Below, in pieces: positions 1 to 64,000 of a stretch of 64,000 bases of DNA (the first letter of the stretch is position 1; the number at the start of each line of letters is the position of its first letter). The position numbers and the translations under genes were made by a program. The notes under the pieces are model-generated. The model was not told the DNA's origin. It did not search any database and saw only the letters and a list, made by a program, of their open reading frames with translations. The DNA is from Apteryx mantelli (taxonomy: Eukaryota; Chordata; Aves; Apterygiformes; Apterygidae), in assembly GCF_036417845.1 (NCBI RefSeq), contig NC_090017.1, forward strand, positions 434,001 through 498,000, read 5' to 3'.

Positions 1-39
1 GTAACGGCCCCCCCTGGTGCGCTGCAGCCCCCCCCCCCG

Positions 40-645
40 GTGCGCTGCAACTGCTGGTGCGATGCAACTCCCAGTGCAGTGCAGCCGCCGTGCAGTGCAA
101 TTCCTGGTGCAACACATCCCCGGGGCAGCGCATCCTTGATGCAATGCAATTCCATGTGCAATGCAACTCTTCATGCAATGCATCCCAGCTCCCGGTGCAA
201 TGCAATTCCCAGTGCAATGCAATTCCCTGTGCAATGCAACTCCTGGTGCATTGTAATTCCCAGTGCAATGCATCCCTGGTGCAATGCATCCCAACTCCCA
301 GTGCAATGCATCCCCTGTGCAATGCAACTCCCAGTGCAATGCAACTCTTCACGCAGTGCAATTCCCAGTGCAATATTCAATGCAACTCCCAGTGTAATGC
401 AACTCCTGGTCCAATGCATCCCCGGTGCAATGCATCACCTGTGCAATGCAACTCCCCACGCAATGCAACTCTTCATGCAATGCATCCCTGGTGCAATGCA
501 TCCCAACTCCCTGTGCAATGCAATTCCCAGTGCAATGCAACTGCTGGTGCATTGTAATTCCCAGTGCAATGCATCCCTGGTGCAATGCAACTCCTGTTGC
601 TATGCACCCCCCATGCAATGCACCCCCCAGCGCAGCGCAGCACAG
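40..645. repeat. Minisatellite with GTGCAATGCAACTCC-like units
   Basis: Degenerate tandem array of about 15-21 bp units built on GTGCAATGCA followed by ACTCCC, ATTCCC or TCCC. It keeps long open frames in several phases only because the unit is stop-poor, so I call no gene. The repeated TGCAAT core resembles C/EBP/CHOP half-sites, and an exact ATF4-CHOP-type TGATGCAAT lies at 137-145. Confidence 0.9.
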
Positions 646-750
646 CCTGGTGGCGATGCCCCCCCCCCCGGCCGCGCTGCACCGCGCTCCCCGCCCCCGC
701 GCACACGCGTGTGCGATCGCACATGCACCGGCCCGTATCTCCCTCCGGTT

Positions 751-825
751 TGAGTCAGCCCCGGCGGGGACTTTCCGGGGGGGGGGGAGGGGGGAGGGGG
801 GAGGGGCGGCGGTTTCACTTCCTGT
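751..825. promoter_or_regulatory. AP-1 / NF-kB / ETS-like motif cluster
   Basis: An exact AP-1 site TGAGTCA (751-757), a canonical kappaB site GGGGACTTTCC (766-776) and an ETS-type CACTTCCTGT (816-825) lie within 75 bp in CpG-rich DNA. A second kappaB-like GGGAACTTCC occurs near 1,178. Motif identity is seen directly. Function is inferred, and the target could be ENO3 or an unseen gene to the left. Confidence 0.4.
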
Positions 826-892
826 GCCGGGTGGGGGAGGGGGCGCCGGGCGCAGGGCGCGGGGGGCGGGGGGGGGCGTCCGGGGGGGGGAT

Positions 893-2000
893 CCAGGCGT
901 CCGGGCACCGGGATATCGGAGGGACCCAGGCGTCCGGGGACCCGGGCGTCTGCCCCCCCCCCCGCCCCCTCCCCCGCTGTGAACTTCCTCTGACAGTGTC
1001 GCCACCGCAGCCCCTCCCCCGCTCACGCCAACCCCGGGGCATCGTGGGAAATGGGGGGGGGGGTGTTAGGGACCCGGCTCAGTGCGGCCAAGGGGCCCAG
1101 GCGTCCGGGGCCCCTGCCCCCCCCCCCCCGCCCGAAGGGGCCCAGGCGTCCGGGCCGCCCTGCCCCCGCGCCGCTGTGGGAACTTCCCCGGGAAGTGGGT
1201 TTTTTTTCGCCGAGCCGGGCTGGGGCCCCTCCCCCTCCCCTCCCCCTCCCCTATGGACTCCATAGGGCCCCAAACCATCCCGTCCCTCCCCCCCACACAG
1301 GGACCCCTATAGGCCCCGGTCTCCCCTCTCCCGTTTCCTCTATAGGGCCCCGTTCCTCCCCCCCCCCGCAGTCCCCTATGGATCCCATAGGGCCCCTTCC
1401 CCCCCCTCCCCTATGGATCCTATAGGGCCCCTTCCACCTACCCCCCATCCCCATCCCTATGGATCCCATAAAGCCCCTCCCCCCCCATGGATCCCATAGG
1501 GCCCCTTCCCCCCCCATTCCCGTCCCCTATTGATCCCATACAGCCCCTCCCCCCCATCCCCTATGGATCCCATAGGACCCCTCCCTCGCATTCCCTATAG
1601 GCCCTATAGGGCTCCTTCCCCCCCATCCCCCATGGATCCCATAAGTCCCCTTCCCCCCCCATCCCTGTCCCCTATGGATCCCGTAGGGCCTCTCCCCCCC
1701 CCTCGTCTTCTATAGATCCTATAGGGCCCCTTCCCCCACCCCCATCCCCATCCCCTATGGATCCCATAGGGCCGGTGCTGTTCCCGGCGCAGCCGCCAGG
1801 CGTCGCCCCAAGACCCCCCCCACCCCGGAGGGGCCCAGGCGTCCGGGCGCTTCCCCCTCCCCCTCCCCCCCCCCCACATCCTCCAGGGGCCCAGGCGTCC
1901 GGGCGCCCCCATGCGGCGGGGACCCAGGCGTCCGGGCGGCCCCATCCCGGGAGGGGCCCAGGCGTCCGGGGGGGCCCAGGCGTCCGGGCGTCTCGTGTTA
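893..2000 (-). repeat. Dispersed CCCAGGCGTCCGG motifs upstream of ENO3 (minus orientation)
   Basis: At least nine copies of CCCAGGCGTCCGG occur at about 893, 926, 1097, 1141, 1835, 1886, 1922, 1954 and 1976. All are opposite to the orientation found inside ENO3. From about 2,095 the motif reads CCGGACGCCTGGG on the plus strand. Confidence 0.85.
1240..1780. repeat. Minisatellite with palindromic CTATGGATCCCATAG core
   Basis: About fourteen tandem units of roughly 35-40 bp. The unit is CCCCTATGGATCCCATAG followed by GGCCCCTTCCCCCC. The core has inverted arms CTATGG/CCATAG around ATC. No coding signal is seen. Confidence 0.9.
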
Positions 2001-2024
2001 CCGTGGCCTTTCCTCGAGCTCCGA

Positions 2025-2400
2025 CCTTTTAGGGGGGCTAAAAATAGCCCCGTGGGGGGGGGGGGGGGTCAGGGACCGTCGCAAAGTGCCGCCGGCGCCC
2101 GGACGCCTGGGCCCCCGGGGGGCTGCGAGGCCTGGGGGGGGGGGGAGGGAGGGAGGGGGGCAGCAGGGCCCCCCCGGATGCCTGGGCCCCCGGGGGGGGG
2201 GGGGGTCAGTCAGGCTCTGGTGGGTGTTGGGGGGGGGGCCTGCTCGGACGCCTGGGCCCCTGTTGGGGGGGGGGCACCCGGACGCCTGGGCCCCGCATTT
2301 GCAGACGGTCCCTTGGGGGGGGGGAAGGCGGGGCGGGGGATGGGCATAAAAGGACCCTCGGGGACCCCCCCCGGGATCACCCGGAGCCCGACCAGCGCCA
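2025..2400 (+). promoter_or_regulatory. ENO3: ENO3 muscle-type promoter and non-coding exon 1
   Basis: A CArG-like CCTTTTAGGG starts at 2025. An exact MEF2 consensus CTAAAAATAG lies at 2038-2047, and a TATA-like CATAAAAGG at 2345-2353. A short leader then runs to a good donor (GTGAGC at 2401), and the next acceptor AG is at 3120-3121 just before the ATG. MEF2 and SRF sites with a TATA box fit a muscle enolase gene. The transcription start, about 2,375, is inferred. Confidence 0.65.
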
Positions 2401-2411
2401 GTGAGCAGCAG

Positions 2412-2960
2412 CGCCCGGACGCCTGGGCCCCTCGGGGCCGCCCGGACGCCTGGGCCCCCCCCGGACGCCTGGGTCCCCCGGGGGCAGCGGGGTCTATAGG
2501 GAAGAGCGGGGCCGCCCGGACGCCTGGGCCCCCCCCGGACGCCTGGGCCCCCTGGGGGGAGCGGGGTCTATAGGGAAGAGCGGGGTCACCCGGACGCCTG
2601 GGCCCCCCCCGGACGCCTGGGCCCCCTGGGGGGAGCGGGGTCTATAGGTAAGAGCGGGGCCGCCCGGACGCCTGGGCCCCCCCCCGGACGCCTGGGTCCC
2701 CCGGGGGCAGCGGGGTCTATAGGGAAGAGCGGGGCCGCCCGGACGCCTGGGCCCCCCCCGGACGCCTGGGCCCCCTGGGGGCAGCGGGGTCTATAGGGAA
2801 GAGCGGGGTCACCCGGACGCCTGGGCCCCCCCCGGACGCCTGGGCCCCCTGGGGGCAGCGGGGTCTATAGGGAAGAGCGGGGTCACCCGGACGCCTGGGC
2901 CCCCCCGGACGCCTGGGTCCCCCGGGGGCAGCGGGGTCTATAGGGAAGAGCGGGGCCGCC
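2412..2960. repeat. ENO3 intron 1 minisatellite (~70-75 bp unit, ~7 copies)
   Basis: Each unit contains one or two CCGGACGCCTGGG motifs followed by GGGGGCAGCGGGGTCTATAG and GGAAGAGCGGGG. Copies are nearly identical, which suggests recent expansion. It lies wholly in the 5'UTR intron. Confidence 0.9.
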
Positions 2961-3123
2961 CGGACGCCTGGGCCCCCCGGCGGGGTGGGAAGCGCAGGGA
3001 AGGCTGGCGCCCGGACGCCTGGGCCCCCTGGCGCGGCGGGGGGCAGCGTGGCTGGGGGCAGCGCCCGGACGCCTGGGCCCCCCCGGCCCTGACGCCCGCC
3101 CCCCTCCCCCCCCGCCGGCAGCC

Positions 3124-6296
<3,173 letters not shown>

Positions 6297-6426
6297 GTGC
6301 GGGCGCCGCGGGCCAGGGGGCTGGGGGCCCTGGGGGCACTGGGAGGACTGGGGGGAACTGGGGGGACTGGGAGAACTGGGATAGGAAGGAAAGCGGTGGA
6401 TCCTCCAGTGTCTCGTATAGGGTTGA

Positions 6427-6626
6427 NNNNNNNNNNNNNNNNNNNNNNNNNNNNNNNNNNNNNNNNNNNNNNNNNNNNNNNNNNNNNNNNNNNNNNNNNN
6501 NNNNNNNNNNNNNNNNNNNNNNNNNNNNNNNNNNNNNNNNNNNNNNNNNNNNNNNNNNNNNNNNNNNNNNNNNNNNNNNNNNNNNNNNNNNNNNNNNNNN
6601 NNNNNNNNNNNNNNNNNNNNNNNNNN
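6427..6626. other. Assembly gap of 200 N
   Basis: Exactly 200 N. ENO3 still needs four exons, and the convergent MOGAT3-like gene needs its last two, so the real distance is probably larger than 200 bp. The round number suggests a placeholder. Confidence 0.99.
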
Positions 6627-6666
6627 TCCCCTCGCCCCCCCCCGCGCCCCACGGCGGGGTGCCGAC

Positions 6667-9600
6667 CCGTGGCGCAGCGCCAGGCGCACGAAGCCCTGCC
6701 GGTGGCGCAGGGTGACGCGGTGGCGCCCGGGGGCCCCCTCCAGCGCCTCGGCCGCCCCCCCCACCATGATGAGCAGGGCCTGATCCGGCTGCGCCAGCAC
6801 CCGGTCGAGGCAGGTGCGGCTCACGGGGCACAGCCCTGCGGGGGGGGGGGGGGGTCAGCGGGCGCCGGGGCCCCCCCAGGGCGAGGACCCCCCCCCCCCA
6901 GGTCGTGCATTGGGGGGCACAGACCCCCCCGCGGGTGTTGCTCCCGCCGCTGTCCCCCCCTTGCCTCGTTGCAGCCTGCCACTGCACCCCGAAACGCCCC
7001 ACTGCGCCCTCCCGGTGCCCCACGCGTCCTCCAGGCCCCATTGCACCCGCCCTGGCCCTGCTGCACCCCAAAAAGCCCATTGCACCCTGCAGAGGCCCAT
7101 TGCACCCCAAGAAGCCCTGTTGCACCCCAAAAAGCCCCATTGCACCCTGCAGAGCCCCTTTGCACCCCCCAAAAGCCCCACTGCACCCTCCAGAGCCCCT
7201 TTGCACCTCCTCAGAGCCCCATTGCACCCCACAGAGCCCCATTACACCCTCCAGAACCTCTTTGCACCCCAAGAAGCCCCATTGCACCCCACAGAGCCCA
7301 TTGCACCCCACAGAGCCCCATTGCAACCTGCAGAGCCCTTTTGCACCCCAAGAAGCCCCATTGCACCTCCCCAGAGCCCCATTGCACCCCAAGAAGCCCT
7401 ATTGCACCTCCCCAGAGCCCCATTGCACCCCAAAAAGCCCCACTGCAGCTTCCAGAGCCCCATTGCACCCCAGAAGACCCATTGCACCCCAAAAAGCCCC
7501 ACTGCACCCCCCTGAGCCGCACTGCACCCCCAAAATCCCCATTGCACCCCAAGAAGCCCCATTGCACCTCCCCAGAGCCCCATTGCACCCCCAAAATCCC
7601 CATTGCACCCTAGAAAGCCCCATTGCACCTCCCCAGAGCCCCATTGCACCCTGCAGAGCCCCTTTGCACCCCAGAAGACCCATTGCACCCCCAAAATCCC
7701 CATTGCACCCCAGAAAGCCCCATTGCACCTCCCCAGAGCCCCATTGCACCCTGCAGAGCCCTTTTGCACCCCAAGAAGCCCCATTGCACCCCCAGAAGCC
7801 CCATTGCACCCCCGAAATCCCCATTGCACCCCCCCGAGCCCCACTGCGCCCCCCAAACCCCCCTTGCGCCCCGCGCTCACCGGCGGCCAGGGCGTAGTCG
7901 CGGTAGAGCGGCAGGCGGAAGAGGCCGGCCAGGGCGGCCAGGCTGGGCCGCAGCCCCGGGCAGGGCCCCCCCCCGGGCGCCGGGGCCCCCCGCGCCCCCC
8001 GGCCCCCCGTCACGAAGGCCCCGAAGACGCCGGCGCAGGCGATGCCGTGCGGGTGGGCGGCCAGCACGTAGCTGCGCCCGGGGGGCAGCGGGGCCGAGCG
8101 CAGCACCTGGGGGGGGGGCACGGGCGTATAGGGGCGTACAGGGGCGTATAGGGGTGTATAGGGGATACAGGGGGATATAGGGGGATATGGGGGGACACGG
8201 GGCCATGGCGGATGTAGGGGGACAGAGGGACATGGGGGGATATAGGGGAATGTAGGGACAGGGGGGACCCAGGGGGCCATGGGGATATGGGGGGGCACGG
8301 GGTACATAGGGGGATATAGGGGGACACGGGGTATGTACGGGGACAGAGGGACATGGGCACAAGGGATATAGAGGGACATAAGGGGATACAGGGGGACACG
8401 GGGACATGGGGATGTAGGGACATGGGGGACATGGGGGGGACGTAGGGATATGGGGGATATAGGGGGATGCAGGGGGATATAGGGGGACAGAGGGACATGG
8501 GGGGATGGAGGGACATGGGGATATAGGGGGACACGGGGATATAAGGAGGATGTAGGGACACGGGGGGGATGCAGGGACATGGGGGGATATAGGGGGACAT
8601 AGGGGACATGAGGGACATGGGGGACATGGGGGACACAGGGGATATAGGGGACACGGGGTCGTAGGGACATGGGGGGACGTAGAGAGGTATGGGGGTACAT
8701 GGGATATAGGGGACACAGGGGACATGGGGGGGGACATGGGGGGGGGACAGGGCCAGATGTGCCAGCGAGGGCAGGGACCGGGCATGGCCCCAAAACGCAG
8801 TGGCATCCCCTGTCCCCCCCCCCGTGTCCCCATGTCCGTCCCCATCCCCGTCCCCGTACCGTGATGGGGAAATAGTCACAGAAATGTTCCCAAATCTTCC
8901 AGTTTCGGATCACTCGCAGTGACGGGGACCTGAGGGGACAATGGGGGGGGGACGACGACACAGGTCTCACTCAGGGTGGCCCCAGGGTTCCTTGCCCCCA
9001 TCCCCGTGTCCCCATGTCCCCAACCTCTTGCATGGCCATGGGGGTCCCCATGTCCCCATCCCCGTGTCCCCATGTCCCCAACCTCTCGCATGGCCATGAG
9101 GGTACCCATATCCCCATCTGTGTCCCCACCTCCCTCGGGGACCTGGGGGGGTCCCCATGTCCCTGTCCCATGTCCCCTAGTGCTCCCAGGGCCTTGGGGG
9201 CATGCCCGTGTCCCCATGTATCTCATGGCCATGAAGGTCCCCATGTCCCCGTCCTCATGTCCCCATGTCCCCCCACCTCTCTTGGGGACCTTGGGGGTCC
9301 CTGTGTCCCTCTGTTCCCACCTCTCTCAGGGTGCTGGGGTGTCCCTGTCCCCATCCCCACGTCCCACCCCTCTCGGGGCCCCCGGGGGGTCCCCATGTCC
9401 CCATGTCCCCATGTGTGTCCCCACCTCTCTCGGGGCCGTGCCAGTCCCAGAGCCACCAGGCGAAGTAGAGGACGGAGAGGAGCCAGAGGCGGGTGCGCAG
9501 CAGGTACAGGAGGAGCAGGACGGAGGCCGGGCCTGGGCGCCCGGACGCCTGGGTCCCCCGGACGCCTGGGTCCCCCGGGGCCGGGGCCACGCAGAGCCTG

Positions 9601-9940
9601 CAACCGCCCCCCACCCCCACCCCCACCCCGGGGTGCAAAACCCACCGAACCCCCCCAGAAAAGCAGCCCCCCCCTCCCCAAAGTGCACCCACCCCCACCC
9701 GAGGGCTGCAATTGCCCCCCTAAGGGTGCATCTACCCTCACCCAAGGGGGCACCTACCCCTCCCCCCCCCACGCAGGGTGCAATTGCCCCCCTCCAGGGT
9801 AGAAACCTGCTTCCAGGGGTGCAATTGCCCCCCCCCAACCCCCCACCCCAGGGTGCTGCTGCCTCACCGAGGAAGAGGAAGGTGAGCATCCACTGCAGCA
9901 CGCACAGCGCCTGCACCCAGCGCCGCAGGGCTCCCTCCAT
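6667..9940 (-). CDS. MOGAT3: MOGAT3-like acylglycerol acyltransferase (3' exons lost in gap)
   Basis: DGAT2-family ER membrane acyltransferase, expected to acylate monoacylglycerol to diacylglycerol. Minus-strand exons: 9868-9940, 9425-9532, 8860-8929, 7881-8106, about 6667-6835. It starts [20 protein letters not shown] with a hydrophobic N-terminal segment and a second one ([19 protein letters not shown]). Family motifs are DYFPI, AHPHG (the catalytic HPHG) and MVGGAAEAL, then [18 protein letters not shown] with LAGLF and YRDY favours MOGAT3 over MOGAT1/2 or DGAT2. The phases of exons 2 and 3 disagree by one base at the CCCC run near 8,925, so a one-base indel is likely. The exon 5 donor (GTCGGC) is weak. 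The terminal two exons are not visible. Confidence 0.8.
6960..7870. repeat. MOGAT3 intron minisatellite, CCCCATTGCACCCCAAGAAG units
   Basis: About fifty 17-20 bp units of AGCCCCATTGCACCCC with AAGAAG, CCAGAGC or CAAAATC spacers fill the intron between exons 4 and 5. All six frames are partly open because of the repeat; no gene is called. Confidence 0.92.
8115..8760. repeat. MOGAT3 intron 3 repeat, GGGGGATATAGGGGGACATG
   Basis: Irregular purine-rich array of GGGGACATGGGG and GGGGATATAGGG units across the intron between exons 3 and 4. Confidence 0.85.
8945..9420. repeat. MOGAT3 intron 2 repeat, CATGTCCCCATCCCCGTGTC
   Basis: Tandem CCCCATGTCCCC units, with longer copies carrying CTCGCATGGCCATG. 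They sit between exons 2 and 3. Confidence 0.85.
9598..9865. repeat. MOGAT3 intron 1 repeat, GGGTGCAATTGCCCCCC
   Basis: Degenerate units of GGGTGCAATTGCCCCC spaced about 35 bp. Next to it (9,541-9,568) are two CCGGACGCCTGGG copies lying antisense to the gene, exceptions to the general orientation rule. Confidence 0.75.
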
Positions 9941-9952
9941 GGCCTGGGGGGG

Positions 9953-10500
9953 GACACGGGGACACAGGGGGACGTGGGGGGGGGACATGAGGGGCCACGG
10001 GCCCCCCCCCGGCACCCCGGGGTGCCCCTCGCCCCACGCACCTCCTCGCGGGCGCCACGTTCAGCTCCGGCGCCGCACTTTGCCCTCGGCGAGGGAGGTG
10101 CCCCGGGAGCCCAGGCGTCCGGGCTCGGGTTGGGGCCCGGGAAGGAAGGGAGACGAGGGGGGAACCCCCCCCCCACCCAGCACCCCGAAATCCCACCTCT
10201 GAGTCTCCCCGGCACCCCAAAAACTTCAGCTCCCCCCACAACCCCAGTGCTCAGCCAGGGTCCCCCCAAATCCCAACCTCCGAGTCCCCCTGACACCCTC
10301 AGACCCCAATACCCAGCCAGGGTCACCCCAAATCCCCCCCAGCCCCCCCCAAAATCCCAACCTCAGAGTCCCCCCAACACCTTCAGCCCCCCCAAGACCC
10401 CAGTGCCCAGCCAGGACCCCCCCCAAATCCCCTGGGACCCTCCTCAGCCCCCCCCAAACCCTCCCAGCACCCCTAAAAGCACCACACGCTTCCAGGAGAG
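9953..10500. other. Intergenic region between the two MOGAT genes
   Basis: Contains the putative MOGAT3 upstream region (CpG-rich, one CCCAGGCGTCCGG at 10,110) and an array of CCCCCCAAATCCCAACCTCGAGTC-like units (about 10,190-10,470). No coding exon is recognised. Confidence 0.6.
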
Positions 10501-10504
10501 CTGG

Positions 10505-10510
10505 TTTATT
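10505..10510 (-). terminator. Poly(A) signal AATAAA of MOGAT2-like gene
   Basis: TTTATT on the plus strand, 74 bp past the expected stop codon of the minus-strand acyltransferase. Confidence 0.75.
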
Positions 10511-10583
10511 GGAGGGGATTTGGGGAGACACAGAGGGGGTCCGGGGGACGGGGGGGGACCCAGGCGTCCGGGGGGTCCCGGCC

Positions 10584-13500
10584 CTAGACGAAGGTGAGGT
10601 GCCGCTCGGGGGGGGACCCCGTAACGGCCCTTGTGCTCCTCGAAGAGGGCGACGAGCTGCTCCAGGTAGAGGCGATGCCACCGCTCCACGGTCTGGGGCG
10701 ACGGGTCGGGGGTCCGGGGCAGCGCCAAGGGGGCCCCCACTGCGGGGGGGGGGGGGCAGAGCACAGAGGTCAGGGCAAGGCGAGGAGGGGCCCAGGCGTC
10801 CGGGCACATTTCCCCCCCCCCACACACACACACACACACCCCTTCCAAACCTCAGGGCACCCCCAGATTCGCCAGTCCCCATTCGGGGATCCCTTGCTCG
10901 GGGCCCAGGCGTCCGGGCCCCTCCTGCTGCCTCCGTGCCCCACACATCCAGGACCCCCCCCCAAAAAAACCTCCCAGTCCTGGTCACCACCCCAAGGGGC
11001 CCAGGCGTCCGGGCCACCCTTTGCCCTAGCTGAGCTCAGCCAGTTGCAACAGCCCTTGGGGACCCCCGAGGGGCCGCGGTTGGGCAACGGGGGGGGGTTG
11101 AGTGGGGCAGAGGCCCCCGGCGCTGCCAGGAACCTCCCCCGCAGGAGGGGCCCAGGCGTCCGGGATGCTTCCCACCCCCCCAAAAGGGATGGAGGCGCTT
11201 GGAAGGGGGTGATCCCACCCCAATAGGACCAAAGCATCCGGCCGTGCTGCCCAGGTGTCCACGCACAACCCCCCCCCCAAATTCCTCCCACCCCAGGGGG
11301 GCCCAGGCGTCCGGGCAGGGCGGAGGGGGGGGGGGGGCCCAGGTGTCCGGCTCACCCACGGTGTGGATGGGCCTGCGGAAGGGCAGGAGGCCGAAGCTGT
11401 ACTGGAAGACGCCGCGCGCGTGGAAGAGCGGCAGAGCCACCCCCAGGACGCGCTGGAGCCGGAGCTGGAGGCGCCGGAGCCCCGAGCCGGGGGGGTTGGA
11501 GACCTGCTGGAAGAGCTCGTTCTCCCCGAAGGAGAACACGGGCACCAGCGAGGCCCTGGCGCGGCCATCACCGGGGGCCCAGGCGTCCGGGCTGCCCCCC
11601 TCCAGGGACACCCCGACCTCCAGGCATCCCCCTCCTCATCCACCCAGGCGTCCGGGTACTCCCAGCCCCACGTGTCGGCACCCAAAGGTGGGACCTCCCC
11701 CCACCACCACCCAAACTCAGCATCTGGGGGTCCAAAGAGACCCCCCCCGTGCCCCCTAGAGCCCCCATCTCCATAGGGACCCCCAAGTCCCACCAAAAGC
11801 CCCATATCCCTATGGGATCCATCAAGGATCCCACAGCCCCCACCCCACAGAGCCCCCCATACACCTCTAGGAACCCCCAAAACCCATGGAGGCCACCAGA
11901 GAGCTCAAAGTCCCCCCAAGTTACCTCAAAACCTCTTAAGGACCCCCAAAAACACCTTAGGACCCCCACAGCTCGCCATAGGGATCCCTAAAACCCCATG
12001 GAGGCCACCAGGGAGCTCAAAGCCCCCCCAAGTTACCTCAAAACCTCTTAAGGGCCCCCAAAAACACCCTTAGGACCCCCACAGCTCCCCATAGGGACCC
12101 CTAAAACCCCAATGGAGGCCACCAGAGAGCTCAAAGCCCCCCCAAGTTACCTCAAAACCTCTTAAGGACCCCCAAAAACACCCTTAGGATCCCACAGCTC
12201 CCCATAGGGACCCCTAAAACCCCAATGGAGGCCACCAGAGAGCTCAAAGCCCCCCCAAGTTACCTCAAAATCTCTTAAGGACCCCCCAAAAACACCCTTA
12301 GGACCTCCACAGCTCCCCATAGGGACCCCTAAAACCCCATGGAGGCCACCAGGAAGCTCAAAGCCCCCCCAAGGTACCCCAAACCCCACTAAGAACCCCA
12401 CACACCCCTGGGAACTCCATAGCTCCCCATAGGAACTCCCTATGAGGACCACAAGGAGCTCAAAGCCCCCCCAAGGGATCAAAACCCCCTTAAGGATCCC
12501 CAAAACCCCCTTAGGACCCCCCCGGGACCCCCCCAGCCCCACTCACCGTGCTCCAGGGCGATGCGCACGAAGCCCTTGCGGGCCAGCAGCTGGAGCGTCA
12601 GGGCGCCGGGGCGGGCGTCCAGGGCCTCGGGGGGCCCCCCCACGGCGATGACGGCCACCTGCCCCCCGCCCCGGCGGCTCAGCAGGTATTCCAGGCTGGC
12701 CTTCTCCGAGGACACCAGCCCTGCGGCGGGAACCCAGGCGTCCGGGCTCCGCGCGCTGCCTCCCCCCTCCCTGGGGCAGCCAGGGAGCCCAGGCGTCCGG
12801 GTTCAGCACCCCAACGCTGCCCCAGGCTTCTCCCCCCCCCCACAGGCATCTGGGGCCACCGGGGGACCCAGGTGTCCGGTGGGCACAAAGGGACCCTCCG
12901 TGGGCTGAGGGACCCAGGCATCCGGGCTCCCGGGCCCAAAGGGACCCAGGCGTCCGGGGGACCCAGGCATCCGGGCTCCTGGGCACAAGGGAGACCCCCG
13001 CCAGGCCCAAAGGGACCCAGGCGTCCGGGAGATCCCGGCGTGCAGGGGACCCCGGGGGGGCGGCTCACCCCCGCAGAGCAGGTAGTCGCGGAGCAGGGGC
13101 AGGCGGAACCAGCAGGGCAGGGTGAGCAGGTGGGGGCGCAGGCCCGGGAAGAGCCCCCCGAAACCCGTCGCCTCCGTGCAGAAGTTGGCGAAGGCGCCGG
13201 CGGCCAGGACGCCATGCGGGTGGAAGCCGAAGACGTAGTTGCGCCGGGGGTCCAGCTCCGTCGTCCGCACCAGCTGCCGCCGCGAGCGGAAACCCCCCCA
13301 CCCCACCCCCGAGCGGGTCAGGGGGACCCCAAAAACTGCCAGGAGCCCCCAAACCACCCCAAGATCACAACCTCCCCCCCCCCAGCACCCACCAAAATCC
13401 CCCAAGGACCCTCCAAATGCTCCAGGGACCCTTACAGGGATCCCCAAACCCTCCATGGACCCCCCCAACCCCCCCATGACCCCCCCCAAGGTCCCCTCAG

Positions 13501-15217
13501 CCTTCCTAGAGCCCCTCCAGGGACCCCCAGAGCCCCCCAAGGACCCACCAGGGGCCCTTCTAGGGACCCAAACCCCCCAGGGACCCCCCCCAAGGTCCCC
13601 CCAACCTTCCAGAGATCCCTCAACCCCCCTGGAGCCCCTCCAGGGACCTCCAGAGCCCCCAAAGACCACCAGGGGCCCTTCTAGGGACCCCAAATCCCTC
13701 CAGGGACCCCTCAGCCTTCCTAGAGCCCCTCCAGGGACCCCAGAGCCCCCCAAGGACCCACCAGGGGCCCTTCTAGGGACCCCAAACCCTCCAGGGACCC
13801 CCCCAAGATCCCCCCAGCTCTCCAGGGAGCCCTCAACCCCCCTGAAGGCCCTCCAGTGACCCCCAAGGACCCCTAAAGCCCTCCAACCCCCTGGAGCCCC
13901 TCCAGGGTCCCCCAGAGCCCCCAGGGACCCCTTTAGGGACCCCCCCAAGGTCCCCCAAGCCCTTTGGAGACCCCTCAACCCCCCTGGAGCCCTTCCAGGG
14001 TCCCCCAGAGACCCCTCAACCCCCCTGGAGCCCTCTAGGGTCCCTCCCCCCCCCCGCCCCAGGCCGCGGCTCACCGAGATGGGGAAGTAGTCCCGGAAGT
14101 GCGCCCAGAGCGTCCACCCGCGCACCCAGGCGGAGCGGCGCCCCCCGCGGCGCGGCGTCTCGCGGTCCGCCAGTAGCCAGGCGCCGTAGAGCAGCGCCGG
14201 CAGCCAGAGGGCGCCGCGCAGCGCCAGGGCGAAGAGCAGCGCGCACAGCTGCCCTGGGGGCCCAGGCGTCCGGCAGGGGCACGGGGACACCCCCCGGCAC
14301 CCCCCCGCCAAGGGGCACCCCGACCCCCCCCCGGGAACCCCCCCAGGAGCCCCCCCGAAACACCCCCCCCCCCGCCCCAGCGCGCACAGCTGCCCTGGGG
14401 GCCCAGGCGTCCGGCAGGGCCGCGGGGACACCCCCCGGCACCCCCCCCGCCAAGGGGCATCCCGACCCCCCCCCCGGGAACCCCCCCCCCAGGAGCCCCC
14501 CCGAAACACCCCCCCCCCCCGCCCCAGCGCGCACAGCTGCCCTGGGGGCCCAGGCGTCCGGCAGGGGCACGGGGACACCCCCCCGGCACCCCCCCGCCAA
14601 GGGGCACCCCGACCCCCCCCCGGGAACCCCCCCCAGGAGCCCCCCCGAAACACCCCCCCCCTCCGCCCCAGTGCGCACAGCTGCCCTGGGGGCCCAGGCG
14701 TCCGGGGAAGGAGGGGGGGTAATGGGGACACCCCCGGGACATCCCCCCAAGCAAGGACCCAGGCGTCCGGGAAGGGGGGGATGGGGCCACCCCCCTCGGG
14801 CCACTCGTCCCCCCCCCAGGTACCCCGCCCCCAAGGACCCAGGCGTCCGGGGGGGTGGGGGGGGGACTGGGGACACCCCCGGGACACCCCCCAGGTACCC
14901 CCCCTCCAAGGACCCAGGTGTCCAGGGAAGGGGGGGGGGCACACGGACCTCCCCCCAGAACACCCCCCCCAGGGACCCAGGCGTCCGGGGTGGTGGGGGG
15001 CACATTCCTCCCTTCCCCTTCTTTCCCCCCCCCCCGGGGACCCAGGCGTCCGGGGTGTGTGCGGGGGGGGGTCACACCCCCCTTCCCCCCCCCCCCCCCG
15101 GGGGACCCAGGCGTCCGGCTCACCGAGGGCCAGGAAGGAGAAGACCCACTGCAGCACGGCCGCGGTCTGCAGGCGGCGGCGCAGCGGCACCCGCAGCGGG
15201 GCGAACCGGAGCGGCAT
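10584..15217 (-). CDS. MOGAT2-like monoacylglycerol O-acyltransferase
   Basis: Second DGAT2-family enzyme, paralogous to its downstream neighbour. Six coding exons (minus): 15124-15217, 14075-14253, 13069-13273, 12547-12720, 11356-11555, 10584-10739; about 335 aa, the family length. It starts [22 protein letters not shown] and FSFLALG match MOGAT2-type N-termini. Motifs: [66 protein letters not shown] and [19 protein letters not shown]. The equivalent of exons 2 and 3 of the MOGAT3-like gene is one exon here. Two one-base anomalies: the exon starting at 11555 is one base short for its phase (GGG run), and a C8 run in the last exon (about 10,610) has one C too many for the family ending [12 protein letters not shown]. 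These are sequence error or early decay. MOGAT1 remains possible, so no symbol is given. Confidence 0.85.
11900..12480. repeat. MOGAT2-like intron 4 minisatellite (~115 bp unit, 5 copies)
   Basis: Units start CACAGCTCCCCATAGGGA (about 11,968, 12,080, 12,192, 12,308 and a degraded one at 12,418) and include TCTTAAGGACCCCCAAAAAC. Copies differ by few bases. Confidence 0.9.
13380..14045. repeat. MOGAT2-like intron 2 minisatellite, CCCTCCAGGGACCCCC units
   Basis: Approximately 30 bp units of GGAGCCCCTCCAGGGACCCC fill the intron between exons 2 and 3, with higher-order periods of about 150-200 bp. Confidence 0.88.
14238..14705 (-). repeat. Tandem duplication carrying the exon 2 splice acceptor
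   Basis: Four copies (starts near 14,242, 14,383, 14,529 and 14,673; period 141-146 bp) of a block that on the minus strand contains CCGGACGCCTGGGCCCCCAG followed by GGCAGCTGTGCGCGCTG. This is the genuine acceptor and first codons of MOGAT2-like exon 2. Only the copy at 14,253 continues into exon 2; the other three are decoys. Confidence 0.9.
14690..15120 (-). repeat. MOGAT2-like intron 1 array of oriented motifs
   Basis: Six copies of CCCAGGCGTCCGG or close variants on the plus strand (about 14,695, 14,759, 14,837, 14,985, 15,040, 15,108), hence sense for the minus-strand gene, spaced 60-80 bp. The last one abuts the exon 1 donor. Confidence 0.85.
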
Positions 15218-15339
15218 GGCCGGCACCGGGAGCACCGGGAGCACCGGGAACGGGGCCGGGAAGGGGCCGCCGCCGCCCCCGCGCCGCCCCTTTAACTGTC
15301 CCGGCGCCGCCCCCGCCCCCTGCCCTCCCCCGGGGCACC

Positions 15340-16030
15340 GGGCGCCGCTTGTGCAAGCGCTCGGGGCGACGCTTGTGCAAACGCCCCTGCAATAGTTGGG
15401 GCTTGTGCAAATGCTTGTGCAATGATCAGGGTTTGTGCAAATGCCCGTGCAACGTTGAGGGTTTGTGCAAATGCCCGTGCAATGTTCAGGGCTTGTGCAA
15501 ATACCCGTGCAATAGCCAGGGCTTGTGCAAACGCCCCTGCAACATTCAGGGCTTGTGCAAACGCCTGTGCAACATTGGGGGCTTGTGCAAACAACTGTGA
15601 AACACCGGGGCTTGTGCAAATGCCTGTGCAACATTTAGGGCTTGTGCAAGCACCCACGCACTGCTGGGGCTTGTGCAAGCACCTGTGCAACGCTCAGGGC
15701 TTGTGCAAATGCTTGTGCAATATCCGGGGCTTGTGCAAACGCCTGTGCAACGCTCGGTGCTTGTGCAAACGCCCGTGCAACACCCAGGGCGATGCAAACG
15801 CCTGTGCAACGCTCGGTGCTTGTGCAAACACCCGTGCAACACCCAGGGCTTGTGCAAATGCCTGTGCAACGCTCGGTGCTTGTGCAAACACCCATGCGAC
15901 ACCCAGGGCTTGTGCAAACGCCTGTGCAATGCTCGGTGCTTGTGCAAACGCCCGTGCAACACCCAGGGCGAGTGCAAACGCCCGTGCAACACCGGGGGCT
16001 TGTGCAAACGCCCGTGCGACACCCACGTGC
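15340..16030. repeat. Minisatellite of TTGTGCAAACGCCYGTGCAA units upstream of MOGAT2-like
   Basis: About twenty-four units of 27-30 bp, GGCTTGTGCAAACGCC followed by YGTGCAAYRCYCAG. It starts about 120 bp upstream of the MOGAT2-like start codon. Each unit has TTGTGCAA, a close match to the C/EBP consensus. No interspersed unique spacers, so not a CRISPR array. Confidence 0.92.
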
Positions 16031-16175
16031 AAGGGACCCAGGTGTCCGGGTGCCCCCGCGCCACCCCCCAGACTGGGGACTCGGTGGGGGGGGGGGGGGT
16101 GGCAGCGCCCCCGCGGGCCCCGCTGTGGGCACTGGGATGAACTGGGACGCGCTGGCAGCAGCCGGGACGCCGGCC

Positions 16176-16181
16176 TTTATT
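16176..16181 (-). terminator. TAF6: Poly(A) signal AATAAA of TAF6
   Basis: TTTATT on the plus strand, about 445 bp past the TAF6 stop codon; the only such hexamer between the TAF6 stop and the next gene. Confidence 0.7.
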
Positions 16182-16299
16182 GGGGTTATTTACAGCGCAC
16201 CGGGTACAGCTATTTACAGGGGGACGGGCCCCGGCCCCGGCCCCGACCCCGGCGGTGGCACCCGTCCCCAGCGGTGACACCCGCCCCCCAGCCCCAGCG

Positions 16300-16620
16300 G
16301 GTCTCGTGAAGGGGTTGCAGGACCCTTGGGGACATCAGGGGACACCCAGGTCACCACCTCTGTCCCCGCAGAGGGATCTAGGACCCTTGGGGACATCAGG
16401 GGACACCCAGGTCACCCCCTCTGTCACCACAGAGGGGTCCTAGGACCCTTGGGGACATCAGGGGACACCCAGGTCACCCCCTCTGTCCCCGCAGAGGGGT
16501 CTTAGGACACATTGGGACACGGTGGGACGCCCGGGTCACCCCCTCCGTCCCCGCAGAGGAGTGCCAGGACCCACGGGGACAGCGGGGGACACCCAGGTCA
16601 CCCCCTCCGTCCCCCACGGA
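16300..16620. repeat. TAF6 3'UTR ~62 bp tandem repeat, five copies
   Basis: Units GGGGACACCCAGGTCACC with CCTCTGTCCCCGCAGAGG and TCCTAGGACCCTTGG repeat about every 60-64 bp between the poly(A) signal and the stop codon. Confidence 0.9.
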
Positions 16621-16625
16621 GGGCG

Positions 16626-23887
<7,262 letters not shown>

Positions 23888-23917
23888 CCTCCTCCTCGGC
23901 AAGAGGGGTCGTGGGGG

Positions 23918-24850
23918 CCTGGGGGGGGGGGGGGAGGGGGGCGGCTGGGTCAGTGTCCGTAGGGCAGCAGGGCAGGGAGGGGGGGCCGGGGACCCGCAGG
24001 CTGCACTGGAGACACGGATATAGGGAACGAGGGCGGTCTGATACGGAAATACTATAGCGAGAAGCTGGAATACAGAGGACCAAGATTTAGGGACATCACA
24101 GGGGAGTCGAGGACTCCAAAATAAGGATGCTGTGGGAGCATTCTAAGTGCACAAGACCCCAGTATAGAGACACTATGGGGGGGGGGGGACCTTGAATAGA
24201 ACAGATTCCAATATAAAAGCATTATACAGAAAACTAAATAACGCCAATATAAAGGCGTCGTTTGTGACGGCAACAAGAGTCTGATGCAGAAACGCAAACG
24301 GGGAGAGTTTAAGCACAGAAAACACCAAAATGGGGCCGTGGAGACCCCAGGACAGATCCCCTATTGGGGGGGGGGGTCAAGGGGGACCCTCATATAAGGA
24401 CCCATAGGGGAAGACCCCCAATATAGGGACGCCCCAAGATAAAGACAGTGAAAAGAAGGGGGGGTCCCCGCCACAGGGACGCCACGGGGGACCCCAGGGC
24501 CCGGCCACCGAGCAGAGGGGGGGGCAGGCAGGGCGGAACCACCCCGCCACGGGCATCCCGCCCGGGGGGACCGCAGTGCGCGGGCACCGGGGCACGCGGG
24601 GGACCCCGGGGGGGGACACGACACGGATGCGCACACGAGCCCCCCCCCCCAAAAAAAAAAAACACACCGGGAGGGGGAGGGCAGCGGGACCCCGCCCCCT
24701 TCCCGGGGCCCGGCCCCCTCCCCCACCTCTCACGCCGCCTCCCCGGTGCCCGCCGCCGCCGCCATTTTCGCTCCGCCTCTTGTCGCCGTTCCCGCCAGGT
24801 CCTGGCCGCTGCACACTAAAGGCTTCCGGGCGGGACCCTCAGAGGTCTCG
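23918..24850 (-). other. TAF6: TAF6 5'UTR intron and putative first exon
   Basis: Between the 5'UTR acceptor (boundary 23918/23919) and a possible non-coding exon with donor GTGAGA at 24732-24733. The latter is preceded by AAAATGGCGGCGGCGG, a YY1-like start-site motif. The intron (24,000-24,450) is a decayed, relatively AT-rich array of AATATAGGGAC-like units. The exon is inferred from the splice consensus only. Confidence 0.45.
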
Positions 24851-25137
24851 TCGCCCCCTTCTGCTGCAGCGGAGCTAGATAATAAAATGAAATGAGTTTA
24901 ACGGAGCTGAATCGAGCCTGATCCCGGCCGCGGTTCGCGCAGCCTGCCCCGCGCTCACTACCGCTCTGCCAGGACCTCCGCGGTGGCGGGCGGGTCAGGC
25001 AGTGCGCCTGCGCGTCCCGGCGGAGCGAGCCGCCCCGAGGGCGGGGCGCATGCGTGATGCCCTCCCCCTGCCCCACCCCCGTGCGCACCAGTGCGCATGC
25101 GCGGTGCCGGCTGGCTCTTAAAGGGCCAGGCGCGGCG
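24850..25137. promoter_or_regulatory. CpG-rich divergent promoter TAF6/CNPY4
   Basis: An exact NRF1 consensus TGCGCATGCGCG lies at 25092-25103, with a second TGCGCCTGCGCG-like site near 25,005. It separates the head-to-head genes TAF6 (-) and CNPY4 (+). A short A/T-rich patch at 24,877-24,905 is unexplained. Confidence 0.6.
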
Positions 25138-27815
25138 ATGCCCGGAGGCATGTGGGCGGCGCGGCTCCCCCTGCTGGCCGCGGCGCTCCTGGCGGCCCCG
25201 CACCGGGCCCGGGCCGCGCTCGACGGCGGTGACAGCGACGACGGCAACGACGACGAGCGCGCCCCCACCCGCTGTGAAGGTAACGGGGCTCTTAAAGGGC
25301 CCGCCCCCCCGCCCAGGACCTGCAGCCATACGGAGCTGCGGGGTCCCCAGGCCATATGGCGGCTATATGGACCGGGCCGTATGGGGCTATAGGGACCCGT
25401 CTATATGGGGCTGTGAGGTCCCTGGTCTGTATGGGGCTATAGGGACCCGTCTATATGGCACTATGGGGACCCTGGTCCATATGAGGCTGTAGGGACCGAG
25501 CTGCATGGGACTATGGGAACCATGGTTCACATGGGGCTATAGGGACTAATCTATATGGGGCTGCGGGGTCCCTGGTTCACATGGGGCTATAATGACCAGG
25601 CCATATGGGACTATGGAGTCTCTGCTCCATGTGGGGCTATAGGGACCAGGCCATATGGGGCTATGGGGGCCCTAATCTGTATGGTCCTATAGGAACCAGT
25701 CTATATGGGGCTGTGGGGTCTCTGGTCCCTATAGGGACTAGACCCTACAGGACTATGGGCCACCTGGTCTGTGTGGGGCTATGGGAGTCCCTGGGCCATA
25801 GGGGTCACAATGGTTGGTCCACTGAGGCTTTAGTGGCTGGTCTGGAGGGGCTATGGGGGCCTTGGTCCCTATGGGGATATAGGGACTGTTCCACATGGGA
25901 CTGTGGGATGGTTCTTTTGGGACTATAGAGATTCATCCATATGGTGCTTGGGGGGGGGGGACAGTCCATATAGGGCTACGTGGTCTGGTCTATATGGGAC
26001 TTTGGGGGCCCTGGACCACTGAAGCCTATGGTAATTGCTCCATACGGAACCTGGGACTATAGAGACAGAAGTGCATGGGCCTATGGGGCCGCAGGGACCA
26101 TATGGGGCCGCAGGGACCATATGGGGCCCCGGGGACCTCCCGCAGTGTGCAAGTACCTGGCGGTGGAGCTGGAGGAGACGCTGGCGCAGAGCGGCCGCTC
26201 CGGGGAGGTGCTGGAGCTGGGCCAGGTGCTGGACTCGGGCCGGAGGAAGCGGCGCATCCAGTACAACACGTCGTGAGTGCGGGGCCGGGGCCGTGGCCGT
26301 GACGGTGGCCGGGGCCATCCCACGCCGGCGGCGGGTCGCCCGGCCTCAGCGCCGTCCCTCCCCGCAGCGAGACCCGCCTGGCCGAGGCGCTGGAGACGGT
26401 GTGCGAGCGGCTGCTGCGCTACAGCGTCCACGCCGAGCGCCCCGGCAGCCTGCGCTACGCCAAGGTGGGTGAGCCGGACGCCTGCCTGCGTCCCGAGCCC
26501 GTCCCCACCACCCCCAGCTCAGGGGAGGTGGGACGGGGGGCTTTGACACCCCCCTACCCCCCTCTGGCCGCCGCCGCGCAGGGGCAGAGCCAGACCATGA
26601 GCACCCTGAAGTCCCTGGTGAACAAGGGGGTCAAGGTGGACCTGGGGGTCCCCGTGGAGCTGTGGGACGAGCCCTCGGCCGAGGTGACGCAGCTGAAGCA
26701 GCAGGTGAGGCTGCGAGGGAGGTCCTGGGGGTCCCAAGGAGGTCCCTGGGGGTGGCACCGGGGTCCTAAGGGAGTCCCAGGGGTGGCAGGGGGATCCCAG
26801 GGGTGCTGAGGGCCTCCCAGGACATGGAGATGGAGTCCCAGGGATCCCAGGGGGTGGCAATGGGGCCTTAGAGGAGGGTCTCAAGGAGTTGAGGGAGGTC
26901 CCAGGTGTCCTGGAAGATCCCAGGGGTGACCCTGCGGTCCTGAGGGTGTCCCAAAGGGTGACAGCGGGGTCCCAGGGGGTCCTGAAGGGTGGTGAGAGGG
27001 TCTTGGAGGATCTTGGAGGGGGCTCTCGGGGTCCTGAGAGGTGATGGGGGGTGTTCAGGGCATCCTGAGGGGTGGCAGGGGGATCCCAGGAGGTCCTGGA
27101 GGATCTTGGAGGATGCTCTTGGGGTCCCAGGGCATCCTGAGGGGGATCCCAGGGGATCCTGAGGGGTGGCAGGGGGATCCCAGGAGGTCCTGGAGGATCT
27201 TGGAGGATGCTCTTGGGGTCCCAGGGCATCCTGAGGGGGATCCCAGGGGATCCTGAGGGGTGGCAGGGGGATCCTAGGGGGTCCTGGAGGGTGGCAAGAA
27301 GATCCCAGAGGATCTTGGAGGGTGCTTTTGGGGTCCCGGGGGGACAGGGGATCCTGGGGGGTGGCAGAGAGATCCCAGAGGGTCCCCAGAGGTGGCCGGG
27401 GGATCCCTGGGACCCTCGGGGATGAGAGGGGGGGACCCCCCACTGGGGGCAGCAAAGGGGTCCCATGGTGGGGGGGCAAGGCCGTGCGCCCCCCGGCCCC
27501 GAGCCGTCGCGCCCTCGTGCCCCGCAGTGCGAGGCCATGCTGGAGCGGTTCGAGGACGCCGTGGAGGACTGGTACTTCGGGCACCAGGACCAGGCGCTGG
27601 GCGACTTCTTGTGCCGCGGCCACGTGCTGGGAGCCGCCAAGGCCGGTGCGTGGCCTTGACCGCGGCGACCCCCCTCCCCGGCCTCGACGGCGGCCGCCCG
27701 CCCGGGCCCTGAGCTCCGTCTCTGCCCCGCAGCCTGCCTGGCCGAGGCCTGGACCGGTGACAGCGAGGACGCGGCGCCCGGCCCCGCGGCCCACCACCAC
27801 CCCGGGGAGCTCTGA
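25138..27815 (+). CDS. CNPY4: Canopy FGF-signalling regulator 4 (saposin-like ER protein)
   Basis: Canopy-family ER-lumenal or secreted protein, linked in the family to TLR surface expression. Exons: 25138-25279, 26146-26272, 26368-26464, 26582-26704, 27528-27645, 27733-27815; all phases agree, 229 aa. A signal peptide (LPLLAAALLAAPHRARA) is followed by an acidic segment, then CEVCKYLAVELEETL, EVLELGQVLDSGRRKR, SVHAERPGSLRYAKG, VKVDLGVPVELWDEPS and EDWYFGHQ with conserved cysteines. GQVLDSGRRKR fits CNPY4, not CNPY3. The acidic C-terminal tail of mammalian CNPY4 is replaced by a short His/Pro tail ending PGEL, weakly like an ER-retention tetrapeptide. A second in-frame ATG at 25150 is an alternative start. 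Confidence 0.95.
25330..26130. repeat. CNPY4 intron 1 minisatellite, CTATATGGGGCTATAGGGAC
   Basis: Approximately twenty-five 28-32 bp units of ATATGGGGCTRTRGGGACC with CTGGTC spacers fill intron 1. Confidence 0.9.
26715..27440. repeat. CNPY4 intron 4 minisatellite, GGGGATCCCAGGAGGTCCTG
   Basis: Units of about 30 bp with a higher-order period of about 90 bp; two nearly identical blocks of about 95 bp lie at 27,075-27,265 (GAGGATGCTCTTGGGGTCCC). Confidence 0.9.
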
Positions 27816-27959
27816 GCCCCGCGGCCGCCGCTCCGGGCCCCGCGGCGGGGACGGGGTAGGAGCCGGGGGAGGGGAAGGTCCCTACCCCGGCAGGGGGAAA
27901 CACCTTCTTCTGCTTCTTGTCCCTCGCCGCCTCCCGTCCGCCTCGCTCCTCCTCCCCCG

Positions 27960-28100
27960 CATGGCGGCGCCCGCGGTGGCTCGGTTTAAAGATGGCGGCG
28001 CGCACCGCTCACTTCCGGCGGGAGCCCCGCCCCTTCCGGGGCAGCCTGCACGCGCGGAGCTGCTGTGGGGGGCGCGCCTTGTGGACGGGACCACCGAGGG
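27960..28100 (+). promoter_or_regulatory. MBLAC1: MBLAC1 promoter and non-coding exon 1
   Basis: AAGATGGCGGC (YY1-like) at 27989-27999 is followed by an ETS-type CACTTCCGGC at 28010-28019. A short leader ends at donor GTAACG (28101). The matching acceptor is TCTCTCTAG, with exon 2 starting at 28532. Exon assignment is inferred from the splice consensus. Confidence 0.5.
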
Positions 28101-28480
28101 GTAACGGGGGGGGGGGGGAAGGCCGGGAGAGACCATCGAGGGGTAACGGTGGGGGAAAGGCGGGGGAGACCGTCGGGGATAACGGGGGGGACGGTGGGAG
28201 AGACCATGGGGGATAACGGGGGAGGGAATGGGGGAGACTATGGGGGAAACCATGGGGGGGGGAATAGGGGAGACCATTGGGGATAATGGGAGGATAACGG
28301 TAGAAACCATTGGGGATAGAAGGGGGAGACCATTGGGGATAATGGGAGGGGGAATTGGGGGATACCCCTGGGGATAATGGGGGGGAAATGGGGGAGACCA
28401 TTGGGATAACAGAGGGGGATTGGGGGAGGCTAATGAGGGGAAATGGGGGAAACCATTGGGGACTGGGGGAAACCACTCAG
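28085..28480. repeat. MBLAC1 intron 1 repeat, GGGGAGACCATTGGGGATAA
   Basis: About fifteen units of 25-35 bp, GGGGGAGACCATNGGGGATAA. Confidence 0.9.
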
Positions 28481-28727
28481 CTAGCGGGGGGGGGCACACA
28501 GATCCTGCACCCTTCCCCATCCTCTCTCTAGGGTGCCCTGCTCCGGTGACCCTCGACCTTTGGCCTCACACCTTTGACCTCCGACCTCTGTGACCACGAC
28601 CTCCAAACTCCAACCCACTGTCTTCCAACGCTAACCGCCATCTTGCAACGCTAACCACCATCTTGCAACACTAACCACCCCCCCCCGGGGGTTGCACCCC
28701 TCTGTCCCCGGAGCGGGGGGGGGGGCC

Positions 28728-29450
28728 ATGCTGCCAGGAGTGCGGACAGCGGCGCTGGGGGCCGGCGAGGTGCCGGGGACCCCCTACAGCGTGCGGGTGC
28801 TGCAGGAGGGCTACAGCGAGGCGCAGCCCAACGGCTGCGTGCGGGCCGACAGCTCCGTCACCCTGGTGCAGGGGCCCCTGACGGTCCTGGTGGACACGGG
28901 GGGGCCATGGGGCCGGGAGCGGCTGCCGGCACTGCTGGCGGCCCAGGGGCTGCGCCCGGCCGACGTCACCCACGTCGTCTGCACCCACGGCCACTCCGAC
29001 CACGCCGGCAACGTCAACCTCTTCCCCGGGGCCGACTTGCTGGTGGGCTTCGACCTGAGCCGCGGCGCCGGCCTCTACCTGCCCCACGGCCTGGCCCGGG
29101 GGCAGCCCTACGCCCTGGACGCCGGGCGCCTGGAGGTGCTGCCCACGCCGGGCCACACGGGCGCCCACGTCAGCGTGGCCGTGCGCGGCACCGCCCTGGG
29201 CACCGTGGTGGTGGCCGGCGACCTCTTCGAGCGCGAGGGCGACGAGGAGGCCTGGCGCGAGCTGAGCGAGGACCCGGCGCGGCAGGAGGCCAGCCGCCGG
29301 CGGGTGCTGGCCCTGGCCGACGTCATCGTGCCGGGCCACGGGCCCCCTTTCCGCGTCTTCAGGGAGTGGGGGTCCGGGGACGCCCCCCCAGGCGGGGGGA
29401 CACCGGGGGACGAGCCCGAGGGGGACAAGGGACCTGGGGGCAGCCCCTAG
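28728..29450 (+). CDS. MBLAC1: Metallo-beta-lactamase domain protein 1
   Basis: Single-coding-exon gene, 240 aa (human about 266). It has the metallo-beta-lactamase fold; mammalian MBLAC1 is reported to be a nuclease acting on histone pre-mRNA. The Zn-binding HGHSDH motif is at about residues 87-92 ([20 protein letters not shown]), followed by [11 protein letters not shown] (third histidine), VVVAGDLFE (bridging Asp) and [11 protein letters not shown] (last His). All ligands are present. The ATG at 28728 has no competing upstream in-frame ATG. A Gly/Pro/Asp-rich C-terminal tail follows. The stop TAG is at 29448-29450. Confidence 0.95.
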
Positions 29451-29454
29451 GGGC

Positions 29455-29850
29455 ATCCCTCAGGAAGGGACGGGAGCGGGGACAGCCCTGAGGGAGGGGG
29501 GAGACTTGGGGACACCACGGGCGGAGACAAGACTCCTGGAGATGGCCCCAAGGAAGGGGGCGAACAGACCTGGGGATGTCCCCGAGGGATGGGAGAGACC
29601 TGAGGACATCCCAGAAGGACCCAGGGATGTCCCCGAGAGAGGGAGAAGAGAGACTCGGGGTGTCCCTGGGGGAAAAGGAGAAGCCCAGAGACACTCCCTA
29701 AAGAAGGGACAGAACCAGAGGTGTCCCCAAGGACGAGAAGACACTTGGGGATGTCCCCACGGGATGGCAGAGCCCCGGGGATGTCCCCAAGGACTAGGAG
29801 ACCCTTGGGGACATCTCCTATGGCACAGGAGAGCCCTTGGGGACGTCCCC
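29455..29850. repeat. MBLAC1 3'UTR repeat, CTTGGGGATGTCCCCAAGGA
   Basis: About thirteen units of about 30 bp. GGGGATGTCCCC is itself palindromic, so the 3'UTR could fold into serial hairpins. Confidence 0.88.
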
Positions 29851-29858
29851 AGCCACAA

Positions 29859-29864
29859 AATAAA
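29859..29864 (+). terminator. MBLAC1: Poly(A) signal AATAAA of MBLAC1
   Basis: CACAAAATAAAGCCCC, 409 bp after the MBLAC1 stop; the first AATAAA on this strand. Confidence 0.8.
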
Positions 29865-29879
29865 GCCCCTGAGCAGACC

Positions 29880-30660
29880 CTGGTGCCGGTCTCTCCTTGG
29901 GGGCTCAGGGAGGGCAGGGCCGGGTGCCAGCGGGGGCTTAACGAGGGCCTTAACAAACTGGGCAATAATGGCCCAAGTGACACGGGGGTCCCGGACGCCT
30001 GGGCCCATCCCCATGGCCTTGAGCACTTGGTAATAACAAGGGTTATGGCAGGGAGGGAACCCAGGCATCCAGGCCCGGCACCTTCCCAGTACTCCCAGTG
30101 TCCTCCCATGCCACCAGTGCTCGGCTGGCCTCGTCCCTGGAGGCCAACATGGGGACAGGGACGGGGACACTGGGGGAGGTCCTAGAGCTGGGCATCGACA
30201 CCTCATCTGTCCCAGGGATGGGGACAGCCAGGCACCCTGGGGTCCCCCGTCCTGTGATGCCATCCATTACGTCCCGTCCGGGCAGGGGTAGGAGCCCCAC
30301 GCCTGAGGCCTGGCACGCTCGTGACATGCACAAGCTCCTCCTCTCGGTCCTGTCCATCACCATCGTCATCATCAGTGAGCCCAGCCCCATATCCCCCAGT
30401 GTCCCGTGCCCTCACCCCATGTCCCCGCATGTCCCCCCGTGTCCTGTGTGCTGATGCTGTGTCCCATGTCCCCATCCCGCGTCCCATGTGCTTATCCTGT
30501 CTTGTGTCCTCCATCCCGTGTGCCACCCTTGTCCCAAGTGCACTCCCGTGTCCCCCATCCCATGTGCCACCCGGGGCAGGGAAGAGCCCCCTTGGCGGGA
30601 CTCCCATGATGCCCTGGGGCAGGAAGTGTTCCCCCTTGGCAGAACTCCCATGAGCCCCCG
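29880..30660. other. Intergenic region MBLAC1-LAMTOR4, no gene recognised
   Basis: Mixed-complexity DNA with one CCGGACGCCTGGG at 29,993, a degenerate reverse copy at 30,059, and an array of CATCCCGTGTCCCATGTG-like units (30,400-30,640). Short open frames exist, but none resembles a known family and no convincing exon set was found. Confidence 0.6.
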
Positions 30661-30706
30661 GGGCAGGGGCGGTCTCTATGCAAACGACGTCATGAATATT
30701 CAGCAG

Positions 30707-31011
30707 CCAATCACCGCCGCCACCACCGACCCGGAAGCGCTCCCGCCACGCCCTCAGCGGCTTCCCCCATCACGTGCTTCCCCAGCCCGGCTCTCACTGG
30801 CCGTCTGGCCGCGGCGCGAGCCAATGGAAACGCGGCCGGGAGCGGTGGCCAAAGGGAGGGGCGGAGCGGAGGCGGTGACGGGCAGGGCCCCGCACCAATG
30901 GCGTGCGGCGGGGCGGGGCGGGGCCAGGCGGCAGGCCGGCCTATGGGCGGGCTCAGGGGGCGGGGCGCGGAGGGGCGGTCAGCTGACGGCGAGCGGGGCA
31001 GGAGCGGGGCC
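30707..31011 (+). promoter_or_regulatory. LAMTOR4: LAMTOR4 promoter with three CCAAT boxes
   Basis: CCAAT at 30707-30711, 30821-30825 and 30895-30899, with several GC boxes (GGGGCGGGG) downstream. A CRE-like GACGTCAT and an octamer-like ATGCAAA lie near 30,680. This is typical of a housekeeping CpG promoter. Confidence 0.6.
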
Positions 31012-32586
31012 ATGGTGAGTGCGGGGTCGGGGGGCGCTAGGACCCGGGGGGGGGTCCTTTGGGGGACTGGGATGGGGGGCACTGGGACCCTGGAGAGTCC
31101 CTTTGGGGAACTGGAAGCACTGGGATAGGGGGCACTGGGATGGGGGGCACTGGGACCCTGGGAGGCCCTTTGGGGAACTGGGAGCACTGGAATGGGGGGC
31201 ACTGGGATGGGGGGCACTGGGACCCTGGGAGGCCCTTTGGGGAACTGGGAGCACTGGGATGGGGGACACTGGGAGAAACTGGGACCCTGAGGGGGGCACT
31301 GGGGGGGGGGAACTGGAGCCCTGGGGGGGGCATGGGGGAACTGGGAGAAACTGGGACCCTGAGGGAGGACACGGGGGGAGCCTGGGCTGGGGGGCACAGA
31401 GGGCACAGGGGGGGTCACGGTGGGGGGGAACTGGGAGGAAACTGGGGCACTGTGGGATTGGGGAGGGGGGCACTGCCGGGTGGGGGGGGTGTCCCTGCGA
31501 TTTGGGGGTGACAGCTCCCCCCCCCCACCGGTCCTCCCCCCTCCCCAGACCACGGCGCTGACCCAGGGGCTGGAGCGGATCCCGGACCAGTTGGGCTACT
31601 TGGTCATCAGCGACGGGGCCGTGCTGGCGGTGAGGGCGCCCGGACGCCTGGGCCCTCGGGGCGGGGGGGGCCCCCGGACGCCTGGGCCCCTGCAAAGGGT
31701 GGGGGGGGGGGCAGATGGGCACATGGCAGCACAGAGGAGGGAGCGAGGTGGAGCAGGGGCACCTGAGTGACAGGAGGGAGGTTGGGGACACCGTGGGGGT
31801 GGGTGGGCCCGGACGCCTGGGCCCCGGTGACGCTGTGTGTGTCCCCCCCCCACCATGGCAGTCGGCCGGCGACCTGGAGAACGACGAGCACACGGCCGCG
31901 GTGCTCTCGGAGCTGGTGGCCACGGCCTGCGGGCTGCGGCTGCAGCGCGGCCACGACCCCCCCTTCAAGCGCCTCTCGGGTGAGTGTCCCCCCCCCCCGG
32001 TGGTGGCTGTCACCCGCTTGTCCCCAGGGTGGCCGTGGCCCCTGCGCTGGCCCCGTGGTGGCAGCAGCCTCAAGGACCCTGGGGTGGTGGTGGCCCTCCA
32101 CGCTCACCTTGTCCACCAGGGTGGTGGTGGTGGTGGTGGTGGTGGTGGTGGCCCCGCGCTCACCAGGTACCTGGGGTGGTGGTGGCCCTGGTGGCCCCAT
32201 GCTCACCCTGTCCTCAGGGGAGTGGTGGCCCCAGTGTCCCCAGGGTGATGGTGGTGGCCTCGGTGGCTCCACATTCACCCTGTCCCCAGGGGAGTGGTGG
32301 CCCCGGAGTGATGGTGGTGGCCTTGGTGGCCCCACGCTCACTCTGTCCCTAGGGAGTGGTGGCCCCAGTGTCCCCAGGGTGATGGTGATGACCCCGGTGG
32401 CCCCACACTCGCCCTGCCTCCAGGAGGGTGGCGTCCCCGGGGCGACGGTGGTGGCCTCGGTGGCCCCGTGCTCACCCTGTCCCCGCAGTGGTGTTCGGGG
32501 AACACTCCCTCCTCGTCACCGTCTCCGGGCAGAAGCTCTTCGTGGTGAAGCGCCAGAACCACGTCCAGGAGCCCGTCGCCGTGTGA
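31012..32586 (+). CDS. LAMTOR4: Ragulator complex protein LAMTOR4
   Basis: Roadblock-fold Ragulator subunit that anchors Rag GTPases and mTORC1 at the lysosome. Exons: 31012-31014 (the ATG only, directly followed by GTGAGT), 31549-31629, 31862-31979, 32489-32586; 99 aa, identical to the human length. Translation begins M then [19 protein letters not shown], continues [18 protein letters not shown] and [17 protein letters not shown], and ends [16 protein letters not shown] and [14 protein letters not shown]. All introns are GT-AG with matching phases. The stop TGA is at 32584-32586. Confidence 0.97.
31040..31480. repeat. LAMTOR4 intron 1 repeat, GGGGGGCACTGGGACCCTGG
   Basis: Units of about 75 bp containing GAGGCCCTTTGGGGAACTGG and GAGCACTGGGATGG, two almost identical at 31,130-31,265. 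Confidence 0.9.
31990..32470. repeat. LAMTOR4 intron 3 repeat, GGTGATGGTGGTGGCC-type units
   Basis: Units of 50-65 bp, GTCCCCAGGGGAGTGGTGG with CTCGGTGGCCCCACGCTCACC. It includes a (GGT)n tract at about 32,120-32,150. Confidence 0.88.
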
Positions 32587-32599
32587 GCCGCCCCGGAGG

Positions 32600-33000
32600 T
32601 CGGCCCGCGTCCCCGCTGTCCCCAGGGCGAGGGGGACGGTCCCCCTCCCCGCTGCCGTCCCCAGGGCTTCGGGGGATCTGTCCCCTGCGTCCCCAGGGCC
32701 CTGCGGTGACACCCACCCGGGTCGCTGCCATCCCCAAGACCTTCCCAGGTGGACGGTCCCCCACATCTCTGCTGTCCCCAGGGCTCTGTGGTGTCCCCCA
32801 GCCATGTCCCTGCTGTCCCCAGGGCCCCGTGGTGACACCCACCCGTGTCTCTGCTGTCCCCCCCCCCCGGCCCTGCAGTGACACCCACTTGCTTCCCCGT
32901 CAACCGCAGCAGAGCGGTTCCCCATGTCCCTGCTGTCCCCAAGGCGCTGCGGTGTCCGGCGTCCCCTGTCCCCTGCACGTCCCAGGGCCCTGCGGCGTCA
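32600..33000. repeat. LAMTOR4 3'UTR repeat, GTCCCCAGGGCYCTGYGGTG
   Basis: About eight units of 55-65 bp between the stop codon and the poly(A) signal. Confidence 0.85.
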
Positions 33001-33029
33001 CTCTCCAACCGTTGTCCCTCCCTTGAGAC

Positions 33030-33035
33030 AATAAA
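33030..33035 (+). terminator. LAMTOR4: Poly(A) signal AATAAA of LAMTOR4
   Basis: GACAATAAATTGTGTCC, with a downstream GT-rich tract. About 200 bp from the convergent TRAPPC14 signal. Confidence 0.85.
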
Positions 33036-33233
33036 TTGTGTCCTGGTCCCGTCCCCGTCCCCCGTGGCAGCTTCTTTTGGGGGGGGGGGGACGTGGCTCC
33101 CCTCAGGGCAGGGGACGGGGTGACAGCAGGGGTCACGGTGGGGGGGTGTCCTGCTTTCCCCCATCGCCCGTGTCCCCCTCGGGGCGACAGACCTGTCCCC
33201 ACGTCACCGTCACCAGCACGTCCAGGCCAGCGC

Positions 33234-33239
33234 TTTATT
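33234..33239 (-). terminator. TRAPPC14: Poly(A) signal AATAAA of TRAPPC14
   Basis: CGCTTTATTCGC on the plus strand, about 600 bp past the TRAPPC14 stop; gives a tail-to-tail spacing of about 170 bp with LAMTOR4. Confidence 0.7.
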
Positions 33240-33835
33240 CGCACGCGCACACACACACACGCGGCAGCCAGCGCGGAGGCAAATAAATAACACGATTAAA
33301 GTGCCGCCCGTCTCGGGGGGGGGCACGGGGACGTCCCCGTCCCCAGCGGGGCTCGGAAGCGGGTGGCAGCGCGGGACCTGCCTTTGGCTCAGCACCCCGG
33401 GGCCACGTCCCGGTGTGTCCCCCACCCCACCCCCGGCAGCAGGGACACGTCCTGGTCCCTTGTCATCCCCGTGTCCGTCTGTGTCCCCCCCCCCCCCCCC
33501 CCCAGCAGCCAAATTCAAGGCAAGGCGGGAAGCCGCAGGGGTGTGAACAGCGCCGGGACCAGCCGCAGGACGTCCCCCCCCGTCCCCCCCCCACCGCCGC
33601 CTTCCCCAGTGCCACCCCCGTCCCCAGAGCATCGTCACCTTCCCCCCCCCCCAGGGTGGGGACGGGTCCCCCGCCCCTGTCCCCCTTTTGGGCCCCAGGT
33701 CCCCCATGGCACGTTCCAGTCCAGTCCCAGTGAAGCAGCAGGTTTGGCCCCGCCGGGGGCGTGGAGAAGGGGGGGGGGGGGACACACACGGCCACAGTCC
33801 CCAGCCCCCCCCGCCGCTCGTCCCCGCGGTGGCCG

Positions 33836-36800
33836 TCACTTGACGGGCTCCACGACGAGCACCTTGCACTCCCGCTTGGCGATCTTGTCCAGGGACAGCA
33901 CCGTCTTCTCGGGGGGCAGGTAGAGGGGCCGCCCCACGGGGGAGCCCACCGGCGGGGTGATGGCGCGCCGCTCCATGACGCTGCCCGACCTGGCGGCGCC
34001 GGGCGCTGAGGGGGCTGTCCCCTGCCCCGCGTCCCTGCGGGGCTGCCGGTCCCCTGTCCCTGCAGGGCTGGCTGTCCCCTGCCCCGCGTCCCTGCGGGGC
34101 TGCCGGTCCCCTGCCCCCTGTCCCGGGGGGGCTGGCGGTCCCCTTCCCCGCGTCCCTGCGGGGCTGCCGGTCCCCTGCCCTGTGTCCCTGCGGGGCTGCC
34201 GGTCCCCTGCCCCGTGTCCCTGCGGGGCTGGCTGTCCCCTGCCCCGTGTCCCTGGGGGCCTGGCTGTCCCCTGCCCCATGTCTCTGCAGGGCTGGCTGTC
34301 CCCTGCCCTGTGTCCCTAGGGGGCTGGCTGTCCCCTGTCCCTGTGGGGCTGGCTGTCCCCTGTCCCTGCGGGGCTGGCTGTCCCCCTCCCCGCCCCCCCC
34401 CAGCACAGGTATCCCCCCTGTGCCAAACACCCCTCTGCCCCGGGTGCATCCACCACGCTGGGTGTCCCCGCTGTCCCCTCCAGCCCCGGGTGCCACCCAC
34501 CTCGTCTCCCTCTCACCCCACACGTCCCCTTGCCGCGCGTCCCCTCATCCCGGCTGCCGTCCCCTCCCCGGCATCCCCCTCCCCGCCAGCTCAGCCCCGC
34601 GCGTCCCCCCAGCCCCGTCCCGCGCGTTGTCCCCTCTCCGGGTCCCCTCCGTACCTCATGAGGTGGCTGCGGGACGGCTGCTGGTGGGAGAAGGACTGGG
34701 AGCGGCCGAGGCCGGCCTGGTGCCGCTCCACCAGGTCGCGCACGGCCGGGCTGCTGGGGCTGCTCTTGCGCGACACGGGCCGGGCCTCGGGCGGCGGGTT
34801 GGCCACGCTCGCCGTGAACTGCAGCTTCAGCTTCATGTGCTGCGACAGCTGGCGACGGCGCGGCGCCGGTGACGCCGGGCTCCGTTCCCGCCCTCCCTCC
34901 CGCCGCCCTCCCGCCGCCGAGCCCCGCGACGGGCCCAGGCGTCCGGGCGGCCTCACCTCGAAAAGCCCGGCCCGCAGCGCCTGGAAGGCCACGCGGATGG
35001 TGAGGGCGCTGCCCTTGCGGGAGTAGCCCAGGTTGTTGAGCGGCGTGTGGCACACGATGGCGTCCAGCGCCGCCTGCGTGGCCCGGCGCTCCTCCCCGGA
35101 CAGCTTCTTCCCTAGAGGGGGGACACGTGGCGATGGGATCTCTGCGCTTTCTCGGCCACCTCCGTCACCTCCATCCCCTCTCGGTCGCCTTGTTCTCTCC
35201 CAGCCAACGCTGTCCCCTCTGATTCCTCCATCTCCCTGCACCTCTCCTCATCACATCCATCCCCAGATCTTCCTCCATCTCCTCTGTCCCCTCCTGGCCA
35301 CCTCTGTCACCTCCATTGCTTCTTGGCCACCTTGTCCTCTCCCAGCCAACACTGTCCCCTCTGATCCTTCCATCTCCCCACACCTCCCCTCATCACGTCC
35401 ATCCCCAGATCCTTCTCCATCTCATCTGATCCCCTTCCCATCTTCTCTGTCATCTCCTGGCCACCTCTGTCACCTCCATTCCTTCTTGGCCACCTTGTCC
35501 CCTCCCAGCCATCACTGTCCCCTCCAGTCCCTCTCAGCCACCTTGAAACCTCCTGGCCATCCCTGTCCCCTCTGATGCCCCCCATCACGTCCATCCCCTC
35601 TTGGCTACCCCCAGATCCTCCCGCCAATCCCCTCCCCGTCCCCTCCTGTCCCCACCGGCCGTGGCGGTCTCGGGCGTCCAGACGAGCCGCACGGCCAGGA
35701 AGTCCTGGAGGTCGTTGAGCAGCGTGTAGGTGACGGTGAAGCGCTGCCGGGCCCGCACCGGTGACTCGCAGGCGGCCGTCATCACGAAGCGCGGCCGCTC
35801 CAGGCGGATGCTTGGCAGCCTGGGGACGGGACAGGGGTTAGGGACGCGGGGACGGCCCCGAGGAGCCGCGGGGACGGCCCCGAGGAGCCCTGGGGACACG
35901 GTTTAGCGACACGGGCACACGGGAACCACCACGTGGCACCCTGGGGACGTGGGGTTAGTGACATGGGAATGGCACGAGCCCAGGGCAGGGATCCCCCTGC
36001 TTGGAGCAGGAGGACTGGGGGGGTCCCTTCCCCTTTGGGGACAGTGACCCAGAGGTCCCTCCCTTGGGGACCGGGGCCATCGAGGACCTTCGGGGCGGCT
36101 CTCACCGGTAATGGGTGTAGATGCTGCTGGTGAAGGGCAGTTTGGGCGTCGACCACTGGATCACGGCCACCAACGGGACCTCCAAGCCCTGCAGGGACAG
36201 AAGGTCAGGAATGTCCTTGTCCCCACTGCCCACGGCAAGGACAGACCCCCCTCATCCCAGCCAGGATGGTCCCCCAAACCCCCCAGCGCCCCTCAGATTC
36301 CCAGAATGACAAATCCCCCCCCCCCCGCCCAGCCGGGATGGTCCCTCTCGGTGTCCCCTCATCCCTCACGTCCCCCCAGTCAGGACGGTCCCCCCCCCCA
36401 GGGTCCCCCCCACCGTGTCCCCTCACCTCCTTGGCGTCCTCGGGGGGCCTCTCGGGCGCCTGGAGCTGGAAGAGGAAGTTGTGCTCCTCGAGGGCGCTGA
36501 GGGCGCAGGGACAGGCCGAGCCGGCGCTGGCCACGCGGCAGAAGGCGCCCACGGGCACCTCGCCCGAGTGGTGGCTGCGGGACGGGGCGCGGGGACAACT
36601 CAGGGACGCGTGGGACAGCCCGGAGCCGGGGGGGGGGGGTGGCCTCCCTGGGGCCGAGAGCACGGCACGGCCCCATCCCAAGGGACGGGCAGACCCCCAC
36701 GGCCTCCCTCGGGGTCCGGGAGACGGCACAGCCGCGTCCCCCCCGCCCCAGGGACCGTCCCCGGCGTCCCCAACGCTCACCAGACGTCATCGACCAGCAG

Positions 36801-39542
36801 GACGGAGCCGTCGGGCATGACGGGCAGGTAGCTGGCGTTGAAGTTGGGCAGGATCTGCACGTCCCACAGGGAGATCTCCTCCTGGGACCAGCCGTTCAGC
36901 ACTGGGCGACAGGGACACCAGGGTGACACCACAGGGGACACCGGGGTGGCCCCAACCAGCCTGTGTCCCATCTACGTTCACTTTCTCCAACACACATCCT
37001 CCGCTCTGCCCCAGCCACCTCCTCAGTCCGAGACTGAACCCCCTCTCCGTGGTGGCTGTCCCCACCCCAGCCACCCTAGTGTCCCTGTCCCCCATGCCAC
37101 CGCCCCGTCCCCTCACCTTTGAGCACGGTGAGGTACTTCCCGGAGACGGTGAGCTGGCGGCATCGCACCACGGGCGGGGGCAGCACAGTCAGCAGGGTGC
37201 TCACTGCAGGGAGACGGGCGGTCAAGGGACACGAGGGGACACGGTGGGGGGGACACGGGGCACCCAAGTGGCAGGGGGGGACGGGGACACAAAGCGTAGG
37301 CTGCTGGCAGGGCAGGGGACACGGAGATGGGGAGCCCGAGGGGGGAAAAGGGACATCGGGAACGCAGAATGCCAGAGGCAGGGGACGCTGAGGGAGACGG
37401 GGGACTTGGGGAGGGACAAGGGACCTGGGGGACATCAGGGGACACGGGGCCGGTCCCACCTTGCGCCTTGAAGGCTCCCTGCTCCTGGCGGAAGACGTGC
37501 GCCGGCGCCCGGGTCTGGAGCAGGCTCAGGTACCCGCCGCCCTCCTGCAGCTCAGGCGGCTCCGTGTCCCGCTTCCACACCGTCACCACGATCTGGGGAC
37601 ACCGGGGACGTGGGGTCGAGGCCGGCCCGGAGGTCCCCTCCTGTCCCCGAGGCCTCCTGCTGTCCCCCAAACCCACCCCAACTGCTCCTGAGGGACCCAG
37701 AGAGCGGGACATGAGGGCTGGATCCTGCTCCCCACCCCTGGTCGCAGTCCTATGTCACCATGCTTGTCCCCAAGGTCACCACATTGTCCCCAGGGTCCCA
37801 ACATTGTCTCCAGGGTCCCCTCCTGTCCCCACTCCCACTCTCACCTTGATGGACCAAGAGGCACCGTGGCTAGATCTTAATCCCAGCTCTTGGTCCCCAA
37901 ACTGTCCCAGAGGTCCCATCCTGTCCCTGAGGTCTCCTGCCATCTCCAAGGTCCCCACGCTGTCCCCACCGTCCCTTCCTGCCCCTGAGGTCCCCACGCT
38001 GTCCCCTAGGTCCTCTCCCATCCCCGAGATCCCCACACTGCCCCCCAAGATCCCCATGATTTCCTCAAGTTTCCCTCTCGTTCCCAAGGTCCCCATGCTG
38101 TCCCTGAGGTCCCCTCCTGTCCCCAAGGTCCCCATGCCGTCCCCGAGGTCCCCACGCTGTCCCCAAGGTGCCATCCCCGCCTCACCTTGGCCTTGACGGT
38201 GCCAGGGGGCAGCTTGTCGAGGGAGATGGTCAGGGGGAAGATGACCTCGTCCGTGGACACGATGGGGTCCTCCACCGGCATCTGGGGACACAGCGGGGCT
38301 CAGCCACGGTGGCCCCTTCCCCGGTCCTGCGTCACCTCCCCCGTCACCCCACGTCCCCCTCGTCCCGTATCCTCCCCCCAGGCCTTGGCCCCACATCTGC
38401 CCCACGTCCCTCCTTTGCCCCCCCACGTCCCCTTGTCCCCCTATAGCTTCCTTCGTAGCCACGTCCTTCCCTTATCCCCCATGTCCCCTTCCCCCATATC
38501 CGCCCTTGTCCCCAAGCCCCTTCCTTGTCCCCCACATCCCCTTGTCCCCATGTCCCTCCCTTGCTCCCTTGTCCCCCACGTTCCCTTGTCCCCCCATATC
38601 CACCCTTGTCCCCATGTCCCTCCTTTGTCCCCTCTTGTCCCTTTGTCCCCCCATATCCACCCTTTTCCCCTGTCCCTCCTTTGTTCCCCCGTATCCACCC
38701 TTTTCCCCATGTCCCTCCCTTGTCCCTTGTCCCTCCTCTGTCCCCATGTCCCTTCTCCCCCATGTCCCTCCCTTGCCCCCCCATATCCATCCTTGTCCCC
38801 CTTGTCCTTCCTCTGTCCCCCCCATCCACCCTTTTCCCCATGTCCGTCCCTTGTCCCCCTTGTCCCTCCTCTGTCCCCATGTCCCTTGTCCCCCATGTCC
38901 CTCCCTTGCCCCCCCATATCCATCCTTGTCCCCATGTCCCTCCTCTGTCCCCTTGTCCCCCACATCCCCTTGTCCCCATGTCCCTCCCTTGTCCCCCATG
39001 TCCCTCCTCTGTCCCCTTGTCCCTCCCTTGCCCCCTATATCCACCCTTGTCCCCATGTCCCTGCCCCCAAACCCCACCACGCCCCCCGTCCCCTCCCTCA
39101 TCCTCCACGTCCCCCCTCCCCGGTCACCCACCCCGGCCGCGGGCCGCCCCGGGGGGCCCTGGCTGTGCGTCAGCAGGGCCCGGCAGTCCCGGAAAACGGG
39201 GGGCTCCGGCGGGGCCCCCTCCCCGTCCGGCTCCCCGTCCCCGTCCCGCTCCCCGCAGGGCTCCGAGCCGCCGGGGCTGACGCTGGCCAGGGCGGCCAGC
39301 GAGGCGGCCAGCTCGGCCCAAGGCGGTCGGCCCGGCCCGGTACCGGAGCCCATGCCGGTACCGGAGCCCGTGCCGGTGCCCGGGCGGCAGCGGAGCACCA
39401 GGAGGAAGCGCACGGTCTCGCCCAAGTAGAGGTGGTTGCGGCGGGGCAGCGCCCGGTACCGGCCCGGTTCCCCCGTCAGCAGCTCCCGGGCGGCGAACGG
39501 CACCGCCGGGAAGTACATGAAGTAATCGCACTGCGACTCCAT
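33836..39542 (-). CDS. TRAPPC14: TRAPP II subunit 14 (C7orf43 / MAP11)
   Basis: TRAPPII-associated, microtubule-linked trafficking protein involved in ciliogenesis (preciliary vesicle/Rabin8 pathway in mammals). Eleven coding exons (minus): 39132-39542, 38186-38281, 37460-37592, 37117-37203, 36781-36901, 36427-36574, 36106-36188, 35656-35819, 34957-35111, 34655-34848, 33836-33989; phases all agree, 581 aa (human 580). It starts MESQCDYFMYFPAVPFAAR. Signature stretches: RRNHLYLGETVRFLLVLRC, VSTDEVIFPLTISLDKLPPG, ILPNFNASYLPVMPDGSVLL, HTPLNNLGYSRKGSAL, RKSSPSSPAVRDLVERHQAG and the C-terminal KIAKRECKVLVVEPVK. A Gly/Thr-rich low-complexity segment around residues 54-70 is the least conserved part. 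The first exon carries the most GC-rich coding. Confidence 0.96.
34015..34390. repeat. TRAPPC14 intron 10 repeat, GGGGCTGGCTGTCCCCTGCC
   Basis: About twelve units of 30-33 bp, TCCCTGCGGGGCTGSCNGTCCCC. Confidence 0.9.
35130..35620. repeat. TRAPPC14 intron 8 ~170-180 bp tandem repeat
   Basis: Two to three long units beginning GGCCACCTCTGTCACCTCCA (about 35,155, 35,298 and 35,458), with internal CATCCCCAGATCYTYCTCCA. Less GC-rich than the surroundings. Confidence 0.85.
37690..38180. repeat. TRAPPC14 intron 2 repeat, TCCCCAAGGTCCCCACGCTG
   Basis: Units of about 20-30 bp, GTCCCNGAGGTCCCCNTGCTG. Confidence 0.88.
38330..39110. repeat. TRAPPC14 intron 1 repeat, CATGTCCCTCCCTTGTCCCC
   Basis: About thirty-five units of TCCCTCCTTTGTCCCC and CCATATCCACCCTTG between exons 1 and 2. 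It holds a very long spurious open frame on the plus strand. Confidence 0.9.
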
Positions 39543-39599
39543 GGGCCCAGCCGGTACCGGGGGAAAGGGGGGGGGGGAACGGGAGGACCGAGGGGGAGG

Positions 39600-40360
39600 G
39601 GAGCTGGGGGGGGGTTAGAGACCGGGGGACACCGGGAGCGAGGGGGAACCGGGGGGCTGGATCAAGGGGGGTCCCGGGGGGTCTGGGGAGCGGGAGGGAG
39701 GGGGGGGGAGCGGGCCCGGGGGGGGGCGCGGGCACCGGGGGGAGATGGCGGGGGGCCGTGGAGGGATACCGGGGGGTATCCCGGTACCAGAGGGGAGGCG
39801 CCCCGGGGGGAAGGGGGGGGAATCCCGAGGCCAGGCCGGGCCGGAGGGATCCCGGGGACCGGGAGGGATGCCGGGGCTCCGGGGAGGGGGGGGGGGGGGG
39901 TGCCGGGGAACGCCGCGGGGGGAGGCCGGGGCCGGGCCGGGGCACCGGGGGGGGGGAGGCCCGGGCCGGGGGCTCCCGGTGGCGGTTCCGGCTCCGGCTC
40001 CGCGCGGCGCTGCCGGAGCGACCGGGCGGGGCGGGGGCGGGGCAGGCGGCAGGCGGCGCGGGCGAGCGCCGAGCGCATCGATGAGGAGCTGGGGCACCAC
40101 CCCCTGGAGGACTCGCCTCCCGCCACTGCTGGCAACGTCACATCCGCTCCCCGCACAGGGACCAATCGCCGCGCGGGAAGGCCCTCCGAAGGGGCAGGAC
40201 TTCAGCCTGGCGCCTTCATGCCCGGCTCGGGGCGGGACTTCCTGTTCTGCCACAGGAGGAGCCAATCCCGCCCTTCCGCCCTCCCGCAGGGGGCGGGACT
40301 CCCCCCTCTCACAGCGCAGCCGAATGACTGACAGCAGCAACACCCAATCAGCAGGCTGCT
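39600..40360. promoter_or_regulatory. TRAPPC14: TRAPPC14 upstream CpG island with CCAAT boxes
   Basis: Very GC-rich G-run DNA upstream of the ATG (39,600-40,080), then a less extreme segment with CCAAT motifs near 40,163, 40,262 and 40,345. It ends where the GAL3ST4 3'UTR should end (poly(A) signal at 40,368). Promoter role inferred from position. Confidence 0.5.
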
Positions 40361-40367
40361 TCCAGCT

Positions 40368-40373
40368 TTTATT
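40368..40373 (-). terminator. GAL3ST4: Poly(A) signal AATAAA, probably GAL3ST4
   Basis: CTTTTATTGCC on the plus strand, about 1.5 kb past the GAL3ST4 stop. If used, the 3'UTR contains the whole 40.57-41.77 kb minisatellite. Confidence 0.55.
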
Positions 40374-40569
40374 GCCATTAGGACGGCGCGAGCCGTGACG
40401 GAGGAGGGGCCTGGCCAAGCCCCTCCCCCGGGGGCTCCACCCACGTGCCACGAACATGCTACGACACGCATTTGACATGCCACTGACATCACGTGACGTG
40501 CCACGAGGCACGCTACGACCTGCCATGATGCCGTGAACACGCCACTGCAGACATGCCACATGCCCAAAC

Positions 40570-41775
40570 ATGCCACAGGGTTAGGTGTACCCATTACCCA
40601 GAGCAGGTAAACTGAGGCACAGAGTCGTACCATGGCAGACCCCAATCCCCATTAGGATTGGGAGCTCGTTACCCAGGGCAGGGAAACTGAGGCACGGAGT
40701 GATCCTGCTACGCATTAAGGCCAGGGGGCACCCTGGGTCCCTGCCCCATTACCTGGGACCCAGGTAAACTGAGGCACGGGGCTGTAGTGTGCAGGGAGCC
40801 CAACGCCATATTAGGGCTAAGGGGGCCCATTACTGAGAGCAGGGAAACTGAGGCACAGGGCGGTACCGTGAGGAGACCCCAAAACCATTATGGTCAGGGG
40901 GAATCATTACCCAGACCCGATAAACTAAGGCACAGGGTTTTACCACAGGAAGACCCCAAAAACCAAAAGGGTTAGATGTACCCATTACCCAGATTAGGTA
41001 TGCTGAGGCAGAGGGCTGTACCACAGGGACACCCCAATCCCCATCAGGGTTAGATGCACCCATTATTCACATTAGGTAAAGCAAAGCATGATGCTGCATT
41101 GTGGGCTCCCCCAATGCCCATCAGGGTTAGATGTACCCATTACCCAGATTAGGTATGCTGAAGCAGAGAGCTGTACCATGGGGGTCCCCAACCTCCATCA
41201 GGGTTACACATACCCATTACCCAGATAAGACAAACTGAGGCATGGTGCCGTACTGTGGGGACACCTCAATGCCCATCAGGGTTTGATGTACCCATTACTC
41301 GGATTAGGTAAAGCAAGGCATGATGCCATGTTGTGGGGACACCCCAATCCTCATCACAGTTTGATGTACCCATTATTCAGATTAGGTAAACCAAGGCAGT
41401 ACTGTGGGGACACCCCAATGCCCATCAGGGTTCGATGTACCCATTACCCAGATTAGGTACACTGAGGCACGGTGCTATAGGGACACCCCAATGCCCATCA
41501 GGGTTTGATGTACCCATTACCCAGATTAGGTACACTGAGGCACAGCGCTATAGGGACACCCCAGTGCCCATCAGGGTTCGATGTACCCATTACTCAGATC
41601 AGGTAAACCAAGGCAGTACTGTGGGGACACCCCAATGCCCATCAGGGTTCGATGTACCCATTACCCAGATTAGGTACGCTGAGGCACGGCGCTATGGGGA
41701 CACCCGAATGCCCATCAGCATTTGATATACCCATTACCCAGACCAGGCAAACTGAGGCACGGCACGATCCCGTGT
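40570..41775. repeat. Minisatellite with MIR-like AACTGAGGCACAG core
   Basis: About sixteen units of 60-90 bp: TACCCATTACCCAGATTAGG, TAAACTGAGGCACRG, GGACACCCCAATGCCCATCA, GGGTTYGATG. The stretch GTAAACTGAGGCACAGAG resembles the conserved core of MIR SINEs. It lies in the likely 3'UTR of GAL3ST4. Several copies are near-identical (41,425-41,725). Confidence 0.9.
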
Positions 41776-41880
41776 GGGGCTCCCTGCCACGTCCACAGGC
41801 TGGGGGGGGGGCTACGGAGGGGTTGGGGGGAAGGGGCAATCTCTCGCCACGCCTGCCCCCCCCCCCCGCCGCCCCCGCCG

Positions 41881-44796
41881 CTAGGCCCCCGGCGGCGCCG
41901 TGCCGTTGCCCCCCGTCCCGAACTGCCGCCGGTCGAGGATGTCCTTGTACTGGAGCTCGGGGGTGGCGAGGCGGGCGCAGCGCTCGCGCTCGGCCGGTGG
42001 CAGCCCGGCCCTCAAAGCGTAGCCCAAGATCTCGGCCCGTCCCGGCGGCTGGAAAGGCCGGAGGCGGCCGTCGGCGATGGCGCCCGCCGCCACGGGCCCG
42101 CCGCCCCGCAGGCAGCGCCGCGCCAGGGCGTCCCGGCGTTCCCGCAGCCTCCGCACCTCGTCGCGGAGCCGGGCCGCCCCGAAGGCCTCGGCCCGGCGCC
42201 AGAAGGAGCGGTTGAGGTGGGCGTAGAGGGCCCAGTCGAGGGCGTTCCAGGCGCGGAGGCGGGCGGCCTGGGCGGCGCTGAGGGTGGCGGGCGCCCGGCG
42301 CCCGTTGTGGGCGAAGGCGGCCACGTCGTCCTCGGCCCAGCACAGCGCGTCGCGCAGCAGCACCAGCGACTCGTCGAAGTGCTCCGCCAGCAGCACCAGG
42401 GCGAACGCCCGCTCCACGCCCGCCACCGCCGCCGCCACCGCCCCGGCGTCGCCCGGCGCCGACGGCAGCCCGAAGTCGAACCACAGCAGGTTGCGGGCGT
42501 AATGGTTGCCCCGCGCTCCCGGCTCGTAGAAGCGGCCCGGGGACGCCAGGAAAGCTCCCAGCGACGGAGCCCGCCGGAAAGCCGGAGCTATGGCCCGGTA
42601 GTAGGCGAAGGCCGACTCGCCCAGCGTGCCCGGGTCCCGCACGATGGAGAAGTAGAAGGTGTCGTTGGGCATCACCTTCTGCACCTGCGGGGGGGGGAAC
42701 GGGGCGAAGGGCTCGGCGGACCTGCACGGCGCCCGCGGGCCTCCTCCCTCTCCCCCGGGCGTCCTCCGTCTCCCCTGGATGCTCGCCATCTCCCCTAGAC
42801 AGCCTCCGTGTCCTCCAAGCATCCTCCATCTCCCCCAAACATCCATCGTCTCCCCCAGGTGTCCTCCATCCCTCCTAGATGGCCTCCATCTCCCCTAGAC
42901 GTTCCCCAACTCTCCTGGATGTTCCCCATCTCTTCTGGATGTCCCCCATTTCCCTCAAACATCCATCGTCTCTCCCAGGTGTCCTCCATCCCCCCTAGAC
43001 GTCCCCCATCTCCTCCAAACATCCATCGTCTTCCCCCAGGTGTCCTCCATCCCCCCCAGATGTCCCCCATCTCTCCTAGATGTTCCCCAACTCTCCTAGA
43101 TGTTCCCCAACTCCTCCAAACATCCATCATCTCCCCCAGGTGTCCTCCATCCCCCCTAGATGGCCTCCATCTCCCCTGGACATTCCCCAACTCTCCTGGA
43201 TGTTCCCCATCTCCCCTGGATGTCCTCCCTTTCCTCCCAGACGTCCACCATCTTCTCTAGAGGTTCCCCATCTCCTCCAGGCGTTCTCTATCTCCTCTAG
43301 ATACTCCCCATTTCCCCCAGACATTCCCCATCTCCCCTGGATGCTCCCCATCTCCCCCGGACACCCTCCATCCCTCCTAGACATCCTCCATCTCTCCCAA
43401 ATATCCACTATCTCCCCTAGAGGTTCCCCATCTCATCCAGGCGTCCTCCATCTCCTCTAGATGTTCCCCATCTCCCCCAAACATCCCCCATCCCTCCTAG
43501 ATGTTCCCCATCTGCCCCATGCATCCACCATCTCCCCCAGGCATCCTCCATCTCCCCTGGACGTCCTCCGTCTCGCCCGGACATCCTCCGTCTCCCCTAG
43601 ACATTCTCCATCTCCAGGCGTCCACCATCCCACCTAGATGTGCCCCCAGCATTCCCAGCATCCCCGCGTCCCCCACATCCCCGGCGTCCCCGTCACCTCG
43701 GGCAGGTTGAAGCGCATGTGGTGGCAGAGGATGTCGAAGGGGGGCCCGCCGGGGCGGTAGCCCTTGACGCGGCTGGCCTGGAAGGGGCTGGGGTAGCCGA
43801 ACTGGTAGCGGTGGGGCAGGGCGAAGCGGAGCCCGTGGGCCTCGCCGAAGCGGTGCAGCAGGTTCACCACGCTGCTGCTGCCCGTCTTGTGCGTCTTCAG
43901 GAAGACCAGGTGGGTGCGGGGCCGGCAGGGCTGCGGCGGGCGGGCGGCGGGCGCCGTGGGGGGCCTGGAGGTGGGGGGGTGCGGGCACCGCGTCGGGGGG
44001 CACCCAAGGGGACGGGGAGCGTCATGCCACCCGTCCCAGGTACCCAAGGGGTTGGGGACCCCCATCTCGCCCATCCTGGGCACCGGAGGGGATGACACCC
44101 ACATCAGCCATCCCAGGTACCCAAAGGGTTGGGGATCCCTGTCCTGCTTGTCCCCAAGCACCCAAGGGGTTGGGGACCCTCATCTCGCCCATCCTGGGCA
44201 CCAGAGGGGATGAGGACACCCACATCATCCATCCCAGGTACCCAAAGGGTTGGGGACCCCCATTCTGCCCCCCCCCAGGGGGCCCAGGAGGTTGGGGACC
44301 TCCACATCAGCCATCCCAGGTACCCAAGGGGTTGGAGAACCCCATGCTGCTTGTCCCCAAGCCCCCAAGGGGATGGGGACCCCCATCCTGCTTGGTCTCA
44401 AGCACCCAAGGAATTGGGGACCCCCATCTCACCCATCCTGGTCACCCAAGGGGATGGGGACCCCCATCCTGCTTGGTCTCAAGCACCCAAGGAATTGGGG
44501 ACCCCCATCTCACCCATCCTGGTCACCCAAGGGGATGGGGACCCCCATCCTGCCTGTTCCCCAAGCACCCAAGGGGTCAGAGACCCCCATCCCAGGCACC
44601 CAGAGGGTGGGATCCCCCATCCCCCCCCCCGAGGAATTATGGGGTGCAGATTCCAGGGGAGATGGGCCGGGCCGGGTGACACCCACCTCCGCTGGAAGGG
44701 TCCCACCAAGAACTGCACCACGAAGCCAACGGTCACGCAGACGCCCAGGGCGGCCGCCAGCACCTGGAGCCGGCGGCAGGTGGGCGGCAGCTTCAT
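41881..44796 (-). CDS. GAL3ST4: Galactose-3-O-sulfotransferase 4
   Basis: Golgi type II membrane sulfotransferase that transfers sulfate from PAPS to C3 of galactose on O-glycans. Three coding exons (minus): 44687-44796, 43697-43964, 41881-42684; 393 aa, shorter than human (about 486). A short cytosolic N-terminus (MKLPPTCRRLQ) is followed by a membrane anchor (VLAAALGVCVTVGFVVQFLV). The PAPS 5'-phosphosulfate loop is LKTHKTGSSSVVNLLHRFGE and the 3'-phosphate motif is YFSIVRDPGTLGESAFAYYR; then ARNLLWFDFGL, LLAEHFDESLVLLRDALCW and the C-terminal YKDILDRRQFG. Gal3ST paralogues are similar; synteny between TRAPPC14 and STAG3 decides for GAL3ST4. The stop TAG is at 41881-41883. Confidence 0.93.
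42765..43650. repeat. GAL3ST4 intron 2 repeat, CATCTCCCCTAGATGTTCCC
   Basis: About thirty units of 30 bp (YCCCCATCTCCYCYAGAYRT), with a partial higher-order repeat carrying AAACATCCATCGTCTCCCCC. Confidence 0.92.
44020..44620. repeat. GAL3ST4 intron 1 repeat, CACCCAAGGGGATGGGGACC
   Basis: Units of about 60-65 bp containing CCCATCTCACCCATCCTGG; two identical copies at about 44,375-44,510. Confidence 0.9.
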
Positions 44797-44869
44797 GGTC
44801 CCGCGGGGACACGGGGGCTCGGGGGACCCAGGCGTCCGGGCCGCCGGCGCTTAGGGGGACGCTGCGAAG

Positions 44870-45932
44870 CCGGGGAGGGGGTGGGAAGAAGAAGAAGGAC
44901 CCGACGCGTCTCCGTCAGGCGGGTGGCCCCAAGTGTCACCTCCCCGGGGGTGTCACCGCGCCGAGCCCGGCCGGAGCCACGTCGTGGCCCGCTGGGGGGG
45001 TCAGCGGAGGCGTTTGGGCTCCCGCCAGCCCGGCCTGGCCCTTCCCGGGGCCAGCTGGGACCCATTAGCGGGGGGGGGACGGACAGATGGACGCCCCACC
45101 CTGACGGGCGGACGGGCATGGAAACCCCCCTCCTGCACGGACACCCCCGGGATCCCTCCCTGCCCCACACGTGGCGGACACCCCCCTGTACCCCCGGCCA
45201 CCGGGTCGCCCTTGTCCCCCGTGTCCCCCCACTGTGACCCCCCAGCCCATGTCCCCCTTGTCCCCCTCTGTGACCCCCCAGACCCTTGTGTCCCCCGTGT
45301 CCCCCCTCCGTGACCCCCTGTCCCCTGTTTCCCCCTCTGTGACCCCCCAGACCCCCATGTCCTTCCAGGACACCTGTGTCCCCCCCAGGCCCTGTGTCCT
45401 CCCAGTCCCGTGTCCCCTTGTCCCCCTCTGTGACCCCCCAGACCCTTGTGTCCCCCATGTCCCCCCTCTGTGACCTCCAGGCCCCTGTGTCCCTCCTGTC
45501 CCCCGTGTCCCCCTCTGTGACCCCCCAGACCCCCATGTCCTTCCAGAACACCTGTGTCCCCCCCCAGGCCCTGTGTCCTCCTAGTCCTCGTGTCCCCTTG
45601 TCCCTGCTCTGTGACCCCCCTGTCCCCCCCCAGGACCTCTCTGTCCCTCTAGCTCCCACGTTGTCCCCCAGACCCTGTGTATCCCGTGTCCCCCCCAGAC
45701 CCTGTGTCCCCCCTGTACCCCGTGTCCCCCTCATGTCTCCGTGTCCCCCTGTGTCCCCATCTTGCCCCCTGACCCCGTGTCCCCCCCCATGTCCCCTCTG
45801 TGCCTCATGTCCCCCCCGGTCCCCCTGTCCCCACCGTGTCCCCCTGTCCCCACCGTGTCCCCCAAGCCCCCCCCCGGGCCCTCTGTCCCCCCCCCCGTGT
45901 CCCCCTCGTGTCCCCCCGCCTCCGCACTCACC
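44870..45932 (-). other. GAL3ST4: Probable GAL3ST4 5'UTR intron and upstream exon
   Basis: On the minus strand a consensus donor GTGAGTGC lies at 45,931 downwards, preceded by a GC-rich leader, and an acceptor TTCGCAG lies near 44,870 just upstream of the coding exon. Between them, 45,190-45,880 is an array of GTGTCCCCCTCTGTGACCCC units. The exon is inferred from splice consensus and position only. Confidence 0.35.
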
Positions 45933-46089
45933 GCGGCTCCGGGGCACCGGGCACCGGACTCAGCGCCGCCGCATCCCGGCGGGGTCCCGGCGCCGCTCGG
46001 GGCCTCCCGGCGGCTCGGCAGGGCCCGGCCCGGGGGGGGCCCCGGTGTCCCGGGCGGGGGGGGGGGGGGAGGAAGGAATCCGGCCGTGC

Positions 46090-46920
46090 GGGGCTCCGCT
46101 CCCGGCGAGTCCCGGGATGCCGCTGCCGGCGGGTCCCGTGCGCCGGTCCGGGCGGCCGCTGGGTCCCGGTATCCCGGTGGGTCCCGGTGGGGCTCGGCGG
46201 GTCCCGGTGGGGCTCGGTATCGCGGTGGGTCCCGGTGTGTCCCGGTGTCCCGGCCGCACTCTCGCTCTTCGCCGAAGTTTCCTCCTTTGTCTCCCGCTGT
46301 CCCGCCCCGCCCCGCTGCACCGGGCCGGCCCCCCGGTACCGGACCGGCCCCCGCGCCCCCGTCCGGGCCCCCCCGGTACCGGACCGGCCCCCGCGCCGCC
46401 GTCTGGGCCCCGCCGATACCGGGCCGGCCCCGTCTCCCCCTCCCCCCGATACCGGGATGGTCCCCTCCCCCCCGGTACTGGGACAGCCCCCGCCAGTACC
46501 GGGACGGGCCCCCGGTACCGGGAGAGCCGTGCGGAGGCATTGGGGGGACACTGGGGACACTTGGGGACACTGGGGGGACGCTGCAGGGTCCGGGGGGCAC
46601 TGGGAGCACTGGGGACACTGGCGGGACGCTGCAGGGTCCGGGGGGCACTGGGGGCACTGGGGGGGGCACTGGGAGCACTGGGGACACTGGGGGGGGGGCA
46701 CTGCAGGGGCTGAGAGACAAATCTGGGGGGGGGCAGATTGGGGGGAGCAGATCCGGGGGTCCCGGTGCAGCCGGCGCTAGGACCCGGGGGTCCGGGAGGA
46801 TCGGGAGCCGCCGCCGCTGCACCGGGCGGTACCGGGCGGTACCGGGCTGCACCAGGGTTTGCCGGGCTGCACCGAGCCGGGCTGTACCGGGGTGCGCTGT
46901 CACCGGACCGGACCGGGCAT
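46090..46920. repeat. CCGGTACCGGG-rich low-complexity region
   Basis: Dense CCCGGTACCGGGAC and GGTCCCGGTGG units (46,100-46,520), then a GGGGGCACTGGGAGCACTGG array (46,540-46,700), then CCGGGCTGCACCGG. GGTACC-centred palindromes are frequent. No gene recognised; the mammalian GPC2 position falls here. Confidence 0.8.
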
Positions 46921-47275
46921 GGGGCGGTTGGTGCCGCCGGTGCTGCCGGTGCCGGTGCCGGTGCAGAGCCCCGGGACTGCAGCGGGCGCTGGGCATCGCG
47001 CTGGGCACCGTCCTGCCCGCGCTCAGCACCGGGAAGGGCACCGGGAACCGGGAACCGGGACCCCCCGTCCTGCCCGGTCCTGGGACCCCCCGGCTGGTAC
47101 CGGCCCCAGGACCTTCCTTGTGGGTGCTGGGGGCTCCCGGGGGTCCCCAGGGGTCGAGGATGTCCCCAGTGTCCCCAAGGGTCCCGGGTGTCCTCGTGGG
47201 TGCTGGGTCCCCCCAGCAGGTGCCGGGTCGCCCAGCCGGCCCGTCTCCAATAAACCGCGTAATTCATTGAGTGGC
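46918..47275 (+). other. Possible 3' end of an unidentified plus-strand transcript
   Basis: An open frame starting ATGGGGCGGTTGGTG continues to just beyond an exact AATAAA at 47249-47254. The product is Pro/Gly-rich and unlike any family I recognise; another frame has ALGIALGTVLPAL, a membrane-like stretch. Only the poly(A) signal supports a transcript. Confidence 0.25.
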
Positions 47276-47289
47276 TTGTGTGGTTTGGG

Positions 47290-48150
47290 TGCGTAGGGGG
47301 CTATATGGGACCCCTGGGCTATAGGGGACCTGGGGGGCTTGGAGCTGTCCGGGACCCCAGGGGTGTGGGGCTATATGGGACCCCTGGGCTATAGGGGACC
47401 TGGGGGGCTTGGGGCTGTCCGGGACCCCAGGGGTGTGGGGCTATATGGGACCCCTGGGCTGTTTGGGGCTGTTTGGGACCTCATGTCCATATAGGCCATA
47501 CTGGACTATGAGGGATCTCTGGGCTATACAGGGTTATAAGGGTCCCTGAGCAATATGTGAACAACTTCTATCTTGGATTATACATGACTTTGAAGCCTTT
47601 TGGAATATAAAGACTATATGTGTCATATAGCATCCACAGACCATATGGGGCTGTATGACCCCCATTAAACTATATGGGACCCCAGATCTATATGGGGCTA
47701 TAACAGTCCTCTATAAGGCCCCCCAGGGCCTTATAGGACTGTAGGGACCTCCAGGCCACACGACTCTACAGGGGATCTCCAGGTCACAGAGGACCCCAGG
47801 CCATCCGGGGCTATAGGGAACCCTGGGCCATATGGGATTATAGGGGATCCTCAGGCTAGAGGGGACCTCAGGGCCATATGGGACTCCCAGGCGATATGGG
47901 GCTATAGGAGACTCCTGAACCACATGGCACTATAGGGGATCCTATATGTCAAAGGGGGCTATAAGGTTCCCCATGTTATAGGAAGCTATAGGATCCCCCA
48001 TGCCATAGCAAGCTATAGGGATCCCCGGCCATAGGAGGCTATAAGGTTTCCTGTGCCATAGAGGGGGCTATAGGGATGCCAGGCCATAGGGGGCTATAGG
48101 GTTCCCTGTACCATAGCAGGGGCTATAAGGTCCCTCGTGCCGTAGGGGGC
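47290..48150. repeat. CTATAGGGG / CTATATGGGACC repeat region
   Basis: Begins with a 70 bp unit repeated almost perfectly (CTATATGGGACCCCTGGG at 47,301, 47,371 and 47,441), then degenerate 30-40 bp units of GGGGCTATAGGGATCCC with CCATAG. No gene seen. Confidence 0.85.
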
Positions 48151-48179
48151 TATAGGGGGACCCCGCCCCACGTGGGCGC

Positions 48180-48430
48180 CGCGGCAGCCCCGGGCCACGC
48201 CCCTCGCACGTGCCGGGCGGGGGGGGAGGGCGGGGCCGCGCCGCTGCCTGCGCCTGCGCAGTGGCTTCGTCCCGCCCCCTCCGCTCCGCTCCGCTCCCCT
48301 CCCAACGCGGGCGTCGAGGCGCGCGCACGTGCTGGGCGTGACGTCGTTCCCGCGGCAGCGCGCGAGGCCAGGCAGGGCGCGGGGAGGGGGAAGGGGAGGG
48401 GGGGGGTCAATGGGTGCGCGTCACGTGACC
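48180..48430 (+). promoter_or_regulatory. STAG3: Likely STAG3 CpG-island promoter
   Basis: NRF1-like TGCGCCTGCGCAG (48249-48261), a CRE-like TGACGTCG and a USF E-box CACGTGAC lie in a short CpG island about 1 kb upstream of the STAG3 ATG. Assigned by position. Confidence 0.5.
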
Positions 48431-48467
48431 TTCGGGGGGGGGGGACCCTGTTCCCCCCCCCCAGCGT

Positions 48468-49150
48468 GTCCCGGGGGGGTACTTGGGGCCTTGTCCCCCC
48501 CCCAAAGTGTGTCCCAAGGGGGGTACTTGGGGCCTTGTCCCCCCTCAAAGTGTGTCCCGGGGGGGTATTTGGGGCCTTGTCCCCCCTCAAAGTGTGTCCC
48601 GGGGGGGTATTTGGGGCTTTGTCCCCCCCCCAGGTGTGTCCTGGGGGTATTTGGGGCCTTTCCCCTCCCCCAAGTGTGTCCCGGGGGGGTATTTGAAGCC
48701 TTGTCCCCCCCCAAGTGTGTCCCAGGGGGGTATTTGGGGCTTTGTCCCCCCCCAGGTGTGTCCTGGGGGTATTTGAGGCCTAGTCCCCCCACCCAGCATG
48801 TCCTGGGAGGTATTTGGGGCCTTGTCCCCCCTCAAAGTGTGTCCCGGGGGGGTATTTGGGGCCTTGTCCCCCCCCGAGTGTGTTTTGGTGGGGTATTTGA
48901 GGCCTTGTCTCCCCCTGGCATGTCCTGGGGGGTATTTGGGGCCTTGTCCCCCCTCAAAGTGTGTTCTGGGGGGGTATTTGAGGCCTTGTCTCCCCCTGGC
49001 ATGTCCTGGGGGGTATTTGGGGCCTTGTCCCCCCTCAAAGTGTGTTCTGGGGGGGTATTTGGGGCTTTGTTCCCCCCCCAGGTGTGTCCTGGGGGGGTAT
49101 TTGGGGCCTTTCTCCCCCCCCCAAGCAGGACCCCAGGGGTTTTTTTGGCA
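48468..49150. repeat. STAG3 5' minisatellite, GGGGGGGTATTTGGGGCCTT
   Basis: About seventeen units of 38-42 bp: GTGTCCCGGGGGGGTATTTG, GGGCCTTGTCCCCCCTCAAA. It lies in the presumed 5'UTR intron of STAG3. Confidence 0.93.
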
Positions 49151-49352
49151 GTCTGGTTCCCCCCCCCCTGCACCCCATCATGTCCCCGGAACCATCCCGG
49201 GGGTCCTTGTCCCCTCCTGTGTCCCCCCTGGAGGGGGTATTTGGGGTCCCCTCTCCCCGCAGGGAGTTGAGGACACACTGGGGGGGGGGGACATCCCCGT
49301 CCCCCCCCCCCCAGCTGAGCCGTCCTGCGTCCCCCCAGGCCCCGCCATCACC

Positions 49353-52300
49353 ATGCCGCCGCGGCGCTTGGCCTGCGTCCAGGGCGCCTCGTCCAGCTCC
49401 GGCTCCTCGGCGGGGCCCGGCACCGGCTCCAGCCCGGCAGGGGCACGATCTGAGCCCCGGAGCGGCTCCCCGCCTCCGGATAGCCCGTGAGTTTGGGGGG
49501 AAGGGGGGGGTGCACGGGAAAGGAGGGGGGGCTGCGCCCCGGCCACCCTCCCACCGCCATGCCGTGCCCCGCAGGGACGCCAGCAGCGGGGACGCCGACT
49601 CCGGCAGTGACTTCGAGGATGCGCTGCGGAAGCACGGCAAGCGGGGGGCCCGTGCGGCGCCCGCCCGCCCCCTGGTACGTCTCATTTCCCCCCCCTCCTC
49701 CCGCTCCGCCGCCTTCCGGACGCTTTCCCAATTTTTGGGGTGCTTCTGCCCACGCGCCGCAGCGGCTGCCCATGCTCTAACCACGCCGCGTCTCCGTCTC
49801 CGTCCCCGTCAGGTCCCCAAGCGTCCCCGGAGGGAGCCCGGCACGGATGGGAGCAGCCCAGCCACCAGAAACCCGGAGCAAAACACCCTCTTTGAGGCCG
49901 TGAGGTCGGCCAAGACGGCCACCGAGGTAACTCCGCTCCCGCCGCTCTCCCTGCGGCTTCGGCCCCGCTTTTTGGTGGGGGGATGACGGCGGGGCCGCGT
50001 GTGGCTCGAGCAGGGGACAGCGGGACGTAGCGGGGGGGGGGGCACCGGGTGCGTGTTTGACGCCGGCTGCCCCCCTCCCTGCTCTCAGACGCTGGTGGAC
50101 GACTGGCTGGAGACCTACAAGCGGGACCGGGAGACGGGATTCCTGGAGCTCGTCAACTTCTTCATCCGCTCCTGCGGCTGCAGAGGTGGGCGAACCGCCG
50201 TCGGGCGCTCGGCCTCCTCCCCGCTGCTGGGGGGGGGACGGACCCCGTCGTGGGCTGCCGTCCCTGTCCCCTGGGCTTAGGCACACCCGTTTTGGCCTTC
50301 GCGGGCTCTTGTCCTCGTCCCCTGGGCTTAGGGACACCCCTTTCAGCCTTTGCAGGCTCTTGTCCCCGTCCCCTGGCCTGGGAACCCCAGTCTCGGCCTT
50401 CCCGGGCTGCCGTCCCCGTCCCCTGTCCCCCCGTTCCACCTCTCTGCTCCCCCCCCGGCAGGCGTGGTGACCCTGGAGATGTTCAGGAACCTGCAGAACT
50501 CGGAGATCATCCAGCAGCTGACGGAGCAGTTCGACGAGGTGCGGGGCGGCGCGCGGAGGGGCCGCGGCCCCCCGGGGAAGGAGGCGGCCGAGGGCCCGGC
50601 TCACGCCGTCTCCCCCGCAGGATTCGGCCGAGTACCCGCTGTCGCTGAGCACCCAGCCCTGGCGCCGGTTCCGGGCGGGTTTCTGCGAGCTGGTGGCCGT
50701 GGTGGTGCAGCGGTGCCAGTACAGCATCATCTACGACGAGTTCCTCATGGATTCTCTCATCTCCTTGCTCACCGGCCTCTCCGACTCCCAGGTGCGGGCT
50801 TTCCGTCACACCAGCACCCTGGCAGGTAGGCGGCTCCGCGCCGGATGCCTGGATCCCCCTCGGGGATCCCCCCTGGTGCTTTTCCGCAGCCTTTCCCGGC
50901 CCTCATGGCGCTGCCGTACGCCCAGCCATGAAGCTGATGACGGCCATGGTGAACGTGGCGCTGGGCGTGAGCCTGCACAAGGAGAACAACCAGCGGCAGT
51001 ACGAGGCCGAGCGCAGCAAGGGCCCGGGGCGCCGGGCCACCGAAAAACTGGAGGCGCTGCTGGAAAAACGGCAGGAGGTGAGCGCTCGAGCGGGGCCGGG
51101 CGGCGGGCAGCTGCCGGCGGGGCGCCCGTTGCCCCAGCCCCGCTCCTCTGCCAGCTCCAGGAGCAGCAGGAGGAGATCGAGAACATGATGAACGCCGTCT
51201 TCAAGGGCGTCTTCGTGCACCGCTACAGGTCGGAGCCTGCGTGGGAGGTCGGGGGCGGAGAAGGGGGGGTTCTTGGTATCGAGGTTTTATCGTAGGGAGG
51301 GGTTGTCCCTCTCTGTTCGGTGACAGCCCAGCTGGAAACTGGGACCAGTTTGGGGCTCCCCATTGCAGAGAGACGTGGAGGTCACCTTAGTGCCGAGGAA
51401 AGGGTGATGGAGAGGATGTTGGGGTTGTTGCGTGGTCGGGGAAAGGATGGATGGGATGAAAAAGGGACACAGGAGCGTTGGCCATGGACGGGAGGACGCG
51501 TGGGAGCTGGGATGTGGACGTCGTGCGGCCGGGGGGCGAAAAGACAAGGGGGTTTGGGGCGGGTGGCGCCAGCCCACGCGGTGCCGTGCGGGGCAGGGAC
51601 GTGGTCCCCGAGATCCGGGCCATCTGCATGGAGGAGCTAGGCAAGTGGATGAGGAGCTACGCGGCCTCGTTCCTCACCGACAGCTACCTCAAGTACCTCG
51701 GCTGGACCCTGCACGACAAGGTGAGACGGGGCTGGGGGCGGGGGGGTGGCAGGGGGCCTGGTGTCCCCGCTCACGTCCCCCGTCCCCCGTCCCCCGTCCC
51801 CGCAGCAGCGGGAGGTGCGTCTCCAGTGCGTGAAGGCCCTGCAGGGCCTCTACGGCAGCCGGGACACGGCCGCCCACCTCGAGCTCTTCACCAGCCGCTT
51901 CAAGGTGAGCGGGTGGCGCGCGGCCGCTCCAGGGTCCCCGCGCGGGTGCCACCACCAACCGTGTCGTTCCCCCCCCCCCTTCCTTGCCAGACCCGCATGG
52001 TGTCCATGGTCCTCGACAAGGAGCCTGACGTGGCCGTGGAGGTCGTGAAGCTGCTGATGTTGATCCTGAAGTGAGTGAGGGGACAGGGGACAGGGTCCTG
52101 CAGTGAGCATGGGGACAAGGGGACAGGGCTGGAGAGGACACAAGGGACAGGGTCCTGCAGTGAGCGTGGGGACAAGGGGACAGGGCTGGAGAGGACATGG
52201 GAGGACAGGGTCCTGCAGTGAGCATGGGGAGAAGGGGACAGGGCTGGAGGGGACATGGGACAGGGTCCCACAGTGAGCATGGGGACATGGGACAGGGTCC

Positions 52301-55300
52301 TGCAGTGAGCGTGGGGACAAGGGGACAGGGCTGGAGAGGACATGGGAGGACAGGGTCCCACAGTGAGCATGGGGACAAGGGGACAGGGCTGGAGAGGACA
52401 CGGGGAACAGGGTCCTGCAGCACATATGGGTACGGAGGGACAGGGCCCTGCGGCACAAGCATGGGGACAGCGTCCCGCAGTGACAGCAGGGCTGAGGAAG
52501 GGGGCTGGAGGGGACAAGGGGGGGAGGACGTGGGGGTCCCCTCGGAGCCCCGCGTGACCCCCCCCCACCTTCCCTGGCGCGCAGGAACGCGGACGAGGCG
52601 CTGACGGACGAGGACTGCCGCAGCGTCTACCCCTTGGTCTACGTCTCCAACCGGGCCCTGGCCGCCGCCGCGGGGCAGTTCCTCTACGGGAGGTGAGCGA
52701 GGGCGGCCGGGCCCCGAACCGCAGCGCCGACGGGGCCCGAAACCGCCGGAATCCCCGCCACAACCCCCCCAAAAAAAGAAAAAAAAGGGCCGAGCGCTCG
52801 CCGGGCTGCCAAGCCGTGACTCAGGCTTGATCGGTAACCAGACGCCCCGCTTCCTTTCCGCCTAGCCGCCGGCAACATCTGGCAGGCGAACGGCTCCACC
52901 CCGGGCCGGAGGTTACCTGCCGCCCCCGGAGCTCGTTTAACGCCCCGCTTTTAACGAAAGCGGGGCCCGGGGAAGCCGTGCCAGGCGCCGGGGTCACCCC
53001 GTGGGAGACGCCGGCCCCAGCACGCGCCTTATCGGCTGCTGGGCGCCCCGGCCAAGCCGCGCTGGCGGCCGGCTGCGTCCCGCTCGCGTGCTCGCGGCTC
53101 TTGCGAAAGCCTTGGCTCGTAACGCCGGGTTCGTTAGGCAGAGACGGCGCGGGGCGGGGGACGGGGGGGGGTGATGACAGATGCGGCAGGGAGCTGAGCT
53201 GGCACCCGGAGGGATGACGGTGATGCCAGCGATAAGGTGGAGGAAGGCCCGCGTGGAAGAGGCTGCGGGGACGCTCGTCCCGCCGTCCCCCCCCAGGGTG
53301 GGGGGGGAGGCCGCGGTGGCCCCGCCGCCCCCCTCCCGTCACCCGGACCTCGGGGCCGGACCTCGCGGCGGCCGCCTTGTTTATCTCGGCGCGGGCCTTG
53401 GCCGCTATCGGGCGCCGGCGTTGTTTGGGCTTGTCCCGGCTCCAGGCTGCCGCGGGAGCTGGAATGGTTCCCGCCCCCCCCTGCACATCTGGGACGGGGA
53501 GGGGGGGACGGGACGGGACGGGACGGGTGCCAGCGGGTGCGTCACGTCAGCGCGGCCCTTCCCTGGTCACGCGGGCTCCCTTCCCTGGGGGAGTTTTGGC
53601 TGCGCTGGTGCCAGCTCCCTGTCTGGAGCGGGGGGATGTGGGACCCCCGTGGCCGTGTCCCTCGGGGCTCTGGCTCCCATGTGCCCAACTTTGTCCCCAT
53701 AGCAGGGGGACATGTGACCCCCACATACCCAGCTCTGGCCCCATAGCAGGGGGACATGGGACCTCCATGTCCCTCAGGGCCCTGGGGGACGTGGGACCCC
53801 CGTGTCCATGTCCCTCAGGTCTCTGACCCCCACATACCCAGCTCTGGCCCCATAGCAGGGGGACATGGGACCTCCATGTCCCTCAGGGCCCTGGGGGACG
53901 TGGGACCCCTGTGTCCATGTTCCTCAGGTCTCTGACCCCCACATATCCAGCTCTGGCCCCATAGCGGAGGGACATGGGACCTCCGTGTCCCTTGGGGCCC
54001 TGGGGGACGTGGGACCCCCGTGTCCATGTCCGTTAGGTCTCTGCTCCCCACATACCCAGCTCTGGCCCCATAGCAGGGGGACATGGGACCTCCATGTCCC
54101 TGGGGGACATGGGACCCCCGTGTCTGTGTCCCTCAGGTCTCTGGCCACCACGCGCCCCCTTCTCTTGGGTACACGGGATGCCCATGTGACCTGTCTGTGT
54201 CCCCCGGGGGCTCTGGTCCCTGCGTGACCCCCGTGTCTGTGTCCTCCAGGCTGCTGGACCCCCGGCAGGAGGCAGGGAAGGAGCCGTCTCGCGACGGGGA
54301 GAACAGGATCTTCTTCAGGCTGCTCCTCGACTTCTTCATCGAGAGCGAGGTGAGGGCGGCCGCGGGGCCCCGGGGGGGGGGGGGGCCGGCGGGGAGGTCC
54401 CCGCGCCCTGTGACGGCGCCCCGTGTCCCCCCCGTCTGCCATCCCCAGCTCCACGAGCACGCGGCCTACTTGGTGGACAGCCTGTGGGACTGCGCCGGGC
54501 CCCGCTTGAGGGACTGGGAGACCATGAGCGCCCTGCTGCTGGAGAAGACCCCCGCCGAGGGTGAGCAGGGGCGGCCGGTGACAGCGGGGCGGGGGGGCGC
54601 TCCGTCCCTTGTACTGCTGGGAGGCACTGGGATATACTGGGATGCCGCTGAGAGGCGCTGGGATGCGCTGGGACGTCCCTGCGAGGTCCTGGGATTCACT
54701 AGGTTACGTTGGAACTTGCTGGGACGTCACTGGGAGACACCGGGGCATTGCTGGGAGATGCGGGGATGCACTGGGATGTATCGGGATAGGATAAAGGTAC
54801 CCTGGGACACTGCTGGGATGCACTAAGATATCCTGGGACGTTGCTGGAATGCACCAGGATGTACTGGGATGCACCAGGATATACTGGGACGCTGCCGGGA
54901 TGCACCAGGATGTACTGGGATGCTGCTGGGATGCACTAGGATATACTGGGACACTGCTGGGATGCACTAGGATATGCTGGGACATTGCCGGAAGACTTTG
55001 GGACGTTTCTGGGAGATGCCGGGACACACTGGGATGTGACTGGGAGGCACTGGGGAATCACTGGGATGTGCTGAGATATCACTGGGGTATCTGGGGTTGT
55101 CGCTGGGACGTATCGGGGCATCAGTGGGTCGTCACCGGGATATGCTAGGATATGCCGGGATGTACTAGGACGTGCTGGGAGATGTTGGGACGTGCTGGGA
55201 CCCCCTGGCGCGGCAGCGCGGTGACCCGGCGGTGGCCTGGGCCACCCCGCGTCCCCGTCCCCCCCCCATCCCTGCGGCTCCCCCCACTCCCGCCTCTCCC

Positions 55301-58300
55301 GCAGGCCTGGCCGACCGGCAGGAGAAGGTGCTGGTGGAGATCCTGGTGGCCAGCGCGTGCCAGGCCACCGAGGGGCTGCCGCCAGCGGGCCGCGGCCCAG
55401 GCAAGAAGGTAACGGGGCCGAGGGAGGGGGGGGGACGCGCAGTTGGGGACCCCCCCCCCCAAAAAAAAGGGCCGCGGCCGCTCCGAGCCCCTCTCTCTGC
55501 CCCCAGGCCTCGGCCCGGGAGCGCAAGATGCAGGCGGACGAGAGGACGCGACTCACCCACTGCCTCATCCCGGCTCTGCCGCAGCTGCTGGCCAAGGTGA
55601 GGGCGACCCGGAGCCCCCCTGCGCCGGGGGGGGGGGAAACGGGGGGGCCGGCACCAACCCACCGCCGTCGCCAACCCGCCGCCGCTGTCGCCCCACAGTT
55701 CTCGGCCGACGCGGAGAAAGCGGCTCCGCTCCTGGAGATCCTGCGGTATTTCGACCTCAGCATCTACTGCACGGGGCGGCTGGAGAAGGTACTGGGCGCT
55801 CCCGGGTCCGGCAAGCAGGATTCGGCCCTCTACATCCTTCCGGAGCTGGGGCAGAGCCGCACTCGCCCTCGGGAAACGGGGTCACGGACAAAGCGGGGTG
55901 CAGGGGATGGGAAACGTCCCTTGGGTGTCTCCACCTCTATTCCTACTGTCCTCACCAGCCCTATCTGGGGTCCGTGTCCTTGTCCCTCCTTATTGGGAGG
56001 CTCCGTGTCCCCGGCTCCGGCCCCGTTGGGGGTCCGTGTCCATCCGCGTCCCCATCAGGAGGCCACGTGCCTCCAGCTCCAGCCCCGTTGGGTGCCCGCG
56101 TCCGTCGCCGTGCCCGCCGGGAGGCCGCGTGTCCCCTCGTCCCCGCGCGGCCCTGGCGCAGGGTGTCTCCTCCGCAGCACCTGGAGCTGGTGCTGGGGCA
56201 GCTGCGGGAGGTGGTGGAGAAGCACTCGGGGCGGGCGGTGCTGGAGGCGGCGGCGCGGGCGCTCTACGCCCTCTGCGACCCCGAGCTCGCCCTGCACGGC
56301 CGCGGGGACCTCGTGCGCGGCCGCCTCGCCGACCAGCTGGTCGACAAGTTCCACCAGGAGGTCGCCGAGCTGCTCCAGGTACCGGGGACGGGACAGGGAC
56401 CCTGGGGAAGGGACAGGGACCCTGAGCCCGGGATGGGGCTGGGGACATCTGGAGACAGGAGAAGGGACCCTGAGCCCCAGATGGGGCTGGGGACAGTGCA
56501 GGATAGGGCTGGGGACATCTGGGGACGGGAGAAGGGACCCTGAGCCCCAGATGGGGCTGGGGACAGTGCAGGATAGGGCTGGGGACATCTGGGGACAGGA
56601 GAAGGGACCCTGAGCCTGGGACAGGGCAGGATGGAGTTGGGGACATCCGGGGACAGGACAGAGACTTGAAGATCAGGACAAGGGCCCCGACTCTGGGACA
56701 GGGCTGGGGACAGCGACTGGGACCCAGGAGCCTGGGCTGGAGCTGGGGACACCCCAGGTCACCAATTCAGACTCTGGGACAAGGCTGGGGACAGGGACCC
56801 GGAGCGCAGGATGGGGCTGGGGACAGCACAGGACCCACCGGGATAGCCGGAGCCGGGTCGGGGGAGGAATTGGCCGGTCTGGGAGGTGCTGGGTGACGGA
56901 GCTGGCGAAGGACCCTGGGGAGCAGGGTGTCCCCGGCCCCAAGCGGGGTGTCCCCAGCACCCGAGCGGGGCGTCCCCTGCCCCGAGCGGGGCGTCCCCTG
57001 CCCCGAGCGGGTGCCCTCAGCGCCGGGCCCTGGCCAGGCCTCGTCCCTGGACGAGGAGGAGGTGTACAGCATGGCGGCCACGCTGAAGCGGATCTCCGTC
57101 CTGTTCAAGTGAGTGGGGCGCCGTGGGGCCGCGCCACCCCTCTGCCCCTGCCCTCCGGGGTCCCTGGGTGTCCTGTGTCCCGCTGCCCTGTCCCTTACCC
57201 TCTGTGTCCCCCCGGCGTGCTGGCACTCGCCCCGCGTTCGCCACGTCGCTGTCCCCTGGCGTCCCATTCCCTTCCCCACGTGCTCCCTGTGTCCCCATGT
57301 CCCTGGGTGTCCTGTGTCCCCACATCCCGTCCCTGCGTGTCCCCCAGCGCCCCGTCGCCTGCCCCGTGTGCTCCCTGTGTCCCCTGCTGCCATCCCCGTC
57401 ACTGTCCCCGCAGCGCCCACGACCTGACGCCCTGGCAGCTCTTCGAGCCCTGCACCAAGCTGCTGCAGCGCGCCGTGGACACGGGCGAGGTGCCCCCGCA
57501 GGTACCGGTGGCAGCGGCGGGGGGGACACCTGGGGTCAGGGGGCCACCCAAGGCCACCCGCGGCCCTCCCTCGCGCCACCTCTGCGCCTCCGCAGGTCCT
57601 CGTCCCCGCCATCGCCTGCATCCACTTCCACATCCTCTGGGAGCTCTCGCGCTTGCCCAACAACGGCGGCGCGCTGCAGGTGAGCCGCTGCTGCCGGGGA
57701 CAAGAGGCCGCTGTGTCCCTAACGGCCACCACGTCCCTAACGATGGCCACTGCGTCTCTAATGACCTCCTTAACGGTCCCCTGCTCCTCCCAGGGGCAGC
57801 TGCGAAGCCTGAGGAGCAAAGTCACCTCCTTCTGCTCGCTGTGCCAGAGCTGCCTGTCCGACGTGGACCCCGGCATCCGGGAGCAGGTATGGAGGGGCCT
57901 GGCGGGATCCGAGGGGACGTCAGGGCCCGGCGCTGAGCCTGTCCCCGTGTCCCCAGGCCTTCGTGGTGCTCAGCGACCTGCTGCTGGTGTTCGGCCCCCA
58001 GCTGACGCGGGACGGGCGGGAGGCGCTGGAACCGCTGGTGGTGCTGCCCGACGCCGGCCTGCAGTCGCAGCTCGCCGGCTTCCTCATGGACCACGTCTTC
58101 AACCACGTCTTCAGCCGCGAGGAGCTCGCGTCCAGTGGTGCGTCCCCCTTCCCGTCCCCGGGGACACGTGTGTGTCCCCCCCCACACGCACACCCTGAGC
58201 AGGTTGTCACCCACGCCAACCTGTCCCCGCAGAGCCCGAGGACAGCGAGAGCCACATCGAGGGGCTGCACCGGCGCCGGGTGCTGCTGGCCGGCTTCTGC

Positions 58301-60698
58301 AAGCTCATCATCTACAACGTGCTGGAGCTCAGCGCCGCCTCCGACGTCTTCAAGCACTACGCCAAGGTGCCGGCGTGGCGGTGGGGGGGGGGGGACGCGG
58401 GACCCAGTCCCCACCGGCCCTGGGGGCAGCTTGGGGACATCTGGGCGCTGTCCTTTCTCCCCCCCCCCCCCCCCCCCCAGTTCTACAGCGACTACGGGGA
58501 CATCATCAAAGAGACGCTGAACTGCACCCGCCAGATCGACCGGCAGGAGTGGGCTCGCACCCTGCTGCTCAGCTTGCAGCAGGTAACGGCTCGGGGTGGT
58601 CCTGGGGGGCTTGGGGGGGTCTCCAGGGGAGACTGGGGATCTTTGAGGGTCTTCGGGGGAGTTTGGGGGGACTCCAGGGAGGTCTGGGCATCCAGGAGGC
58701 TCCAGGGAAAGTCGAGGGTGTCTGGGGGTTCTCCAGAGAGATCCAGGGGTCAGGGAAGCTCTGCAGGGATTCGGGGGGGGGCTCAAGAGGGTCTCTGGGG
58801 GGGGCGTCTGGGAGCCTCCAGAAGGTCTGGGGGGGGGATCTTCAGGGGGTCCCAGGATCTCCGTACTGACCCTCTGCCCCCCGTGCAGCTGATGACGGAG
58901 CTGCTGCTGCAGCAGGGCCCCGAGATCCGGGCGGCCGCCGCTTTCCTGGAGATCCGGGACCTGGCGCGACGCTTCTCCCTCCTCTTCAGCCTCCACCAGC
59001 TCCGCAACCGCCTGGCGCTGCTCAACGTGCACAAGTGCGCGGGGTCGGGGGGCCGGGGAGGGGGGGCGCGGGGCAGGGCGCCGAACACGGCGGCTCGGCC
59101 CCCGCCCCCCAACCCACACGGCCCTTCTCTGTCCCCGCTGCGGCCAGGGAAGGGATCCAGTTCGCTTTCCAGGAGCCGCCGGGCCCCGGATCGGAGCTGC
59201 AGCCCCTCAACTTGCCCTTCCTGGAGGTGCTGAGCGAATTCTCGCCCCGGCTGCTGCGGCCCGACAAGGCCCTGATGTGAGTCGGGGTGGCACGAAACGG
59301 GGTGGGGGGGTCGTCTCTCTGGCGGGGTCCCCTGCCACCTCCTTTCCTTTTTTTGTCCCCTCGCAGCCTGGCCTACCTGGACAAGACATGCCAGGAGCAG
59401 CAGTGGCCGGTGCCGGACACCCCGTGGCCCTCGCTGGCCGCCTACCGCGGCTCCCTGCAGCCGCAGGACGACGCGAGCTCCGTCGGCAGCCGCGGCTCGG
59501 CCCCGCGCCGGCCGCCCGCCAAGAGGCGCCGCTTGGACGGTGAGGGGCTGCGACCGGGAGGGGACCCGCCAGGCCGCGGGACCCTCGCGCGGACCCTGAG
59601 CTGGGCTCTGCCGTCAGGGATGGGGGCAGCATCGTCCCCCTCTCTCCCACGCTGGTTTGGGGATCCCAGCAGGAGACTGGGACCGGTTTGGGGCTCCCCA
59701 GCGCGGAGGTCGAGGGGAGGCTGAGAGGTGACAAGAGGGGGGGGGTCACGTCAGTGCCATCACCTCCCCGACAGAGCCGGGGAGATGGAGGGGGACGGGA
59801 GGGTCCCTCCGTCCCCGCGGTCCCCCCGTTCCCCAGCCCGCCTCTCGCCGCAGCGTCCTCGGAGCGGACCGACTCCAGCCTCCAGCTGAGCAGCCGCCTC
59901 GCCAGCCCGGCCCTGACGTCCACGGCGCTGCGGGGCAGCCGCCGACCAGCACCGCCACCGCCACCGCGGCAGGACCGCGGCTCCGACTCGGATTTGGCCC
60001 CCCGGAGGTGAGCGGCCGGGCCGGGAGCCGAGTCCTCCCCGCCGCTCCGGCCCTATTCCTGACGCCGTTCCCTCTCCCACCTAGGCACCGACCCCGGCTC
60101 AGCGTCGGGCCCCGGCTTCCCGGCTTCTCCTCCCGGAGCAGCTCTGTGTCCCGCCAGGGCAGCCGGATGGACCGGTAAGAGACGGAGATGGATGGGGGGC
60201 TGCCAGGGGGCTGGGAGAGGTTGGGGGGGGGGGACGCCACATCCTCCGCCTCCCTCCCTTCTCCCCTAGGCTCAGCCTCATGGAGGAAGAGGAGGCGACG
60301 GAGGAAGAGGAGGCGATGATTGAAGAGGAGAGCAGCGAAGAGGAGCCTCCGGAGCCTCCGGAGCCACGCAGGGTGAGGCCAAACCCCTCCTTGGCGTCCC
60401 TAAAGGTCTCTGGGGGTCCCCCCCACCCCAAACCACGGGGGGGGCTTTGCCAGGCCTTAACGAAGCTGTCCCGGCCCCCGCCGGGCTCTGCACCCCCCCC
60501 CAGCTCCGCCAGCAGGATCGGCTCCGCGACCTCTTCGACTCCACCATCCTGGGCATCGAGGTGAGCCACGGGATGGGGACGGGAAACGGGGTCCTTGGGA
60601 GAAATGGGGACCCCAAAGCAGGGATAACCCCCCCAACCTCTCCCCCCCCCGCGTTTTGGGGTGTCTCACGGGCCCCTCTCTCCCCGCAGGACATCTGA
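49353..60698 (+). CDS. STAG3: Meiotic cohesin subunit STAG3 (complete)
   Basis: Meiosis-specific stromal antigen of the cohesin ring (with REC8/RAD21L, SMC1B). Coding exons: 49353-49486, 49575-49674, 49813-49926, 50089-50185, 50462-50538, 50621-50825, 50926-51077, 51155-51228, 51597-51720, 51806-51904, 51991-52070, 52585-52692, 54250-54349, 54449-54560, 55305-55408, 55507-55596, 55699-55788, 56178-56378, 57038-57108, 57414-57501, 57596-57679, 57794-57886, 57957-58137, 58233-58366, 58481-58582, 58889-59034, 59148-59276, 59367-59539, 59854-60007, 60085-60174, 60270-60372, 60504-60560, 60690-60698. All 33 are in phase, 1224 aa (human 1225). Signatures: [33 protein letters not shown], the stromalin conservative domain ([33 protein letters not shown]), [32 protein letters not shown] and [16 protein letters not shown]. 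It ends LGIEDI. STAG3 rather than STAG1/2 is shown by the N- and C-termini and by synteny. Confidence 0.98.
51802..51808 (+). other. STAG3: NAGNAG tandem splice acceptor in STAG3
   Basis: The acceptor reads CGCAGCAG|CGG. Use of the first AG adds one Gln before REVRLQC; use of the second omits it. Confidence 0.55.
52075..52480. repeat. STAG3 intron 11 repeat, GGACAGGGTCCTGCAGTGAG
   Basis: Seven units of 55-62 bp including CATGGGGACAAGGGGACAGG and GCTGGAGAGGACA. Confidence 0.9.
52693..54249. other. Large STAG3 intron 12
   Basis: The longest STAG3 intron. 52,800-53,650 is non-repetitive GC-rich DNA with no recognised element. 53,690-54,140 holds a tandem repeat of about 115-120 bp in four copies (CCCACATACCCAGCTCTGGC, CCCATAGCAGGGGGACATGG). 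Confidence 0.8.
54610..55205. repeat. STAG3 intron 14 repeat, TGGGATGCACTAGGATATAC
   Basis: Thirty or so units of 14-30 bp, CTGGGAYGCACYAGGATRTA, filling the intron. Confidence 0.9.
56385..56830. repeat. STAG3 intron 18 repeat, GGATGGGGCTGGGGACATCT
   Basis: Units of about 65 bp with GGAGAAGGGACCCTGAGCC; two are nearly identical (56,455-56,590). Confidence 0.9.
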
Positions 60699-60736
60699 AG
60701 CGGCCGGAGCGCGGGGCCGGGAGACTTTGTTGCCTG

Positions 60737-60742
60737 TTTATT
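60737..60742 (-). terminator. AP4M1: Poly(A) signal AATAAA of AP4M1
   Basis: CTGTTTATTGCTG on the plus strand, 120 bp past the AP4M1 stop and inside the STAG3 3'UTR. Confidence 0.65.
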
Positions 60743-60810
60743 GCTGTTTTGAGCCCGGATCGGGGGGAGTCCGGCTCCCCCGGGGGGGGGGCCCGGTTTT
60801 GGCGTCGGTT

Positions 60811-60820
60811 AATAAATAAA
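60811..60820 (+). terminator. STAG3: Double poly(A) signal AATAAATAAA of STAG3
   Basis: Two overlapping AATAAA hexamers, 113 bp after the STAG3 stop; 42 bp short of the AP4M1 stop codon on the other strand. Confidence 0.85.
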
Positions 60821-60861
60821 ACGGGTTGGATGGCAGCGCCTGCTGGGGGGCTCCGGGGGGC

Positions 60862-63800
60862 TCAGAGGCGGATGACGTAGGAGTCGCTGTGCGTCACGTA
60901 GCGCACCCAGCGGTGGGGCAGCGCCGCGGGGGGGCCGGCGAGGCGCACGAAGCGCACGTGCAGCCCCGAGCACGTGTGCATGGGCAGCTCGAAGGCCATG
61001 TTGGCGGGGCCCAGCTCCAGCAGCGAGGCGCTGCTCAGCCCCGGCACCTCCAGCTGCGGGGACAGCGCGGGGACGGTGACACGCGGGGACCTGCCAGGCC
61101 CCCTGCCTGTCCCCCAAGCCCTAAGGCCACCCCCCCCCCCCAAAAAAAAGGGACATATCCCTAAAGACACCCCAAGGAAGGGGGACCGATCCCTGCTTGT
61201 CCCCCAGCCCCATGGCCACCCCGCAATGGAGACAGGTCCCTGCTTGCCCCCAAAGCCCTATAGCCACCCCCCAAAAAGGGACACGTCCCTAAAGGCTCCC
61301 CGAGGAGGGGGACGGGTCCCTGTTTGTCCCAAGCCCTGCGGCCACCCCCCGGAAAGGGACATGTCCCTAAAGGCTCCCCAAGGAGGGAGATGGGTCCCTG
61401 TTTGTCCCAAGCCCTGCGGCCACCCTGCAATGGGGACAGGTCCCCGCTTGTCCCCAAAGCCCTATAGCCACCCCCCAAAAAAGGGACAGGACCCTAAAGA
61501 CACCCAAGGAAGGGGGACCGATCCCTGCTTGTCCCCAAGCCCTATAGCCACCCCCCAAAAAGGGACACGTCCCTAAAGGCTCCCCAAGGAGGGGGAAAGG
61601 TCCCTGCTTGTCCCCAAGCCCCATGGCAATGGGGACAGCCCCATATCTGTCCCCGAAGCCCTATAGCCACCCCCCGAAAAGGGACACGTCCCTAAAGACA
61701 CCCCAAGGAAGGGGGACAGATCCCCGCTTGTCCCCAGGCCCTACAGCCACCCTGCAATGGGGACAGCCCCATATCTGTCCCCGAAGCCCTATAGCTACCC
61801 TGCAAATAGGGCAGGTCCCCAAAGCCCCGGGGAGGGGGGGGGGGGTCTCCAAAGGGGTCCGGGTCCCCCCCCAGGCCTTACCTTGAAGAGGGCGGAGAGC
61901 TGGGACCCCCCCTGGCACCGGGGGACGTCCCAGCGGATGGACTTGGTGCTGGGCTGCAGCTCGGCCGTCTGCTCGGGGCTGCTCAGCTCCTGCGCCAGGC
62001 TTTGGGGGGGGGGGGAAAGAGATGGGGGGGGGTGAGAGGCCCCCCCCCCCAAACCTCCCCCCCTCCCCGTATCCCCCCCCAATCCCGGCGGCGTCACCCA
62101 CCTGCTCACCCCCTTGGGCACGGGCAGCTGCACGCGGACGTTGAGGGCCTGGCTGGAAGGGGACGAGCGTGAGGAGCCGGGACGCGGCCTCCGTCGTGTG
62201 TGTCCCCCCCCCGCGTCCCCGCGTCCCCCCCCCACGGACACCCACCTCTTGGGGGGCAGGTCGCAGCGGAGCTTCAGGTAGAGCCGCAGCCTGCGGGGAC
62301 ACGGGGACAATCAGGGGGATCAGGGTCACCCCCAAAAATCCATCCACCCCCCCCCGGCAGCCCTCACCTTCCCGTGGGATCCCGGTCGACGGTGGGGAAG
62401 AGGCGGAAGGGCAGAGGCGAGGGGATGTCGTCGGCCAGCTGGTACTGCATGAGCGTGAGCTGGGCGAGGAGGGGGGGTCACAGCGGGGTGTTGTGTGTGT
62501 CCCCCCCCCCGGTGCCACCCCCCCGGGGTGCCCCCTCCTCACCTCGCCCTGGCTCGGGGTGACTTTGAGGATCCTCCCGCTCTCGAACTCGTCAGCTTGA
62601 CGGCGCTGTGGAAGGCGCATTCGTCCACCCGGACGGCCGTGCCGTAGCCTGGGGGGGTGGGGGGGGAAGAACACGGAAAAGGGCGTTTTTGGGGGTAGAA
62701 AAGGGCGTTTGGGGGTTTTCTTTTGGGGTGGGGGGGCAGAGGAGGGCATTGGGGGGTATTGAGGGTAGGGGGTTTTTGGGGGGGGGGGACACACCTCGCA
62801 GCTCCGACTTGCCCACGCAGAACTCCTCCGTCAGCCCGATGCGCATCTCTGCGGGGACGCGGCGGTGTCACCCCCCGGGGGGGGGGGACACGTGGCGGTG
62901 TCACCCCCCCCTCGGGGAGGCAGGGGGGGACACACACGCATCCCCGTTGGGCCCCCGCTTACCGCAGCAGCTGGGCAGGTAGCACTTGAGGCGAATTTCC
63001 CCCTGGACGTCCACCTTCATGGGTGTCCCCTGGTGGGGGGGGACAACAAGGGGTGAGCTGGGGGGGGCACACGGGGGTCCTGGGGGGGTGCGGAGGTGAT
63101 TTGGGGGGGTGCAGGCAGAGGCAAGACCCCCAAGGGGCAGAGCTGGGGTGCCGTGAGGGGGACACAGGGCGCTTTGGGGACACGGGACACCCCCAGACCA
63201 TGCTGAGGTGCCCAGGGGTGAACCGGGGGGGACGCAGGGGACTTTGGGGACATGGGGACACCCCCAGACTGAGCTGAAGTGCCCTGGGGAGGGATATGGG
63301 GGGACATGGGGGGGACACAGGGAGGTTGGGGGACATGGGGACACCCCCAGGCTGAGCTGAGGTGCCCTGGGGGAGCTGGAGGGGACATGGGGGGGGACAC
63401 AGGGAGGTTGGGGGACATGGGGACACCCCCAGGCTGAGCTGAGGTGCCTGGGGGGGGGACATGGGGGGACACAGGACCCCCCCCCAAGCCAAAGTGCCCA
63501 GGGAAAAGCGGGGGGGCACATAGGGGGACACCCCCAGGCTGAGCTGAGGTGCCCAGGGGGAAGCTGGGGGGGGGGATGGACACGGGACCCCCCCCCCCAA
63601 GAGCCGAGGTATCCGGGGGGGGGGACACGACACGGGGCGGAGCGGTGGCCCCGTCCCCACTCACGTTGGCCGCGATGACGACCGTCAGCCTCTCCACCAC
63701 GTCCACGAAAACCTCGTTCTTGGCACCCTGCGGCCAGAGAGCGGGTGGGCGCCGGCACCCCGGGGTGGGGGTGAGGGGGGGGACACAGGGCGGGGGGGGG

Positions 63801-63916
63801 GACACGTGCAAGGTGGCAGGTTGGGGGGGTCCTACCTGCTCCCCCCGGGGCGGCAGCACGGGGCGGTTGGCGGCCGAGCCGGGGGCCACCTTGCTCTGCT
63901 GCGTCTCAGCGCCGAA
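60862..63916 (-). CDS. AP4M1: AP-4 complex subunit mu-1 (5' exons beyond window)
   Basis: Medium subunit of the AP-4 adaptor at the trans-Golgi, binding YKFE-type cargo such as ATG9A and APP. Visible exons (minus): 63836-63916, 63665-63727, 62963-63029, 62795-62848, 62543-62648, 62368-62459, 62246-62290, 62102-62152, 61882-61999, 60862-61053. They cover the linker ([20 protein letters not shown]) and the whole mu-homology domain: [70 protein letters not shown] and a C-terminus HSDSYVIRL. The exon 62543-62648 is 106 bp where 107 is required. One G appears missing where family members read LDEFES, so the frame changes from KL to [11 protein letters not shown]. The N-terminal longin-like domain is off the window. 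Confidence 0.94.
61110..61860. repeat. AP4M1 last-intron minisatellite, AGCCCTATAGCCACCCCCCA
   Basis: About nine units of 60-85 bp: AAAAAGGGACACGTCCCTAA, AGGCTCCCCAAGGAGGGGGA, CCCTGCTTGTCCCCAAGCCC. Some units lack one sub-block. Confidence 0.92.
63030..63640. repeat. AP4M1 intron repeat, GACACCCCCAGGCTGAGCTG
   Basis: Seven to eight units of 75-90 bp, CCAGGCTGAGCTGAGGTGCC followed by GGGGGACATGGGGGGACACA. Confidence 0.9.
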
Positions 63917-64000
63917 CTGCAACGGCGAGGAAGAGGAGGAGGAAGAGGACGATGCCGGGGGGGGGTGCTCGGCTCGTTCCCCCCCCACCCCCAAGCCGGA

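Follow-up and report, generated by a model that had tools for sequence, protein, structure and literature searches.

An 18-bp GC-rich sequence, CCCGGACGCCTGGGYCCC, recurs with sharp ends in thousands of copies dispersed over many contigs of the Apteryx mantelli genome, where it occupies introns and gene flanks on tiny chromosomes. Around the window analysed here, a 64-kb stretch of a 641-kb contig that its features mark as a bird dot microchromosome, the repeat tracks the strand of its host genes strongly, and local GC skew does not explain this agreement. Our favoured reading, held tentatively, is a minisatellite-type core in GC-rich introns that is multiplied locally by sequence stuttering and acquires its sense bias through retention or seeding. 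All genome counts derive from a single assembly (GCF_036417845.1).

A sharply bounded core in introns and gene flanks

The first-pass annotation had estimated 80-90 copies in the window by eye, and a search of both strands with up to two mismatches agreed, returning 89 matches, whereas 100 dinucleotide shuffles averaged 13.9 (sd 3.65) and never exceeded 23. Sixty-eight matches are exact and nine carry one mismatch, giving 77 near-exact copies. Across the whole genome the exact 13-mer within the core occurs 10,482 times, versus 57 for the reversed control. Identity between distant copies mostly ends one base to the left and about four bases to the right of this 13-mer (51,764 pairs, two of them from the overlapping loci L007/L008); flanks are unrelated between distant copies, with longer shared flanks in near pairs. 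Transitions at the central CpG account for 47 of 113 single-mismatch copies and transitions at the other CpG for 12 more, and the mismatch spectrum of 491 copies is likewise dominated by CpG transitions; variants are mostly products of CpG decay. A rare 5' variant, ACCGGACGCCTGGG, is listed at 69 places.

Near-absence from coding exons, also claimed at first pass, was borne out in a 264-kb sample around the window, where coding-like segments hold 4 of 359 copies although 34.9 would be expected. By reading of the translations, the segments that hold these four copies continue into intron or upstream sequence. The core translates in frame to PDAWAP, a peptide found in three coding-like segments, which is a warning for gene predictors. 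Within the part of the open PMC literature that was accessible, neither the motif sequence nor a strand-following motif of such kind was found. Among GTDB genomes a two-copy pattern had no match and a 20-base pattern had five, in unrelated bacteria, while an 18-base pattern matched twice in IMG/VR, each time as the sole near-match of its own locus; we read these matches as chance and rejected them as presence in other species.

The copies in the window are distributed as follows. Gene strand was taken from Pfam matches for ENO3, MOGATa, MOGATb, TRAPPC14, GAL3ST4, TAF6, CNPY4, MBLAC1, STAG3 and others; LAMTOR4 was named by eye, two of its exons having been tried without a Pfam match.

892..1987, minus strand: 9 copies (≤1 mismatch) in the direction of PFN1, which lies on the minus strand to the left of the window; they precede the start codons of both PFN1 and ENO3
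2099..3077, plus strand: 22 copies (≤1 mismatch), all ahead of the start codon of ENO3 (3124)
4567..4579, plus strand: lone copy in an ENO3 intron of 80 nt, 30 nt past the donor
4760..4772, plus strand: copy 9 nt past an ENO3 donor (GTGAGG)
5306..5318, plus strand: copy with one mismatch (CpG to CpA) immediately before an ENO3 acceptor, in the same intron as 4760
5564..6040, plus strand: 8 copies sharing an ENO3 intron of 545 nt, beginning 9 nt past the donor
9541..9570, plus strand: 2 copies antisense to MOGATa
10110..11655, minus strand: 10 copies in MOGAT-like gene a (MOGATa; DAGAT domain, minus strand)
12733..13028, minus strand: 7 copies sharing a 348-nt intron of MOGAT-like gene b (MOGATb; DAGAT domain, minus strand)
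14237..14705, minus strand: 147-bp repeat in MOGATb, with motif, acceptor and exon edge (CCCCCAGGGCAGCTGTGCGC) present 4 times, the genuine edge counted
14261..15118, minus strand: 9 copies (≤1 mismatch) in a MOGATb intron that lies further 5', the first directly past the donor GTGAG
16037..16049, minus strand: copy with one mismatch in the TAF6 3' flank, between that gene and MOGATb
29991..30003, plus strand: single copy 3' of MBLAC1
31640..31821, plus strand: 3 copies sharing a LAMTOR4 intron of 232 nt, beginning 10 nt past the donor
34934..34946, minus strand: single copy in a 117-nt TRAPPC14 intron, 10 nt past the donor
44827..44839, minus strand: single copy in the GAL3ST4 5' flank

Local multiplication is evident in the same stretch. 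TRF gives 320 rows for the window as a whole. The core is present in tandem arrays that differ widely in unit length, and many of the 22 copies upstream of ENO3 lie within a 74-bp tandem array at 2433-2978. Read directly, the ENO3 and MOGATb introns are filled with imperfect local repeats, and at 14237-14705 a fragment of the MOGATb exon edge has been copied into the neighbouring intron (exon stuttering).

Orientation relative to host genes

Orientation was said at first pass to follow the host gene with few exceptions, and 75 of the 77 near-exact copies do point in the direction of their assigned gene; the pair at 9541-9570, already singled out at first pass, supplies the only two that oppose it. 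Copies in flanks were credited to the closest gene in this assignment: 22 precede the ENO3 start codon, 9 lie toward PFN1 (892-1987), and MBLAC1, TAF6 and GAL3ST4 each have one alongside. Orientation switches between 1987 and 2099. Strictly within gene bodies, 40 copies are sense and 2 antisense (ENO3 11/0, MOGATa 9/2, MOGATb 16/0, LAMTOR4 3/0, TRAPPC14 1/0). Two genes had been named as carriers in error: CNPY4 has no copy with up to one mismatch, its sole match (26474) having two mismatches and lying in a coding-like segment, and the body of GAL3ST4 is empty, leaving that gene its 5' flank copy. TAF6, STAG3 and the AP-mu gene likewise contain no copy at up to one mismatch.

The agreement extends to the surrounding 264 kb, where 24 listed gene spans hold 180 sense versus 35 antisense copies. 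All 12 copy-bearing genes among them are sense-majority, and the other 12 spans, including TAF6, STAG3 and MCM7, have no copy. Three further copy-bearing genes checked later bring the tally to 14 of 15 (two-sided sign test about 0.001, by hand), the exception being PSMB6, with eight antisense copies and no sense copy in its intron. Outside the 24-span list, a gene at 81-87 kb has four sense copies and an ArfGAP gene at 152-156 kb has one, each with none antisense, and the 3' part of LRCH4 has one antisense copy. Counted by intron, an automatic model of 17 gene spans gave 20 sense versus 1 antisense, or 20 versus 3 once the antisense introns of PSMB6 and MINK1, the latter holding a 25-copy array, are added. 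No more than 30 nt separate the donor from the first copy in 13 of 20 introns, where the null gives 7.7 (p 0.0135). Among 810 8-mers ranked for gene-strand bias, the top five derive from the motif.

Genome-wide, adjacency to splice-donor-like sequence served as a proxy for gene strand, and the claim of strand tracking stood in part. Raw donor-anchored counts are equal (280 sense versus 282 antisense), whereas clustered loci favour sense by about 2:1. With arrays collapsed, the matches listed comprise 67 sense versus 33 antisense loci; this count covers rows 1 to 100 of each listing up to a shared end near 473 kb of contig C37, reduces a duplicate family on contig C20 to one per orientation, and enters long arrays on contigs C36 and C37 as their first and last rows. 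A second count, clustered after removal by eye of six sense and four antisense rows as duplicate strings, gave 48 versus 25 (p 0.0095). About 33 rows per orientation are expected by chance, versus 62 and 40 seen. Coding sequence lay upstream of the donor in 5 of 10 antisense and 4 of 10 sense loci fetched (p up to 0.063), so antisense copies directly after real donors are not rare; antisense arrays also occur in real introns, as in MINK1, PSMB6 and further loci. An acceptor-side search in the antisense orientation alone returned 69 rows, and the donor pattern AGGTRAGT, searched in sense alone, proved too strict, with 7 matches. Kinase-exon anchors found copies at one of six loci (L033), all five of them sense. 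Loci outside the window's contig were also fetched regardless of orientation; the motif runs the same way as the nearest coding segment in L001, L003, L004, L006 and L033, and the opposite way in L002 and L007/L008. Overall, the gene-direction rule looks much weaker genome-wide than around the window.

Origin of the strand bias

The minisatellite 'core' of the Jeffreys type is a short GC-rich core common to otherwise unrelated tandem arrays. The 18-mer resembles it as a short GC-rich unit across unrelated arrays, and differs in that many copies are single and dispersed and, on the window's contig, mostly gene-oriented. Introner elements are also dispersed within introns and mostly sense; in contrast to the motif, they carry their own splice sites and form the intron, whereas the core sits inside introns beside separate donors, in arrays and in flanks. 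G-run intronic splicing enhancers lie near donors of short vertebrate introns, and the motif shares a GGG run near donors, but it is an exact 18-mer, patchy between genes and present in flanks and in antisense as well. The closest comparison is the sequence stuttering of avian dot-chromosome introns, including the copying of exon edges into introns, described by Hron et al. 2026 (PMC12954441), who place ENO3 on chicken dot chromosome 35. In the portion of that paper available to us, the shared features are a small GC-rich chromosome, repetitive introns with spared exons, and an exon edge with its splice site copied into an intron, as in MOGATb. There the repeat clusters are in general inferred to be of local origin, whereas in the present genome a single 18-mer with gene-strand bias turns up on many contigs, in genes unrelated to each other; the core is therefore not simply a stuttering repeat, though such repeats carry it. 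Neither this recurrence nor the bias was found in the available portion; the main text uses 'orientation' once, 'motif' once and 'sense' not at all.

In the explanation that we tentatively favour, the core would belong to a minisatellite-type repeat scattered over the dot microchromosomes of birds and over other GC-rich ends. Introns and gene flanks would receive single cores as seeds, which stuttering would multiply in direct orientation, so that one intron would come to hold one orientation; intact copies would be renewed by copying while others decay at CpG sites. The bias may be set when a seed enters or when it is retained. The sense core contains no AG, while with each antisense copy the pre-mRNA gains an acceptor-like CCCAG|G. 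Seeds in antisense may therefore be lost more often from introns that are transcribed; alternatively, seeding anchored at splice donors may fix the orientation. The argument that a mobile or random repeat would not track host strand was too strong, as direct tandem copying with selection in introns could produce such tracking. Against this explanation stand the equal raw donor counts, the antisense copies at real donors, the MINK1 array and PSMB6, and copying that always halts at the identical 18 bp is left unexplained by it.

Some of these same facts would fit a founder effect, possible but somewhat unlikely, in which chance set the orientation in each gene and direct-orientation duplication kept it, leaving the genome-wide bias slight or absent. 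Agreement on the window's contig would then be partly luck, as the equal raw counts, the similar numbers at real donors (4 versus 5 of 10), the wholly antisense PSMB6 and the mixed loci off the contig would allow. The 14 of 15 genes and 20 versus 3 introns on the contig, and the sense-favouring clustered loci genome-wide, argue against it.

We consider it improbable that the motif is a sense-strand RNA element, bound in the pre-mRNA during splicing and helping to define short GC-rich introns. The gene-direction bias, exon avoidance and donor proximity fit such an element, as do the GGG/CCC runs and a potential hairpin, CCCGG-ACGC-CUGGG, with a G.U pair in sense RNA alone; for 162 of 251 copies folding is more stable in the sense context than in the antisense one (means of -14.1 and -13.0 kcal/mol), a comparison also run on model oligos. 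Yet half of the 24 gene spans have no copy, antisense introns occur, and copies lie in flanks too. T10C, which would turn G.U into G-C, appears in 1 of 113 single-mismatch copies, and the mismatch spectrum of 491 copies shows no pattern of compensating stem changes. A selected hairpin was accordingly rejected, and the variation, being mostly CpG decay, does not support an RNA-structure cause. Still less probable is the broader form in which one 18-nt sense signal, read by a protein or snRNP, helps to splice the GC-rich, unstable introns of dot chromosomes, its function maintaining both spread and orientation.

A transcription-coupled DNA effect, with R-loops or G-strand skew setting orientation as the first-pass annotation had suggested, is very unlikely. 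In the flanks the motif's own strand is the richer in G, with an oriented GC skew that averages +0.10 within 300 bp, and some other G-rich 8-mers lean sense, such as TCTGGGGG (11 versus 0 genes). The R-loop cause is nonetheless unsupported, because the sign of the skew is a weaker predictor (244 of 359 copies) than gene strand (180 of 215 in the 24 gene spans). The antisense MINK1 array (oriented skew -0.21) and copies upstream of TSC22D4 (-0.28) deviate, and poly-G-type 12-mers are mostly balanced between the two strands of genes. Most other dispersed 12-mers tried are balanced (GGGGACACGGGG, 4 versus 5 genes); GGGGACATGGGG leans sense (7 versus 2). A transposable element or fragment inserted with strand bias, which high copy number and dispersal over many contigs might suggest, is hardly credible and was rejected, as distant copies share no body beyond 18 bp and Rfam at gathering thresholds matched nothing in the whole window.

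Dot microchromosomes hold many of the 'missing' bird genes. A sharply bounded core that recurs in unrelated genes, mostly in gene direction, means that some of their repeats did not originate locally, and it offers a countable marker with which to tell a copying mechanism from selection on transcripts.

Motif abundance and host genes

The first-pass annotation had described a dispersed motif oriented with transcription, and both parts of that description hold in the window: 89 matches at ≤2 mismatches were found against 13.9 expected, and 75 of 77 near-exact copies (≤1 mismatch to the 13-mer within the 18-mer core) run in the direction of the gene assigned. Genome-wide (1.504 Gb in 408 contigs), the exact 13-mer occurs 5,068 + 5,414 times versus 37 + 20 for the reversed pattern. 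The window occupies positions 434001-498000 of a contig of 640,892 bases, C41 (NC_090017.1), whose gene content, very high GC, small size and match to published descriptions suggest a bird dot chromosome. The window plus 100 kb either side holds 359 copies with ≤1 mismatch; across these 264 kb, the three 12-mers with the widest dispersal all derive from the motif. Genes, assigned from Pfam and by eye, and local landmarks are as follows (negative coordinates lie left of the window).

Left of window: SERPINE1-like, PSMB6, MINK1, SLC25A11, RNF167, PFN1
Window: ENO3, two MOGAT-like genes (MOGATa, MOGATb), TAF6, CNPY4, MBLAC1, LAMTOR4, TRAPPC14, GAL3ST4, STAG3, an AP-mu gene
Right of window: COPS6, MCM7, CAMTA2, KIF1C, PCOLCE, LRCH4, an ArfGAP gene
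Window ~-77.4 to -77.2 kb: orientation flip upstream of the SERPINE1-like gene, similar to that at 1987-2099
Window -52956 to -52279: PSMB6 intron with 8 copies, a natural antisense control
L012:6960-7700 (a fetched locus): MINK1 intron array of 25 copies with ≤1 mismatch, likewise a natural antisense control
Window 1987-2099: orientation flip within ~110 bp, between the start codons of PFN1 and ENO3, resembling a divergent promoter
Window 6427-6626: run of 200 N separating the last recognised ENO3 exon from MOGATa
Window 15371-16022: 30-bp tandem array GCTTGTGCAAACGCCCGTGCAACACTCGGG, ~22 copies, separating MOGATb from TAF6

Names more specific than a Pfam domain were assigned by eye and are presumed identities, as are those of the mucin, PSMB6, LRCH4 and ArfGAP genes. 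The profilin and MINK1 kinase exons scored slightly below curated Pfam cut-offs, and a Pfam search of LAMTOR4 returned no match. Across C41:334001-598000, 17p13-type and 7q22-type human synteny groups are interleaved on one small chromosome, with MINK1, PFN1, ENO3, CAMTA2 and KIF1C presumably belonging to human 17p13, and TAF6, STAG3, MCM7 and PCOLCE to 7q22.

Orientation and exon avoidance on C41

Strictly within window gene bodies, 40 copies are sense and 2 antisense. Across 24 listed C41 gene spans the counts are 180 and 35, with all 12 copy-bearing genes sense-majority and the other 12 free of copies. This list omitted three copy-bearing genes: PSMB6, whose 8 copies share a single intron and are all antisense; a gene at 81-87 kb (4 versus 0); and the ArfGAP gene (1 versus 0). 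LRCH4 also gains one antisense copy. With these additions, 14 of 15 genes are sense-majority (185 versus 44 copies). Automatic calling of both splice sites in 17 gene spans defined 92 introns, of which 20 copy-bearing ones are sense-major and one, in KIF1C, is antisense-major; adding the antisense introns of MINK1 and PSMB6 from outside the automatic model yields 20 versus 3.

When 810 8-mers were ranked by gene-strand bias, the top five were all motif-derived, while the G-rich 8-mers TCTGGGGG and GCTTGGGG also leaned sense (each 11 versus 0 genes). Other dispersed 12-mers tried were mostly balanced, with GGGGACATGGGG an exception (7 versus 2 genes). Local GC skew predicted the orientation of 244 of 359 copies, poorer than gene strand.

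The proposed avoidance of coding exons was borne out, as only 4 of the 359 C41 copies fall within coding-like segments versus 34.9 expected. By translation, the RNF167 case is in-frame read-through of an intron; those in the SERPINE1-like gene, ENO3 and MOGATa lie ahead of or next to the true exon. The first copy lies ≤30 nt from the donor in 13 of 20 introns (null 7.7, p 0.0135); copies near acceptors were not in excess under the same C41 intron model (8 versus 9.8).

Strand tracking across the genome

As a genome-wide proxy for gene strand, we used splice-donor-like sequence with the motif ≤30 nt downstream. Following GGTGAG, 280 rows were sense and 282 antisense, an equality that at face value speaks against an orientation rule. 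The antisense list is inflated by a few arrays (C36:1146841-1148454 and C37 from 472492 on) and by a family duplicated on C20; this family, at C20:16.05-16.16 Mb, carries the antisense core after GGTGAG in near-identical context in 13 rows. In 3-kb clusters, the first 100 listed rows, restricted to their comparable portion, gave 67 sense versus 33 antisense. The complete AGGTGAG lists gave 62 versus 40 rows, with ~33 per orientation expected by chance, and 48 versus 25 clusters (p 0.0095).

At 10 sense and 10 antisense donor-anchored loci, coding sequence was detected directly 5′ of the donor in 4 and 5, respectively (p up to 0.063). Finding antisense copies beside real exons is therefore not rare. 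Among loci outside C41 fetched regardless of orientation, the nearest coding segment was concordant in L001, L003, L004, L006 and L033 and discordant in L002 and L007/L008, with none in L005. Five kinase loci outside C41 had no copies. As a judgement rather than a measurement, we put the genome-wide share of sense introns among those bearing copies at 60-80%, C41 lying toward the top of that range.

The repeat unit and its possible origin

Flank comparison covered 347 exact copies, drawn from C41 plus 29 further loci. Distant pairs mostly have in common a single additional C to the left of the 13-mer and YCCC to its right. Because their identity ends there, the unit they share is CCCGGACGCCTGGGYCCC. 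In near pairs the likeness covers longer stretches, as tandem duplication predicts, and the motif's own strand is G-rich in the flanks. Of 113 single-mismatch copies, 47 differ by a transition at the central CpG and 12 by one at the other CpG, a pattern that reads as decay at methylatable sites.

Chicken dot-chromosome introns are full of local repeats, termed sequence stuttering, with exon edges sometimes copied, and the available text of PMC12954441 (Hron et al. 2026) infers a local origin for repeat clusters in general. The window introns are similarly filled with local repeats and display exon-edge copying: in MOGATb, the acceptor, first exon bases and motif are present four times, including the genuine edge, with a period of ~147 bp (window 14237-14705). 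Unlike the clusters described in that text, the 18-mer is non-local. The available portions of Guizard 2016, Huang 2023, Beauclair 2019 and a chicken promoter motif paper make no mention of the motif, and no paper containing any of four 13- or 14-base motif strings was found among the open PMC papers searched.

Overall, the core is short, very abundant, sharply bounded, locally multiplied and mostly gene-directed on C41, and as far as can be told it is absent from exons. A founder effect setting the orientation is a serious rival that may apply, although we consider it rather unlikely. A functional RNA element is a bolder and quite improbable proposal. Sense RNA can fold as CCCGG-ACGC-CUGGG with a G·U pair that the antisense lacks, and sense contexts are predicted to be more stable by a mean of 1 kcal/mol, but mutation of G·U to G-C is rare among copies.

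The favoured account of the motif combines seeding, stuttering and either orientation-dependent loss or a donor-set direction. Intact cores would be seeded through a copying process and multiplied in direct orientation by stuttering; antisense seeds would be lost more often, or direction would be inherited from the donor sequence used in seeding. More frequent antisense loss could arise because each antisense copy puts the acceptor-like CCCAG/G into the transcript. Antisense depletion would therefore be expected near acceptors; on the antisense side, 69 rows have the motif 5′ of CCGCAGG. Relative to the available text of PMC12954441, the non-local 18-mer and its strand bias are new.
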